From a virus, in IMG/VR virus record IMGVR_UViG_3300015264_000010, positions 1 to 48,401 of that record: a DNA stretch of 48,401 bases, one strand, 5' to 3'. Under the pieces are notes generated by a model. That model saw nothing but the letters and a program-made list of their open reading frames with translations. It was not told where the DNA came from and made no database searches. This document shows, in pieces, positions 1-48,401 of this stretch; within the stretch, counting starts at the first letter, position 1, and the number at the start of each line of letters is the position of its first letter. Made by a program: the position numbers and the translations under genes.

Positions 1-77
1 GCTTTGGCTCGGTCCTTGTTGGTCGGTGGGCCGGTTGGTCCCACACCCTTATTCGGCGGCTGAGGTGGTGCGCCCCC
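1..77. repeat. 77-bp terminal direct repeat, copy 1
   Basis: Bases 1-77 are identical to 48325-48401. The repeat lies inside the portal coding frame, where a natural terminal repeat is unlikely. Seventy-seven is a common assembler k-mer length, so this is best read as the overlap left when a circular graph is written out linearly. Confidence 0.95.
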
Positions 78-1532
78 GCCCTGGGGTGGCGGGTTGTCGC
101 TTGTCAGCGCCGTTCCGTTCGCGAGCGCCTGACTTGCCGCCATGGATAGTTGTTCCTTTGGCGACAGTGGCGCGTTCTGTAGTTCTTCGATCTGCTCTTC
201 GGTCCATCCGGCGCAGTACTTGAGCGTCAAGCTGAGCGGTACACCGGCGTCAACGAACATCTTGACTGTCTGTGCGACGTCGAACTCACTACGTACGTGC
301 GCATCGCGCCATTGGGACTCGACGTCCACGCCTAGCGCAAGCTCAAACATGTCATGCCAGGACTCGCCGTATACGTCTTGCAGATCGCCTACGTACTCGG
401 TGAACGGCCCCTCATCGGCTTCATACGCCGCGCCGGACGGTGCGACCTTGTCCGCCTTGACTTTGAGGTGGCCCGGTAGCGTGGCCTTGGTAAACAACTT
501 GTCAATAAGCTTGTCTTGCTCATCGCTGTAGTTGCTCAGATCAGTCTCGCTACCCTCCCAAATGGACGTAGGGGCCGCGCCCCCATCTCCGCCCCCGGGA
601 TCAAGCACGGCGACACGGTTGGGCCGCATCTTGATCGTCTCGTCATCGATGGTCTGCTCAGTCAGAATGGCCATCTTGCGCCACGCGTTGAACTCGGCCG
701 TGACAAGGAGGTTGGCCGCAAGCTTGTTGATCTTGTCTTGGATGGTGCGGATGCGGTCGATGATCGGCCGACGTTCCGAGGTGAACGCGAACCGAACAAC
801 GGGCACCTTGTCGAACCCGTGCTCGCCTCCGGGCTCATCGGGGTCTACTTCGAACCAACGGCTTTGCGGCATGATGGCGTTGGCCAAGTCCTTGACCTTG
901 GGGCCGACAAGCCGAACAACCACGTACTTGTAGTAGCACGTGGCGCGCCAGATGCCCTCTTCGTAGTCCGCCCACACGAGTACCACCCGCTCAGGGTCGG
1001 CACGGTGGCAATACTTCGGCCACCACACGTTGCGTGCGTCCTTGCGCGTGATGTCAACGCCGGTCTTCTTGGTGTCGTCCTTCCACACGAACAAGAACGC
1101 CTCGCCAGCCACCCCCGCGTCCGTGTATACGTCCTTCTGTCCGAGACGTAGATCGTTGTCTTTCCACACGTTGAGCGCGGCATCGCTCATGAGCACGTTC
1201 TGTGTGTCCTTTGTGCCCCGGTCCACGAACCCGTCACACATAAGTCGCTTGATGGGCGCGTCAACAGCCACATCACACCAGTTCTCGGACATGTTCGTGA
1301 TCAGGTGTTGGTCCAACCGCTCACGGATGTTGTCCGTCATCCACACGCGTGGATGGTCATTGTTGTAGTACCGCCAGCACGTGTCGATGCGCAAGCCCTT
1401 GGGCTTGAGGTCATCAAGCGCCCGCTTAAGGTGCTTGGGCCAGTCGTAGTCATCGGGGTTGAACGCTCCGCTAAGCGGCTCGTTCTCTGGCGCAACCCCA
1501 TCAGGATCCGCCGGATTGGTTGGTTGCGTCAT
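1..1532 (-). CDS. Portal protein, SPP1 gp6-like (5' part; C-terminus lies at the other window end)
   Basis: The portal forms the dodecameric ring at the capsid vertex through which TerL packages DNA. The ATG at 1532 lies 4 nt past the terminase stop and follows a GAGG site. The frame is open to base 1 and continues without a break across the 77-bp overlap to a TGA at 48300-48302, giving 518 residues, normal for this family. The N-terminal region (for example WRYYNND and WMTDNIRERLDQ) and the gene order terminase-portal-MuF fit SPP1 gp6-type portals. The last ~35 residues are Pro/Gly/Lys-rich and probably disordered. Confidence 0.88.
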   Translation of the reverse strand, partial: MTQPTNPADPDGVAPENEPLSGAFNPDDYDWPKHLKRALDDLKPKGLRIDTCWRYYNNDHPRVWMTDNIRERLDQHLITNMSENWCDVAVDAPIKRLMCDGFVDRGTKDTQNVLMSDAALNVWKDNDLRLGQKDVYTDAGVAGEAFLFVWKDDTKKTGVDITRKDARNVWWPKYCHRADPERVVLVWADYEEGIWRATCYYKYVVVRLVGPKVKDLANAIMPQSRWFEVDPDEPGGEHGFDKVPVVRFAFTSERRPIIDRIRTIQDKINKLAANLLVTAEFNAWRKMAILTEQTIDDETIKMRPNRVAVLDPGGGDGGAAPTSIWEGSETDLSNYSDEQDKLIDKLFTKATLPGHLKVKADKVAPSGAAYEADEGPFTEYVGDLQDVYGESWHDMFELALGVDVESQWRDAHVRSEFDVAQTVKMFVDAGVPLSLTLKYCAGWTEEQIEELQNAPLSPKEQLSMAASQALANGTALTSDNPPPQGGGAPPQPPNKGVGPTGPPTNKDRAK

Positions 1533-1536
1533 GCGT

Positions 1537-3003
1537 TTAGCCTCTCACAGTCCGCGAGGTTGCAACAGTACGGCCACGCTTGAGCATGAGTTCAGTGAAG
1601 CCCCAAACCACGGCATCCATTTCGTCAGGGCTCTCGTCACTACCAATCTCGTTACCCTCGTCATCCTTGGTGCCTTTGGGCACCCAAGACGTCCACTGGT
1701 CCTCTAAGGCCGCGTACATCGTCGGCTTACCAACGTGATGGATGCGGCCTTGCTCATACAGCATGGCTACCGGCTCGGCACGTGCACGCTTACCCACGGA
1801 CGCATGGACAGTCTTGAGCTTGATATCGGGGCGTATCTGCCTAAGCACGGTGCCGACGTAATCCCCGCCGTTATTGACCTCAGCTACAACGTAGTTAGCC
1901 ATGTGCACGTCATACAGCAACGCAACCTTTTCCATGGCCTGTGCTGGCGAACCCTTAAAGGACTCGCTATGCAGCACAAACCCTTCACGCCGGGATGCAT
2001 CCGACGCGGTAACCGATATGCCTGTGAAGTCGCTCTTTGCTGACGAGGTTACCGCAGGGTCGACATTGACAGTGACCGTAGACACGTCATCCGGCAAGTC
2101 AGCGTCCCACCGAAAGCCATCGGCATCAAACACGTCATGGCTAAGCATCGCGCCGACCACGTCAGACAGCAGCTCACCATTCAACTCTTGCCGACCGGTG
2201 CGCGTACCCTCGTACTGCCGGATCACCGTGTCATGAAAGACAGGCGCGAGGTTGACAAGATTGTCGTATGTGGTGCCGCGAATGATATAGAAGTTGCCGA
2301 ACTTGCCGTTGACCAGCTTCTTGACGTCCTTGCTCGGGCGAGGCGTACCCGTAAGGATCATGCGCGGCTCTTCACCAAGCCGCATACCCATCAAAGCGTT
2401 GGACATGACAGCCGCAAGGTAACGCCATGTACTGAACTCATCACCCCATACGAAATCGTGTTGTGGGCCACGCAGTAAGTCAGGGTCCTCTGAGGAATAC
2501 GCAAACGCAACAGCTCCGTTATGAAAGACGATACGTCGCTTGCTAGGTTGATACTCAGGACGTTCCCACTTGGGGAATACATTGAGCAGGCCACTTTCAC
2601 CCTCAATCATGACGTCACGTACGTCGGCAGCGGTCCGCGCAATGAGCGCGATACGACCAGCACCCCCGCGCGTCTTAGTGGTCATGGTGCGTACACCCTC
2701 AGCACCGATGCGCGTCTTACCAAACCCGCGACCTGCCATCCACAAGGCACCGGTCTTGCCATCTCCGCGTTTAAACGGCAACCGCTGGTTTGCCCGAGCA
2801 TGCCGCACCGGGCACTCAGGGTGTGGGTTGCCCACGCACATGGGGATGCGGCACAGCCACGCCGTCCGACGTACCTCACGCTCCACCCGGAGGCGCGCGG
2901 CTAGCTGTCGCTTACGATCGGGATCAAGCGCCGTGATGCGTTCGCGCAGTTCCGACACCGGTGTTGGCTCGGGTTTGGGCTTGTTACTCACGCCTCTAGT
3001 CAT
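1537..3003 (-). CDS. terL: Terminase large subunit (packaging ATPase/nuclease)
   Basis: TerL is the motor that translocates DNA into the prohead and cuts concatemers. The 488-residue protein shows Walker A GRGFGKT (about residues 91-97), Walker B FVWGDE (about 184-189) and a nuclease-domain Asp in VNVDPA (about 315). A Cys/His cluster at residues 51-68 (CRIPMC, HPEC) is an N-terminal extra that could bind zinc. The ATG at 3003 is chosen because AAGGGG lies 9 nt upstream; it overlaps the TerS stop by 8 bp. A longer frame starts at 3042. A GTTTAAAC site at 2769-2776 encodes its PFKR stretch. Confidence 0.93.
   Translation of the reverse strand: MTRGVSNKPKPEPTPVSELRERITALDPDRKRQLAARLRVEREVRRTAWLCRIPMCVGNPHPECPVRHARANQRLPFKRGDGKTGALWMAGRGFGKTRIGAEGVRTMTTKTRGGAGRIALIARTAADVRDVMIEGESGLLNVFPKWERPEYQPSKRRIVFHNGAVAFAYSSEDPDLLRGPQHDFVWGDEFSTWRYLAAVMSNALMGMRLGEEPRMILTGTPRPSKDVKKLVNGKFGNFYIIRGTTYDNLVNLAPVFHDTVIRQYEGTRTGRQELNGELLSDVVGAMLSHDVFDADGFRWDADLPDDVSTVTVNVDPAVTSSAKSDFTGISVTASDASRREGFVLHSESFKGSPAQAMEKVALLYDVHMANYVVAEVNNGGDYVGTVLRQIRPDIKLKTVHASVGKRARAEPVAMLYEQGRIHHVGKPTMYAALEDQWTSWVPKGTKDDEGNEIGSDESPDEMDAVVWGFTELMLKRGRTVATSRTVRG
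2769..2776. repeat. GTTTAAAC palindrome, copy in terL
   Basis: First of 16 copies of YGTTTAAACR in the window. This one is intragenic. All copies start at 2769, 9651, 10836, 11306, 11952, 15691, 20382, 21400, 22579, 24729, 24792, 27098, 32221, 38711, 41224 and 46089. Confidence 0.9.
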
Positions 3004-3532
3004 CGGCGGTGTCCCCTTCAAGATCGACCATCTCGGGGTCACTCATGATGTTGCCGCCCCCGCTAAGCTCCGAAACAAGCGCTTCGATCTCGTCATCAAG
3101 CACGTTACGAATCGTCACGTTGTGCTTGACCAACACGGGCCGGTTGATGCCAAGAAGTAGCGCGCGCTGTTTGCGCACCTCGCCGAGTGTCTTCTCAAGG
3201 CTGTTAAGCTGCTCGATCTGATACCCGATGGGCTCATTCTTAGCCTTACGTTCTGCGGCAATGTCCGCCACCATGGCCATCATCGCGGTTACGCGCTGCT
3301 CGGATGCGTCGTAACCCGCCGCTTCATGCGCCCGAACGTCGTCCATGTCCTCTTGCGGAAGTTGGATAGCAGTCAGCTCGCGCACCCATTGATGGGCCGT
3401 TGCAGTGCTGACATCAAGTTCGTCGGCAATACGGCTGTAGGGCTCTTTAGCTAGTCTCAGCTCAAGAGCCCTACGCTTCTTAGCCCATATGTCACAACGC
3501 TGAATGGCGTTCTCGTATTCACGATGTGCCAT
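2996..3532 (-). CDS. terS: Terminase small subunit-like DNA-binding protein
   Basis: TerS recognises the packaging site and presents DNA to TerL. The 178-residue protein has a helix-turn-helix near residues 34-52 (RIADELDVSTATAHQWVRE), a long helical middle suited to oligomerisation and an acidic tail. The assignment rests on this fold and on its position directly upstream of terL. I see no obvious cos site, so headful and cos packaging cannot be told apart. Confidence 0.75.
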   Translation of the reverse strand: MAHREYENAIQRCDIWAKKRRALELRLAKEPYSRIADELDVSTATAHQWVRELTAIQLPQEDMDDVRAHEAAGYDASEQRVTAMMAMVADIAAERKAKNEPIGYQIEQLNSLEKTLGEVRKQRALLLGINRPVLVKHNVTIRNVLDDEIEALVSELSGGGNIMSDPEMVDLEGDTADD

Positions 3533-3543
3533 GTCGTTTAACC

Positions 3544-3720
3544 CTAACGCTCGGAGATCTCCGATCGTAGCTTACGCAACGCACGACGAACAGGTGTCTC
3601 TCCCACATCAATCCCTTGCGCGTAAAGCTCCGCTTGAACGTCAATGTACGTACGCTGCCCGGTGTTCATGACCGCACGTTCAAGCATGGACATCGGGGAC
3701 TCACGCCTTAAACCTGCCAT
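3544..3720 (-). CDS. Small hypothetical protein (58 aa)
   Basis: The ATG at 3720 overlaps the stop of the preceding DUF3310 gene as TGATG, a translational coupling arrangement. A longer frame from 3867 would overlap that gene almost wholly and is not favoured. The product is basic and helical (VRRALRKLRSEISER at the C-terminus), possibly a small winged-helix-like DNA binder, but I do not recognise a family. Confidence 0.6.
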   Translation of the reverse strand: MAGLRRESPMSMLERAVMNTGQRTYIDVQAELYAQGIDVGETPVRRALRKLRSEISER

Positions 3721-4085
3721 CACAAGTACCCGTCGCACCACGTGATGCACCGCCGGACCCCGATATCCATAGGTTCTACCGTGTGTGCCACATGCGTCTG
3801 TTCCATACCGCACCGATAAAATTCGTGTACCCACCCCGCTGTAACCTTCTCTGCGCGCACATGGCACGGCGCGTCCCCCAAGCGCGCAATCTCAAAGTCG
3901 AGGTACTGCCGAGCCTTGCGCAGGTCCTCAATAGCGCTCGTGCTCTTCCTGCCCGCGCGCCATACGTACTTGACGACGTTCCCAAGGTTGAAGTTGAACT
4001 CTTGCGTAACCCGAATGCACTCGATCGCCGGATGCCAGTTGTAATGATCCGGCCGTGCCACCGCATCGTGCTTGCCGCTACCCAT
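3720..4085 (-). CDS. DUF3310 family protein
   Basis: The core carries the DUF3310 signature: HYNWHPAIECI, then LGNVVKYVWRAGRK and DLRKARQYLDFE. The family is widespread in phages and often annotated as a nucleotide-metabolism or kinase-like accessory, but its function is unproven. The ATG at 4085 has GGGGG 5 nt upstream; an in-frame ATG at 4097 is the alternative. It overlaps the next gene by TGATG. Confidence 0.8.
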   Translation of the reverse strand: MGSGKHDAVARPDHYNWHPAIECIRVTQEFNFNLGNVVKYVWRAGRKSTSAIEDLRKARQYLDFEIARLGDAPCHVRAEKVTAGWVHEFYRCGMEQTHVAHTVEPMDIGVRRCITWCDGYL

Positions 4086-4112
4086 GACTACCCCCATCGT
4101 TGTCCGGTCCGG

Positions 4113-4174
4113 GGTGTCCGAACCAGGGTGACCTGCGCGTATGCCATCCGGACGCCCCCGGACCTTCGGACACC
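4113..4174. repeat. 10-bp inverted repeat between translocase and DUF3310 genes
   Basis: GGTGTCCGAA (4113-4122) and TTCGGACACC (4165-4174) are perfect inverted copies separated by 42 bp. Several CCGGAC or GTCCGGAC words lie between and beside them. On the leftward transcript it would form a stem-loop directly after the translocase stop. There is no U-tract, so it could be an RNA processing or attenuation element or a protein-binding site. Confidence 0.5.
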
Positions 4175-6190
4175 TTAACCCCGTCCGGACACCCCCCGTG
4201 ACCGGTCCATTGGACTGCTGAACAACGGCCTACCACTTTCGATGTCTCGTGCGTGCCGTGCGTCGCGCAGACCCTCAACGGTCTCAGCCGCAGGGTTCCA
4301 CCGAGGACGCACATCCGCGCCCACCTGAGGTACCGGCCGATTAAGCACGCACGCAAGCGTATCGGTCAGCAGCCCCTCGATCTCACGCGCCTCGATACAC
4401 GTCATATCGCCCGAGAATATCTCAACCGTATCGGTGATGAGATCCCCCCAATACTGTGTCTCCGCGTGCTGCTCACTACGCGTCTCAAGCGCTTGATGCG
4501 TCTGCCCGATATACCCGACCGTATCGCCGTACGTCTCCACCCTAAGCCCGTAGATGACATGCGGCTTAATCGCCAAGTCAGCACGCCGGATGTCGACAAA
4601 CACACCGTCCCAAAACTTGCCAGACGGTTCCGGGCCACTCGTCAGCCACGCCAAAATGTCCGTGCGTGCGTACACCTTGGTACGCCCGTTAGCGCCAACG
4701 GCACTCGGCCACGGTGCATACCCCTTGGACTCCGCGCTACGTGCCCCCTTCTGCCACTGCTCAAGCACCGTTAACGGCACGTTGTGCCCGTGCTTGGCAA
4801 GCATGCTGTGTGCTTCCTTAAGCGTTACCGTCATGGCTAGCTCAATGTGTGGCAAGCCTGCTATCTCATTCACCCCTTGCGGTAGGTACCCTTGCACCGA
4901 CGTAACGCGCACGTCTGGCACAGCCTCAAGCTCCGCCGACCAAGCCAAGTCAGACACGTTATCCAGGTCGGCAAGAAGGCATGCATCCGACTCTTGCAAG
5001 TGTGGTGGCATATACCGCACCACAGCCGTTGACGTGACAAGGTACCAACTCCAGTCCATCGGATGCGGAATGTACCGATGCCCGTGCGCCAACATCTTCC
5101 ACGTGCGCATGTCCCACTTGCTCATAAGCGCGGCGTTGAAGTTCTCGCGAACCGCCCCGCCACCAAACACCGCAGCCTCCGCCCGCTGGCAGATTACATG
5201 GATATAGATACCAAACTCACGCCCCATATACACGCTGTAGTGCATGGAACGCACGGCCGGAGAATGCCTCGCAGCCTCGCTGTGTGCCGCCTTGGCGTAC
5301 TCCCAAAAGTCCTTGAGCATGGCCATGAGGGTATTGGCCTCTTCCATGATGACGTGCAAAGGGGCAAAAACGGCCGCGCGACCTGAAAGCCGTGCCGAGA
5401 TATCCTCCTTACGTCGTCGCTCAAGCTCAGCGAACACGGCCTGAAACGCGTTGTGGCACGTCTCAGCCTCGCTATAATACTTGATGTTGCGGAACTCCAA
5501 AGCAACCGCAAGGTCAAGCATGGACACACCCTTGACGTCCAAAATGACGACCTGCGCACCACTCCGAATGTACTGCGGCACCAAAAATCGATACAGGTTA
5601 CTCTTACCTCCACCTGACCCCGCTGACGCCTTGATGTGCGGCCCCATGGTCACATGGTCGTACACGACCGGTGCGCCCGACACATCCGTACCCAGCACAA
5701 CGCGATGCGGACTCCCCGCTTCGGCTTCCACGAACGGAAGGTAGTCGTACACGGTTCGTGGCGCGCCGAATGACGGTGTCGGATACAGCTTGACCAACGC
5801 CCCGTGGCCCACGTATAGCCACTCAGCGGACGGTGCGCCGTCAAACCCAAGGCGCGACCCGATCTCGCCCGCAATCCGATCTTTGACCTTCTCATTGGTG
5901 CCGGGACTGATCGGCAGCTTGACCAAGACATGCGACGTGAGGTCAGTCGGGTCGATCGGCCACACCTTGGGCAGCGTCACATACCGTTCCGGGTGCGTAC
6001 GCAGTGCAGCCGCGATGTTGGCGGCAACCCCCACAGCGTCCGTACCCGTCTTGGGCAAGTTGTCGATAAGCACCTGAGCGGCGGGTCGGATCCACTTGTC
6101 CCGACGTTGGGCGTGCTCGGCGGCTTGCACAAGTGCCCAAAGCGCACACGGCAACAAGCCCAAGCAGACAAGCACGAATGCGCCGATCAT
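4175..6190 (-). CDS. FtsK/SpoIIIE-like DNA translocase fused to a GIY-YIG nuclease domain
   Basis: This 671-residue membrane-anchored protein has an N-terminal membrane helix (residues 2-22). Its FtsK/TraB-type ATPase core has Walker A GSGGGKS (191-197) and Walker B VVILDVKG (214-221). The C-terminal part (about 540-630) carries GIY-YIG features: VIYGL, then GYIGQT, an Arg in LETRSEQH, Glu residues in IEAREIE and a final LNR. Homologous actinomycete translocases (TraB/TraSA) move double-stranded DNA between cells; fusion to a nuclease is not something I know for them. The ATG at 6190 overlaps the upstream stop as TGATG, so it is probably translated together with the preceding membrane protein. 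Function in a phage (entry, packaging, DNA transfer, exclusion) is unknown. Confidence 0.8.
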   Translation of the reverse strand: MIGAFVLVCLGLLPCALWALVQAAEHAQRRDKWIRPAAQVLIDNLPKTGTDAVGVAANIAAALRTHPERYVTLPKVWPIDPTDLTSHVLVKLPISPGTNEKVKDRIAGEIGSRLGFDGAPSAEWLYVGHGALVKLYPTPSFGAPRTVYDYLPFVEAEAGSPHRVVLGTDVSGAPVVYDHVTMGPHIKASAGSGGGKSNLYRFLVPQYIRSGAQVVILDVKGVSMLDLAVALEFRNIKYYSEAETCHNAFQAVFAELERRRKEDISARLSGRAAVFAPLHVIMEEANTLMAMLKDFWEYAKAAHSEAARHSPAVRSMHYSVYMGREFGIYIHVICQRAEAAVFGGGAVRENFNAALMSKWDMRTWKMLAHGHRYIPHPMDWSWYLVTSTAVVRYMPPHLQESDACLLADLDNVSDLAWSAELEAVPDVRVTSVQGYLPQGVNEIAGLPHIELAMTVTLKEAHSMLAKHGHNVPLTVLEQWQKGARSAESKGYAPWPSAVGANGRTKVYARTDILAWLTSGPEPSGKFWDGVFVDIRRADLAIKPHVIYGLRVETYGDTVGYIGQTHQALETRSEQHAETQYWGDLITDTVEIFSGDMTCIEAREIEGLLTDTLACVLNRPVPQVGADVRPRWNPAAETVEGLRDARHARDIESGRPLFSSPMDRSRGVSGRG

Positions 6191-6759
6191 CACGCGAACC
6201 ACCCCCGAACCTGATCCCGAATAGCAAGCACGTACACGTACCATTCACTACGCTCATGGCCGTTCCGCAGACGTTCTTTAAGCGCAGCCACCCCCACCCG
6301 CACGGCATGTGTTGCCGCCCACACCCCCGCAAGAGTGCTGACCAGAATGAGCGGCAGCCAACCCCAGTTAGCCCACGCCCACACCGTGACGTCCCCGATA
6401 AGCTTGAGCGTGTCCCCCAACCGCCGAGCAACCCACAACCACGCGCTTAACGGCGCGTACTTGATGAACGCCAGCACACAGAACACAACGCCCCAGCGCC
6501 ACACCATGACGCGCCACTTAGGCCCCTTGACGACCGGGCGGCCGGACCAAAACGCATTACGGTGTGGCGCCGACGCTCCCCGAGTGAACGTCGCGTTGTG
6601 CATGACGTTGCTATGCGGGTTGTCCGCATGCAGGCTTACCGCCATCCACTTGACAAACCCTCGGCACACCTCAAAGGGCGCGTGAATCCACAAGGGCATG
6701 CGGAAGGCGTCAGCCTTGAACAGCGGCTGATCGGGTCGAAACTTCACGGTGGGGGCCAC
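6190..6759 (-). CDS. Membrane protein coupled to the FtsK-like translocase
   Basis: The GTG at 6759 is preceded by GGGGG at 7-8 nt and gives about 189 residues; a longer frame to 6849 would overlap the upstream gene. A soluble N-terminal half is followed by hydrophobic stretches VVFCVLAFIKYAPLSAWLWVA and LPLILVSTLAGVWAATHAV and a basic C-terminal tail. I do not recognise a family. Its tight coupling to the translocase recalls the small membrane (Spd-type) partners next to TraB in Streptomyces mobile elements; that analogy rests on context, not sequence. Confidence 0.65.
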   Translation of the reverse strand: MAPTVKFRPDQPLFKADAFRMPLWIHAPFEVCRGFVKWMAVSLHADNPHSNVMHNATFTRGASAPHRNAFWSGRPVVKGPKWRVMVWRWGVVFCVLAFIKYAPLSAWLWVARRLGDTLKLIGDVTVWAWANWGWLPLILVSTLAGVWAATHAVRVGVAALKERLRNGHERSEWYVYVLAIRDQVRGWFA

Positions 6760-6784
6760 AGCTACACCCCCAAGGCCACAAGCG

Positions 6785-7357
6785 TCATGCGGGGACCACC
6801 ATCCACCTAAGGTGTTGCAGCCGGTTGCGGAGCTTGGACCGCGCGCCATGCCAGTTGCCTTGTGCAGCCACGTGCCCCGGAGCGCGTTGTGTCCTGGCGT
6901 GCATGCGGCTCACGGCCACGCTGCGTTGGTTGACTGTGAGCGTGTCCAACGCCTTGTGCACGTCCCGCGCCACGCTTTGCCAGTCCAAGACTCGTGCTTG
7001 GTCCTCAGCACTCCGCGCCTGACAGATCATGTCGATAAGCGGGTTACCGCCGTCGATGACCGGCGACGTCAAGTCCACGTCGGCAAACCGTGCGCGCTCG
7101 TTCAAGTGCTTACGCCACAGCCGAAGCATCTCGTTGCGTGCCCGAAACTTGACCCACGAATCGACCGGATGCACACCGTCCTCACGCCAAGACTCAGCCG
7201 CCCGCATCGCCGTGAACACCGACTCAGCCGCCATGTCTTCCGCGCTTAGCGTTGGCACACTCCGCGAAATGCCCTTGGCGGTCTTGATGAACCACCCCTC
7301 GCGCCAAAGCCGGTCAACGACGTTGGTCCGTACATACGGCGCTACCGCTCCTGACAT
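6785..7357 (-). CDS. Sigma-70/ECF-like transcription factor (putative)
   Basis: The 190-residue product resembles a two-domain ECF sigma factor. A region-2-like part (SAEDMAAESVFTAMRAAE, then FRARNEMLRLWRKH) is followed by a linker and a region-4-like part (VHKALDTLTVNQRSVAVSRM, then NWHGARSKLRNRLQHL). If correct it could redirect host RNA polymerase to phage promoters. It sits mid-way in the leftward operon. The ATG at 7357 has GGGGG 8 nt upstream and lies just after the RuvC-like gene's stop. The similarity is by pattern, so another phage HTH protein remains possible. Confidence 0.55.
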   Translation of the reverse strand: MSGAVAPYVRTNVVDRLWREGWFIKTAKGISRSVPTLSAEDMAAESVFTAMRAAESWREDGVHPVDSWVKFRARNEMLRLWRKHLNERARFADVDLTSPVIDGGNPLIDMICQARSAEDQARVLDWQSVARDVHKALDTLTVNQRSVAVSRMHARTQRAPGHVAAQGNWHGARSKLRNRLQHLRWMVVPA

Positions 7358-7362
7358 GACCC

Positions 7363-7815
7363 CTACCCCCGTACCTTGCCGGACTTGGCGACGTGCCACG
7401 TACCGATACACCACGCGTCCTTTGCATGCCCGCCGAAACCCCACCACGGCAACTGCGCGAGGTCACGACGCGTCATGTCCAGGTACCACCCCATCTTGTA
7501 GATGGACTTGTGCGATCCCGCGTTGTACCCGATGTACGGGACTTGCGTGCGACCACACAGGTACTTTATCACCCCGATAAGTTGTGCAGTCAGGAATTCG
7601 TTACCTGACATGCTCTTTTCGTTCCACGCGTAAAGTGCCCACTTCTCACACACGACCGTATGGATCGTGCGCCCCAATAGCCCCACCTCAAGCGCTGCCA
7701 CACACGTCTCCGGCGTCAGCTCGATGGCCGACGTACACGTGTCCTCGTCCCATGTGGCGTACCCGACGTGCCGATCCCCGGGATCGATGCTTACCCAACG
7801 CGCCGGAAGGTTCAT
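7363..7815 (-). CDS. RuvC-like Holliday junction resolvase / RNase H-fold nuclease
   Basis: The 150-residue protein begins with WVSIDPGDRHVGYATW, the typical first Asp strand of RuvC folds. A Glu follows in VVCEKWALY and an Asp in HAKDAWCIG near the C-terminus, the expected acidic triad. Such enzymes resolve branched intermediates before packaging, which fits its place between the polymerase and the terminase. The ATG at 7815 has GGAGG 10 nt upstream; the GTG at 7824 is too close to that site. Confidence 0.72.
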   Translation of the reverse strand: MNLPARWVSIDPGDRHVGYATWDEDTCTSAIELTPETCVAALEVGLLGRTIHTVVCEKWALYAWNEKSMSGNEFLTAQLIGVIKYLCGRTQVPYIGYNAGSHKSIYKMGWYLDMTRRDLAQLPWWGFGGHAKDAWCIGTWHVAKSGKVRG

Positions 7816-8012
7816 GCCGACCACACCTCCACGTACGCGAACTTATCCGGGTGGTGCTTGAACAGGTGCCTGTCCTTGGCGTCGATGGCAATCTCATGCG
7901 TACGGTGCATGGCGAACCCGTGAAGCGTTGGGCACAACGGACACCACATGAACCACGGCTCGGCTACGAACCGCGACCGAACACGCCCAATGTTGATGAC
8001 ACTCTTTCTCAT
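7812..8012 (-). CDS. Small CxxC protein (66 aa)
   Basis: I do not recognise a family. The ATG at 8012 has GGGG 7 nt upstream; a longer frame from 8084 lacks a good site. The centre holds WFMWCPLCPTLHGF, a possible half zinc site with nearby His residues. It overlaps the resolvase start by 4 bp, suggesting coupled translation. Confidence 0.6.
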   Translation of the reverse strand: MRKSVINIGRVRSRFVAEPWFMWCPLCPTLHGFAMHRTHEIAIDAKDRHLFKHHPDKFAYVEVWSA

Positions 8013-8096
8013 CTGCACGCCCCACTTGTTAATACCCACGCCAGCAACACAGTTAGCGCGGCGAGTTGAATGGTTGCTAGCCATCGGTAGAACACG

Positions 8097-10346
8097 TCAC
8101 ACCAACCGCTTTGCGTCGAACTCAAACGTGATGTGTAGCGCGTTCGTGCTGAACGCGCGCTCGAAGATATCCTTGCCCATCGCCTGAACGTCCTTGACGA
8201 TCGACTCCGCGACGATGCTCGGGATCTCAAGCCAAAGCGAGTCATGCACCTGGTTGATCAAGATACCGGGGTACGTACGGTCCACCTCAAGCATGAGGAC
8301 CGACATCATCTCTGACACGCCACCCTGCACACACGCGTTGAACGCCTTGTACGTCTTCTCACCCCAGCCGAACACCCGACGTCGGCCCGACACCAGCCGC
8401 ACGTAACCCGGTCCGCCGATGTTCGTGTCCACCTTGCGCTCACACGCTTTGGCGGTCCGCTTGAGTTCCGGATACGCGGCGTTCAGCTCATCCTGAAAGC
8501 GCCGGATGTCGCGCTCGGGGATATCCGCCTTAAGGTCCGCGTCGATCTGCTGCTTGAGCGTCCGTACGCCCGACGCGTAGATCGTGCCGAAAATGCCGCG
8601 CTTCATGCTCGTGCGAATCTGCGTCCACCGTGGATCGGTTTCGTCGATGCCAAAGATGTTCTTCGTGTTGGCATCGTGCACGTTGACGCCCGAGTTGATG
8701 ACCGCAGCTAGCGCGTGGCACTGCGATAGCCACGCAGCGACACGAACCTCTGCATTACTAGCGTCGATCTCCCATACCTCGTGCCCTGCACGTGCACGGA
8801 AAAGTTTCTTGATGCCGACAACGTCCGGCGGAATGCGCCACGCTTGCGGGACACCTTGAAGTTGTACGCGGTCCGCGCTAAGCCGACCCGAGATGGCACC
8901 CCCGCTGTATCCGTCTGCACGATCACTCTCAACCGAGCATTGCCAATAGTTCGTTCGTAGACGACCATCCCGCCCCGCCCTGTTCGGCCACGCGTCGTAC
9001 CACTTGCTACAAACGCTCTGCATGTTAGAGATGTGCGCCCAAAGCTTGGCCACCTCCCCCGCCGTACCTTGCTCGTGCGTAAGTCGCGCAACCACCTCAG
9101 CATCACAGCTTGGCGCACCCCCGTCCGTGAGCTTGATGGGCATGATGCCGAGACCGCCACTCTCCGGCGACCCAAAGAAGTACTTGCCTGCCGCAATGCT
9201 GTTGGCCGTGAACGGAAGCTGACCGACAAGCGTCGCCACCTCCGCATGCATCTTCACGGCCTGTTCTGCGCACAGGTCCGCGTCGAACCCCACGCCCCGT
9301 TGCTCCATGCGGAAGAGCGTCAAGCACTTCTCGTGCTCGCGCTCAATGATGGGAAAGTCCTTGAAGTCGATCTCGCCCATGTCGCGCATGCTGTCTTCCC
9401 GCATGACCGCCCGACACGTAAGGTCCGCGTCCTTGGCCGCGTACTTGCCCGCGATATCCCACGCCACGAGGTCATACCGCTTGCCGAGCCCCACGCCGTT
9501 AGCCTTGAGTCCTTCCTCGATGCCGTTGTCCTTGCGCTCGCCGAAGAACTTGTGCGCCACGTTGTCGAGGCTGGCCTTCTGCACAGGGTCCACGATGGAC
9601 TCCCAGAGCATGACGTCCCGCCCGAGCTGGCCGCTCAGGTCAACCCCTGCGTTTAAACACCCCTTGGCGTGCTGCCACCCCACGCACCTGGGGTCGCACG
9701 CCGCGTGGGCACCGTTGCGCAACCCCGCGAGCATGATCCACATGTCGTATTTCGCGTTAAAAAAGTCCACGCGCGAGACAAGGAACTCACACAGGTCTCG
9801 CCACCCCTGCACGCCGAAGTTCCACGGCGCACACACGCACGTCTGCGGGGGGATGTGCCGATCTTCCATCGGCCGATGTACGAACACGCACTCGGCCGTG
9901 TGCGGAATGATCTGCCACCCCAACACCGGTGTGCGTTTGGTGACCCGCTTGATGTAACGGCCCTGCTTACCGCCGATCATGCCCTGATCGAACGGGATGG
10001 CCACAGACCGCCGCTCAAGTCGCTCGTACGACCCGTCACCCATGCACCCGTCCTCGTGGTCCCCGCCCACAGGAACGCCCACCGTTGCCCCGTAGCAGGG
10101 CGGACAGATGTCCTTGGCCCACTCGTGCCATGCGAGGCTCACGATGCTCACACGGGCCTCTGGCGAGCACTTGGCGGCATCGCTGGCCCACATGCCGTCA
10201 ACGTGCAGCCCGGACGCCTCCGTATCTAGGCTGACCGCCCCGCCCACGGGCTTGACGTTGTCCGCCAGCCACGCCCCCAGCTCGCAGGCAGACCATGCCC
10301 GCATGGTGACGGTGCCGTCCGGGTTGCCGATAGCAATCTCAGGCAT
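8097..10346 (-). CDS. polA: DNA polymerase I-like family A replicative polymerase
   Basis: The ~749-residue protein has a DEDD 3'-5' exonuclease domain (SLDTEASGL near residue 44, FNAKYDMW, YAAKDADLT) and a family A polymerase domain. Polymerase motifs are A (EIDASNAEVRVAAW), B (MKRGIFGTIYASG) and C (NQVHDSLWLEI near residue 700). There is no 5'-nuclease domain, as usual for phage enzymes. The exonuclease half carries Cys/His-rich insertions (ICPPCYG with a later DGCMG; ECVFVH and QTCVC; CDPRC with KGC) that could bind metal. The ATG at 10346 overlaps the upstream stop by 8 bp; 10358 is the alternative. A GTTTAAAC site at 9651 encodes CLNAG. Confidence 0.93.
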   Translation of the reverse strand: MPEIAIGNPDGTVTMRAWSACELGAWLADNVKPVGGAVSLDTEASGLHVDGMWASDAAKCSPEARVSIVSLAWHEWAKDICPPCYGATVGVPVGGDHEDGCMGDGSYERLERRSVAIPFDQGMIGGKQGRYIKRVTKRTPVLGWQIIPHTAECVFVHRPMEDRHIPPQTCVCAPWNFGVQGWRDLCEFLVSRVDFFNAKYDMWIMLAGLRNGAHAACDPRCVGWQHAKGCLNAGVDLSGQLGRDVMLWESIVDPVQKASLDNVAHKFFGERKDNGIEEGLKANGVGLGKRYDLVAWDIAGKYAAKDADLTCRAVMREDSMRDMGEIDFKDFPIIEREHEKCLTLFRMEQRGVGFDADLCAEQAVKMHAEVATLVGQLPFTANSIAAGKYFFGSPESGGLGIMPIKLTDGGAPSCDAEVVARLTHEQGTAGEVAKLWAHISNMQSVCSKWYDAWPNRAGRDGRLRTNYWQCSVESDRADGYSGGAISGRLSADRVQLQGVPQAWRIPPDVVGIKKLFRARAGHEVWEIDASNAEVRVAAWLSQCHALAAVINSGVNVHDANTKNIFGIDETDPRWTQIRTSMKRGIFGTIYASGVRTLKQQIDADLKADIPERDIRRFQDELNAAYPELKRTAKACERKVDTNIGGPGYVRLVSGRRRVFGWGEKTYKAFNACVQGGVSEMMSVLMLEVDRTYPGILINQVHDSLWLEIPSIVAESIVKDVQAMGKDIFERAFSTNALHITFEFDAKRLV

Positions 10347-10509
10347 TGTCGGTCTCATCCGTCTCCGGCCCTAGGCCAAGCTCTTCCATGACGCGCCACG
10401 TGCGCTTGAACAAAACCTCTTGGTGCGCGTCCGCCGTGATGGCAATCATCGCCTCGTTGATGCTGGCGACCCAGTCCATGGCGTCTTGCGCGTCGTACCC
10501 GTCCGGCAT
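10339..10509 (-). CDS. Small acidic hypothetical protein (56 aa)
   Basis: Only the C-terminal 56 codons of a longer frame are credible, because the upstream part overlaps the better-supported gene at 10541-10834. The only in-frame start in the free part is ATG 10509. The product is helical and acidic, ending GLGPETDETDNA, and overlaps the polymerase start by 8 bp. No family recognised. Confidence 0.5.
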   Translation of the reverse strand: MPDGYDAQDAMDWVASINEAMIAITADAHQEVLFKRTWRVMEELGLGPETDETDNA

Positions 10510-10540
10510 CTGCGCGATGAACGGAACGCGGCGCGCCCCA

Positions 10541-10834
10541 CTACTCGGGCGTACCCCCTCCGTCGTGCTGCTTGACCCAAATCTCCGCTTTCCACTCCTG
10601 CCCTTCAACACCGCGAACCTCCGTCTGTAGGTTGTTCCACTTCTTACGTAGCTTGTTTGCCTGCACCCACGCACTTGCCTTGCCCGATGCGTACCTTCCG
10701 ATTCGTAACCATCCGTTGATGTCCGGTTCGATGTCGCGCGGAGTAACCCCCTTGCTGACACATTCGGCGTGGTACCCCGTGTCAAGATTCCAGATGAGGC
10801 TAAGTGCGTAAGCTCTGCGCGCTTGCTCATTCAC
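10541..10834 (-). CDS. First gene of the leftward arm, hypothetical (97 aa)
   Basis: It starts with GTG at 10834, and the AGGG ribosome site is separated from it by exactly one GTTTAAAC palindrome (10836-10843). It is the promoter-proximal gene of the ~35-kb leftward unit. The sequence (RRAYALSLIWNL; GWLRIGRYASGKASAWVQA) has no family I can name. An overlapping frame from ATG 10830 is rejected in favour of this one. Confidence 0.65.
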   Translation of the reverse strand: MNEQARRAYALSLIWNLDTGYHAECVSKGVTPRDIEPDINGWLRIGRYASGKASAWVQANKLRKKWNNLQTEVRGVEGQEWKAEIWVKQHDGGGTPE

Positions 10835-10835
10835 T

Positions 10836-10843
10836 GTTTAAAC
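10836..10843. promoter_or_regulatory. GTTTAAAC between ribosome site and start of the first leftward gene
   Basis: On the minus strand the order is AGGG-T-GTTTAAAC-A-GTG. Confidence 0.8.
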
Positions 10844-10893
10844 ACCCTGTTCTGTTGTCTCGGCCGCGCCATGTCGGGGCGGGCAACTCCTAT

Positions 10894-10907
10894 CTTACCA
10901 AAGTAAG
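10894..10907. promoter_or_regulatory. Short hyphenated palindrome, possible operator
   Basis: CTTAC-CAAA-GTAAG forms 5-bp inverted arms upstream of the leftward first gene. Position and symmetry suit a repressor site, but no matching regulator is identifiable. Confidence 0.3.
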
Positions 10908-11037
10908 CTCAAGATCGTGGCGTGATGTAACGACGTAACCTCCCGGGGAAAATAAGCCCCCTACCCTAAGGACGTTTGTCACGAGCCCACGAACGACCTT
11001 CCCACCACCTCACACACACATGAGAAGACGAAATACG

Positions 11038-11123
11038 GTTACATCAGTTACATCATGGCCCTTGACCTGGGGTTTTGGGGTACATCTTTGGGTACGTCAG
11101 GGGGTGCATCACTGGGTACGTCA
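11038..11123. repeat. Iteron array, 12-bp period
   Basis: Two adjacent 9-mers GTTACATCA (11038-11055) are followed by four repeats at exact 12-bp spacing, starting 11079, 11091, 11103 and 11115: GGTACATCT, GGTACGTCA, GGTGCATCA, GGTACGTCA. Reverse-strand copies with the same 12-bp spacing occur at 11193-11201 and 11205-11213. ACGGTTACATCAG near 11036 and CTGATGTAACCGT near 11192 form a 13-bp inverted repeat. Further related copies lie at 10923-10940. Confidence 0.75.
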
Positions 11124-11139
11124 GGCCCTGTAGATGATC

Positions 11140-11169
11140 TTGACATAGCCATAGATAATGGTGGATACT
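11140..11169 (+). promoter_or_regulatory. Candidate rightward early promoter
   Basis: TTGACA (11140-11145) and GATACT (11164-11169) are separated by 18 bp, directly after the iteron array. It would drive the primase-helicase arm. A second -10-like TAGGGT lies at 11265-11270 without a clear -35. Confidence 0.45.
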
Positions 11170-11305
11170 ACGGGTTCAAGATCAAAAACCTCTGATGTAA
11201 CCGTTGATGCACCCTGGGGTACACCGGACTACCCGGAATCCGCGACGCACCGGTAAGACGATGGTAGGGTGAGGCCACAGGTTCCCCATAGACGACAGAT
11301 GGGAC

Positions 11306-11313
11306 GTTTAAAC
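11306..11313. promoter_or_regulatory. GTTTAAAC between ribosome site and start of the first rightward gene
   Basis: The order is GGGA-C-GTTTAAAC-ACT-ATG, mirroring the opposing first gene. Confidence 0.8.
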
Positions 11314-11316
11314 ACT

Positions 11317-11592
11317 ATGAAGCTAATCCAGGTGTTCCCCGCGCATCCGGGCATGTACGCCGTAGACAACGATTTTCATGAGCGTGTCAGCGAGGCCCCT
11401 CACGTGCGCGCGGAACTCGTTGTTGCATGGGGCATCTACGCGACCGACATCGGACATGTCATGCGCGGTATCACGATCAACGAAGCGTCGCTCAGCGGCG
11501 AACACGTAGGTTTGGAGGACATGTGCGCACGCGCGTTTGAGCATAAGCAGTACACGAGCAAAGTTCCGGCAGACGCAATCGTCATTCGCTAG
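11317..11592 (+). CDS. First gene of the rightward arm, hypothetical (91 aa)
   Basis: ATG 11317 is preferred over an in-frame GTG at 11269 because it has a GGGA site with GTTTAAAC (11306-11313) placed between site and start, as in the opposing leftward first gene. The product (MKLIQVFPAHPGMYAVDNDF at the N-terminus) matches no family I know. It lies just upstream of the primase-helicase. Confidence 0.65.
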   Translation: MKLIQVFPAHPGMYAVDNDFHERVSEAPHVRAELVVAWGIYATDIGHVMRGITINEASLSGEHVGLEDMCARAFEHKQYTSKVPADAIVIR

Positions 11593-11601
11593 GGGTCCGC
11601 T

Positions 11602-14187
11602 ATGCCAAAGCTTGTCCGGCCGCTAGCGGTCACGTCACCCATGGTCGAGCACGCGCTGTGGTGGGCAAAGTTCTATCACCGGGTGTTCCCCCTGTGCTCT
11701 CCGGCCATGGGGCCGCACACGCACCTGAGGCAAGTAAAAGGTGAGTGGAAAGACATCCCGTGCGACCCTAAGGACGTCGGCAAGCTGCCGCTATCCGGGT
11801 TCAAGTGGGGGGACAAGGCCACCAAGGACGCGGACGTCATCCGGGGGTGGTTCGACAAGTACCCAAACGCCAACCTGGGAGGCACGCCGGACGACGGTTA
11901 TGTGTGGGTCGACGTGGACACTGAGCACCCGGAGGTCACATTCCCCGTAACGTTTAAACAGTCAACTAGTACCGCGTACAAGCACCACTTGCTGTACCGG
12001 CAGCCTAACGACCCCACCCGGCAACTTGAACAGACCCAACCCGGTAACGCCTACTGGCCCGGTGTGGATACTCGCGCGGCAGGGAAAGGCTACGTGGTGC
12101 TGTCGCCGTCCGTGCACAGCAACGGCACCCGGTACAAGGTGGCCAACCCGGTTGAGCCCAAAGAGTTTCCGGCCGACATGGTGCCGACACGCGTGCGCAC
12201 CAAGACGCGTCTTGCGGGAAAGGTCGATGGTGAGAAGACCGTTGATCGTGAGGTTGTGGACCTGCTTACCCGGGTGGCTGACGAACCGGATTCGCCGGAC
12301 CTAGGGAACATCGCGTTTGCAAAGATTGCGTCACGGCTGGCCAAAATGCTTCCTGGCGACCTGCCGATGTTCCGGGCGTGGCTACGGGCTACGAGCGGCG
12401 CGCTGACCGATCCCTTGTCAGACACCGATCTTGCCAAGCTTGAGGGTATCTGGCGCAAGACGGAAGATAAGCGGCTTGCCGATATCGCAGTTATCGTGGC
12501 CGATAGTGAGCGCGGTTGGTTATACGAGATGGGGGAAACCGGGTACTCCACAGCGGTCGGGTCCGGAGATAAGCTCGAATACGTGGCATGGTCTAACTTC
12601 CGCGTGACAGCTAAGTCGTTGGTCGACTACGGAGATCACCAAGTGTGGGTCGTAGACTTTCACAAGGCGGACGGGACCACCCTTGAGAACGTGGACTTGC
12701 CAAGCTCGGTGCTGTCATCGACCACCCGACTACGTGCGTTCTTGGTGGACCGGGGGATGTCACTTCTTGCTCCGACGTCGGACAAGCGAGGCAACCACGG
12801 TGAACGGCTGTTATGCCTCCTGCAAAGTCAGACGCACGAGCGCCAAACCGTCATTGAAAAGTACGGATGGGACGCGGCGCTGTCTGCTTTTGTCACGCCG
12901 GACAGCCTTATCCGGACGGACTCTGTTACTCCGGCCAATAACTATCTCAAGATCAAGGACGCTCAACTCAACTACGGGTTTAAGGACGGTGCGGTTGATG
13001 TACTGCGCGAGTTCCTGACGTTCCAAGACGAACACACCATGTCGCTATTCGGGGCGTTCCTCATGGTTACGCTGCTCAAAGGTCACTACTCGTGGCAGTC
13101 TCCGAACCTCGCGATTGAAGCGCACTCCGGAAGTGGCAAGAGCACGTACGTTCGGATGCTTGGGCAACTATGCGGCATCCGACGGAAGCCGGGAAAAGTA
13201 ACATACGCGGTAGCGCGTGACACGTACCAACTATCAACCAACGTGTTCAACTGGTTTGACGACGTTGAGATGGACCCCCAATGTCAAGAGCTATTTCGGC
13301 AAGCTGCCACAGGGGGGTCGTATTCGATAAAGGACCGAGACACGGGGTTTAAGGAGCGTAAAGACATCGACTTGCACGCGTCAACGGTATACAGCGCGGA
13401 GCGCATCACATTCACAGACCAAAAGGCCATGGCTGACAGGTTCGTCACGGTGTCTATGCCTAGCGCGGACACGCGGAAGTCCGCCACAGACCCGACACGC
13501 AGCCAGTGGCATGACGTCGATGCGTTCTTCAAGCGAACGCACCAAGAAGATCTAACACAGTACGCAGGTGCGCTCGTGCAGCTAGCCCTACGACACGCGG
13601 ATGTGTTCAACGACGTTGAGACCCTGACGACATCAACAAGCCGACGTGGCCAGATGGTGGCCATCATGCGTTGTGGCGCACGGGTGCTATCGGCCATCCT
13701 CGGGGACCCTGCACACACACAACGTGTTGACGAGTGGGCCGCAACGTTCGACTTCGCAGTATCGCCGTCAATCGTAGTGAACAAGGTGATCCCTCGGGTA
13801 TGGAACGCTGCACGTCAGCCGCTAACACGTCTGTACGGCACACACGGGCTGTACCCGGTGTTTTACAACGCACAGACCCGTCAATTTTGGGTATGGCCCC
13901 AGCAAACCGCCGAAGCGTGGCTAAGCGGTCCCGCGCGCAGCGACATCCGAGAAGCTAGTTTGACGGACTGTCGGGCGATCGAACTTGAGCTTGCCGCGTT
14001 GGGCGTCAAGCTAGGTAGCCCGCCCAAGACTTCGGACGGCGACGGTAAGCGTTGGACGACGCAAGTTCGGGGCAAGGGTGCGATCACGGGGACGTACTAC
14101 CCGATACCTGTTGCGTACACAGAGATGATCTACCGCGCGGCTACCGGGCACAACACGGACGACAGTCACGGGGAGACGGACGACTAG
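11602..14187 (+). CDS. Bifunctional primase-polymerase / helicase
   Basis: This 861-residue protein has an N-terminal prim-pol (AEP) domain, with the metal-binding acidic motif VWVDVDTE near residue 104 and the later GVDTRAAGKGYVVLSPS and HSNGTRYKV strands. A C-terminal helicase ATPase has Walker A SGSGKST near residue 508 and Walker B WFDDVE near 551. Such fusions prime and unwind DNA at phage forks and would work with the family A polymerase of the other arm. The ATG has GGGG 6 nt upstream. A GTTTAAAC copy at 11952 encodes TFKQ. Confidence 0.88.
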   Translation: MPKLVRPLAVTSPMVEHALWWAKFYHRVFPLCSPAMGPHTHLRQVKGEWKDIPCDPKDVGKLPLSGFKWGDKATKDADVIRGWFDKYPNANLGGTPDDGYVWVDVDTEHPEVTFPVTFKQSTSTAYKHHLLYRQPNDPTRQLEQTQPGNAYWPGVDTRAAGKGYVVLSPSVHSNGTRYKVANPVEPKEFPADMVPTRVRTKTRLAGKVDGEKTVDREVVDLLTRVADEPDSPDLGNIAFAKIASRLAKMLPGDLPMFRAWLRATSGALTDPLSDTDLAKLEGIWRKTEDKRLADIAVIVADSERGWLYEMGETGYSTAVGSGDKLEYVAWSNFRVTAKSLVDYGDHQVWVVDFHKADGTTLENVDLPSSVLSSTTRLRAFLVDRGMSLLAPTSDKRGNHGERLLCLLQSQTHERQTVIEKYGWDAALSAFVTPDSLIRTDSVTPANNYLKIKDAQLNYGFKDGAVDVLREFLTFQDEHTMSLFGAFLMVTLLKGHYSWQSPNLAIEAHSGSGKSTYVRMLGQLCGIRRKPGKVTYAVARDTYQLSTNVFNWFDDVEMDPQCQELFRQAATGGSYSIKDRDTGFKERKDIDLHASTVYSAERITFTDQKAMADRFVTVSMPSADTRKSATDPTRSQWHDVDAFFKRTHQEDLTQYAGALVQLALRHADVFNDVETLTTSTSRRGQMVAIMRCGARVLSAILGDPAHTQRVDEWAATFDFAVSPSIVVNKVIPRVWNAARQPLTRLYGTHGLYPVFYNAQTRQFWVWPQQTAEAWLSGPARSDIREASLTDCRAIELELAALGVKLGSPPKTSDGDGKRWTTQVRGKGAITGTYYPIPVAYTEMIYRAATGHNTDDSHGETDD

Positions 14188-14219
14188 CAACGCCACGTGC
14201 ACGAGTTTTTGCAAACAGC

Positions 14220-14247
14220 TTGACAACACGTGCAAGATGAGTAGTGT
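14220..14247 (+). promoter_or_regulatory. HrdB-like promoter
   Basis: TTGACA (14220-14225), a 16-bp spacer, then TAGTGT (14242-14247). Downstream sequence TTGACATGTAAGGCAAG resembles that after the 19.5-kb promoter. It lies in the 118-bp gap upstream of the L7/L12-motif gene. Confidence 0.7.
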
Positions 14248-14305
14248 TTGACATGTAAGGCAAGCGGGGGCCGCAAGGGCTACCCACGGACGATGAGGGG
14301 TCATC

Positions 14306-14770
14306 ATGCCGAACGGTTACATTGAAGCGGCAGCGGTCAAGCAACATCTTGCGACTGTCGCTGAGAGTCTTTTCGGGCAGTACAGCACCGCGCACATCAA
14401 CGATTGGGCGGATGCGATTCGCCTTGAGCTTGTGCGCCAGGCGACTACCGACCTTACCGAGACTGCGCGACAGCTCGTTACGGCGGATCTCGAATCGGTC
14501 GGGTGGGACACGACCCGCACACACAAGATCTCGGTCGTCACGGCCATCCGGACCGAAACCGGCGAAGGTCTGCGCGAGGCGAAGTACGCGTACGAGGCTG
14601 CCGTTCCCGTCGCACTCGCGAAGCACGCAACGCACGTGCTACTTCAGCTAAACGACGCGAATCAAGCCGTGACGTACGGACAGCGACAGTACGTGGACGC
14701 GTCCCACCACACCGCCGTGCTGAGCAACCTCCAAACGGCGGCGAACGACGCGGGCGAATCGCCCTTCTAA
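14306..14770 (+). CDS. Protein with ribosomal L7/L12 C-terminal-domain-like motif
   Basis: Residues about 74-98 (KISVVTAIRTETGEGLREAK and following) match the signature helix-turn-helix of the bL12 C-terminal domain (KI-V-K-VR--TGLGLKEAK). That surface binds translation GTPases in bacteria. The rest of the 154 residues is helical and not recognised. It could bind translation factors or be a DNA/protein-binding module that reuses the fold. It has its own promoter and a GAGGGG site before ATG 14306. Confidence 0.65.
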   Translation: MPNGYIEAAAVKQHLATVAESLFGQYSTAHINDWADAIRLELVRQATTDLTETARQLVTADLESVGWDTTRTHKISVVTAIRTETGEGLREAKYAYEAAVPVALAKHATHVLLQLNDANQAVTYGQRQYVDASHHTAVLSNLQTAANDAGESPF

Positions 14771-14839
14771 CCACCCCGGTACCGCGCGCACGTCGGACCC
14801 CCCATCCGGACGCACACCAGCTACAAGAGAGGCACGACC

Positions 14840-15439
14840 ATGAATCGCGATGAACTCCGCAAGCTGGCGGCTGAGCTGAACATCTCCGGCCGTGGGGCAA
14901 TGAGCAAGGCCGAGCTTGAGCAGGCCGTTACCGACGCACAGGCTGTGGGCGTGACAAACGCCGAGTACTTCGATTCCGCCATGCTCACGCCGGAGTACGC
15001 ACACCGGATGATCGAGGACTTCACACAGGCGCGGCGTGGCCACCACAAGGCCCGGACCGGCAAGCGCAGTAGCACCGTAGACCCCCGCACCCCGCGCCGC
15101 GTTGTCAAGGCCGTGCGCGCCAACGCGTCGAAGCGCTACGGGCAGAACGGTCGAGGCGAAGGTCTCAAGCACCTCAAGGAGGCCACGTACCGTCAGAACG
15201 TCGCACTGTACGGGGCGGGGTTTGAGATCCGGGAGCCAAACCCCGACGCGGAGCGACGACTGTCCTACGGGGACCGAATCCGGCATTACGCGCGCCAGAA
15301 CGGGTTTCCGCGTACCGGCGTGCTGACCACCGAGAACAGCCCCGTGCTTACGGCCCGACAGTGGCGACGCGCGAACCACAAGGCGTACGGCGTGAACTCG
15401 TTCAACGCCAAGACAGCTCGGTACCCCGATGGACGTTGA
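14840..15439 (+). CDS. Hypothetical protein with SAP/Rho-N-like N-terminus (199 aa)
   Basis: The first ~35 residues (ELRKLAAELNISGRGAMSK, then AELEQAV) look like a SAP/HeH or Rho N-terminal helical DNA/RNA-binding motif. The remainder is very basic (for example TPRRVVKAVRANASKRYG). The product may therefore bind nucleic acid. The ATG has a GAGG site 8-9 nt upstream. It overlaps the next gene by 11 bp. Confidence 0.7.
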   Translation: MNRDELRKLAAELNISGRGAMSKAELEQAVTDAQAVGVTNAEYFDSAMLTPEYAHRMIEDFTQARRGHHKARTGKRSSTVDPRTPRRVVKAVRANASKRYGQNGRGEGLKHLKEATYRQNVALYGAGFEIREPNPDAERRLSYGDRIRHYARQNGFPRTGVLTTENSPVLTARQWRRANHKAYGVNSFNAKTARYPDGR

Positions 15440-15635
15440 GCGCGAGATCGGCGATAGCAACTATCGCGGCATGCGCACGGTTGCTCGATTGGCTGCGGCG
15501 TACACGCTGCTTGAGCTTGCGCCGTTCTTCGGTGACGTCGAGTTCGGACCGGCGGACGCTGCCGTGTACGTATACAAGACCGCGTGTGACAACGGTCAAG
15601 CCGGACGACTGTGGACAATCCGGGGGGTCAAGTAA
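15429..15635 (+). CDS. Small hypothetical protein (68 aa)
   Basis: Starts at ATG 15429 inside the end of the preceding gene and ends 2 nt before the nuclease start. It has a hydrophobic helical middle (RLAAAYTLLELAPFF). No family recognised. Confidence 0.6.
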   Translation: MDVEREIGDSNYRGMRTVARLAAAYTLLELAPFFGDVEFGPADAAVYVYKTACDNGQAGRLWTIRGVK

Positions 15636-15637
15636 GC

Positions 15638-16600
15638 ATGGATGAGCTCACGGTTAGCTGGAGTGAGTTAGATACGTATCGCCAGTGCCCGTTTAAACAC
15701 CACCTCGCGTACGACCAGCGATACAGCAAGGCTGTCGACGCCGGGAGCGCGCTGGACAAGGGCCTGTTGTGGCATGGCGCGATCGAGACGCGGTACAAGA
15801 CCATCCAAGCCCATCAGGTCATGCACGAGGGCCGCATGGTGTGGGATGTTGCGTCCGAGGTCTTGGCTGCCGAGTGCCACAAAGCCGTGAACGCGTACTT
15901 GTCCAAGGCACTGCGTGACGGCGCGGACGTCGCGGTTGTCTCGCTCGTCGCGTGGATGATGGAAGGCTACGTGGACACGTACGGGCTTGACGATGGGCAC
16001 GACATCATGGGCGTAGAGACCACCCATCTTGCGCCTCTGGGGACCATCTCCGGTCCGCACGAGGGTGAGCGGACTAAGGTGTGGCTCAAGTTCAAGATTG
16101 ACCGCACCGTCCGAGACCAGTACGGCCACATCCGGGTTATCGATGAGAAGTCGTGCTCCGCGCTCCCTACCGATAGCGACTACGACTTTGCCGATCAGTT
16201 CGGCTTGTACGTGTGGGGTCTCAAGGCGCTAGGGCTTAACGTTAGGGGGGCGGTTCACAGCGCCGCTAAGACCAAGCAGAATCAAGGCGACGTCATCCCG
16301 GTCGGCCACCCCGAGTACAAGAAGAGCATGAAGGCTCAGTCCTTAGAGGACCGGTACCGGCGCACGTCGATCCACTTCACCGCGCCGCAGCTCAAGGAAA
16401 TCGCAGACGACGCGCTCGCGGACGTTCAGCAGATGTATACCAAGGCCAACCACGGACGTCGGCACACGAACAACGATACGTGCCGTTGGCGCTGCAACTT
16501 CCGCGAGGCATGCTTGTACGGCCGACGTACGGGGCGTAACAGTGATACGGTCCGGATGTTGGAACTGACCGGCTTCACACAAGAGCGCGAGAGGCACTAA
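15638..16600 (+). CDS. Cas4/RecB-like PD-(D/E)XK exonuclease with Fe-S cysteines
   Basis: The 320-residue protein has YRQCP near residue 17, a PD-(D/E)XK core (Asp in KFKIDRTV near 155, EKS in VIDEKS near 170) and C-terminal Cys residues in CRWRCNFREAC (about 282, 286, 292). This is the four-cysteine arrangement of Cas4-type 4Fe-4S nucleases. It likely resects DNA ends for recombination with the Sak4-like ATPase and SSB-like protein downstream. ATG 15638 has GGGGGG 10 nt upstream and is preferred to GTG 15611. Confidence 0.82.
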   Translation: MDELTVSWSELDTYRQCPFKHHLAYDQRYSKAVDAGSALDKGLLWHGAIETRYKTIQAHQVMHEGRMVWDVASEVLAAECHKAVNAYLSKALRDGADVAVVSLVAWMMEGYVDTYGLDDGHDIMGVETTHLAPLGTISGPHEGERTKVWLKFKIDRTVRDQYGHIRVIDEKSCSALPTDSDYDFADQFGLYVWGLKALGLNVRGAVHSAAKTKQNQGDVIPVGHPEYKKSMKAQSLEDRYRRTSIHFTAPQLKEIADDALADVQQMYTKANHGRRHTNNDTCRWRCNFREACLYGRRTGRNSDTVRMLELTGFTQERERH

Positions 16601-16609
16601 GGGGTCAAC

Positions 16610-17023
16610 ATGGAAGAACTTACGCACACGGACAGCGAAGTACGACGCATCAAGTACATGGGGTTCATGCTCGGCATGATGACTGGCGCACTCATCGCGG
16701 TTATCGTTGCCGCTGTGCTCACCTTCACGCCGCGTCCGGCACATGCTGCGCCCCGCGACCTGGACGCATCGTGTCACACGACGTTCACGTACAACCACCA
16801 CACGGGCGTGGTGACCATCAACGCCAAGCCGACGCTAGACATGCACAAGATCTACAAGTACCGGCTTGTCACGGCGGACGGGGTCTTTCACGACTACCCA
16901 CGTGCGGACGTCGGCCACTACACGTCACGGTTCTCGATTCGCGCTCCGCGTAACCTGTGGGCCGTCACGGCGTGGCGCGGGACCGGCAACTGTGGGGCAG
17001 TCATGTTCGGAGGCGTGGCATGA
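16610..17023 (+). CDS. Secreted or membrane-anchored small protein, paralogue A
   Basis: A charged N-terminus precedes a strong hydrophobic stretch (GALIAVIVAAVLTF) and an AHA|AP signal-peptidase-like site. The ~90-residue exported domain has two cysteines that probably pair. It is related to the product of 24412-24720: both have a Cys near the mature N-terminus, a LHK/MHK...Y segment and a C-terminal AW.G..(N/F)CG motif. It overlaps the next gene as ATGA. An exclusion or envelope role is possible but unproven. Confidence 0.72.
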   Translation: MEELTHTDSEVRRIKYMGFMLGMMTGALIAVIVAAVLTFTPRPAHAAPRDLDASCHTTFTYNHHTGVVTINAKPTLDMHKIYKYRLVTADGVFHDYPRADVGHYTSRFSIRAPRNLWAVTAWRGTGNCGAVMFGGVA

Positions 17024-17862
17024 CCGACACCATGGCTGAGTCGTCCGACTACATCAAGGGCCTGCTTTACGGTCCGGCTAAGCGCCGCAAGACAACGTAC
17101 ATGGCCGGGGCTGCGCGGCTAGGCAAGATCCTCGCCATCGACACCGAGGGCAACGGGTGGCTCAAGTACCCGCTTCGCCAGCGAGGGATCCCGCTGGAAA
17201 ACATCGTGTACCGGCAGGCCAGCACGTACAACGACATGGAATCGATCTTTTGGGAGATCGAACCCCGTGTCGAGTCCGGCGAGATCACAGCAGTCATGAT
17301 CGATCACCTGTCAGACCTTGAACAGCGTTTCGTCCGCGCAGCCACCATGGCACGGCAGACCAAGAAGGCGGGACTTGGGAAGATCACCAACTTCCGGAGC
17401 GCACAAGACCTGATCGACACGGGCGTGAACCCGTTCCAAACCGAGCTAGGCGACTACGGGGTGTGGACCAACATGGCCCGCCACCTCATGCGCTTGTACC
17501 GCGACCTGCCCTGTCACGTCGTGTTCGGCGCGCACTACCGGATAGAGCACGGAAAGTGGGTTCCGGGCCTGACCGAGAAGTTCCGCGAGGAACTGATGGG
17601 CTCCATGAATCTGATCATCGGGGCTGACCTGCACGAGTTCGGCCAGAACGACGAGGACATCATCGGGGTTGGTGTCTGCCGAGAGATCGGCGTTTGGCGA
17701 GGTGGTGACCGCATCGGCATCACGCGCCCCAAGACCGTCAACCCGAGCGTGGATCGTCTCATCCTGGCGCTTAACGGCAAGCTGGACTTCGCCACGGATA
17801 CCGAGACGCTGGATTTCAAGGAACGGCTAGATTTCAAGGAACGGCTAGCGCGCGGCGAGTAA
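17020..17862 (+). CDS. Sak4/RecA-like recombination ATPase (AAA_24-like)
   Basis: The 280-residue RecA-fold ATPase has a phosphate-binding loop GPAKRRKTT (18-26) and Walker B AVMIDHLS (D95). It lies between a Cas4-like nuclease and a DUF669 SSB-like protein, the usual company of Sak4 single-strand annealing ATPases. The loop is unusual: the conserved Gly before Lys is Arg. ATG 17020 overlaps the previous stop (ATGA). An 18-bp tandem duplication near 17811-17846 repeats LDFKER at the C-terminus. Confidence 0.78.
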   Translation: MTDTMAESSDYIKGLLYGPAKRRKTTYMAGAARLGKILAIDTEGNGWLKYPLRQRGIPLENIVYRQASTYNDMESIFWEIEPRVESGEITAVMIDHLSDLEQRFVRAATMARQTKKAGLGKITNFRSAQDLIDTGVNPFQTELGDYGVWTNMARHLMRLYRDLPCHVVFGAHYRIEHGKWVPGLTEKFREELMGSMNLIIGADLHEFGQNDEDIIGVGVCREIGVWRGGDRIGITRPKTVNPSVDRLILALNGKLDFATDTETLDFKERLDFKERLARGE

Positions 17863-17867
17863 TCAGG

Positions 17868-17954
17868 TAGGGTAATAAGTGCAGGGGCCGGACGTAGCAA
17901 TGCGTGATCCCAACATCGGGGCCAACACGTCACGGATACCGGTTCGGCCCCTGC
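17868..17954 (+). ncRNA. Candidate structured leader RNA upstream of the DUF669 gene
   Basis: A -10-like TAGGGT (17868-17873) would start transcription near 17880. There, GCAGGGGCCG (17881-17890) pairs perfectly with CGGCCCCTGC (17945-17954). A second stem GACGT/ACGTC (17891-17895 with 17927-17931) and a small CCC/GGG hairpin stack inside. No -35 is evident. It could be an autoregulatory leader or a small RNA. Confidence 0.45.
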
Positions 17955-17995
17955 CACAAACCAGGTAAGCAGTCGTACAAGGATCGGGGTTAGCA

Positions 17996-18487
17996 ATGCC
18001 TCAGCTCGACAAGGAAACAGCAGCGCGGACGGCGGAAGCCGAATCCGGGTGGGGGATGCTGGAAGGCATCTACGAAGTCGAACTCACGGCCGTCACCGAT
18101 GCGGACAAGAGCGGCAAGCCGTTCGTCGGCAAGGAGTCCGGCGTGCCGTTCTGGAAATGGGAAGTCACATTCCCGGACGACGCGAACGAGGGCAAGTACA
18201 AGCGGCGCAAGCTGTGGCGTCAGATCTCGCTCAGCGAGAACGCGGACGGCATGCGAAACGAGGCGTTCGCCGCTTTCGGTGCCGACACGTCGACCAACAC
18301 CGACGATCTGATCGGTCGGCGCTGCCTCGTGCAGGTCGCCAACCGGGAGTGGAACGGACAGGATCAGGCGGAGGTTCAGAAGTTCATGCCTCTGGCGTCC
18401 GCGAGCAAGGACACGAGCGGCGGGACCACCACGACCAAGGGCAAGGGTGCGGCCAAAACCACCGAGACGGAAAAAGCGCTTTTCTAG
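17996..18487 (+). CDS. DUF669 family single-stranded DNA-binding-like protein
   Basis: The 163-residue product has the DUF669 pattern (YEVELTAV, VPFWKWEVTF, RRKLWRQISL, LIGRRCLVQVA). Its low-complexity Thr/Lys/Gly tail ends TEKALF, echoing the acidic-hydrophobic tip that SSBs use to recruit partners. With the Sak4-like ATPase and Cas4-like nuclease it forms a recombination module. The ATG follows a CGGGG site. Confidence 0.78.
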   Translation: MPQLDKETAARTAEAESGWGMLEGIYEVELTAVTDADKSGKPFVGKESGVPFWKWEVTFPDDANEGKYKRRKLWRQISLSENADGMRNEAFAAFGADTSTNTDDLIGRRCLVQVANREWNGQDQAEVQKFMPLASASKDTSGGTTTTKGKGAAKTTETEKALF

Positions 18488-18507
18488 CGCCACCGTCCGG
18501 CATGCGG

Positions 18508-18595
18508 TAGAGTAAGACAAGCAACAGGGAAGAGCGAGCTAGCGAACTTGCCTTGTAAGGCATGCAACGCTAGGGCCGAGTGTTAGTTCTCGCTC
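18508..18595 (+). ncRNA. Candidate nested-stem structured RNA
   Basis: A -10-like TAGAGT (18508-18513) precedes a nested structure. GAGCGAG (18532-18538) pairs with CTCGCTC (18589-18595), CTAGCG (18539-18544) with CGCTAG (18568-18573), and TGCC (18549-18552) with GGCA (18559-18562) closing a TTGTAA loop. It occupies most of the 173-bp gap before the gene at 18661. Confidence 0.5.
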
Positions 18596-18660
18596 CGGGT
18601 TCGGTTGGGGTTGCCGGATCCACCAAACATCAACAGCACACACAACGGGAGCCAACAGTC

Positions 18661-19164
18661 ATGAGTCGTCAGAACAGCCGGAGCGCGGGCAGCGTCGCGG
18701 AGCGCAACGAGACCCCCACGGACGCGTCCGGCCAGGGTGGCAACGTCACCGAGCCGACCCCGGAAGAGGCCGTCGCCACCGACAAGCCCAAGGCTGACAA
18801 GGTGGACATCGGTGACATCGTGGTCCTGCCCTCCACTCGGGCCATCACCGGATCTCGCGTCCGCACGGCGAACAACCCCATCCACAACGCCGTTGCGGCG
18901 GCCGAACAGGGCACCTGGTACGACCTGCACGTGCGCAACGACGCGACCGTCATCGACCGTGTCTCGCGGCAGCTTCGGACCGCCGCGCAGAAGCTCGACG
19001 TCGGCATGAGCATTTCGCCGGAGCGCATCGCCAGCGACGAGCAGATCGCCGGAGGCGTCATCGTCTCGTTCCGGACCGGCGAGCGCGACAAGCGCAAGGC
19101 GGTCGGTGGCGAGGGTGCAGCCGGTCAGACCCCCGGGGCGGGCACGGACACCCCCTCCGAGTAA
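18661..19164 (+). CDS. Hypothetical protein (167 aa)
   Basis: Disordered, acidic, Thr/Glu/Pro-rich ends flank a folded core of about 100 residues (GDIVVLPSTRAI and GTWYDLHVRNDATVIDRV). I recognise no family. ATG 18661 has GGGAG 8 nt upstream. The gene ends 12 nt before a long hairpin. Confidence 0.65.
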   Translation: MSRQNSRSAGSVAERNETPTDASGQGGNVTEPTPEEAVATDKPKADKVDIGDIVVLPSTRAITGSRVRTANNPIHNAVAAAEQGTWYDLHVRNDATVIDRVSRQLRTAAQKLDVGMSISPERIASDEQIAGGVIVSFRTGERDKRKAVGGEGAAGQTPGAGTDTPSE

Positions 19165-19175
19165 CCCCCCGGAAC

Positions 19176-19219
19176 GGGTAGGTGCGGAGTGTGATGACCC
19201 CCGTGCTCCGCACCTACCC
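19176..19219 (+). terminator. 14-bp perfect hairpin, terminator-like but without U-tract
   Basis: GGGTAGGTGCGGAG (19176-19189) pairs with CTCCGCACCTACCC (19206-19219) across a 16-nt loop. No T-run follows, so it may act as a processing or stability element releasing the RNA 11 bp downstream. Confidence 0.5.
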
Positions 19220-19230
19220 TCCCAAGCATG

Positions 19231-19355
19231 TTGCGTGTAGTTCAGTTGGACAGAACATCCCCCACCCGATGGTGTTTCGCGGCACCACATGACGGCACCG
19301 ACTGATCACCGGTGAAGCTAAGGGGAAGGTCGGCGGTTCGAATCCGTCCACGCAA
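19231..19355 (+). tRNA. tRNA-like gene with an expanded anticodon arm
   Basis: All canonical elements are present except a normal anticodon loop. These are the acceptor stem TTGCGTG/CACGCAA (19231-19237, 19349-19355), D-stem GTTC/GAAC with GG in its loop, anticodon stem TCCCC/GGGGA (19258-19262, 19322-19326), variable loop AGGTC, T-stem GGCGG/CCGTC and T-loop TTCGAAT. The loop closed by the anticodon stem is 59 nt instead of 7. It can form two hairpins: TGGTG/CACCA (19270-19287) and CACCG/CGGTG (19296-19314, loop ACTGATCAC). CCA is not encoded. It may be an intron-containing tRNA, a disrupted tRNA or a decoy; no identity can be assigned. Confidence 0.55.
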
Positions 19356-19445
19356 CCTACCGGCTAACCGCCGGAGCGGCGCAAACAACACCTCGTGTAA
19401 AGAGGCAACGTCGCACACAACCACAACTTAATAGATAGCAGATAG

Positions 19446-19479
19446 CCTCAGCGGTCCGGGATCCCGCTGGGGTTATTTT
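19446..19479 (+). terminator. Rho-independent terminator
   Basis: CCTCAGCGG (19446-19454) pairs with CCGCTGGGG (19464-19472), nine pairs with one G-U, followed by TTATTTT. It ends transcripts carrying the tRNA-like element. Confidence 0.8.
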
Positions 19480-19554
19480 GCGTCTCCGGTACAAAGGCGT
19501 CCTAGGTCGCTAGGTAGCTGACAAAGTCCCATGTATGGATTTACAACGAAACGC

Positions 19555-19582
19555 TTGACGAGCCGCTTAACGGGCGTAGTGT
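19555..19582 (+). promoter_or_regulatory. HrdB-like promoter
   Basis: TTGACG (19555-19560), 16-bp spacer, TAGTGT (19577-19582), followed by TTGTCTTGTAAGGG. Same -10, spacing and downstream sequence as the 14.2-kb promoter. It restarts transcription after the terminator. Confidence 0.7.
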
Positions 19583-19618
19583 TTGTCTTGTAAGGGCGCA
19601 CACAACGAGGGGGACAAG

Positions 19619-19873
19619 ATGAGCGGCATCGTCAAGGCCACAACGAACGAGGTTCCGGCCGACACTCGCGCGGTTACGTTCCGCTTCAAGGTTCGGGTTG
19701 GCGCGTCGTTCAGCGTGGTTGAGAAGTCGGTATCGGTGACGTTTGACCGCTATGCCACCAACGTCTCGGCTGAGCTGTTCGCCTCGCTCCCCCAGATGAC
19801 CAGCAGGGCTATCAACTCGGTCATCGCGTCCGGTTACGAGATCATCGACTACACAACGTACTTTGTAAGCTGA
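19619..19873 (+). CDS. Small hypothetical protein (84 aa)
   Basis: ATG 19619 follows a strong GAGGGGG site. The predicted fold is beta-rich (AVTFRFKVRVGASFSVVEKS). It is the first gene after the 19.5-kb promoter. No family recognised. Confidence 0.7.
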   Translation: MSGIVKATTNEVPADTRAVTFRFKVRVGASFSVVEKSVSVTFDRYATNVSAELFASLPQMTSRAINSVIASGYEIIDYTTYFVS

Positions 19874-19879
19874 CACATC

Positions 19880-19950
19880 GGGTGCGGGTGACCCCCCGAC
19901 CGGAGAGGGCGATTGAGTCGCGCCGGACGGTACCGAGGTCACCCGCACCC
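19880..19950 (+). repeat. 14-bp inverted repeat forming a long intercistronic hairpin
   Basis: GGGTGCGGGTGACC (19880-19893) pairs perfectly with GGTCACCCGCACCC (19937-19950) around a 43-nt loop. It starts just past one gene and ends 10 nt before the ribosome site of the next. It may control mRNA stability or translation of the 44-aa gene. Confidence 0.6.
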
Positions 19951-19966
19951 CGCGCAAGGGAGAATC

Positions 19967-20101
19967 ATGAGCGACGCAATCAACCCGCGAACCGGTACGC
20001 CGCTAGGGCGCGCCAACAATCGAGACTCGATCCTAGACCCGAGCAAGCCCAACACGACCAAGCGCGAGAGCACCCGTCCGGAAGGCAAACGCAAGCCATG
20101 A
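19967..20101 (+). CDS. Small basic protein (44 aa)
   Basis: Starts at ATG 19967 after AAGGGAG and overlaps the next gene as ATGA. Lys/Arg/Pro-rich and probably disordered. No family recognised. Confidence 0.55.
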   Translation: MSDAINPRTGTPLGRANNRDSILDPSKPNTTKRESTRPEGKRKP

Positions 20102-20319
20102 AGCCCGCCGTCAAGTACGTCGTTGAGTGGCAGACCAACGACAAGACCCGTCGCAAAGAGTTCATCGGAGAGCGTGCCGAACGAGAGGCTGTCGCGTACG
20201 CCAGGAAGAACAGCCCCCGTAAACCGACCGTCGTCAAGTACACGCAAGAGGTCATCGTCAGTTGGGAGACCGGTTATGAGCGGCACGCTAACGGGATATA
20301 TGTACGGGCGTCTAGTTAA
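20098..20319 (+). CDS. Small hypothetical protein (73 aa)
   Basis: ATG 20098 overlaps the previous stop. Compact alpha/beta protein (YVVEWQTNDKTRRKEFIGE, then WETGYERHANGIY). No family recognised. Confidence 0.65.
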   Translation: MKPAVKYVVEWQTNDKTRRKEFIGERAEREAVAYARKNSPRKPTVVKYTQEVIVSWETGYERHANGIYVRASS

Positions 20320-20371
20320 CGCCACGTGGCTTGAGCTGGTCGCGGTACCGGGTGAATTTTCGGCGTGTTGC

Positions 20372-20399
20372 TTGACAACGTGTTTAAACGCGGTAACGT
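20372..20399 (+). promoter_or_regulatory. Promoter containing a GTTTAAAC site
   Basis: TTGACA (20372-20377), 16-bp spacer, TAACGT (20394-20399). GTTTAAAC (20382-20389) fills the spacer, an ideal place for a repressor or activator. Drives the DUF6011 gene. Confidence 0.6.
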
Positions 20400-20441
20400 A
20401 AGGGGTGTCAGGCAAGGTACGGAACGAACAAGGGGGCAGTC

Positions 20442-21356
20442 ATGGAAGCCGACAAGAACATGATTCCGGCAGGGTTCACCGAGACAACATGGCTTGCGGA
20501 GATGCAGCGCATGTCACGTGAGGTGGGCTTGACTGCCCCCAAGACGCTTGACGACGCGCGCAAGCCCACAAGCACCACGAGCGAGATCCCCACGGACACC
20601 GTGGTCCGGACACGGTTCGCCACCCCGGGTACCGCGTGCGGACGAGGCACGGTGCGGCGTATCAGTGAGGCGCAGCTTCGGTACATGCGCTTCCTGCTCA
20701 ACACCCGGAACTACCGCAAGCTGATCGGCGCGAAATGGTGGCCGAGCACGGCCGTGGACCACGCGACCACGCTTGCCGCCGTGGAGTTCATCAGTCTCAA
20801 GGGCGCGAGCACCATGATTGAAGGTCTGCTCGGGTGCCCGGAGCGCGCATCGGTGGCCGCTGAGACGGTGGCTGAGCCCATGGCCACCCCCAAGCAGCTC
20901 ACATACCTCGCAAGCCTGCTTGCAGAGCGTGTGCACGGATTCGGCACGCCGGACATCACGAGCCTTACCATGCTTGAGGCCAAGGCCATGATAAGTGACT
21001 TGATCGAACGGCCTCGGGTGCCTGTGGCTGCGCCGACACGCACAGAAGCGCTTGCCGTCGCCGGTATCTACGAACTTGACGGCGCGTACTATCGCATGAA
21101 GAAAGCGCGTAACGGAAACCACTTCTACGCGGAGCTTCTGACGGACACCGAATCCGGTGCGTGGGAGTACGCACGGGGCATGGCCCACAAGGTGCCTGCA
21201 CAGGGTCGCAAGCTGAGCCTTGAGGAGTGCGAGGCGTTCAGCGCGCTACTCGGCTCGTGCTGCATGTGCTCGCGTGAGCTGACTGCCACCGTGAACGGTG
21301 TCGGCCCCGGTGCCCGGTTCCTCGGCCCGGTTTGTCGGTCCAAGATGGGTTTTTAG
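20442..21356 (+). CDS. DUF6011 zinc-ribbon protein
   Basis: The C-terminus (CCMCSRELT, then GPGARFLGPVCRSKMGF) matches the DUF6011 zinc-binding pattern common in actinophages. Upstream, two similar segments (SEAQLRYMRFLLNTRNY near residue 85 and TPKQLTYLASLLAERVH near 150) form an internal repeat of helical modules, possibly DNA-binding. 304 residues. It has its own promoter with a GTTTAAAC site and is followed by a hairpin. Confidence 0.68.
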   Translation: MEADKNMIPAGFTETTWLAEMQRMSREVGLTAPKTLDDARKPTSTTSEIPTDTVVRTRFATPGTACGRGTVRRISEAQLRYMRFLLNTRNYRKLIGAKWWPSTAVDHATTLAAVEFISLKGASTMIEGLLGCPERASVAAETVAEPMATPKQLTYLASLLAERVHGFGTPDITSLTMLEAKAMISDLIERPRVPVAAPTRTEALAVAGIYELDGAYYRMKKARNGNHFYAELLTDTESGAWEYARGMAHKVPAQGRKLSLEECEAFSALLGSCCMCSRELTATVNGVGPGARFLGPVCRSKMGF

Positions 21357-21398
21357 CCCGGATGCTGAGGGAGTTTGGCGGAACTCCCCCGCACCGGG
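21357..21398 (+). terminator. Hairpin directly after the DUF6011 gene
   Basis: GGGAGTT (21369-21375) pairs with AACTCCC (21382-21388), extended outward by CCCGG/CCGGG and TGC/GCA. No T-run follows. It sits just before the GTTTAAAC and -10 box of the next promoter. Confidence 0.5.
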
Positions 21399-21399
21399 T

Positions 21400-21416
21400 G
21401 TTTAAACGAGTAGTGT
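21400..21416 (+). promoter_or_regulatory. GTTTAAAC abutting a TAGTGT -10 box
   Basis: GTTTAAAC (21400-21407) lies 3 bp upstream of TAGTGT (21411-21416), which has no recognisable -35. Downstream GGTAAGGCAAG resembles the other phage promoters. This arrangement would suit activation through the palindrome. Confidence 0.5.
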
Positions 21417-21458
21417 TACCCAGGTAAGGCAAGTAACAGGAACGACCAGGGGGTCACC

Positions 21459-22310
21459 ATGAACAACGCATTGAGCGAGCGCAACGAGCGCGTCAAGTAC
21501 GCGCGGACGCTCGGCATCGCCAAGCCACACACGCTCAAGAAAGACGCGCTTGAGACCGCCATCCACGAGGCCGAGCGCGCGCAGGAAGGGGTGCTCATCG
21601 ATGACGACCCGTTCGACCCGATCGACCCCACGCTTGAGGGTGACGCGCTGCCGGACCCTGAGACCGTGGCTGAGGCGCTTCTCATGCGCGATGCCACCCG
21701 AGAGGCGTGGCTGAACAGCGCGGTTGAGGCGCTGCGCCCCCTGCTTGCGCAAGCGGGAGCCACCAACATCAACACCCGGCGTATCGCTGCGTCGGTGGGC
21801 TTCCCGCAAGGCAACGCCCGGAAGATCATCGGTCAGTGTTGGGCCATGGACACGAGTAGTACCGGGGCCGTCAACAGCGTGTTCATCTCCCCCGTGCTGG
21901 ACGATGCGCTGACCGTGCTCGGCGTGGTGGCGCATGAGATGATCCACGCGGACGACAACGGCGCGAGCAAGCACGCAGGCCACTTCCGCAAGGTGGCCCG
22001 CGCGTTGGGCCTGACCGGCAAGATCACAGCTACGGAGATCGGCCCCGACCTTGAGCCTGTGCTCAAAGACATGGTGGCTGAGCTTGGCGAGTACCCGCAC
22101 GTGAAGCTCAACCTCGGGACACGCGTTGTCAAAAAGCAGTCAACCCGATTGCTCAAGGCCATGTGTGGCGAGTTCGATGGGCCGTGCCCACTAGCAGACA
22201 CCAACGGCAAGCTTTACACGATTCGGCTGAGCAAGAAGTGGGTTGAGATCGGTCTCCCCACGTGCCCGTGTGGGTCGGAAATGAAGCTTGACGAGACGGA
22301 CGGCGAGTGA
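21459..22310 (+). CDS. SprT-like zinc metallopeptidase
   Basis: The 283-residue protein has VVAHEMIHADD (HExxH at 159-163) and a downstream His in KHAGHFRKVARALGLTGK, the SprT/Spartan-like zincin pattern. A C-terminal zinc ribbon follows (Cys pairs in MCGEFDGPCP and PTCPCGSEM). Related cellular proteins degrade DNA-protein crosslinks; a phage role could be clearing proteins from DNA. The acidic N-terminal region looks like a SAP-type helix pair plus linker. Confidence 0.78.
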   Translation: MNNALSERNERVKYARTLGIAKPHTLKKDALETAIHEAERAQEGVLIDDDPFDPIDPTLEGDALPDPETVAEALLMRDATREAWLNSAVEALRPLLAQAGATNINTRRIAASVGFPQGNARKIIGQCWAMDTSSTGAVNSVFISPVLDDALTVLGVVAHEMIHADDNGASKHAGHFRKVARALGLTGKITATEIGPDLEPVLKDMVAELGEYPHVKLNLGTRVVKKQSTRLLKAMCGEFDGPCPLADTNGKLYTIRLSKKWVEIGLPTCPCGSEMKLDETDGE

Positions 22311-22402
22311 TGCCACCCCCGGCATGGATGGCCGTTGTGTTCGGGTTTATCGGGGGCATCGTGTACGCAATTATCGCAGACCGGATCAGGCGGGGTCGAT
22401 GA
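22310..22402 (+). CDS. Tiny single-pass membrane protein (30 aa)
   Basis: ATG 22310 overlaps the SprT stop as TGATG. The product is PPP, then a hydrophobic helix (AWMAVVFGFIGGIVYAII), then a basic end (DRIRRGR), a classic positive-inside single membrane segment. It is short but well placed in the operon. Confidence 0.55.
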   Translation: MPPPAWMAVVFGFIGGIVYAIIADRIRRGR

Positions 22403-22403
22403 C

Positions 22404-22622
22404 ATGGGCGCGGATGACGATATCTTCCGGCGGCTGGAAGCCGAGATCGGGGAGCTGCCTCCTGGCACGGTGGTCGAGTACCACGGGCCGATGGTCGAGG
22501 CACACGGCCTGTGGGTAGTCCGCGTGCAGGTCGCGGATGCCCGGTACACCCTGGCGCACCCGGTCCACGAGTGGCAGCGTTTAAACGCAGACCGTGACGA
22601 CTTGACGCGGACCGATCTGTGA
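22404..22622 (+). CDS. Small acidic hypothetical protein (72 aa)
   Basis: ATG 22404 with GGGG ~9 nt upstream. Beta-rich middle (GTVVEYHGPMVEAHGLWVVR). A GTTTAAAC copy at 22579 encodes RLNA. No family recognised. Confidence 0.62.
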   Translation: MGADDDIFRRLEAEIGELPPGTVVEYHGPMVEAHGLWVVRVQVADARYTLAHPVHEWQRLNADRDDLTRTDL

Positions 22623-22903
22623 CGCGGGGGCCGACGCAACCCGCCGGATTCACGTCAAACGGCACGCACCGAAGAATCACCACGGGGCGTAACGTGGTGG
22701 CAAGACAGCCGAACAACGTACTGCTTGAGCCGTGCCCAAGGTGTAAGGCGCGCCGGTATGAGCACTGCTGGAAGTGGCAAGGCATCGACCCTGACACGTC
22801 AACGCTTCCGCATCCTGACGAATATTGTCGATGGATCTATTACTTGGACCGCCCGCACGCGGACCGAGTAAAGTTGGTGGCAAGGACGCACGCAAGCGAC
22901 TAG
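22619..22903 (+). CDS. Small zinc-finger-like protein (94 aa)
   Basis: GTG 22619 overlaps the previous stop as GTGA. It contains CPRCKARRYEHC followed by a later Cys and His, a treble-clef-like CxxC...C pattern seen in many small actinophage proteins. Basic overall. Confidence 0.62.
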   Translation: MTRGPTQPAGFTSNGTHRRITTGRNVVARQPNNVLLEPCPRCKARRYEHCWKWQGIDPDTSTLPHPDEYCRWIYYLDRPHADRVKLVARTHASD

Positions 22904-22922
22904 TGAGGGGACGTGCATTGAA

Positions 22923-23096
22923 ATGTTCACGGCGGAGGAGACGCGAGACGAGCTGAAAAGGGTCTACTTGTGGGCCACCCGGCATCACAAGATGGTGGCC
23001 GCGCATGCCGCACTCGTCAGGCTTCACGATTTGGCTGGCGGGTACTGTGAGTGGGAGCGGCGCGATCACGAATCAAGCGGGGGTCATTGGGCATGA
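22923..23096 (+). CDS. Small hypothetical protein (57 aa)
   Basis: ATG 22923 opens a 57-codon frame (FTAEETRDELKRVYLW at the start) ending WA. GAGGGG lies rather far upstream (~13 nt). It overlaps the next gene as ATGA. Helical; no family recognised. Confidence 0.5.
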   Translation: MFTAEETRDELKRVYLWATRHHKMVAAHAALVRLHDLAGGYCEWERRDHESSGGHWA

Positions 23097-23221
23097 GACG
23101 GATAATTCGGTTGTGCACGCGGGTTGTGTGCTCGTGGTGCAAGACGGTAATGAGCGACGACGGAAAAGGTGGGCCGGACAGTCACGGCATCTGCCCGTCG
23201 TGCGCAGCCAAGTTCTTCTAG
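23093..23221 (+). CDS. Tiny zinc-ribbon protein (42 aa)
   Basis: ATGA overlap with the previous gene. Two Cys pairs, CSWC and CPSC, are separated by a Gly/Asp-rich loop ending SHGI, a complete four-cysteine zinc ribbon frequent in phage accessory arms. Confidence 0.6.
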   Translation: MRRIIRLCTRVVCSWCKTVMSDDGKGGPDSHGICPSCAAKFF

Positions 23222-23230
23222 GGGGACGAC

Positions 23231-24046
23231 ATGGAACGCTACTCCGACACGACAACGGAGCTTCTTGGGGCCACGACGTGGCGTCAGAACGTCGCAACCT
23301 ACCGGCGATGGGAACAAAAGCGAGACCGTACCGCACATGCAGTGGCACGTCACATGATGTATGACGCGGAGGTGGGGCGGATGTATCTCGCGCTGTCCAA
23401 CGCCGCACGTGAGATCGTCGTGTTGGCGGGTAAGGATCCGGCGCAACAGTACGTGGACTACCCCGATCGGGAACGTGGCGAGGTCATCACCGTGTCCACG
23501 GGGCGTGAGTTCGCGTTCAACCTCAAACGGCAACCCAAGAAATCGGACAGCTTGTTCTTTCAGCGGTTCGAACACGAGCCTTGGTTTGAGCTGGGGTACT
23601 TCGACGAGACATGCGACGTGTGGTCGGACGAGCCGTTTCCGGCCGGTACGCGAGCCCATATCGAGACACAGGCCCGAACCGACACGGAACCGTGTACGGT
23701 AAGTACGAACACCGCGAACAACGACAAGGGGGCCGACATGCTCACAGGGCAAGATCCGGACAACATCGAAGCAACAGCGGTACGGCTCATGGCGGAAGCC
23801 AACGCCATCCGCGAGTTCGACGCACGGGAGCCGGACGGCGAAGAGCCCACCATCTCATGGACCTCGTCGCCGGACGGCGAACGGCAGTACACGTACGTCG
23901 CGTTCAAGACAGGTGCGGGTCTTTGGTACACGACGGACACGCGGTCGGGTGGCGGCATGACGTGGCGGGAGCTGGGAAGCAAGCGCATCGCGGAAGCGCT
24001 CCGGACCGGTACGTTCCTCGTCGCAACGGCGTGGGAGGAGCGATGA
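23231..24046 (+). CDS. Hypothetical protein (271 aa), possibly two joined reading frames
   Basis: ATG 23231 follows AGGGGG. The N-terminal half (MERYSDTTTELLGATTWRQN onward) and the C-terminal half (from MLTGQDPDNIEATAVRL) are joined by a low-complexity linker. An in-frame ATG at 23738 has its own strong AAGGGGG site, so the C-terminal ~102 residues may also be made separately. No family recognised. Confidence 0.62.
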   Translation: MERYSDTTTELLGATTWRQNVATYRRWEQKRDRTAHAVARHMMYDAEVGRMYLALSNAAREIVVLAGKDPAQQYVDYPDRERGEVITVSTGREFAFNLKRQPKKSDSLFFQRFEHEPWFELGYFDETCDVWSDEPFPAGTRAHIETQARTDTEPCTVSTNTANNDKGADMLTGQDPDNIEATAVRLMAEANAIREFDAREPDGEEPTISWTSSPDGERQYTYVAFKTGAGLWYTTDTRSGGGMTWRELGSKRIAEALRTGTFLVATAWEER

Positions 24047-24363
24047 CAGCCGACACGCTAAAGCTTCTGATCATCACGATCGGCGTAGTTGTGACCGTCA
24101 TCGGCGCGATGCTCATCGGAACATTCGCCGCGCGCAGCGAGCGTGACCACAAGGCGTACATCAAGTTCTTGGAGATGCGCGCTGCCGGACGAATCGGGGA
24201 GGACCCCCCAGTTCCGCCGACGCTGTCCTTCCCGGACCGGTCAAAGGCCGCGCGCGACGCGTCAATGGCCCGCCACCCGGCAAACCGGACCCGAGACGTC
24301 ATGCCGGACCCTAAGCTGGTCGAGCGGCCCTCGCGCCCGCTGACGGATTGGCCTGAGGGCTAG
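24043..24363 (+). CDS. Single-pass membrane protein (106 aa)
   Basis: ATGA overlap with the previous gene. The N-terminal helix (LKLLIITIGVVVTVIGAMLI) is followed by a charged, Pro/Arg-rich soluble tail. No family recognised. Confidence 0.65.
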   Translation: MTADTLKLLIITIGVVVTVIGAMLIGTFAARSERDHKAYIKFLEMRAAGRIGEDPPVPPTLSFPDRSKAARDASMARHPANRTRDVMPDPKLVERPSRPLTDWPEG

Positions 24364-24411
24364 CTGCGCGTAGGCTGAGGGCTGTTTCTGCCACCCAAAG
24401 AGGGGAAAGTC

Positions 24412-24720
24412 ATGCGCCGTATCGCACTACTCGTCGCAGGGTTCATGTTCGGGGCGTTGGGGTTCGCAGCCCCAGCACTCGCCGCGCCCGTGTGCACCAC
24501 GCACGCCGTGTACGTGTTCGGCTACCCGCACCTGACGCACGCGTGGACCACCCCCGCGTCATCGGTTCCGTTGCACAAGTTCCGGTACGGCATCCGACAG
24601 GCCAACGGCTCGATCCTCTACGTGACGCACAACTGGCTACCGTCGTACGACACCTTCCCCGGGCACGCCGTGTCGGTGTCCGCGTGGGAGGGGCCGAACT
24701 TCTGCGGCACGGTGCTCTGA
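24412..24720 (+). CDS. Secreted small protein, paralogue B
   Basis: A textbook signal peptide (MRRIALLVAGFMFGALGFAA) with an ALA|AP cleavage site leaves ~75 mature residues with two cysteines. It resembles the 16610-17023 product: PLHKFRYGIRQANG aligns with MHKIYKYRLVTADG, and VSAWEGPNFCG with VTAWRGTGNCG. It is the last gene of the rightward arm, after an AGAGGGG site. Confidence 0.72.
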   Translation: MRRIALLVAGFMFGALGFAAPALAAPVCTTHAVYVFGYPHLTHAWTTPASSVPLHKFRYGIRQANGSILYVTHNWLPSYDTFPGHAVSVSAWEGPNFCGTVL

Positions 24721-24728
24721 CCGGCCTC

Positions 24729-24736
24729 GTTTAAAC
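24729..24736. repeat. GTTTAAAC on the left side of the convergent terminator
   Basis: Lies 8 bp after the last rightward stop and 4 bp before the terminator stem. Confidence 0.85.
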
Positions 24737-24740
24737 ACCG

Positions 24741-24780
24741 AAACGCCCCGGACAACCCTACATGGGTGCCGGGGCGTTTT
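24741..24780. terminator. Terminator at the convergence of the two arms
   Basis: AAACGCCCCGG (24741-24751) pairs perfectly with CCGGGGCGTTT (24769-24779), with a smaller ACCC/GGGT hairpin in the loop and a T-run on the right. The A/T symmetry allows termination from both directions. GTTTAAAC copies flank it at 24729 and 24792. Confidence 0.85.
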
Positions 24781-24791
24781 GCTGCCTGCCT

Positions 24792-24799
24792 GTTTAAAC
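24792..24799. repeat. GTTTAAAC on the right side of the convergent terminator, holding the holin stop
   Basis: The TAA stop of the holin-like gene is read from inside this palindrome on the minus strand. Confidence 0.85.
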
Positions 24800-25033
24800 G
24801 CTAGGACTGTCCGGGTGCGACAGGATGACCGGCGAGTTGTCCGGAACCGTGATGAGCGGGTTGGGCACAAAGTACGTGCCGACCGCCGTGAGGAGCGCCA
24901 GGGCTCCCGTGAGGTACACGTTGCCAACCCAGATACCGGCCGCAGCAGTCAGCGCCGCGAGCACGATAGTGTATATCGCCTTGTACGGTCGTTTGGGGTT
25001 GGCAACAATCTTGACGGGCATCGGCTGTGTCAT
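24794..25033 (-). CDS. Holin-like membrane protein (79 aa)
   Basis: Two hydrophobic helices (AIYTIVLAALTAAAGIWVG and YLTGALALLTAVGTYFV) with short charged ends, next to the endolysin: the usual holin profile. ATG 25033 follows AGGTAGGG; a longer frame to 25111 is not supported. The stop codon lies inside GTTTAAAC 24792-24799. Confidence 0.75.
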   Translation of the reverse strand: MTQPMPVKIVANPKRPYKAIYTIVLAALTAAAGIWVGNVYLTGALALLTAVGTYFVPNPLITVPDNSPVILSHPDSPSV

Positions 25034-25046
25034 ACGTGGCCCTACC

Positions 25047-25766
25047 TTACGTGATCGGGGCGGTCCATATTGCCGCCCACGTGACCGGTCCAACGATGCC
25101 GTCGACCCCAAGGTGTTTTTCGGCTTGGAACTGGCGGACTACGTGTTCTGTGCCCGGACCGAAATCGCCGTCAACCGCGAGATGCCAACCTCGGGACGAC
25201 AGCTTGGCCTGAAACACTCGGACGTCGTTGTTGTTCATCATGCCGCGCCGCATGGCGACACCTGGGTACAGGGGGTGGCTGCCCGGGTGCGGGGTTGGGG
25301 TTGGGTTGGTGTCCGGCATGTGTCCGGCGCGGATCCTGTCCGCGAGCGCGCGCACCCGTGACGGCCCGGCGTTGATCTCATAGTGCATCTCGTCGGCGCG
25401 GGAGTGGTAGTCGCCACCCCAACGGACCACACCTCCGCACAGGTTGAGCAACCGGCGGATGGTGGCCACCTGCAACGCGCCGAATGTTCCTCGTGCGCCG
25501 AGCGGGTGATCGTTCCACCGTAGATCCATCGCCGTGCCGGATGCGTGATTGCTCAGACTCACACCCCCCTCGATACCCTTGATGATGAATCCGCCGGTAT
25601 CGTTGTGGTGCAAGGGCTCAACGTGCGCGTTGAACTCCTTGGCGAACCACAGCAGCACACACGATGCGTCCCCACGCCGAAGTGTGATTCGCACGGAAGA
25701 CCCCGGGATGGTGTACGTCGCCATGAGGTTAGGGTCTACGGCGTAACCGTTCTGCGAGTACCGCAT
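25047..25766 (-). CDS. Endolysin: M15-type peptidase with peptidoglycan-binding domain
   Basis: The 239-residue lysin has an N-terminal M15/VanY-like zinc peptidase domain (SNHASGTAMDL, His74 and Asp81; DEMHYEI, His128). It also has a C-terminal PG_binding_1 repeat (VRVFQAKL, GWHLAVDGDFGPGTEHVVRQF). It cleaves the peptide part of murein at the end of infection. ATG 25766 follows AAGGGG at ~11 nt. It overlaps the acidic gene upstream. Confidence 0.87.
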   Translation of the reverse strand: MRYSQNGYAVDPNLMATYTIPGSSVRITLRRGDASCVLLWFAKEFNAHVEPLHHNDTGGFIIKGIEGGVSLSNHASGTAMDLRWNDHPLGARGTFGALQVATIRRLLNLCGGVVRWGGDYHSRADEMHYEINAGPSRVRALADRIRAGHMPDTNPTPTPHPGSHPLYPGVAMRRGMMNNNDVRVFQAKLSSRGWHLAVDGDFGPGTEHVVRQFQAEKHLGVDGIVGPVTWAAIWTAPIT

Positions 25767-25900
25767 GACGTATCGTCCCCTTCCGGCGTATCGGTCGTGG
25801 TCGGTTCCTGGTAGCTGCTGTCCGGTAGCTCCACTGTCGAGCTGTCGACGTCATCGAAGTTCGGGAAGTTGTCGACGTCATCGGGCATCGGAGTATCCAT
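25736..25900 (-). CDS. Small acidic protein overlapping both neighbours (54 aa)
   Basis: ATG 25900 has a very strong GGGGGAGGG site 5-10 nt upstream. The product is Asp/Thr/Pro-rich (MDTPMPDDVDNFPNFDDVDS). It overlaps the upstream gene by 23 bp and the endolysin by 31 bp. Its translation may adjust endolysin expression. Confidence 0.5.
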   Translation of the reverse strand: MDTPMPDDVDNFPNFDDVDSSTVELPDSSYQEPTTTDTPEGDDTSCGTRRTVTP

Positions 25901-26264
25901 TTCCACCCTCCCCCACTACTAGCCTACGTAGTCGTTCGCTAAGATCGTCGCACTGCTGTTGTGTCTGCCGTGCGGTCCGGCGCACCTGCTGTAGCTCCTC
26001 CTCAACCTGTGCGAGTTGCACCCGGAGTTGGCGCTTACCCTCCTGTTCTGTCACCAGGTCCAATTGAAGTTGCCCGTTCTCTCGCCGGAGATAATCCGTC
26101 ACCGTGGTCAATAGTACAACCTGTTTTTGCAACGCTTCCACATTGGTCAATAGCGCGGTTGCGTCGTCCTTCTTTCGGTCCTTGAGCCACGCGGCAATCG
26201 CTCCGGCAACGCCACCACTAGCCAGGATACTGACAATAGCAGTGACCAAAATCTGGGTATTCAC
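25878..26264 (-). CDS. Membrane-anchored coiled-coil protein of the lysis cassette
   Basis: The N-terminal membrane helix (ILVTAIVSILASGGVAGAIAAWL) is followed by a ~75-residue coiled coil (ENGQLQLDLVTEQEGKRQL and onward). Such proteins accompany holins in actinophage lysis cassettes; a second holin or holin regulator is likely. It overlaps the next upstream gene as ATGA. Confidence 0.7.
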   Translation of the reverse strand: MNTQILVTAIVSILASGGVAGAIAAWLKDRKKDDATALLTNVEALQKQVVLLTTVTDYLRRENGQLQLDLVTEQEGKRQLRVQLAQVEEELQQVRRTARQTQQQCDDLSERLRRLVVGEGGNGYSDAR

Positions 26265-26722
26265 GTGTCATGCACCGACAACTCTTTACTAATTTCGTGC
26301 GCGTGTTTGATAAGTGCCTTGAGGTGGGCAACTTCGAATTCCGCGAGCACGACCAAGCTCCCGGTAAGCACAACCGTTGTCGCGGCATGTGAGATCGGGA
26401 CGATGATAAGTACCCACCCGGTGTAGGCGAGCATGCAACAGGAAAGCACCCTGAGCGCAAGCTTTTTGAGCGCGATGCGCGCTAGTACAGTGGCCACCAC
26501 AAGCAGGATGCCCGTACACATGAGCACGCCACCCCAGATATGCACCCCGACAGTACCGACTACCCGAGCAATGGCGCTGTTGGCGACACCTGTGAGGTAC
26601 CCGAACCCCGACACGACGAATAGCAAGCCGATGAACACCCATGCCGGGTGATCTCGCAACCCTTGGGGCGTACGGATCATCCATGGTGTTCTACGGTGGC
26701 GCGGCGGGGGGAGTTTACGCAC
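26261..26722 (-). CDS. Four-helix membrane protein (153 aa)
   Basis: About four hydrophobic segments (WVFIGLLFVVSGFGYLTGV, GGVLMCTGILLVVATVL, VLSCCMLAYTGWVLIIVPI, TVVLTGSLVVLAEF). No family recognised. Its place in the lysis cassette suggests a holin-like or envelope role. Confidence 0.65.
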   Translation of the reverse strand: MRKLPPPRHRRTPWMIRTPQGLRDHPAWVFIGLLFVVSGFGYLTGVANSAIARVVGTVGVHIWGGVLMCTGILLVVATVLARIALKKLALRVLSCCMLAYTGWVLIIVPISHAATTVVLTGSLVVLAEFEVAHLKALIKHAHEISKELSVHDT

Positions 26723-27707
26723 CTGGTTTCGCCACCGTTACGAACGTCTGAATAGCGATGGTATGTGCCACAGGTACCCGCCCCGACCCGTGGCACAGCG
26801 GGCACTCCACCGTCTCGGGTGCCGGTACGGGTGTGGGATCCTCGTCAGGTGCGTTGAGCAGCGCGAACCCGGTATTGATGGCGTTCTGCGCGCTCGTATC
26901 GAGTAACAGGCTCGGATCGTGCTCGGTGCCGTCCGTGGCCCACACCAGGTAGAAGGTTGGCCGTGCGGCTTCCGGGAGCGTCTTGAGCCACGCGAACTCG
27001 TCCGTGATGGCCTTTGCGCGCGCCTCGTGCTCGACGGTCGGCCAGCCACGCTCCGCAACCGCCCACGCCACATCGTCCGGTCGCGAGTCAAGCCACCGTT
27101 TAAACACCGGGCTCACCTCAAGCGTGTCCGTGACGGGGAATGACCGCCCACTGTAGATGTCGATGGCGTGGACGTCCGCGCGAGTCACCCATGCGTCCGG
27201 GTTGGCGACCCATGCGCTCTTGTCATGCGGGCCGCCGACCTTGGGCCGGTAACCGTAACCGAGTGCTGCGTGACATGTCACGATGTTCGGGTCCACGCCC
27301 TTGACCCACGCGTGCAGTGTGTTGAAGTACCGAACGAAGTCCTCGGCTGTGCCGAAGCTCATGACCTTGTGCGTCCCGTTCGGATAGCTGTCGCGCGTGT
27401 CGTCCTCCGGCTCATGCCAGAACACGACGGTCACCTTGTCGGCCAACTCGTTGACGTTGATGTGCCGCGCGAGTTGTTCAATGTAGAGCTGCCACGCGCC
27501 GTTGGTCACGTCGTCCGGACGGGGCTTGAACGACACAACCACGTGCATGTCATCGTCCAGCGCCGGACGACACAGGTTCTCAAAGCTGGGGATGAGGTTC
27601 TGCGGGGGAATAACCCCGCCTTTGAATTCGCGTGTAGCGTCTGTCAGCGGGTACGTCGCACGGATTTCGGTGGGAGTGCCGGGGCCGTGAACACCGAGCA
27701 AAATCAT
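26715..27707 (-). CDS. Glycoside-hydrolase-fold protein (tail-associated, putative)
   Basis: The 330-residue protein reads like a TIM-barrel glycosidase: VVVSFKPRP, then TVVFWHEPEDD (acid/base Glu near 99), an IDIYSG strand and WAVAERGW (nucleophile Glu near 219). The C-terminus has CPLCHGSGR, a DnaJ-like zinc half-site. It likely acts on surface glycans or envelope polymers. ATG 27707 has AGGA 8 nt upstream. A GTTTAAAC at 27098 encodes VFKR. Confidence 0.68.
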   Translation of the reverse strand: MILLGVHGPGTPTEIRATYPLTDATREFKGGVIPPQNLIPSFENLCRPALDDDMHVVVSFKPRPDDVTNGAWQLYIEQLARHINVNELADKVTVVFWHEPEDDTRDSYPNGTHKVMSFGTAEDFVRYFNTLHAWVKGVDPNIVTCHAALGYGYRPKVGGPHDKSAWVANPDAWVTRADVHAIDIYSGRSFPVTDTLEVSPVFKRWLDSRPDDVAWAVAERGWPTVEHEARAKAITDEFAWLKTLPEAARPTFYLVWATDGTEHDPSLLLDTSAQNAINTGFALLNAPDEDPTPVPAPETVECPLCHGSGRVPVAHTIAIQTFVTVAKPGA

Positions 27708-27766
27708 GGGGGCTGTCCTGTCTGGCCGAGAATCCAAGAATGTGGATGTACTACGCTAACACGTCA

Positions 27767-30334
27767 TCACGACACCCAAGCACTTTGGGTAACCGCACCA
27801 TTTACGCCAGTCGTGATAACGCTGTACTCGTACGCGATTCCGCTACCGCACGTGAAATCGTCGTATGTGACTGGCGTGGCCACGCTGCCCGCCTTGTAGA
27901 ACACGGCATCGTCGGAGTATGCCTTGTCCCCCGCCGTATTCGCCGTGCTGCTCTGCGTGAGGCTCGGGAACGCAAACGCGGTGTTGCTCGGCGCGGCACC
28001 CGACGTCATCGTGTATTGCTGCCACGACCCCGTAGCAGTGACGTTAGCTCCCGTGCTGGGGGTGCCGTTGCTGCCGTTGGCTGCCGTACGCCAGCCGACC
28101 TGACCCTTGATGACCATGCCGCTGTTGGCCTTGAACCAAAACGACAGGAAGAACGTATCGCCCGGCAGTGCCGCGAACTGGTTAAGCGGTCCAAAGTTGA
28201 CACCTGCGAACCCGGTGCCGTTGACTGCCGTTTGAGCATAGCTCGCGAGTCCCGTGTGTGCTTGGCCCGTATCGCGTGCTGCCGTGCTGACAGAACCTCC
28301 GGCTGTGCCCCAGTTGTCCGAGCTATTCGTCTCCTCAAAACCCGGGTGGAACGGCGCGACAAGGCTAATCGGTACGGTGCTCGGTACGGTGCCGACCTTG
28401 ACCCCGTTGCCCGTGTCCCCGATGACACGTCGGTATACGTCGTTAGCCACCACAAGCGGCTGAGGCTGTGTCGGGTCGGGGTTGGTAAGCGTGGCCCGGA
28501 TGATCCCTAGGGTGTTGAACGCGGCCACCGTAGGGCTTGTTACGGCGGGACCGGTGTACGCCGGAGTGAAGTTGAGCGTCTGGGGGTCGCCCGTCAAACC
28601 CTTGTTGTTCCTCGTGGTAACCGTGAGCACATACGCGGCGGCAAGCAAGGTGTCCGGTAGATCGAGGCTTGTGGCCGTGCTCGTAACCCACCCGGTATCG
28701 CGGACGCTAACGCCTGCTTTGGTGAGCTGGATACGGTACGCACTTTGCGTGGCCACCGTCCAAGACACTGTGATAAGCGCGCTTGTGGGGCTTGCGCTAG
28801 GGCTCGTAATCGTGGGGTTGTCCTTGGCGGACGGTTGCACCTGAACCTGTGAGCTGTAGTTCGTGCTGAGCCCTGAGATCGTGCCCTTTACCTTGACCGC
28901 GTAGAAATGGTTAGCGTCCGATGTGGATCCCCAACCACTTGCCAACGTGACACCGGACGTGCCGGAGGAGTTAAATACCTCGCTGCCTACCCACGTGCTA
29001 GACGACGCATTCCAGTACGTGACAACTGAGCTGAGCGTCTTGCGAAGCGCGTAAGAGTCCTGTGTTTCGCTAGGATCGTCAGCCGTAAAGTTCCACGTGA
29101 ACGGAAGCGCCGCGTTGACGTCTTGGGCCACCCCGTTAGCCGGAGCTGACAACGCCGGTACCTTGGGCGCACCCGATGCTGTGTCGCTCGTGCTGATGAG
29201 GTTGTACGGGCTTGAACCCGTGGCAATCGCGCTGTCGAAGTGCCCGTTACCGTAGTTGGTCCTTCGCACGCTATAGCTTGTGGACGTGGCCCCAACGATG
29301 GCCGACGCGCTAACCGCTGTCCACGCACCCCACGTGTCCGCACCCCGGTTGTAATCCACGTAATACAACTTGCTGTCACTCGTGCCCACGGCGTACACAC
29401 GCATGTTGCTCGTGGCCGCGCTTACGCTTATGGCGCAGTGCTTGACAGTTCCGGCCGTATGGGTTGGTGTGTCGCGCTGAGCTTGCGTCGTGTTATCGAC
29501 GTTGCGCTCTGCGATGCGGACGACGCTGGACACCGGATACGGGATGAGCACAATCGAACTGTGTGCGTCGTACACAGCCGTGTTGCTCGGCTGGCTAGGG
29601 CTGAGGCTGGACACTGCCGGAGGCGTGTTCGTGTTGGGGCTAACCCACACCGGCCCGGACGCCCACGTGAGCCGCGCCGTGTAGACCGTGGCGCGACCCC
29701 ATACCGCCCACAGCGCAGGGCTGCCGTTGGTGGTCTTACCGTCGCCCGTGTGCTCAAACATGATGGTCGGGTGGACGATGCCATCCGGGCCGTTGAGCCA
29801 TTGCCGGTAACCGCTAACCAACGTGTTTCGCACCGTGAACGTATTTGTGCTGCTCACGGTGGCCGAGAACAGCGTTACCCCGCCGGACGTGCCGTTGTGC
29901 GTGCCGACTGCCATGTGCACGTACCACGTGCTTGACAGCTTGAACGCCACCACGTCAAGGCCCGTGTAGACAAGCCCTGCTGTGGCTGCGCTAGCGCCGA
30001 CCACAAGTTGCTCAGTGTCGAAAGTGGTGGCGTTGGCCTGTAGCCGCATGTAGAACACCCGGTCAGTGCCGGACTCATACACGCGCGTAAGCACATGAAT
30101 ATGCCCGTTGCTGTCCATGAACAGCCCTGAGACCTCTTGCAGGTTCGTACGCGTGACAGACGCGATAGGGCCGGACCACGATGCGCCGTTGTTACTGCTC
30201 TTGAAGATGTCGAACTGCGTCTGTGACACCCGCTTGAGGAACCACATATCGCCGTCGAAGTTTTCGCGGTCGATGTACTGCTGATTGGGGTACCCCATCG
30301 GCTCACCGAAGGTGGTCGTACTAATCGCGCCCAT
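27767..30334 (-). CDS. Tail fibre / receptor-binding protein with propeller, FnIII and CBM-like domains
   Basis: An 855-residue extracellular-type protein. The N-terminal ~350 residues have BNR/sialidase-like blade motifs (SSNNGASWSGP). FnIII-like domains follow (for example SAPANGVAQDVNAALPFTWN and PTSALITVSWTV). The C-terminal ~190 residues form a CBM4/9-like jelly roll (FHPGFEETNSSDNWGTAGG, FFLSFWFKANSG). Probably binds cell-surface carbohydrate. AGGGG lies 6 nt before the ATG. Confidence 0.75.
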   Translation of the reverse strand: MGAISTTTFGEPMGYPNQQYIDRENFDGDMWFLKRVSQTQFDIFKSSNNGASWSGPIASVTRTNLQEVSGLFMDSNGHIHVLTRVYESGTDRVFYMRLQANATTFDTEQLVVGASAATAGLVYTGLDVVAFKLSSTWYVHMAVGTHNGTSGGVTLFSATVSSTNTFTVRNTLVSGYRQWLNGPDGIVHPTIMFEHTGDGKTTNGSPALWAVWGRATVYTARLTWASGPVWVSPNTNTPPAVSSLSPSQPSNTAVYDAHSSIVLIPYPVSSVVRIAERNVDNTTQAQRDTPTHTAGTVKHCAISVSAATSNMRVYAVGTSDSKLYYVDYNRGADTWGAWTAVSASAIVGATSTSYSVRRTNYGNGHFDSAIATGSSPYNLISTSDTASGAPKVPALSAPANGVAQDVNAALPFTWNFTADDPSETQDSYALRKTLSSVVTYWNASSSTWVGSEVFNSSGTSGVTLASGWGSTSDANHFYAVKVKGTISGLSTNYSSQVQVQPSAKDNPTITSPSASPTSALITVSWTVATQSAYRIQLTKAGVSVRDTGWVTSTATSLDLPDTLLAAAYVLTVTTRNNKGLTGDPQTLNFTPAYTGPAVTSPTVAAFNTLGIIRATLTNPDPTQPQPLVVANDVYRRVIGDTGNGVKVGTVPSTVPISLVAPFHPGFEETNSSDNWGTAGGSVSTAARDTGQAHTGLASYAQTAVNGTGFAGVNFGPLNQFAALPGDTFFLSFWFKANSGMVIKGQVGWRTAANGSNGTPSTGANVTATGSWQQYTMTSGAAPSNTAFAFPSLTQSSTANTAGDKAYSDDAVFYKAGSVATPVTYDDFTCGSGIAYEYSVITTGVNGAVTQSAWVS

Positions 30335-30342
30335 GGATACCC

Positions 30343-30723
30343 CTAGTTATCGACCTGTGTAGGTGTTCCGTTGACATTCACGTACGCGTGGTTAGTGTCC
30401 GTCCGGTACCACATCTGCCCCGGGACCGTTCCGGTCGGGTGAGTGCCCGTGTACCCCGGCAGCGTCACGACCGATTTGAAGCCGAGAACCCCGATCACAT
30501 AGTACGTCGCGCTTGCTTGCATGACCGTGACGCGCTGACCGACCGCGATGTCGTAGTGTGCTAACGGTAGACACGGTGTCGCGGCGTTCGCACCGTCCAC
30601 AATGACGCTTATAACCTTGTTCGCCGTGTCGACAGCGCTAACCACTCCCGCGTACGTGGTGATCTGCTTGGCGCGCCGGATGAGGTCTTTAACCGCACTC
30701 AAGATGTCGTCCTCAAGGCTCAT
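30343..30723 (-). CDS. Minor tail protein, small (126 aa)
   Basis: ATG 30723 overlaps the upstream tail gene's stop as ATGA. The N-terminus is helical (DDILSAVKDLIRRAKQ); a small beta-barrel follows (GVVSAVDTANKVISVIV) and then a tip-like Gly/Thr-rich end. The OB-like middle resembles small baseplate or tail-tip components. Assigned mainly by position. Confidence 0.6.
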   Translation of the reverse strand: MSLEDDILSAVKDLIRRAKQITTYAGVVSAVDTANKVISVIVDGANAATPCLPLAHYDIAVGQRVTVMQASATYYVIGVLGFKSVVTLPGYTGTHPTGTVPGQMWYRTDTNHAYVNVNGTPTQVDN

Positions 30724-31841
30724 ATCTTTGCCCAACTATGCGACATGACACCCGTGTGCAGGTCCATCGACCACTTTGTATTTTGCATCTTGAGTACGCC
30801 AAATTCAAGGGTTTCGACGCTCACGACGTCTTGGTGCCAATGCAACGGATTTGCACTTGTCTGTGCTTCGATGGTTGTGCCGACCACCTTGTCCACGGCG
30901 ACTTGCGCGAGTACCGCAGCTTGTAGCGCGGTCTGGTCTGCGGCAGTCACGGTAAGTACCTTGGTGATCACCTGGTCACGTGCCGCCGTGCTGGTCTCTC
31001 CGTCGTTGGCGTTCACGTACGTGAATACTCCGGCACCCTCGGTCGGGGTCGTCACCGTGTCGGTGTTGCCGTTGACACCAACCCATCGATTTGGGGTGGC
31101 AAAGAAGTCATGCGCTATCTTCTGCCCTGGCACGAGTTGTCCGGTGTACGTACCCCGGTCGTATGCCCACTCCGGTGCGGCCGTTGTCGGACTGACGATG
31201 CTCTCACACACAAGCTTGCCGGTCCAATCACTGTAGATCGGCCGGTACCCCACGGCAGCAAGCAGCTCGTTGACGATCTGTAGCCACGTGGTGGTTTCAT
31301 CGATCGGCCACCCTTTCGCGGCAGTTGCCGTGGTGGCTGCCTGCACAGGATCGATACCGTACTTGCTATACCCCAGGTTGCCGAGAATCTGATCTACGGC
31401 CCCGAGGTACGTGTCTCCGATGTTGATTGCGTAGCTGTCGCCAACGAGCGTGTTGAGCGCGTTGAGTATGTCGAACCCCTGCACCGTGTACGTAGTCGGC
31501 ACACTGTCTGTGTCGGTCTCGGGCGTGTTCGTGAAATACGCGCCTTGATTGAACCGCGCAGTGATCGTGCCGTTGGAGATCGTGAGGTACGGGCGCACAA
31601 TAGAGCGACCCCAAGAAAGACGTCCGACCGTCGTAAACGCGCATGTGCCGTGGAGGGTGGCAAGGTTGTCCCGAGCCACGCTACATTCCCGGACGTCCCC
31701 GGTTATATCTGCGATGACGTTAAGGTCTCGGTCGATAAGCTCCATGCCACGCCCGAGCGTGATGCTTGGATCCGTCTTGATGAGAGCTTCGATCTGCGCG
31801 GCTGTGAACGCAGATCGGGCAGGGGTGACACGGGGCTGCAT
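30720..31841 (-). CDS. Minor tail protein (tail-tip/hub-like)
   Basis: The 373-residue product has the N-terminal pattern of gp27/hub-type tail proteins (ITGDVRECSVARDNLATLHG, then RLSWGRSIVRPYLTI). An insertion domain and a second hub-like half end GVMSHSWAKI. It lies between the distal tail protein-like gene and the fibre. Confidence 0.7.
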   Translation of the reverse strand: MQPRVTPARSAFTAAQIEALIKTDPSITLGRGMELIDRDLNVIADITGDVRECSVARDNLATLHGTCAFTTVGRLSWGRSIVRPYLTISNGTITARFNQGAYFTNTPETDTDSVPTTYTVQGFDILNALNTLVGDSYAINIGDTYLGAVDQILGNLGYSKYGIDPVQAATTATAAKGWPIDETTTWLQIVNELLAAVGYRPIYSDWTGKLVCESIVSPTTAAPEWAYDRGTYTGQLVPGQKIAHDFFATPNRWVGVNGNTDTVTTPTEGAGVFTYVNANDGETSTAARDQVITKVLTVTAADQTALQAAVLAQVAVDKVVGTTIEAQTSANPLHWHQDVVSVETLEFGVLKMQNTKWSMDLHTGVMSHSWAKI

Positions 31842-31844
31842 CGC

Positions 31845-32219
31845 CTAGCCCCCCTCGTTGTACGTGACCTCAACGACGTTAATCGTCACGTCGTAATAGT
31901 TGGCAAGCATGCGGTCCGTATAGGCGATGTCATAGTACGTGCCGAACATCCGACGGCCCCGATTGTCGCGCACGAGCACCGTTTGCCCAATCCAGCTCTT
32001 AAGCGTGTCGATGTTGGCGTCTGACACGTCGCGCAAAACGAACGTCTGCTGTCCTGCCACGCCTTCCGTGGAGATCGAGCGGTATCGACCTCCGGCGAAC
32101 CCCTGCACAGAGCCCTCGGTCTTGTAGTCCCGAGAGCGGCCACGCCCCGTGTACGCGCTCACGCTGGCCCCTGTCGCAACCAGGTTGACCCATGTGTATG
32201 CGAGCGAAACGGCGACCAT
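31845..32219 (-). CDS. Minor tail protein, distal-tail-like (124 aa)
   Basis: Beta-rich protein (GSVQGFAGGRYRSISTEGV, VLVRDNRGRRMFGTYYDI) directly after the tape measure, where distal tail proteins are usual. The ATG is preceded by GGAG with GTTTAAAC (32221-32228) filling the gap; this site also contains the tape measure stop codon. Confidence 0.68.
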   Translation of the reverse strand: MVAVSLAYTWVNLVATGASVSAYTGRGRSRDYKTEGSVQGFAGGRYRSISTEGVAGQQTFVLRDVSDANIDTLKSWIGQTVLVRDNRGRRMFGTYYDIAYTDRMLANYYDVTINVVEVTYNEGG

Positions 32220-32220
32220 C

Positions 32221-32228
32221 GTTTAAAC
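32221..32228. promoter_or_regulatory. GTTTAAAC at the tape measure stop / distal tail start
   Basis: Minus-strand order is GGAG-C-GTTTAAAC-G-ATG. The site also contains the TAA stop of the tape measure gene. Confidence 0.8.
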
Positions 32229-35200
32229 GCTCCGTCCTGCGGCAACGATCCCGCGTCCCGACCCCCGGATGTAGCCGCCCACGCCGGGCGCAACCTTCTT
32301 GACCTCGTCAATAAGCTCCTCAAGCTTATCGATAAGCTCGCCAACACCCATGCTCTTCAAGCCTCTGGACTCTTCCGGCGTGAGCACGGCTTCCGGCTTG
32401 CCTGAACGGTTAACCCCGACGCTGCCGGGTTGCAACCAACCGCCATCGTCGTATGTGGGTAGAACGCCACCTTGGTTGTATGCCCAATGCACGTGATTAT
32501 AGTGCGCGGCCATGAGGCTAGGGCTGTAGCTGTGGTTCTGTCCATGCCAGACCGTTTGACCGCCAGCCGGACCGTAGATCAACTCAAGCGTCTTGCTGCC
32601 ATAGTTCTTCTTGATCCAGTTGAAGATATCCATACTGGGGGTCATGTCGACCGCGCGGCCCTTGTAGTGCCACGAGTTCTTGGCGTGGTGGCCACCTGTG
32701 GTGCTGTAGAACGCAATCGAAGGGAACGCCTTGCGGAGCACGCTTTCCTGCCACGCCCACCCTTGACCGTCACTGATCTTTAGGTCGCCAGGCTTGCCAA
32801 GAACGCTCGTGCCGGGGCTGTTACCTCCACCCGAGTGGTTGCCGATGACGATATTCTTGACGCCGGTCATGAGCGTTTCAACGGCCTTGTGCACCATGTC
32901 GTTGAGCCACGGGGCTTTAGCGAGGTTCTTAGCTCCCTCCGCGATGTTGCCAATGGTCTTAAGCGGACCATCAACCATGCTCGACAGGTCTTCCCACCAC
33001 CCGGACAGCGTGCCGACGATCCCACCCCCTGCTAGCGCCTGACGCGGGACGATGCCACCTCGGGCAAGTCCAAGGGCCTGCTTGACCCCGTGAACGCCTC
33101 CCGACCGGGCTACAGCGTTCATGCTGTCCACGAACGCCGGGCCTACCGCGCGAGTCCACTCCGGGCGCATGACGGCTTCACCTCCTGACAGCGCGAGCGC
33201 GCCACCCGTGGGACTGGTGAACATGTGCACGTCGCTGCCGGGCGTGTATCCCGGCAGCACGCCACCCGTGGCAAGTTTGGGGATCGGCGTAATCGGCGAT
33301 ACCCCGACCTTGGTGGCGATGCTGTTGAACCCCGCAATGATCCCGTCGTCAATGATCGTGTTAACCAAGATCTTGATCGGGGCTTTGACGATGTCCGTTA
33401 CCTTTTGCCATGCCGCCTTTACCGCGTTGACGCCGGTTGTGAACGCGTCGGGAATCGTTTTGGTGATAAACGTCTTGATGGGCTCGAAAATGTGATCTTT
33501 GATCCAGTCCCATTCGATCTTAATCCCGCGCTTCATGTCCGCCCACACGGCCTTAACATGGTCCTTGAGCCATGTCCACGCCGGACCGAACGTTTTCTTA
33601 ACCCAGTTGAGCGCGGGATTTAGGATGTGGTCCTTGATCCAATCCCACTCAATCTTGATGCCGCGCTTCATGTCAGCCCACAGCGCCTTGACGGTATCTT
33701 TAAGCCACGTCCAAGCGGGACCGAACGTCTTTTTCAGCCAATTGATGATCGGCTGCAAGATGTGGTCGTGAATCCAATCCCATTCGATCTTGATACCTCG
33801 CTTGAGATCGTTCCACATTGCCACGACGTGGTCCTTTATCCACGTCCACGCTTGCGCGAATTCTTTCTTCAAGAAGCCGACCACAATGTCAAAGATCTTC
33901 TTGATACCGTCCCACGTCTTGCTGATGAACGACTTGATGCCGTTCCACGCCGGGACGATGACGTCTTTCCACAGCGCCGTAAACGCCTTGCCGAGAAGGA
34001 TTAGGGCAATCTCAATGGTCTTGTAGATGATCTGAATCGCGACCCAAGCAATCCGGATGGCGAGGTGAATGCCCTCCCACGCGGGCTTGATGAACACTTT
34101 CCACAGCACGTTGAACACCGGGCCAAGAACCGTCTTGACGACGCTAACGATAGTGTCAAATATGCCCTTGACGATCCCCCACGTCGTACTGATGACGGTC
34201 TTGATACCGGACCACACCGGGCCGATAAGGTTTTTCCATAGCCAATTCCACGCGGCGGCAAACGCACCCTTGATGTAATCAATGGCCTTGCCGAACACGG
34301 AGTTTTGGATGTCTGTCCATACCTTGCTGACGGTGGCCTTGATGCCGTTCCATACGTTGCCGACCGTAGTGCCGAAGTCGGTCCACGCCTTCTTGAAGTT
34401 TCCGGACAGAAGGTCACCGATAATCTTGAACACGCCGGACAGATACGCCCATGCCACCTTAACCGCGCCGACGATAAGGTCCCACGTGACCTTGAACTCC
34501 GTACCGAGCGCTTTTAGGTACGTCTGTACGGTCGGGCTCTTGAACAGCTCGACAAGTTGGTCCCACACCTTTTTCATGGCGGGCCACGCGGTATTGACAA
34601 ACCAATCCGTTACCGCACTGATGGCTTTCTTGATGTTGGCCCACGCGGTGTTGACGAAATCGTGAAACCACTTGTTCTTGTTATACAGCAGCACCAAGCC
34701 ACCGACGAACAACGCGATAGCTGCGACAATGAGCGTTATAGGAGCCGTAAGGATGCCTAGCGCGACGTCAAGCGCGCTCGTGGCGACTGTCGCCTCACCC
34801 TCAGCTACCGTCATGGCTTCCGTGGCTACCGCAGCGCCACCAAACACCTTGGTCAACGTCCCAAGCGCGCTCGACACACCGCTAATCGCAGATACGGCGT
34901 TGGATACGACCGTGATGCCCTTGAACGCTGCGACAAGTAGATACACGGCTGCCGCGAGCTTGGCCACCGTGTCAGGGCTGAGCTTGGCAATCTGCCCGGT
35001 TAGGTCAACGAGCGTCTTGAGTACCGGCCCCCCAAGACCTGAGATGCCCACCCCGAGGTGGCCAATCACGGTGACGAGGTTTTTGACCAGTTGCTCAAGC
35101 AACGGCGCGTTCTGCTTGACGTAATCCGTGAATACCTGAAAGTCCTTGCTGCCCTTGAGGTTCGTGGCCCACTTGAGGAACTGATCGGACACGTCCTTGA

Positions 35201-38200
35201 TTGCCTTAAGTACCGGCCCTTGGAACGGCTCGAATGCCACGATAAGCGCCGCAACGCCCTTGCCGACGTTTATGAGCGCGTCCCCGAACGTCTTGATGCT
35301 GCCTTGTGTCGTCCGCGTAAGGAACGCACCAAAGCCTTTGATCTGTGGGCTGTCGAGCGCAGCGAACGCCTTAGTGACCAACCCGCCGATGGTGTTGCCA
35401 GTGTCACTGATGAACTTGATAAGGCCCGTCTTGACGTTTCCGGCCGCGCCGAGGACGCTCTTCTCAAGCCCTGCTTGGATGGCCGGAAGGATACCGGCCC
35501 CTGCCGCGTTGCTAGTCTGTGCCTTGACCGTCTGCGAGAACTTGTTCCAAAACTTCGCAAAGTCGATCTGCGCTTGACCGATGCCTTGCAACGCGGTCTT
35601 GAGCTTATTGGCGGCATCGATGCCGACCTGTGACGCGTTCTTACGCGCCTTGGCGAGGTTGTCTTCGGCGGTCTTTACCTTGTCTTGCGCGTCAGCTACC
35701 GAACGACCTGCGGTTTCCGCAGCTCGCGATGCGTTCTCACGCGCCTTAGCCACCCCGTCCTCAGCGGCTTGAATCTTCCGTGAGTTGGAGGTGGCTACAT
35801 CGGATTGATGCTGGATAGCCTGAGTGACCTTGTCCTGTGCGTCCTTGACACGCTTAGTGCCGTTCTCTTGAACCGTGACTTGCTGCTCTTGCGCGCGAAT
35901 GACTGCACGCTCGGCGTCGGACAGTTTCCTAGCGTTCTGCGCACGTACCTGCGCTTGCCGTTGCTCGGCCTTAGCGATATTGTCTTGCGCAGCCTTAAGC
36001 TTTCGTTGATTGGCGTACGTGACATCGGCTTGCCGTTGCTGCGCACTGGCGATGTTATCTTGTGCGTCGCGAACCTTCTTGGCGTCCTCGGCGATAGTGC
36101 GAGATTGCGATTCTCGCGACTTGGCTAGCTTGTCTTCGGCAGCTTGAATCTTGCGCGCGTTGTCCTCAGCCAAGCGCACTTGGGCTTGCTGCGCCGCAGC
36201 AACCTTCTGTAGCGCGTCGACAATCTTCTTTTGGTCTTGTTCGCGCTGCTCGGCTGCCTTGTTCTGTGCGTCGGTAAGGTTCTGGTCGGCCGTGGATATC
36301 TTGCGGCTGCTCTGCTCAGCCGCTTGTGCGGCCTTGTCACGCGTGTCGGCTAGCTTCTGTTGCGCGCCAGTGATGTTCTTAGCGCCGTCAAGCTCAGCCT
36401 TGGTTTGGGCCTGCTGTGAACCGGCAAGCGCCTCTTGAGCCTTTTGGATGCGCTCGTTATTGGCGATTGCGGTATCGCTTACACCCTGCCGGGCGTTCTT
36501 GAGGTTCTTCTCCGCGTCCGCAATCTTGCCAACGCTGGCGGTTACTTGCTGCTGTGCCGACAGGACTTGCTTGGATTGCGCGTTGCGTTGCGCCGCGAGG
36601 TCTTTGCCCCGGTTGACCAAGTCCTCATAGTCGAGCTTTTGCTGTTGGACCGCTTCCGCCGCGTTGTCCTTCTCGGCTTGAGTGGCTTTCTTATCCGCGC
36701 GGACCTTAGCAAGGTTCTCTTCCGCGAGTTGGATACTCGTAAGCGCCTGTTGCTGACTAAGCGCGTTCTGACGCACGCTCAAGCTCAGGTCGCGCATCTG
36801 CGTTGCGTAGTCCTTACGCGCTTGCGTTAGCGCGTTCTGAGCGTCCTTACTAGACCGTTGCGCGGCGGCTAGCGCTTGCTCTGCGGATTCGACACGCTGA
36901 GCGGCTTGCTCGGCGGACTGTGCAGCCTGACGACGGGCGTCCACCACGCCGCGCTGAGCGTCCTTGACTCGCTGCGCGGCCTGAACCTCGGTGTCCGCAG
37001 CGTTCTTCTCTGCGTCGGCCACTCCCTGTTGCGCGTCAGCAATCGCACGCGCCGAATCCTTGGCCTGTTGTTCCGCAGCCTTGTGCGCGTCGACAATCGC
37101 CTGTTGGGCGTCAGCCACCTTACGGGCGGAAGCGACCTGGTCATCGGCCGCTTTCTCCTGCGCGTCCTTGACGTTGTTCTGCGCTTCGATGATCTTCTGT
37201 GCAGCGTCTTTAGTGGACTGGACAACATCCTCTTGCGCACGCTTGAGATCGGCTTGCGCCCCGGCAACAGCCTCCACAGCGTCCTTCTCGCGCTGCGCGT
37301 TGTCCACAAATACTTGTTTGAGACCTTCTTGCGCCGCTGTTACTGCCTTAGCTGCCGCTTGCGCCGCTTCGGCTGTGTCGTGCTGAGCCTGCCGGTAGTT
37401 GTCCTGTGCGTCAGTAACGCCCTGGATTGCGTCCTTGACTGCCTGTGCTGCGTCAAGCTGAGCCTGTTTGTAGTTTGCAGTAGCGTCGGTAACGGCCTGT
37501 TGGGCATCCCGCTCTTCACGTGACGCCTGCTTGGTGACGTCTAGCACGTTCTGTTTGGCGCTAACAACGTCTTTGGCTGCTTGGGTTGCGTCGTGTGCCG
37601 CTTGCTTCTCGACGTCACCAACGTTTTGCTCAGCGGTCAAGACCTGTTTCATTGCGTCGGCTACCGCGCGTGCACCGTCCTCGCGCGCCCGCTGCAAGTC
37701 CTTCTCGGCGTTCTGAACGCCCTTGAGCGAAGTGGCTACCGCAGCGTTGGCAGCCTGTTGAGCTTGAGCTGTCTGCGCCGCAGCCGCGTCGGACGCAGCA
37801 AGCGCCTTGGACGCGTCGCCGACGCCGAGAAACGCAAGCTTGAGTACGCCGATACCGGCTGCCGCGCCAGCCACAGCCCCTGCCATGGCCCCACACGCAG
37901 CCACCACAGCCGCAGCCGCCGGAGCGGCAGCAGGGGCAATACCCGCAAGCGCTAGCGGGATGACCCCGATGCCTTGCCCTGCGTTGCCAGCCGCGCTGTT
38001 GACGCCTTCAAGCTTGCTTATGGCGCTTCCGGTGTCCGCGTCGACCTTGACCTTTACGTTCTTGCCGTCAAGCTTGTCGGTCTCACGCTTGAACGCGGCT
38101 AGTTCTGCCGCAGCCGCGCCCGCGTCGACACGAATCTGTACGTTCGCGTCCTTCTTGCTAAGCTCATCAAGGTCGGCTTTGATGCGCGTGATCTGCGCTT

Positions 38201-39038
38201 GTGCAAGACTTGGATCGATGTCTATGCCGACCTTAGCGTTACCGAGGTCTGCAAGTTCCTTCTTGAGCGCGGCGAGCTTGAGTTCACTGTCTGTTGTGTC
38301 CGCGTTGATCTTGACGTCGGGGAGGTTACTTAACGCCCCCTCGATCGTCGCCTTGAACTTCTCACTGAACTTTCCGGCTGCGTCCGACGCAGACGCGGTA
38401 TCAACGTTGACCTTGACGTTGACGTCTTTGATCTTGTTGACCTCTTCGGTAAGGTGCTCAAGACTGGCTTGCGCTGCGCCCGCGTCAACCTTGATGGCGA
38501 TGTTGGCGCTCTCAGAGCCGAGTTTATTAAGCTCAGCACTGATCTCCTGGACTTTGGCAAGCGCTGCCGACGAATCGATGTCGACACCGACGCTCTTGCC
38601 GGACAGCTCCTCAAGCTTGGTCCGGAGCGCGGCTATCTGTTGCTGTGCCGCTGACGTGTCGGCATTGATATTCGGCGATGGGAGGTTTCGGAGCGCGCTG
38701 TCAACTGCGCGTTTAAACGACTCCGAGAACTTGCCCCCGGTGTCCGCGCCTTGTCGAGTGCTCGTGCTGTCGTCCGGGCCGACCTTGGTGTCCTTGGTAC
38801 TGTCCTGAGTAGACTTCTTGAAGCCCTCACCGAACGTCTTGCCGCTTTCAACGCCAGCCTTGGCCGTTGTCTGCGTTACCCCCCGCATTGCGGCGTCGAC
38901 GCTTATCGTTTTGTTCATGCCCTCGGTGAGGGCCTTACCTGCCGCTTCGCCAGCCTTGGCCGCGTCTTTGGCAACCTCCGCGTTTGCCCCGGGTGGCAAT
39001 GCAAGCGTTAGTTGAATGAATGCTTCGCCTAGTTGCAT
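32223..39038 (-). CDS. Tape measure protein with C-terminal M15-like peptidase domain
   Basis: At 2271 residues this is the largest gene; at ~0.15 nm per residue it implies a tail near 340 nm. The N-terminal ~450 residues contain a duplicated ~125-residue module (INADTS... and INADTT...). A very long Ala/Gln/Lys coiled-coil region follows, then hydrophobic segments (LIVAAIALFVGGLVLLY) and Trp-rich repeats. Near the C-terminus a zinc peptidase signature (WHYKGRAVDMTP, HYNHVHWA) could open the cell wall at DNA entry. ATG 39038 has AAGGGG 5 nt upstream; GTG 39044 is too close. A GTTTAAAC lies at 38711. Confidence 0.93.
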   Translation of the reverse strand: MQLGEAFIQLTLALPPGANAEVAKDAAKAGEAAGKALTEGMNKTISVDAAMRGVTQTTAKAGVESGKTFGEGFKKSTQDSTKDTKVGPDDSTSTRQGADTGGKFSESFKRAVDSALRNLPSPNINADTSAAQQQIAALRTKLEELSGKSVGVDIDSSAALAKVQEISAELNKLGSESANIAIKVDAGAAQASLEHLTEEVNKIKDVNVKVNVDTASASDAAGKFSEKFKATIEGALSNLPDVKINADTTDSELKLAALKKELADLGNAKVGIDIDPSLAQAQITRIKADLDELSKKDANVQIRVDAGAAAAELAAFKRETDKLDGKNVKVKVDADTGSAISKLEGVNSAAGNAGQGIGVIPLALAGIAPAAAPAAAAVVAACGAMAGAVAGAAAGIGVLKLAFLGVGDASKALAASDAAAAQTAQAQQAANAAVATSLKGVQNAEKDLQRAREDGARAVADAMKQVLTAEQNVGDVEKQAAHDATQAAKDVVSAKQNVLDVTKQASREERDAQQAVTDATANYKQAQLDAAQAVKDAIQGVTDAQDNYRQAQHDTAEAAQAAAKAVTAAQEGLKQVFVDNAQREKDAVEAVAGAQADLKRAQEDVVQSTKDAAQKIIEAQNNVKDAQEKAADDQVASARKVADAQQAIVDAHKAAEQQAKDSARAIADAQQGVADAEKNAADTEVQAAQRVKDAQRGVVDARRQAAQSAEQAAQRVESAEQALAAAQRSSKDAQNALTQARKDYATQMRDLSLSVRQNALSQQQALTSIQLAEENLAKVRADKKATQAEKDNAAEAVQQQKLDYEDLVNRGKDLAAQRNAQSKQVLSAQQQVTASVGKIADAEKNLKNARQGVSDTAIANNERIQKAQEALAGSQQAQTKAELDGAKNITGAQQKLADTRDKAAQAAEQSSRKISTADQNLTDAQNKAAEQREQDQKKIVDALQKVAAAQQAQVRLAEDNARKIQAAEDKLAKSRESQSRTIAEDAKKVRDAQDNIASAQQRQADVTYANQRKLKAAQDNIAKAEQRQAQVRAQNARKLSDAERAVIRAQEQQVTVQENGTKRVKDAQDKVTQAIQHQSDVATSNSRKIQAAEDGVAKARENASRAAETAGRSVADAQDKVKTAEDNLAKARKNASQVGIDAANKLKTALQGIGQAQIDFAKFWNKFSQTVKAQTSNAAGAGILPAIQAGLEKSVLGAAGNVKTGLIKFISDTGNTIGGLVTKAFAALDSPQIKGFGAFLTRTTQGSIKTFGDALINVGKGVAALIVAFEPFQGPVLKAIKDVSDQFLKWATNLKGSKDFQVFTDYVKQNAPLLEQLVKNLVTVIGHLGVGISGLGGPVLKTLVDLTGQIAKLSPDTVAKLAAAVYLLVAAFKGITVVSNAVSAISGVSSALGTLTKVFGGAAVATEAMTVAEGEATVATSALDVALGILTAPITLIVAAIALFVGGLVLLYNKNKWFHDFVNTAWANIKKAISAVTDWFVNTAWPAMKKVWDQLVELFKSPTVQTYLKALGTEFKVTWDLIVGAVKVAWAYLSGVFKIIGDLLSGNFKKAWTDFGTTVGNVWNGIKATVSKVWTDIQNSVFGKAIDYIKGAFAAAWNWLWKNLIGPVWSGIKTVISTTWGIVKGIFDTIVSVVKTVLGPVFNVLWKVFIKPAWEGIHLAIRIAWVAIQIIYKTIEIALILLGKAFTALWKDVIVPAWNGIKSFISKTWDGIKKIFDIVVGFLKKEFAQAWTWIKDHVVAMWNDLKRGIKIEWDWIHDHILQPIINWLKKTFGPAWTWLKDTVKALWADMKRGIKIEWDWIKDHILNPALNWVKKTFGPAWTWLKDHVKAVWADMKRGIKIEWDWIKDHIFEPIKTFITKTIPDAFTTGVNAVKAAWQKVTDIVKAPIKILVNTIIDDGIIAGFNSIATKVGVSPITPIPKLATGGVLPGYTPGSDVHMFTSPTGGALALSGGEAVMRPEWTRAVGPAFVDSMNAVARSGGVHGVKQALGLARGGIVPRQALAGGGIVGTLSGWWEDLSSMVDGPLKTIGNIAEGAKNLAKAPWLNDMVHKAVETLMTGVKNIVIGNHSGGGNSPGTSVLGKPGDLKISDGQGWAWQESVLRKAFPSIAFYSTTGGHHAKNSWHYKGRAVDMTPSMDIFNWIKKNYGSKTLELIYGPAGGQTVWHGQNHSYSPSLMAAHYNHVHWAYNQGGVLPTYDDGGWLQPGSVGVNRSGKPEAVLTPEESRGLKSMGVGELIDKLEELIDEVKKVAPGVGGYIRGSGRGIVAAGRSV
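33511..33900 (-). repeat. 135-bp tandem repeats inside the tape measure gene
   Basis: Copies begin at 33511, 33646 and 33781, exactly 135 bp apart. Each encodes a 45-residue unit with KIEWDWI, FGPAWTWLKD and WADMKRG. The DNA copies are diverged, so the repeat is old and kept at protein level. Confidence 0.85.
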
Positions 39039-39052
39039 TGCCACCCCTTGCG

Positions 39053-39825
39053 CTAAACGCTGCTGTTGGCTTCCATCTCGCGGACCAAGGCGATTCGCTC
39101 GCGCCGTGCCTCGCGTGCTCGCTCTTCCGCGTATCGAACATTGTCTAGCGCGTCATCAAACTCTTGTCGCTGCTCTTGCTCCATGTGTTCGACGATGTGT
39201 GCGTATGTCCAATCAAGAAGCAAGATGAGCGGCAGGCTGTCTACAAGTTCGGCGCGAGTTCCGCAACCCCGTCCGTACCCGTGTCGAACGAGACAACCTG
39301 AATACTCTTGCTCGTGGTCTGAGAAGACCCCGAGGAGTGTTGCGACGTAGGCGTATCCGCTTTTCCCGATTCACCACCTGCCGCCGCGATGACGTTGCCG
39401 ATGGCGGATTCCAGCTCACCCGGGTTCAAGCCCTCGTCGCTGGCGCTGACCTCATCCATGAAGTCCTTGAAGCGGTCGCGCTCACCCGGCTTGAGGAGGA
39501 CCATTGCGGTGTCGTACAGGGTGGCAAGCATCGCCATACCCGCCGCGTTGCGCTTGTCTTCGATGTCCTTGCGGCGGGGGTCGTCCTCCGGCATGCGCGA
39601 CGGGACCTTGACGTTTGCGGCCTGCTGAGCCTTGGCGAACTGCATCATCTGCCAAGACGTCCCGACGCGTCGGCATTCGAATTCTTCGTCATGGATGACG
39701 AGGACAAGACCGTTGCTGGGAGGGGTTACCACGTCACCCTCAACCGCGCCGTTGCCGTTCGCACTGTCCTTGCTGCGCAGAGCGGCAAGCTCTGCCTCAA
39801 GCCGTTCGATGTCCTGAGTCGCCAT
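39053..39825 (-). CDS. Tail assembly chaperone, long form made by -1 frameshift (257 aa)
   Basis: The upstream frame contains a canonical in-phase G GGA AAA heptamer (39361-39367, minus strand). A -1 shift there gives a frame open to TAG at 39053-39055, adding ~102 residues (LLGVFSDHEQEYSG, then LLLDWTYAHIVEHM) to 155 of the short form. This is the lambda gpG/gpGT arrangement that fixes the ratio of two chaperones coating the tape measure. The extension ends 15 bp before the tape measure start. Confidence 0.82.
39241..39825 (-). CDS. Tail assembly chaperone, short form (gpG-like, 194 aa)
   Basis: This is the unshifted product, starting at ATG 39825 after GAGGGG. The core (LVLVIHDEEFECRRVGTSW, then QFAKAQQAANVKVP) is typical of actinophage G-like chaperones; the tail after the slip site is Ser/Thr-rich. 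It sits between the major tail protein region and the tape measure. Confidence 0.82.
   Translation of the reverse strand: MATQDIERLEAELAALRSKDSANGNGAVEGDVVTPPSNGLVLVIHDEEFECRRVGTSWQMMQFAKAQQAANVKVPSRMPEDDPRRKDIEDKRNAAGMAMLATLYDTAMVLLKPGERDRFKDFMDEVSASDEGLNPGELESAIGNVIAAAGGESGKADTPTSQHSSGSSQTTSKSIQVVSFDTGTDGVAELAPNL
39361..39367 (-). promoter_or_regulatory. Programmed -1 frameshift site GGGAAAA
   Basis: On the minus strand the codons read tcG GGA AAA, matching X-XXY-YYZ. Slippage moves ribosomes from the gpG-like frame to the extension frame. Confidence 0.8.
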
Positions 39826-39847
39826 GACCCCTCTTTCCTAGGGTGGT

Positions 39848-39876
39848 GGCCCGGTACTCGCCGTGAGTACCGGGCC
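39848..39876 (-). other. 12-bp perfect hairpin between Acb2-like gene and tail chaperone gene
   Basis: GGCCCGGTACTC (39848-39859) pairs with GAGTACCGGGCC (39865-39876) with a 5-nt loop. There is no U-tract in the direction of transcription. It probably stabilises or attenuates the message after the highly expressed major tail gene. Confidence 0.65.
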
Positions 39877-39882
39877 GATGTC

Positions 39883-40089
39883 CTACAGGAGAGCGCGAAC
39901 CGCGCAATCCTTTGCTTCGAGCAACTTGCGGAGCGCAACCGTACGCTCGGGATTCCTTGGGACGTTGTCCACAACCCAATGTGCTGTGTCGTGGAACATG
40001 CGGGAGGCGTGCTTAAGATTCTCCGGAAGATGCGCGAACTCGAAGAACTTGAGCATTGGTTCCGGAGTACCGTCGTTATCGCCGCGCAT
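39883..40089 (-). CDS. Acb2/Tad1-hairpin-like small protein (68 aa)
   Basis: The second half has the helical hairpin pattern of the Acb2/Tad1 family: FHDTAHWVVDNVP followed by NPERTVALRKLLEAKDCAVR (compare A..I...CP.SRE...A...LE.A..WA.A.IA). Known members bind cyclic nucleotide signals of CBASS or Thoeris defence. The start overlaps the major tail stop as TGATG, so it is translated with an abundant structural protein. An alternative start is ATG 40056. The call is by pattern only; other two-helix proteins could look alike. Confidence 0.55.
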   Translation of the reverse strand: MRGDNDGTPEPMLKFFEFAHLPENLKHASRMFHDTAHWVVDNVPRNPERTVALRKLLEAKDCAVRALL

Positions 40090-40634
40090 CAGGCGGTGTC
40101 GATGATGGACGTCCACGCACGGACGCCTCCGCCGACCACTTCGAGCCGGAACTCCATGGCCACGAGCGCCTTGGCCGGGGACTTGCGCCGCGCGATCTGG
40201 ACGTTGCCCGCCTGCACGCACTTGCGGAAGATCCAGCGCTCGGTCCCGTCGTCGCTGTTCCACCCGATCATGGCTCGGGTGGCGCTGCCGATCGCCGGAG
40301 GTTCGAACCGAACGACCGTGCCGGAAATCGTGGTCACGGTGCCGCCGTTGAACGCGCGCGTCAGGTTGTCCTTGGTCATCTCGGCCGCCGCGAACGTGAC
40401 CGTCTCGTTCGTGTTGCTCTGCTCGTAGCGGATCGGGGACAGCTCTTCGGCAACGTCGATCGCCTCGAAAGCGGGCTGTGACGCGAACTCGTGACCGGTG
40501 TCCGTGTAGCCGATGGGCAGCCACGCCGCATTCACGGTGGCCCACGGTGTGGTCAGGTCGGTCGGTTCCGTTGTGCCCACAGGGGCAATGTAAAGTAGGC
40601 CAGCGCCCACCTTGACTTTGGTCGGGTTACCCAT
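40089..40634 (-). CDS. Major tail protein
   Basis: The 181-residue beta-rich protein (VKVGAGLLYIAPVGT, WLPIGYTDTGHEF, TNETVTFAAAEMT) has the size, composition and position (upstream of chaperones and tape measure) of siphophage tail-tube subunits. Confidence 0.8.
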   Translation of the reverse strand: MGNPTKVKVGAGLLYIAPVGTTEPTDLTTPWATVNAAWLPIGYTDTGHEFASQPAFEAIDVAEELSPIRYEQSNTNETVTFAAAEMTKDNLTRAFNGGTVTTISGTVVRFEPPAIGSATRAMIGWNSDDGTERWIFRKCVQAGNVQIARRKSPAKALVAMEFRLEVVGGGVRAWTSIIDTA

Positions 40635-40636
40635 GG

Positions 40637-40984
40637 CTAGGTCAAGCCTTTCTTTGCAGCGTCAATGGAAGGTCGAATGAACGGCTGAGCGGGAACCCAA
40701 GAACCGGACCGCGTACGGTGCCCTTCCTCAACGGGTAGCACGTACTGTGTCGCGTCCTTGAGTGGTGGGTGCGGCTTGAGAACACCGATTCGGCGAGTGT
40801 CGACGCTAGGAGCATCGATCTCAAGATGGCGTTTCAGCGCGCCTGTCAACACCGGGACCGTGGCCTCTTGGAACTCAAGCGCACGTTTCGCACACCGGTC
40901 AAGCAACGCTTGTACTTCCGGTGTGGTCTTCAGCGCCTCGATAGCGGCGCTATCCACAGTGGTGATGACGCGGTAACCGGCCAT
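40637..40984 (-). CDS. Head-tail connector / tail completion protein (HK97 gp10-like)
   Basis: The 115-residue product has the gp10-like pattern: an N-terminal helix (RCAKRALEFQEATVPVLTG), LKRHLEID, then a Gly/Arg-rich segment (GHRTRSGSWVPAQPFIRP) ending in a helix. It sits between neck genes and the major tail gene. Confidence 0.7.
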   Translation of the reverse strand: MAGYRVITTVDSAAIEALKTTPEVQALLDRCAKRALEFQEATVPVLTGALKRHLEIDAPSVDTRRIGVLKPHPPLKDATQYVLPVEEGHRTRSGSWVPAQPFIRPSIDAAKKGLT

Positions 40985-40985
40985 G

Positions 40986-41222
40986 TTACTTGACGGTCGC
41001 CGTGAACTCGTAGGTCACGCCGTTGCCGATGTCATGCGTCACGCCGAGTGTCTTGACGTCGGTCAGGTTCTCACCCTCGTGCAACGCCCGGAACATCTCC
41101 TCGGCCTCCTCCGCGTGCTGGGGAGTGACGTTGAAGGCGGTGGTCCTGACGTGCACCGTGTCCGTTACCGTGGTGGCCTTCTTGGCGACCGGTGCCGGAG
41201 CGGCCTTGGTGGGCTCAGTCAT
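40986..41222 (-). CDS. Small hypothetical protein (78 aa)
   Basis: AAGGA and the ATG are separated by one GTTTAAAC (41224-41231). The N-terminus is Ala/Pro/Lys-rich; the rest is a small alpha/beta unit (VTPQHAEEAEEMFRALHEGE). It lies among neck genes. No family recognised. Confidence 0.62.
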   Translation of the reverse strand: MTEPTKAAPAPVAKKATTVTDTVHVRTTAFNVTPQHAEEAEEMFRALHEGENLTDVKTLGVTHDIGNGVTYEFTATVK

Positions 41223-41223
41223 C

Positions 41224-41231
41224 GTTTAAAC
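41224..41231. promoter_or_regulatory. GTTTAAAC between ribosome site and start of the 78-aa neck-region gene
   Basis: Minus-strand order is AAGGA-AC-GTTTAAAC-G-ATG. The palindrome and its 3' flank (CATCGTTTAAACG on the plus strand) match the 32217 site exactly. Confidence 0.8.
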
Positions 41232-41276
41232 GTTCCTTCCGCGCCGTGCGGGCCAAACCTGTAACCCGCCATGGGC

Positions 41277-41678
41277 TTACAGTGCTGATCGTATATGGAA
41301 AGACGTATCGATGCGATAGCGCTTGCCCCACGCTGTGCCAGACGTCGGCACCGGGCCAAGATTGACACTACCGCCCATAACCCACGCATCTCCGATGTGT
41401 ACCGGGGCCGCTATGTCGTTAATACCGGCAACCACGACACGTGCAAGCTCGCACGCCTCGAATTTGGTACCTCCCCAAGCCTCAATGATAAAATCCGGGT
41501 AATCCTGCCCCAGCTCATCGGGCCTTCCGCCGATACGGTAATGCAGCAAGAACGGCATTCCTGGACGGTCCTGTTTGGGCATCTCGAAATACTGCCGCTG
41601 TGCACAGAGGGCAACAACGTCGGATTGCGCGCGTAGCCACCCTCTCAAGGCACCTTCGCTATCAGGCAACGGACTCAT
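41277..41678 (-). CDS. Tail terminator-like neck protein (133 aa)
   Basis: Fold pattern of tail terminators: an N-terminal helix (SEGALRGWLRAQSDVVALC), FLLHYRIGG, IIEAWG, then a helix (FEACELARVVVAGIND). ATG 41678 has AAGGGA 8 nt upstream. It overlaps the upstream gene by 17 bp. Confidence 0.65.
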   Translation of the reverse strand: MSPLPDSEGALRGWLRAQSDVVALCAQRQYFEMPKQDRPGMPFLLHYRIGGRPDELGQDYPDFIIEAWGGTKFEACELARVVVAGINDIAAPVHIGDAWVMGGSVNLGPVPTSGTAWGKRYRIDTSFHIRSAL

Positions 41679-42036
41679 CAATAAGTCCCTTCGCCTCGCG
41701 TATCGTGGCTTTCAGATGTTGCAAGCCAAACGCAACAGGGACACTCTTTGACGCCTTGCGCACTTCATACGTAACCCCCGTCATCTCGTCAATCACGTAG
41801 TCGTACTGCGTGAGCCCAACAGCCACGGGGTCACACATGAGGCTGTAATCGTTGACCTCGTCGGCACCATCAGTGTTACGCGTCTCGCTCGGCTGGCTTA
41901 TGCACGCGCGAACCTCCGTGGCCAGCACGGCGAGTTGCGGGGCCGGACCGTCGTACCCTGCCGCACCGGGGTCCATGGCTAGTTGCGGCCGATGCCCTTT
42001 GATGGTGATCGTGGTAAGTGCAATAGGGATCGACAC
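41662..42036 (-). CDS. Head-tail stopper-like protein (124 aa)
   Basis: GTG 42036 follows the adaptor gene's stop by a few bases; the longer frame to 42147 lies inside that gene. Beta-rich with a C-terminal helix (DEMTGVTYEVRKASKSV, LKATIREAKGLIDE). Assigned as stopper by order between adaptor and terminator. Confidence 0.6.
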   Translation of the reverse strand: MSIPIALTTITIKGHRPQLAMDPGAAGYDGPAPQLAVLATEVRACISQPSETRNTDGADEVNDYSLMCDPVAVGLTQYDYVIDEMTGVTYEVRKASKSVPVAFGLQHLKATIREAKGLIDESVA

Positions 42037-42040
42037 GGTG

Positions 42041-42616
42041 TCACTCGCCGTTGTCGATGATGATGAACTGCCCGCACGTGCAACTACATTGCGTGTCGGG
42101 GCCGTAGACCGACCCACTGTCCGTTGTCCACGAGTACCCGTCATCATCGCAGTTGAACGACGTGTTGGGTACGCCGTTGGCGTTGTGACAGAAGCACATG
42201 CAGCGGGGCATGTTGCGCCACGGGTTGTAACGCTGGCTGTGCACGAGCGGCGAGTGGGGCTTTGCCTTGGCTCGTAGCCGCCGGATGATGGTCTTTATCT
42301 GTATCGACTGTGACCGACGCGCCGCTTGCGTGTTGCCGAACGTCGCGGACACTGCGAAGTCGATGAGGATGCCGTCTTGCCGAACGCGCGAGATACCCCC
42401 CATGGTGGCTAGGTCGCTCGGGTCTTGCGTGTTGACGTCCGGCGCGTTGTCGATGGTCATGAGCTTGTCTTCCCAGATGTCCGCAGCCGCCGCGTACACG
42501 TCCGCCGTAAGTGACCATCGGGAAGCCGCTTCTTGCAAGTCGACAACGTTGGTACCGGGCGGGGCAAGCTTGGCCAACCGATCCCATGGCGACAGTGTCA
42601 GATCGATGTCCGTCAT
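42041..42616 (-). CDS. Head-tail adaptor with Cys-rich C-terminal extension
   Basis: The helical N-terminal ~120 residues (SRWSLTADVYAAAADIWED) resemble connector adaptors below the portal. The last ~60 residues form an unusual Cys/His-rich module (CMCFCHNANG, then NCDDDG and CSCTCGQF) likely to bind metal, which I do not know from adaptors. The ATG follows GGGG. Confidence 0.62.
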   Translation of the reverse strand: MTDIDLTLSPWDRLAKLAPPGTNVVDLQEAASRWSLTADVYAAAADIWEDKLMTIDNAPDVNTQDPSDLATMGGISRVRQDGILIDFAVSATFGNTQAARRSQSIQIKTIIRRLRAKAKPHSPLVHSQRYNPWRNMPRCMCFCHNANGVPNTSFNCDDDGYSWTTDSGSVYGPDTQCSCTCGQFIIIDNGE

Positions 42617-42662
42617 ACTTGCCCCGCCCTTTCTCCCACCCCAGGAAGCGCCGACGTGCAGG

Positions 42663-42992
42663 TTACTGGACAGCCACGAGGGTTAGTTCGGCGTTGTCCA
42701 CATTGATGTTGACCTGCGTGCCGTAGATGGCGACAGGGAACGGGCCGTACACCTGCGTGACCCCCGCCGCGATGGCCTCGGTGAAGTCGGTCACGGCCTG
42801 CTGGTCCACGGTTTGTGCGATCTTGATCGTGACCGTACGCGCCGTGCTGCCGGAGTTGGTATTCTTGACGTGCACGCGTACCGTGCCGTCATTCTGAAGG
42901 TAGTGGAAGTTCACGGGGTCGCCTGCCACAGGAGTAGCAAGCACCGTGCCCTTGGTGGTCGAGACCGTGATCGGAATCGCTCCGCGTGCCAT
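42663..42992 (-). CDS. Hypothetical virion-region protein (109 aa)
   Basis: ATG 42992 lies 1 bp after the upstream stop. All-beta protein (VRVHVKNTNSGSTARTVTIK, VYGPFPVAIYG), probably an Ig-like capsid or head-accessory domain. A longer frame extending to 43439 is not supported because it covers two genes. Confidence 0.65.
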   Translation of the reverse strand: MARGAIPITVSTTKGTVLATPVAGDPVNFHYLQNDGTVRVHVKNTNSGSTARTVTIKIAQTVDQQAVTDFTEAIAAGVTQVYGPFPVAIYGTQVNINVDNAELTLVAVQ

Positions 42993-42993
42993 G

Positions 42994-43251
42994 TCAGCTC
43001 TCCTCGGTGTTCGCGCGGGTACCGGTACGGGGTGGCGCGGCCTTGCTGACCGCTTCCGTTGTAACCGTGGGGTCCTCTCCGGCGCGAACGTACCGACGCT
43101 CAACCTGGTCGTTGAAACGAAGCGGGGGACGTGCGAGAAGGTCACGTGCGCGCGACGGAGTGACCGTGATCTCAGCCCCGTGCGGGGTGATGAGTTCTTC
43201 GGTCGGGTTCTCCTTGACGCGCTTCTTGTCGATCTGAACGCCGCTGGCCAT
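42994..43251 (-). CDS. Small hypothetical head-region protein (85 aa)
   Basis: Lies between a decoration-like gene and a beta-rich protein with 6-bp and 1-bp gaps. Sequence is polar (LITPHGAEITVTPSRAR) with a disordered tail. No family recognised. Confidence 0.62.
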   Translation of the reverse strand: MASGVQIDKKRVKENPTEELITPHGAEITVTPSRARDLLARPPLRFNDQVERRYVRAGEDPTVTTEAVSKAAPPRTGTRANTEES

Positions 43252-43257
43252 GGTCGA

Positions 43258-43629
43258 TTACGCCCCCATGCGTTCGTGCTTGATGAACTGGGGGTCGTCA
43301 GTGCCGACAACGGCGGGTTCCGCGTACACGGCCCAAACCGTGTTGGCGAGCGTGGTTCCGTTGTAGACACGCGCGGCGTAGCCGACCACCGAGATACCGG
43401 CCGCCCAATCCGCCGTGCGTGGGGCCGCGCCGGACGCAACGATGGTGTAGATGCCGTTCTCGGCCGCCGTGGTCTGCGCCTTGAGGAGGATGCGGTCCCC
43501 AGTCGCGTACGTGACTCCGTCGTGGCTGAGCCCGTTGACCAGCGCCGTTGCTACCGCGAGGTTACCTGTGCTCGCACCCTTGACCTTGACCGTACGGAAC
43601 ACGTTGGTAAGTCGAACCTTCTTTGCCAT
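43258..43629 (-). CDS. Capsid decoration-like protein (123 aa)
   Basis: Contains the phage surface-protein motif DGVTYATGDRILLKAQTTAA followed by ENGIYTIV and a RTADW turn, common in head fibres and tail spikes. It directly follows the capsid gene, so a head decoration role is likely. Confidence 0.62.
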   Translation of the reverse strand: MAKKVRLTNVFRTVKVKGASTGNLAVATALVNGLSHDGVTYATGDRILLKAQTTAAENGIYTIVASGAAPRTADWAAGISVVGYAARVYNGTTLANTVWAVYAEPAVVGTDDPQFIKHERMGA

Positions 43630-43660
43630 GCCTTGATTCTCATCTCTGTTAGGGGTTGAG

Positions 43661-43681
43661 GCGCGGCCCTATAGACCGCGC
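43661..43681 (-). other. Short hairpin after the capsid gene
   Basis: GCGCGG and CCGCGC form a 6-bp stem with a 9-nt loop in the 75-bp gap downstream of the capsid stop. No U-tract. Possible attenuator or mRNA stabiliser. Confidence 0.4.
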
Positions 43682-43704
43682 GTCGTCCCTGGCAAGTGTG
43701 CGTG

Positions 43705-44670
43705 TTACGCGACGAGAACGGCGAACGGGTAACCCGCCGCGCCACCCTCCCAGGTGATCGGGTCAGCCACGGTGAACCCGGCGCGCATCTTGAACCGCAG
43801 CGCGATCATGTCCTGTTCGGCCAAGGACATGATGACCTTGCCAGCGCCGTCCGTGAGGGTGGCCTGGTCGAGGAACTTGAACTCGATGTCCTGCCGGATG
43901 CCGAGCACGGCACGCGACCGATCGCCGATGATGGCGTGCAGGTTGGCGTTCTGGTTGAGCGCGGCGTTCTCCGCGAGGTACGTTTCCACGCCCCAGATCT
44001 GCGCGACCGACGTCTGTCCACTCTGCTTGAAGTCGGTCGAGTAGATGGGCTCGCCGTTGGCGTCACGCAGGTTCATCATCCGGCGACGGATAGCCCGCTT
44101 GGTCCAGATGGTATTCGCCGCGAACCCGTCGTCTTCCACGAGGCCGATCGTCTCGGAGAACGCGCCCGCGATGTCGTAGCCCTGACCCTGCGTGCCGAGC
44201 GCGATGTAGTTGCTCAGGTCCATCACGTTGCCCGCGTTGACGGCCCCGGTGTAGAGGTCATCGCCGAACGACGCGGGCGCGTTGATCCCCAGGAACACGG
44301 CGCTGTCCAGGTGGTAGCCGACGTACTCGGCGATGCGCGGCCGAACCTCCGCCCAAATGTCCATGTCCGCGTCATCGAGAACGTTCTCCGGGATGGGGAC
44401 GATGCCCGCGATTTCCTCGGCCTCAAGCCACTTGTTGGCCCACGCCATGGACAGGGTGGGCTTGGTGCCCATGTCGCCGTCGATCCACGCACCGCCACCC
44501 GGCGCGGCCGGAAGGGCGTCGAGAACGCGCACCTTCATTTGCTTCTTGGTCATCTGGACGTGCCGGAACGTCTGCATGGCAAGGGACTGCTTGATGACGT
44601 CCTGCCAGAGTTCGCCCATGTTCTGCTCGGAGATGAGCGCGATTGCTTCCGCGCGTGAGATGACGGCCAT
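43705..44670 (-). CDS. Major capsid protein, HK97 fold
   Basis: The 321-residue protein has a typical N-terminal helix (ISRAEAIALISEQNMGELW), an E-loop region and a C-terminal strand (IRQDIEFKFLDQATLTDG, MIALRFKMRAGFTVADP). It sits immediately downstream of a scaffold-like gene. AAAGG lies ~10 nt before the ATG. Confidence 0.9.
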   Translation of the reverse strand: MAVISRAEAIALISEQNMGELWQDVIKQSLAMQTFRHVQMTKKQMKVRVLDALPAAPGGGAWIDGDMGTKPTLSMAWANKWLEAEEIAGIVPIPENVLDDADMDIWAEVRPRIAEYVGYHLDSAVFLGINAPASFGDDLYTGAVNAGNVMDLSNYIALGTQGQGYDIAGAFSETIGLVEDDGFAANTIWTKRAIRRRMMNLRDANGEPIYSTDFKQSGQTSVAQIWGVETYLAENAALNQNANLHAIIGDRSRAVLGIRQDIEFKFLDQATLTDGAGKVIMSLAEQDMIALRFKMRAGFTVADPITWEGGAAGYPFAVLVA

Positions 44671-44689
44671 GCGGGACGCTACCTTTCCG

Positions 44690-45238
44690 TTACCCGTTAC
44701 GCATCGCGCGCAGTAGGGCGTTCATGTCGGGTTTGCCGGTCCCGCCGTCACGTTTTGCGTCGTTACGGGGCCGCTTGTTCGCCGTGTCATCGATGAGTCG
44801 CTTGTCATCGATCTTGTAGCTCTTGGCCAACTCTGCGCCATCGGCTTCCATCTCTTCAACGGTGTCGCCGGTAAGGCGCTTGCCGATGGTCCACGGGAGT
44901 CCAAGCTTCATGGCGACTTGGTAGCGCATGTTCTCGGTCGCAAGCTTCTCGTTCTCAGCCTTCAAGGCGATGGCTTCCGACTGTGCGCGCTCTAGTTCGG
45001 GCAGCTTGGCAAGCTCAGCATCCCGCTGAGCCTTGGCCATGTCGTCACGTTCCTTGCGCAACGCCTTGACGGTGTTACGCAACCCGGTGACGTCATTGTC
45101 CTTCGTGTCCGCGTCTCCGGGCTTACCGGTTGCGCCGGTAGCGTCGGTGGTTGCGTCCGTAGTGGCCTTGTCGTCTGGCTTGCCGGACGTCCCGTCCGTC
45201 GCACCAGTGCCCTTGTCGCCCGTGGTGTCGCCACTCAT
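44690..45238 (-). CDS. Scaffolding protein
   Basis: The 182-residue product has a disordered Thr/Asp/Gly N-terminus, a long coiled coil (LRNTVKALRKERDDMAKAQ, ELERAQSEAIALKAENEK) and a basic C-terminal helix for capsid binding. Its position just before the capsid gene is typical. Confidence 0.87.
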   Translation of the reverse strand: MSGDTTGDKGTGATDGTSGKPDDKATTDATTDATGATGKPGDADTKDNDVTGLRNTVKALRKERDDMAKAQRDAELAKLPELERAQSEAIALKAENEKLATENMRYQVAMKLGLPWTIGKRLTGDTVEEMEADGAELAKSYKIDDKRLIDDTANKRPRNDAKRDGGTGKPDMNALLRAMRNG

Positions 45239-45320
45239 TGAGTTGTCCTTTCATACGGGAATCCCTCCCGGTGCGCGTCCCGCGCATGTCCGTCAATCTA
45301 GCAGACATGCGCCGTTGTCG

Positions 45321-46277
45321 CTATGTCGGTGGTCTGCGTCCACGCATGAAGGTTCCGTGTTTGACCGCACGTTGCGCGTACTCACGAACTGACTTAGGCA
45401 GGTCAGTACCTCGATTAAGCAACCTATTAGCGGCAGCAACACGAGCGTTGTTCGATTCACTTGGCAATGACCAGCCGCGCAACACCGACCGCTCAGCCTC
45501 GCGCTTAAGCGATTCGGCAAGGGGTTCGGCAACATCCTTGTGCACGAGCCACTGACTACATCGGCAGTTGGGGTGTAACGGTGGTGACTCAACCGGGCCG
45601 CGCGATATCGGCTTATCCGCGAACGTCAAGCCCTCGGGATAACCTTCACCGGTGTCAATCTCGCCTTGGTACGCGAGGCAGTCAAGACACGCGTCACGCT
45701 CGGCATGCCACACTGACACCAGCTCATCAGTGGCTCGCGATACGGTCGTAAGCGCGTCGTTGCTCGCCTCGTTGGTCACGTATCGCGCGACCATCTCTGA
45801 CTTGTTGATACCTTGCTGTGCAACCGCTAGTGCGATGTGGACGTCCGTAAGCGTGTCAACATGCCCGAGCAGCACGCTGCTATTGGCTACGCTTTCGCGC
45901 ATGTCTTGTTCAAGCTTGTCAACACGCCCATGCAGGGCCGCGCTGAGGTGGTACCCGGACGGCGGCAACATGGCCCGTGCGCCAGCGGCAAGCGCCTCAT
46001 CCTGTGCGGCACGCAACCCGTGCGCCAGGGCTTCCCGAGCGCCCTGCTTGATGGTGGACCGGACCAAGGCCATGAGGGGTTGCAGTCTGTTTAAACGCAC
46101 ACTTGCGAGCGCTCGGGTCTTGGCGTCTTGGCTCGCGTCGTCGCCTGGCCATAGCGCCGTGATCTCCGCCAGGATGCGCGCGAACACCGGGCGGAGGATG
46201 CTGGCTACCTTGTCGGACGTGTCCAACTCGATAGCTAGTAGATCATCCTCCGCCTTGAGCAACGGCGTTACGTCCAT
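45321..46277 (-). CDS. MuF-like head morphogenesis protein
   Basis: The 318-residue protein is helical at the N-terminus and has the MuF core: VWHAERDACLDCLAYQG, then PPLHPNCRC. MuF proteins are minor capsid components near the portal. The ATG lies 2 bp past the upstream stop. A GTTTAAAC at 46089 encodes RLNR. Confidence 0.83.
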   Translation of the reverse strand: MDVTPLLKAEDDLLAIELDTSDKVASILRPVFARILAEITALWPGDDASQDAKTRALASVRLNRLQPLMALVRSTIKQGAREALAHGLRAAQDEALAAGARAMLPPSGYHLSAALHGRVDKLEQDMRESVANSSVLLGHVDTLTDVHIALAVAQQGINKSEMVARYVTNEASNDALTTVSRATDELVSVWHAERDACLDCLAYQGEIDTGEGYPEGLTFADKPISRGPVESPPLHPNCRCSQWLVHKDVAEPLAESLKREAERSVLRGWSLPSESNNARVAAANRLLNRGTDLPKSVREYAQRAVKHGTFMRGRRPPT

Positions 46278-46279
46278 CG

Positions 46280-48280
46280 TTACGGGGTCATCTCCATGTA
46301 GGGCACACGGCGACTCAGCGCCAATGACCCGCTGGCAATGGTCGACGGCAAGTCGCTTTGGCTGCTCAACGCAGCTCCGACTTTAGGCTCAGCCGCAAAC
46401 ACACCGTCGATGATGGACGCACCAGACAGGTTGATGGCGTAGAACGTCGGCATGGTGGTTCCGACAACGAGCGGGCCAACCGCATACCGCTGACCCGCCT
46501 GCTTGGTCCACGCCGCAGACAACGCCGCTGTGTATTTGGTGTTCGCTGCGTTGAACAGCGTCGTGTCGCTGGCCGTTGACGCCACCAACGTCAAGTCACC
46601 GTTCGACGCAACCGAATACACGCCCATCTTGACCAGCGTCAACACCGCGCCGAGCGTGCCACTCGTATACATCGTCAGGTTGTTGATGACCTCGGTCTTC
46701 TTGGCCGTGAAGTACGTGAGCTGCAACAGTCCTGACGTCTGCGTGTTGCCACTGTTGGCTACAAACCGCCGGTCCGCGACAGCCTCACCAACAGCGAGCA
46801 CATCGGACGTATCAAGGACCGACGTGTCTTGCGCCGTAAGCGTCCGCATGACGTCTCCGAGCGTCATCACACGCAACCCCGCTTTACCAGCCACGTAGTC
46901 AACCAAGGTGGCATGATCGGCCGTCTTGAACTGCGTGGACAGCGTGGGCGTGGTGACCAGGTCGTGACAGCAGAAGACCGCCATGCCACCATGCAGCGCA
47001 ACGCTGTCCACGATGGCCTGTAGCGTGGCGATGTTGCTGTTGTTATCCAGCGTGTAGCAACGGATGGCGTACGGGTCGGCCGGAGGTACCGTCTCACACC
47101 CGTTGCTGTTAGCGGTCATGGCCCGCGCGTATGCCACCCGGCGCGCCATGAGGTCTCGCGTAGCAGTCAGGAATCGGCCCTGTGGGTAGCAGTGACCGAA
47201 GAACCCATCCGTGAGACTGTTGGCCGTAAGCCAGTCCTCCTCACGCGAGATGTCATCGTCCAGTTCGACGGCGCTAAGTGGATTGGTGCCGTACACCGTC
47301 CCGGTTGCACCGTTCGTTGCGCCGGAGAACGCCCGAGCGTGATTGGCTAGCGTGTTGCAGTGAAGCGCAATCTCCCACCGACTGTACGACCGGAGATCCT
47401 TGAGCATCTGCGTCGTCATCCACGCCGTATTGCCACCGTCCCCATCGGTGACGTTGCTCTTGATGGTGAACGCCGTTGCCGGAAAGCCCCACTTGTCGAG
47501 ATGGACCTTCGCGAGCGTGTATTGCGCCCGGTAGCTGTCGTCATACGTGAAGCACACGATGCCGCCGGACGCGAACGAACGCCGCTCCACCACCTGCACA
47601 GCCTGTAGGTGGACGGTTGCGCTCGTGCCGGTTGTGGTCGTTAGCCGAATGCGGAGGTGGTCAATCGCCGCGTAGTTAGGCTTGCCAGTCACGCCACCTG
47701 TCGCACTGGCGCTTGACGCCATGTTGACAGTGACCCACTTCCACTCACCATCCTTGAGCCAACGCACGGACGGGTCGGCTACCACGTTCTGAATGTTGCT
47801 GAACGAGTAGTTGGCTGCGAAGTTGTCCGATGTGGCGTAAAGGCTCATGCCTTGGATGTTGTCTCCGCCGGTAACCATGACGAGTAGCCGAATCGTCTTG
47901 GTAGCGCTCATGTCCAGCGCCAGCGTGCCACTCGTAATCGTGGCGGCTGTCGTGTCGGTCTTGCTCGTGATGTACGCGCTCTGTGCGCCGATCACAAAGG
48001 CCGTATTGTCGTTCATGGCGTTGGCGAGCGCGTTGGACGCTGTCCATCCGTGACCGCTCTGCATGCTCGTGATGTTCTGCAACACCTTGGGGCGCGGGTA
48101 CGGGAACTTCTGAGCCGCACGGACGTCCGTTGCCGGGATGCCACCTACCTGAATGGTTCCGTCCGGGATGCGTGCCGTTGGGGTCGTGTACCAACCGGGC
48201 CGACCGCCCCCGATAAGCGAGTCGTACCGGCGTTGGCTAACCGCGTACGGCCCTTCAAGGTAGTGATAGACGTTAGGCAT
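46280..48280 (-). CDS. Polysaccharide deacetylase-fold protein between portal and MuF
   Basis: The 666-residue protein has a central CE4 NodB-like domain (about 236-455): FTYDD (244-248) matches motif 1 and ALHCNTLANH (His307, His314) matches the metal-binding motif 2. The N-terminal ~230 residues look like a virion-attachment segment plus a beta-sandwich; the C-terminal ~165 residues form another beta-sandwich. It probably deacetylates surface glycan or murein. Finding it within the head genes rather than at the tail tip is odd. AGAGG lies 9 nt before the ATG. Confidence 0.75.
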   Translation of the reverse strand: MPNVYHYLEGPYAVSQRRYDSLIGGGRPGWYTTPTARIPDGTIQVGGIPATDVRAAQKFPYPRPKVLQNITSMQSGHGWTASNALANAMNDNTAFVIGAQSAYITSKTDTTAATITSGTLALDMSATKTIRLLVMVTGGDNIQGMSLYATSDNFAANYSFSNIQNVVADPSVRWLKDGEWKWVTVNMASSASATGGVTGKPNYAAIDHLRIRLTTTTGTSATVHLQAVQVVERRSFASGGIVCFTYDDSYRAQYTLAKVHLDKWGFPATAFTIKSNVTDGDGGNTAWMTTQMLKDLRSYSRWEIALHCNTLANHARAFSGATNGATGTVYGTNPLSAVELDDDISREEDWLTANSLTDGFFGHCYPQGRFLTATRDLMARRVAYARAMTANSNGCETVPPADPYAIRCYTLDNNSNIATLQAIVDSVALHGGMAVFCCHDLVTTPTLSTQFKTADHATLVDYVAGKAGLRVMTLGDVMRTLTAQDTSVLDTSDVLAVGEAVADRRFVANSGNTQTSGLLQLTYFTAKKTEVINNLTMYTSGTLGAVLTLVKMGVYSVASNGDLTLVASTASDTTLFNAANTKYTAALSAAWTKQAGQRYAVGPLVVGTTMPTFYAINLSGASIIDGVFAAEPKVGAALSSQSDLPSTIASGSLALSRRVPYMEMTP

Positions 48281-48299
48281 GCTTCTAACCTCTCACGTG

Positions 48300-48401
48300 T
48301 CAGCTAGTCGGCCGTGCGGTTGCCGCTTTGGCTCGGTCCTTGTTGGTCGGTGGGCCGGTTGGTCCCACACCCTTATTCGGCGGCTGAGGTGGTGCGCCCC
48401 C
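48300..48401 (-). CDS. Portal protein, C-terminal end (continuation across the contig joint)
   Basis: This is the end of the portal frame that enters from base 1. Bases 48325-48401 duplicate 1-77, so the unique part is 48300-48324. It encodes a tail ending ATARPTS before a TGA stop. It is an assembly break in a circular molecule, not a truncated gene. Confidence 0.85.
   Translation of the reverse strand, partial: GGAPPQPPNKGVGPTGPPTNKDRAKAATARPTS
48325..48401. repeat. 77-bp terminal direct repeat, copy 2
   Basis: Exact duplicate of 1-77. Removing one copy gives a 48,324-bp circle with an uninterrupted portal gene. Confidence 0.95.

Follow-up and report, generated by a model that had tools for sequence, protein, structure and literature searches.

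A dispersed palindromic 8-mer in a viral genome and its association with a phage SprT-like metalloprotease

Why should a viral genome carry the same palindromic 8-mer many times over? The stretch of DNA analysed here (the window; all 48,401 nucleotides of IMG/VR record IMGVR_UViG_3300015264_000010) contains 16 exact copies of GTTTAAAC, against 0.32 expected from a first-order Markov model. A preliminary description of the sequence had located these copies, had noted that each has a pyrimidine before and a purine after it and that every TTTAAA lies within the 8-mer, and had judged that well under one copy should occur by chance. All 16 start coordinates are correct, every copy fits YGTTTAAACR, and the 16 occurrences of TTTAAA in the window are without exception embedded in GTTTAAAC. 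The check that it proposed, for AT-core palindromes of equal enrichment, revealed none that was comparable; no other 8-bp palindrome in the window comes near the over-representation of GTTTAAAC, the second being CAAGCTTG (9 copies against 0.60). The full 8 bp are required, as near-variants are not enriched. A search of IMG/VR for relatives through PolA and the 666-residue protein returned none. The relative G002 (46,922 bp) is collinear with the window, is ~62% identical to it over the alignment and holds 31 copies of GTTTAAAC; 12 of the 16 window sites lie at exactly aligned columns in G002, against 0.55 expected from local identity. This conservation, the other check suggested earlier, together with the Markov counts rules out chance and codon use as the origin of the word, bearing out the view that codon use does not explain it. 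When genes were taken as the ORFs conserved in G002 (a set whose intergenic share, 20%, is an over-estimate), seven sites were intergenic and an eighth, at 32221, abutted two genes, in agreement with the eight boundary copies originally reported; only three (10836, 32221 and 41224) appear start-associated. The terminase gene of locus L001, like that of the window, has a site (4108). The proposal of a dedicated DNA-binding site, which left the reader protein unnamed, is strongly supported in the sense of a probable protein-binding site.

A candidate for the reader emerges from other phages. By blastp a single protein, a SprT-like metalloprotease, is shared among seven phage records that are rich in GTTTAAAC and diverse in lineage (GC 0.36–0.61), and all 11 motif-selected records that encode SprT hold at least six sites. 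The association holds in the reverse direction: 80 viral loci chosen solely for a SprT-like protein contained 495 copies of GTTTAAAC against 10.7 expected, with other palindromes not close, and 125 against 3.5 remained after thinning to one locus per 60%-identity cluster. In contrast, 80 control loci selected for terminase contained 5 copies against 5.4 expected, which rules out a generic abundance of the word in viruses. In actinophages with SprT it is GTTTACAC, one base off GTTTAAAC, that is the top 8-mer or among the top (13–43 copies per genome against 0.02–0.2); no alignment column among the homologues was found to track the switch between the two words cleanly. One record, G012, has 7 sites, yet SprT was absent from it by profile search.

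The window encodes a member of this family (Table 1), whose homologues carry the annotation SprT-like protease. Its AF2 model (pLDDT 85.8) matches SPRTN (6mdw/6mdx) with a VIA Z of 7.8, Wss1 (5xbn) with 6.8 and minigluzincins with 8.0–8.2; Foldseek with the same model gave no match at E under 0.001. Against Pfam PF10263, for which the gathering score is 25.6, the protein scores 12.9 bits and the close family member L190 29.1. Residues H159, E160, H163 and H172 are invariant in 51 sequences, such that the HExxH and third histidine of the PF10263 zinc site are present, and the model makes the protein a Spartan/Wss1-fold metalloprotease. The N-terminal helical domain occurs in the window protein and in G002 and is missing from most relatives. 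In the C-terminal tail K225, Q227, T229, R230 and K233 are invariant in the 51-sequence alignment, and the tail model (pLDDT 80.7) found weak matches only, the best being desulforedoxin (Z 2.5) and the others MCM and ribosomal zinc-ribbon-type segments. A PDB sequence search with A1 was set aside, its lectin matches being spurious. UtzChips and Tuck have a gene annotated 'DNA binding protein' close upstream of SprT, a possible orthologue of the upstream neighbour in the window.

Table 1. Features of the window; sites are copies of GTTTAAAC.
Feature	Position	Strand	Basis or remark
Gene for SprT-like metalloprotease (283 aa; phrog_6361), candidate site reader	21459..22310	+	blastp sharing, homologue annotation, AF2 model
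N-terminal helical domain, residues 1-43	21459..21587	+	alignment A4; two helices modelled with high pLDDT (2-17, 28-43)
SprT/minigluzincin protease core, residues 80-210, HExxH 159-163, third His 172	21696..22088	+	alignment and fold match
C-terminal tail (KKQxTR and zinc ribbon), residues 225-283, proposed to read DNA	22131..22307	+	alignment; tail loss goes with site loss
Gene upstream of SprT-like gene (phrog_636; weak DUF6011), possible partner	20442..21356	+	compare 'DNA binding protein' gene near SprT in UtzChips and Tuck
Site in terminase gene	2769..2776		conserved in G002; encodes F-K of PFKR
Site in PolA gene	9651..9658		conserved in G002
Site 1 bp upstream of leftward ORF 10541-10834	10836..10843		conserved in G002
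Site outside conserved genes, left of primase gene	11306..11313		not conserved in G002
Site in primase gene	11952..11959		aligned G002 position without site
Site in exonuclease gene	15691..15698		aligned G002 position without site
Site 52 bp upstream of gene 20442-21356	20382..20389		conserved in G002
Site 51 bp upstream of SprT-like gene	21400..21407		conserved in G002, there 45 bp upstream
Site in small ORF 22335-22622	22579..22586		conserved in G002
Site, intergenic pair (1)	24729..24736		pair spacing 63 bp in window, 64 bp in G002
Site, intergenic pair (2)	24792..24799		conserved in G002
Site	27098..27105		conserved in G002
Site flanked by Shine-Dalgarno and ATG of 31845-32219(-); overlaps stop of 2273-aa ORF	32221..32228		conserved in G002
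Site within 2273-aa ORF	38711..38718		not conserved in G002
Site in AAGGA-CGTTTAAACG-ATG arrangement, minus strand	41224..41231		conserved in G002
Site within gene 45321-46277	46089..46096		conserved in G002

Across homologues, the presence of the sites depends on the tail. Among named phages with a SprT-like protein, sites were found in 16/16 with an intact tail and in 0/8 without it (P 1.4e-6 before allowing for relatedness); the tail-less relatives have kept the protease domain, have lost the KKQxTR/zinc-ribbon tail and lack the sites. Indeed, enrichment follows the tail in phages of Acinetobacter, Burkholderia, Arthrobacter, Microbacterium, Streptomyces and unknown hosts. Counting against a role of the tail in reading the word, however, is the clade L162/L164/L166, in which the tail is intact and neither GTTTAAAC nor GTTTACAC sites occur. 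TATATATA was considered as a substitute motif in this clade and rejected, since in L162 and L166 its enrichment comes from a single tract of simple repeats at each locus.

With respect to placement, in Mica, Mano, Alexa and ECO1230-10 a site lies 15–19 bp before the SprT ATG and follows a -10-like box by 6–9 nt, and in UtzChips sites lie within the -35/-10 spacer of several promoters; the Mica group has only 4–8 sites. In Microdon 8 of 39 sites fall in the 60 bp preceding a start, a zone that covers 8.7% of positions, and GTTTACAC/GTGTAAAC occur in both orientations (intragenic, 13 versus 17). A site upstream of SprT was present in 29 of 91 cases against 15.8 expected, and autoregulation of SprT is thus not general. 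Sites are spaced more evenly than random in Microdon, Tuck, G002, G006 and G019. Even spacing and the many intragenic sites are unlike pure promoter operators. Since many sites are at promoters or starts and others within genes, often evenly spaced, they likely serve, as judged from sequence, as dispersed operators or in genome tethering.

We favour, with a probability of roughly 0.6, the view that the SprT-like metalloprotease encoded by the phage itself has GTTTAAAC as its cognate binding site. The C-terminal KKQxTR/zinc-ribbon tail would read GTTTAAAC, and that of related proteins GTTTACAC, the palindrome probably being bound by a dimer. At promoters and start regions the protein would act as a regulator (operator or roadblock), intragenic sites would spread it along the genome, and the protease domain may be a built-in release switch, analogous to the S24 domain in CI/LexA. 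Autocleavage of SPRTN and Wss1 is induced by DNA (PMC5128726). The window showed neither an integrase nor a repressor, and a role in lysogeny can therefore not be claimed for this phage.

It could be argued that transcription is not the main output, and that a protease addressed by sequence to evenly dispersed sites removes host proteins such as defence translocases, silencers and crosslinked or stalled proteins. Under-dispersed spacing in several genomes, the many intragenic sites, the invariant HExxH and the SPRTN-type fold are consistent with this, as is the related metalloprotease domain of the antirestriction protein ArdC (PMC7213743). Such a role appears doubtful, however, given that sites in UtzChips and the Mica group are placed at promoters and start regions, that the Mica group has few of them, and that antirestriction by ArdC did not need protease activity (PMC7213743). 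An improbable alternative is that the sites are bound by a different phage protein of low conservation, which is processed by the SprT-like protein; the tail of the latter would contact the binder or the binder–DNA complex. HTH or DNA-binding genes do lie near SprT in several named phages, small fast-evolving proteins could escape blastp clustering, and ImmA, which acts on ImmR, provides a model; but no second family spans the set of site-rich phages, and the sites vanish with the basic ribbon tail though the protease remains.

We give very little credence to a host- or enzyme-driven mark, be it a restriction/methylation site or a packaging or recombination signal. A strict 8 bp without enriched near-variants recalls enzyme recognition, but the enrichment goes with the tail of a single protein in phages from many hosts, and a non-exhaustive scan of the proteins showed no methyltransferase. 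Because of this, and as the sites track the protease tail across unrelated phages, a methylation mark and a packaging signal, two of the three roles offered in the preliminary description, lack support; the third, a dispersed operator, fits best, given the promoter overlap in UtzChips and in Mica, Mano, Alexa and ECO1230-10.

If the SprT-like protein is the reader, a widespread phage protein annotated merely as a SprT-like protease gains a probable DNA target, and sequence-specific DNA recognition is predicted for proteases of a family in which it is not known, with natural tail-less homologues, such as those of Eden and Celaena, as a ready control. Powerpuff forms homoimmune lysogens and has no identifiable repressor (PMC8758107). 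Cluster AZ/EH phages with SprT are homoimmune as lysogens and their repressor is not known; the SprT-like protein would be a concrete candidate for this missing repressor in the temperate members. It is a tentative possibility that the protease, addressed through its zinc-ribbon tail to evenly dispersed GTTTAAAC or GTTTACAC, coats the phage genome, silences promoters, cleaves proteins on phage DNA and is itself the AZ/EH immunity repressor.

The stoperators of mycobacteriophage L5 likewise form a large set of short, nearly identical sites that lie at promoters and in other places throughout the genome, and here too dispersed copies are kept in a relative (16 in the window, 31 in G002, 12 of the 16 aligned). 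In L5 an HTH repressor reads asymmetric sites of fixed orientation, whereas those described here are palindromic or, as in Microdon, in both orientations, without a fixed orientation to transcription, and are associated with a metalloprotease. CI/LexA (S24) and ImmR–ImmA share the proposed logic of a DNA-binding regulator coupled to a protease, by which the SprT-like protein would be switched; its protease class and DNA-binding fold are different. The start-associated sequences (SAS) of cluster K/EF phages sit at ribosome-binding sites (PMC7302621), and some window sites similarly lie between Shine-Dalgarno and ATG, but most (13 of 16) are not start-associated. ArdC of R388 combines a metalloprotease domain superposable on SprT with a DNA-binding domain (PMC7213743), but binds ssDNA non-specifically. 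The DNA–protein crosslink proteases SPRTN and Wss1 resemble the window protein in their HExxH..H zincin core, matching fold and zinc-binding tail; what sets the phage proteins apart is an 8-mer whose occurrence goes with the tail. We know of no sequence-specific DNA site for the SprT-like/SPRTN/Wss1 family, and a literature search found neither the site motif in phages nor a DNA site for SprT. Together, the sites and a SprT-like protein with an intact zinc-ribbon tail point to a previously unnoticed pairing of a protease with a DNA address.

The preliminary description had placed 16 copies of the palindrome GTTTAAAC in the window, an IMG/VR phage record of 48,401 bp and 60.7% GC, and these proved to be correctly positioned and the only ones present. 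The claims that each copy lies within YGTTTAAACR and that TTTAAA occurs nowhere else in the window also held, the former for 16/16 copies. Under a first-order Markov model of the window 0.32 copies are expected, and among 8-bp palindromes GTTTAAAC ranks first in over-representation by a wide margin. Conversely, GGCGCC (1 copy vs 33.6 expected) and GAGCTC (1 vs 10.9) are strongly avoided, probably through restriction pressure from the host, and TCAAGC, TCAAGG and CTCAAG strings are over-represented 4-6-fold.

A TerL search identified three relatives at 82-83% amino-acid identity (L001-L003) and a fourth, L004, at 45%. The 8-mer occurs five times in L001 (8.2 kb) and twice in L003 (5.4 kb), and is absent from the 36-kb record of L004. 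The record of L002 (G002; 46,922 bp), collinear with the window but circularly permuted, contains 31 copies. In a whole-genome alignment with 62% identity at aligned positions, 12/16 window sites occupy identical G002 columns, compared with 0.55 expected from 8-mers of equal local identity in that alignment, in line with the dedicated DNA-binding site that the preliminary description had proposed. The 19 further sites found in G002 alone, beside the conserved ones, indicate that sites are both kept and gained.

Features of the window
Feature	Position	Strand	Remark
TerL	1537-3042		search query
SprT-like protein	21459-22310	+	283 aa; tail, residues 225-283
N-terminal helical domain	21459-21587	+	also in G002; most relatives lack it
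GTTTAAAC sites	20382, 21400		~50 bp upstream of genes
GTTTAAAC sites	32221, 41224		between Shine-Dalgarno and ATG

An exact IMG/VR scan for GGANCGTTTAAACGATG returned 69 contigs, and in several large ones, with GC contents of 0.36-0.67, GTTTAAAC was the top palindrome. All-against-all blastp of the ORFs of the window, G002, G005, G007, G009, G015 and G019 revealed a single common protein, encoded at 21459-22310 in the window, which shares 31-41% identity with its more distant homologues and is annotated as a SprT-like protease in named phages. All 11 SprT-bearing motif-selected records carry 6-30 sites each. Other motif-selected records exceeding 30 kb (G013, G017 and G027) have two each, the exception being G012 (L085-L086), a 39.7-kb phage with seven GTTTAAAC copies in which the SprT-like protein was not found by profile; several of these copies take the form GCGTTTAAACGATG at start codons. 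The shorter SprT-negative records with several sites likely include fragments of a G009-type phage.

The converse search, an IMG/VR scan with protein profile A1, was blind to the DNA motif and returned 80 loci, mostly on fragments with hosts not given; its peptide pattern, K[KV]Q[ST]TR[ML][LMV]K, means that all 80 proteins bear the C-terminal tail by selection. These loci contain 495 GTTTAAAC copies vs 10.7 expected, with the next palindromes far behind, and 57 are individually enriched. The sister word GTTTACAC/GTGTAAAC is enriched in 19 of the other 23, some of these assignments resting on three copies, and neither word is enriched in the last four. Dereplication at 60% SprT identity, with the window's own close relatives L144 and L145 left out, gave 19 clusters (12 of GTTTAAAC type, four of GTTTACAC type, three neither) and 125 GTTTAAAC copies vs 3.5 expected. 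In 80 terminase-selected control loci, SprT-free by HMM, GTTTAAAC (5 vs 5.4 expected) and the second word (4 vs 10.1) showed no such enrichment. One SprT clade (L162, L164 and L166) has an intact KKQSTR tail, yet neither site type is present.

Among 8-mers, GTTTACAC/GTGTAAAC ranks first or near first in the named actinophages that encode SprT: UtzChips has 23 copies, Tuck 21, Emotion 17, Zeta1847 22, Microdon 43 and 4A, whose host is not recorded, 13, against at most 0.2 expected in each (0.07-0.34 under a first-order model). The combined pattern GTKTAMAC occurs 28 times in Cen1621, 42 in Henoccus and 17 in Liebe. GTTTAAAC itself is found in Mica, Mano, Alexa, ECO1230-10 and Persinger, at 4-8 copies. 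In pooled counts the requirement is almost absolute: apart from the interchange of the two words, variants differing at one base are hardly enriched. Other dispersed palindromes were observed in these genomes. Arthrobacter phage Emotion (L121-L123, OQ709216) has seven TTTCAnnTGAAA (0.00 expected) inside TTTCACGTGAAAC-type palindromes, whose likeness to bacterial parS (TGTTTCACGTGAAACA) suggests a partition-like or ParB-related function. Those of Zeta1847 (L124-L126; TACACnnGTGTA, six copies) and ECO1230-10 (L112-L114; ACAATnATTGT, six, and AACAAnnnTTGTT, seven) are possible operators of other regulators.

Whole-protein tblastn, in which the tail pattern was not used, identified homologues in which the HExxH core is retained and the KKQxTR..K..C..CGY..R..KW tail is missing. 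The corresponding genomes have no sites (Psa21, Epa43, Eden, Celaena, Brahms and BAjuniper), one (FP1) or two (Franklin22), whereas 16/16 intact-tail named phages examined have between 2 (on a 29-kb contig) and 43 (Fisher P 1.4e-6, uncorrected for relatedness in a small, phylogenetically structured sample). As sites are lost with the tail although the protease core is kept, this places the inferred site recognition in the C-terminal tail and not in the protease domain. The structure predicted from 51 loci (pLDDT 85.8) has a core resembling minigluzincins (Z 8.0-8.2), SPRTN (7.8) and Wss1 (6.8), scores in the middle range of the tool's own scale; the top-ranking matches are nevertheless consistent with the HExxH signature and the PF10263 matches of relatives, and Foldseek alone gave no match to the predicted structure at E <0.001. 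The modelled tail comprises two strands followed by a helix and a final strand, weakly resembling zinc ribbons; the invariant residues K225, Q227, T229, R230 and K233 make up a basic stretch that precedes the ribbon.

Site placement supports both a promoter-operator and a genome-spanning role. The SprT ATG of Mica, Mano, Alexa and ECO1230-10 is preceded by a site 15-19 bp upstream, itself 6-9 nt past a -10-like box. In UtzChips 14/23 sites are intergenic, vs 7.6% of the genome, and several, in one or the other orientation, occupy the spacer that separates TTGCGC from TACACT/TAGACT-like hexamers. Outside these cases and the window sites near gene starts, sites are mostly intragenic: Microdon has 9/39 in intergenic DNA, its intragenic sites are oriented 13 vs 17, and its sites as a whole are spaced more regularly than by chance (CV 0.54; 0/2000 shuffles as even). 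Under-dispersion is also seen in Tuck, G006, G002 and G019, and clumping in G007.

We consider a functional link between the sites and the SprT-like protein very likely (probability about 0.9). The best reading is that the protein binds the sites through its tail, and such direct binding is probable; at promoters it would act as a regulator, and it would also be distributed along the phage genome. That transcriptional regulation is the main output is put forward tentatively, at slightly below even odds. The protein is carried by cluster AZ and EH phages, including the AZ phage Powerpuff (hit H98), and GTTTACAC sites are present in their sequenced relatives. These clusters are reported to be temperate or probably temperate with no repressor identified, and homoimmunity was shown for Powerpuff (PMC8758107); the SprT-like protein is thus a candidate for the missing repressor. 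No integrase or repressor was recognised among the window ORFs scanned. The protein may dimerise, and its protease could cut itself or its neighbours, providing a proteolytic switch; in SPRTN and Wss1, autocleavage is induced by DNA (PMC5128726).

Follow-up and report, generated by a model that had tools for sequence, protein, structure and literature searches.

An actinobacterial phage appears to have split the gene of a plasmid-type Tra DNA pump and gained a nuclease, since the Tra proteins of plasmids have the same helix-turn-helix (HTH) domain as the phage protein and an N-terminal membrane domain that resembles its partner. The combination described here is a Tra-type pump that a phage carries, apparently in split form, and that is fused to a GIY-YIG nuclease. 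The computed features are a defined domain order, homology to known pumps, conserved catalytic residues, a conserved gene order, and a membrane-anchored motor with a coupled partner in three divergent phages.

The phage and its gene pair

The window, i.e. the whole stretch of DNA analysed, is an IMG/VR virus record of 48,401 bases, a complete genome whose exact 77-bp terminal repeat gives a circle of 48,324 bp. Tailed-phage core genes (terminase, major tail protein and endolysin) were identified by PHROG matches and the portal gene, an open-ended ORF, via tblastn to actinophage portals; the window also codes for a DNA polymerase, a Prim-Pol/DUF927 helicase, an exonuclease and a Sak4-like annealing protein. 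The portal matched phages of actinobacteria only, the DNA polymerase mostly such phages and the endolysin mostly phages of Mycobacterium and Gordonia; judged from these matches, the host is thus almost certainly an actinobacterium. The GC content of the window is 61%. Family searches for integrases, serine recombinases and ParA found none in the window, which therefore offers no support for a plasmid-prophage lifestyle. Two other regions were noted: a 135-bp tandem repeat (33490-33848) within an ORF of 2273 aa (32223-39044), likely the tape measure gene, and repeats with a 23-nt imperfect inverted repeat (11077-11214) in the intergenic stretch from which two transcription units diverge, possibly an origin or operator.

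The genes of the partner membrane protein P0002 (189 aa, 6190..6759) and of the fusion protein P0001 (671 aa, 4175..6190) both run leftward, on the minus strand, and overlap via TGATG, with high coding potential in their frames. We placed the start of P0002 at the GTG at 6759 because both its homologues, in the viral contigs L002 and L003, begin there. This agrees with the end coordinate of a first-pass annotation of the same DNA, whose coordinates, strand, length of 671 aa and TGATG overlap were all correct. No close match to P0001 was found in the annotated phage collection, and for this reason its relatives were sought in IMG/VR and in plasmids. L002 and L003 carry both genes at 55-68% identity (55-60% for P0002), with the overlap kept and in the same order towards the terminase genes.

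In the three phages the pair has a conserved place, with DNA polymerase, RuvC-like and sigma-like genes on one side and terminase genes on the other. Directly upstream, in the same operon and on the same strand, is a sigma-70-like gene (6785..7447; Pfam Sigma70_r2, E 9e-07), found in two of the three phages, in the same order in L003 (6864-7424). Downstream on the minus strand, in the same order in L002 and L003, are the genes of an HTH_23 protein, the probable small terminase subunit (2996..3532), and of the large terminase (1537..3042). The tra region of pRL2 likewise has a sigma-like gene, with no detectable likeness to that of the phage. We rejected a wholesale plasmid-derived module: the Prim-Pol/DUF927 and sigma-like genes seemed at first to resemble neighbours in pRL2, but neither proved closely related to its counterpart there.

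Domains of the pair and their plasmid kin

All the domains of P0001 are given on the minus strand. The protein begins with one hydrophobic, predicted transmembrane helix (residues 2-22, 6125..6187, its hydrophobic stretch at 2-20; hydropathy 2.4-2.8 in 3/3 homologues), which upholds the membrane helix reported in the first-pass annotation. Residues ~139-425 (4916..5776) were assigned to an FtsK-type motor by structure match and by hhalign to plasmid Tra proteins, and the Walker motifs previously noticed are borne out, with an intact Walker A GSGGGKS (residues 191-197, 5600-5620) and Walker B LHVIMEE (residues 278-284, 5339-5359). The AlphaFold2 model of P0001 was built on an alignment of 18 sequences and has a mean pLDDT of 76.5. 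Compared by VIA-align, its motor matched FtsK motors (Z 26.2; rmsd 3.1 over 260 residues) and, with Z 24.4, the conjugation coupling protein TcpA; HerA-nuclease defence complexes were also among the matches. Judged by sequence and model, the motor belongs to the FtsK/HerA translocase superfamily, and the structure prediction that had been proposed as a check supports the FtsK-type fold. Weak motor matches only, including a weak one to mad8, were obtained for P0001 with PADLOC and NCBIfam.

Between motor and nuclease there is an HTH DNA-binding domain (residues 446-517, 4640..4855) of excisionase/MerR-like layout, absent from the first-pass annotation and modelled with pLDDT ~90-94 over most of its length. 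Its profile scored 19.9 against the C-terminal domain of plasmid Tra (best column shuffle 15.8) and 27.9 against that of ICE-like Tra (best column shuffle 16.8), in each case above 100/100 shuffles. By profile comparison, then, the HTH of P0001 is of the kind with which the Tra proteins of plasmids and ICE-like elements terminate.

We considered residues 540-622 (4325..4573) as a GIY-YIG nuclease domain on the basis of catalytic residues, fold comparison and a weak Pfam match. Y547, Y560, R571, H575, E605 and N617 are invariant in 3/3 phages, and the secondary-structure elements follow the order strand-strand-helix-strand-helix. E605 was chosen over E600 as the catalytic residue by its 12-residue spacing to N617, which we take to be that of UvrC. 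The sole family that Pfam reported for the domain was GIY-YIG PF01541, with E 0.0039 (17.9 bits, hand-typed near-consensus) and E 0.025 (15.3 bits, L002), below the curated cut-off of 22.6 bits; PF01541 gave no match when whole records were searched, and a PDB profile search with the nuclease domain alone found nothing. With a domain model of low confidence (mean pLDDT 47.9), rows 1-11 of the VIA-align output were all GIY-YIG nucleases (Z 6.4-3.3), including I-TevI (Z 6.4), UvrC (Z 5.3), T4 EndoII, Slx1 and R.Eco29KI, and the next unrelated chain had Z 2.8. Sequence and model together support a GIY-YIG nuclease fold with all the catalytic residues, for which DNA cleavage is predicted. The signature named in the first-pass annotation was to be given up if structure prediction did not support this fold or if the catalytic Tyr, Arg and Glu were not conserved in homologues; the low-confidence model supports the fold and the three residues are conserved. 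The nuclease and motor domains are under purifying selection, as dN/dS between L002 and L003 is ~0.15 for the former and ~0.10 for the latter.

A search for the same domain pairing elsewhere, also suggested beforehand, found it in L002 and L003. The nuclease domain was present in 0 of >50 other fetched loci with the motor family, and none of the motor matches in the 394 actinomycete genomes sampled runs on into a nuclease domain. A separate GIY-YIG gene (L064 / G003 3351-3545) and an ICE-like Tra gene of the same family (L011 contig) lie ~5 kb apart, hence motor and nuclease functions occur close together unfused too.

A tblastn search with the motor retrieved 49 plasmids, 46 of them from Streptomyces (best 1e-18), in which the matching protein is annotated as pRL2-11, Tra, FtsK or DUF87 protein, and hhalign of the motor with plasmid Tra gave E 2e-20 and 3e-19 over ~295 columns. 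This homology supports the kinship to mycelial DNA-transfer proteins assumed at first reading. Related motors were also found in ICE-like viral contigs (L011-L018, L027) and actinomycete genomes and, in a short form, in Streptomyces phage Dagobah and its kin. In a tree of 39 motors the three nuclease-bearing proteins are one long, fully supported branch, and the Dagobah-type phages form a separate group close to the pRL2 clade; given these separate branches, phages seem to have recruited the pRL2-type pump at least twice. As for TraB of pIJ101, the only TraB tried, it had no match to the 18-sequence profile of the phage/pRL2-11-type motor family. On sequence, the phage motor branches deeply within the pRL2-11/pFRL6 Tra family, whose members are carried by linear plasmids and integrative elements of actinobacteria, and is not a classical TraB; of the earlier label 'FtsK/TraB-like', the FtsK part therefore stands on structure and Walker motifs and the TraB part gives way to the pRL2-11 Tra type.

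Two further observations concern this family. The Dagobah 'hypothetical protein' QMP84464 (L006 2547-3476) belongs to the pRL2 Tra family as a short form of its motor. At eight loci (L031, L034, L036, L041, L042, L046, L049, L059) the Streptomyces Tra gene has one or two additional motor ORFs behind it, mostly of ~300 aa and without membrane or HTH parts.

The window copy of P0002 has two hydrophobic segments, which are less pronounced in its homologues. P0002 also has a conserved NATF...W..RW motif that can be aligned to the N-terminal domain of Tra proteins from plasmids; these proteins have a DATF...W..R motif and membrane helices ahead of the motor. The match to this domain is a weak one of a single profile (score 25.6; best of 150 column shuffles 21.0; hhalign probability 10-12%). 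It is suggestive of P0002 being the split-off N-terminal membrane domain of Tra, the phage thus carrying Tra as two genes; no relatives of P0002 were found beyond the window, L002 and L003. The pump had been described at first as a single protein with a small membrane partner: the motor-nuclease and its membrane partner hold by sequence and structure, and given the weak match to the Tra domain the partner is probably not a Spd-like extra.

Repeats at the 3′ end and the role of the pair

Short direct and inverted repeats of the TCCGGA type overlap the 3′ end of the P0001 gene (4098..4196, no strand assigned). All three phages have an inverted repeat directly at this end, with arms of 12-13 nt and a spacer of 38-59 nt, and its sequences differ completely among the phages with complementarity kept, which argues for selection on pairing or symmetry. 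RNA folding of the repeat region gave z of -1.6 to -2.5, and the 13-nt stem beats 60/60, 60/60 and 59/60 shuffles, similar stems being present elsewhere in the window. The clt of pWTY27 is at the 3′ end of traA, with 16 bp inside the gene and the adjacent 159 bp, and contains direct and inverted repeats; the C-terminal domain of pSVH1 TraB reads 8-bp repeats (PMC3583192). The sequence GACCCGGT, which is similar to the pSVH1 site GACCCGGA (PMC5133688), occurs twice in L003. By analogy, the repeats at 4098-4196 are perhaps a candidate clt-like recognition site; a terminator hairpin would explain them too. No TRS-like repeat or recognition motif was found genome-wide in the window. The synonymous divergence between L002 and L003 falls to 0.25 over the 40 final codons of this gene (L002 2501-2620 and the corresponding stretch of L003) vs ~0.56 elsewhere, hinting at a constraint at DNA/RNA level or at recombination.

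Our favoured reading, tentative, possible and short of probable, is that a Tra-derived pump-nuclease works at the membrane on the replicating DNA of the phage itself. We favour it because of the descent from a transfer pump, the retained HTH, the apparently retained membrane domain, and the constant position of the pair, with replication genes on one side and packaging genes on the other, a position that fits a core DNA-handling function. Precisely, the two genes would make a membrane-anchored hexameric dsDNA translocase descended from pRL2-11-type Tra pumps, with the Tra membrane domain split off as an overlapping gene and the GIY-YIG domain added behind the DNA-reading HTH. The HTH would dock on a site in phage DNA, perhaps at the repeats where the fusion gene ends, the nuclease would open circular or concatemeric phage DNA, and the motor would pump this DNA through the membrane, plausibly across the cross-wall into the next hyphal compartment; hexamer, cutting, pumping, substrate and direction are what we infer here.

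We counted for this role the motor, homologous to plasmid Tra and structurally like FtsK and TcpA, the Tra-type HTH at the place of the reading domain of pSVH1 TraB, the membrane domain apparently kept as a split gene, the 3′ repeats in three phages, and the intact nuclease residues under purifying selection. Counted against it were the low pLDDT of the nuclease (47.9), the possible terminator, the lack of a genome-wide motif, the one weak profile match of P0002, a GC content of only 61%, and a host assigned by portal and endolysin no further than actinobacteria, so that a mycelial host is a presumption.

The main rival, which we consider somewhat unlikely, is superinfection exclusion, in which the membrane-anchored motor-nuclease would catch DNA entering through the membrane and cut it, as does SNIPE, a GIY-YIG nuclease tethered to the membrane, which cuts the DNA of phages while it is being injected (PMC13190303). 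P0001 shares with SNIPE the layout of N-terminal transmembrane helix and C-terminal GIY-YIG domain, and HerA/FtsK pumps have been captured by anti-invader systems (PMC10853773); HerA-nuclease defence complexes are among the VIA-align matches. However, no DUF4041 or defence family was detected in P0001 beyond the weak mad8 match to the motor, the gene does not stand alone as a moron would but keeps its order within a replication-to-packaging transcription unit in three phages, and a cutter acting by position would not need a Tra-type HTH.

The neighbouring DNA polymerase, RuvC-like resolvase and probable small and large terminase genes would suit a HerA-NurA-like role at the membrane, unlikely in our judgement, in which the replicating phage DNA is processed: concatemers would be resected or trimmed and fed to recombination or packaging without cell transfer. 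The short motor of Dagobah-type actinophages, without membrane, HTH and nuclease parts, indicates that such a motor can serve phages without transfer. Nevertheless, the membrane anchor is kept in 3/3 phages though this role needs none, and the phage already encodes an exonuclease and a Sak4-like annealing protein.

A bolder form of the favoured own-DNA handling, in our view likewise unlikely, is that of a phage with a conjugation-like machine, in which the split Tra pump-nuclease would cut a clt-like site and drive unpackaged genomes through cross-walls, infecting neighbouring compartments without virions; transfer of this kind needs a septate host, and the phage of the window is placed only with an actinobacterial host. 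Pumping and cutting of host DNA at the membrane for its degradation is very improbable, since a nuclease with a motor could break down large DNA but the sequence-reading HTH, the membrane fixation and the position in a late unit fit poorly, and no host-specific site is known.

Comparison with known systems

FtsK-like proteins in actinophages (e.g. phage Geonosis, PMC11536984), nucleases combined with HerA/FtsK pumps in defence (PMC10853773) and a membrane GIY-YIG nuclease (SNIPE, PMC13190303) have already been described. A search of the open literature for GIY-YIG with an FtsK translocase in a phage did not find the fusion, nor does the available part of PMC10853773 describe it. In Streptomyces-type conjugation a single FtsK-like protein transfers DNA in double-stranded form, reportedly without processing (PMC3583192). 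PMC5133688 raises the question whether the spread of phages is limited by membranes within hyphae. A phage Tra with a fused nuclease would make testable both cutting built into such a pump and the passage of phage DNA between compartments without particles. If exclusion were true, the pair would be a phage-encoded, motor-driven functional relative of the newly described SNIPE defence.

The Tra proteins of pRL2-11/pFRL6 share with the phage a homologous motor over ~300 residues, the C-terminal HTH and, probably, the N-terminal membrane domain; unlike them, single polypeptides without nuclease, the phage appears to split off the membrane domain and adds GIY-YIG, and its motor, at ~25% identity, is on a deep separate branch. 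TraB of pSVH1 and pIJ101 works alike, pumping dsDNA at the membrane with an FtsK-type motor and reading DNA with a C-terminal wing domain, but has no nuclease, and that of pIJ101 has no detectable sequence relation to the phage family profile. The Dagobah motor and its relatives (L019-L026) belong to the same motor family in actinophages; they are instead ORFs of ~310-360 aa with little beyond the motor, on a separate branch near the pRL2 Tra clade.

SNIPE has in common with P0001 the N-terminal transmembrane helix, a DNA-handling middle and the C-terminal GIY-YIG domain, whereas it is a host defence system without partner protein and has DUF4041 in place of the P-loop motor; Pfam gave no DUF4041 match in P0001 or its homologues. 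HerA-NurA and the HerA-nuclease defence complexes likewise pair a ring-type DNA translocase with a nuclease, but in them the nuclease is a separate protein of another fold and the complex is soluble, with neither the membrane domain nor the HTH of Tra.
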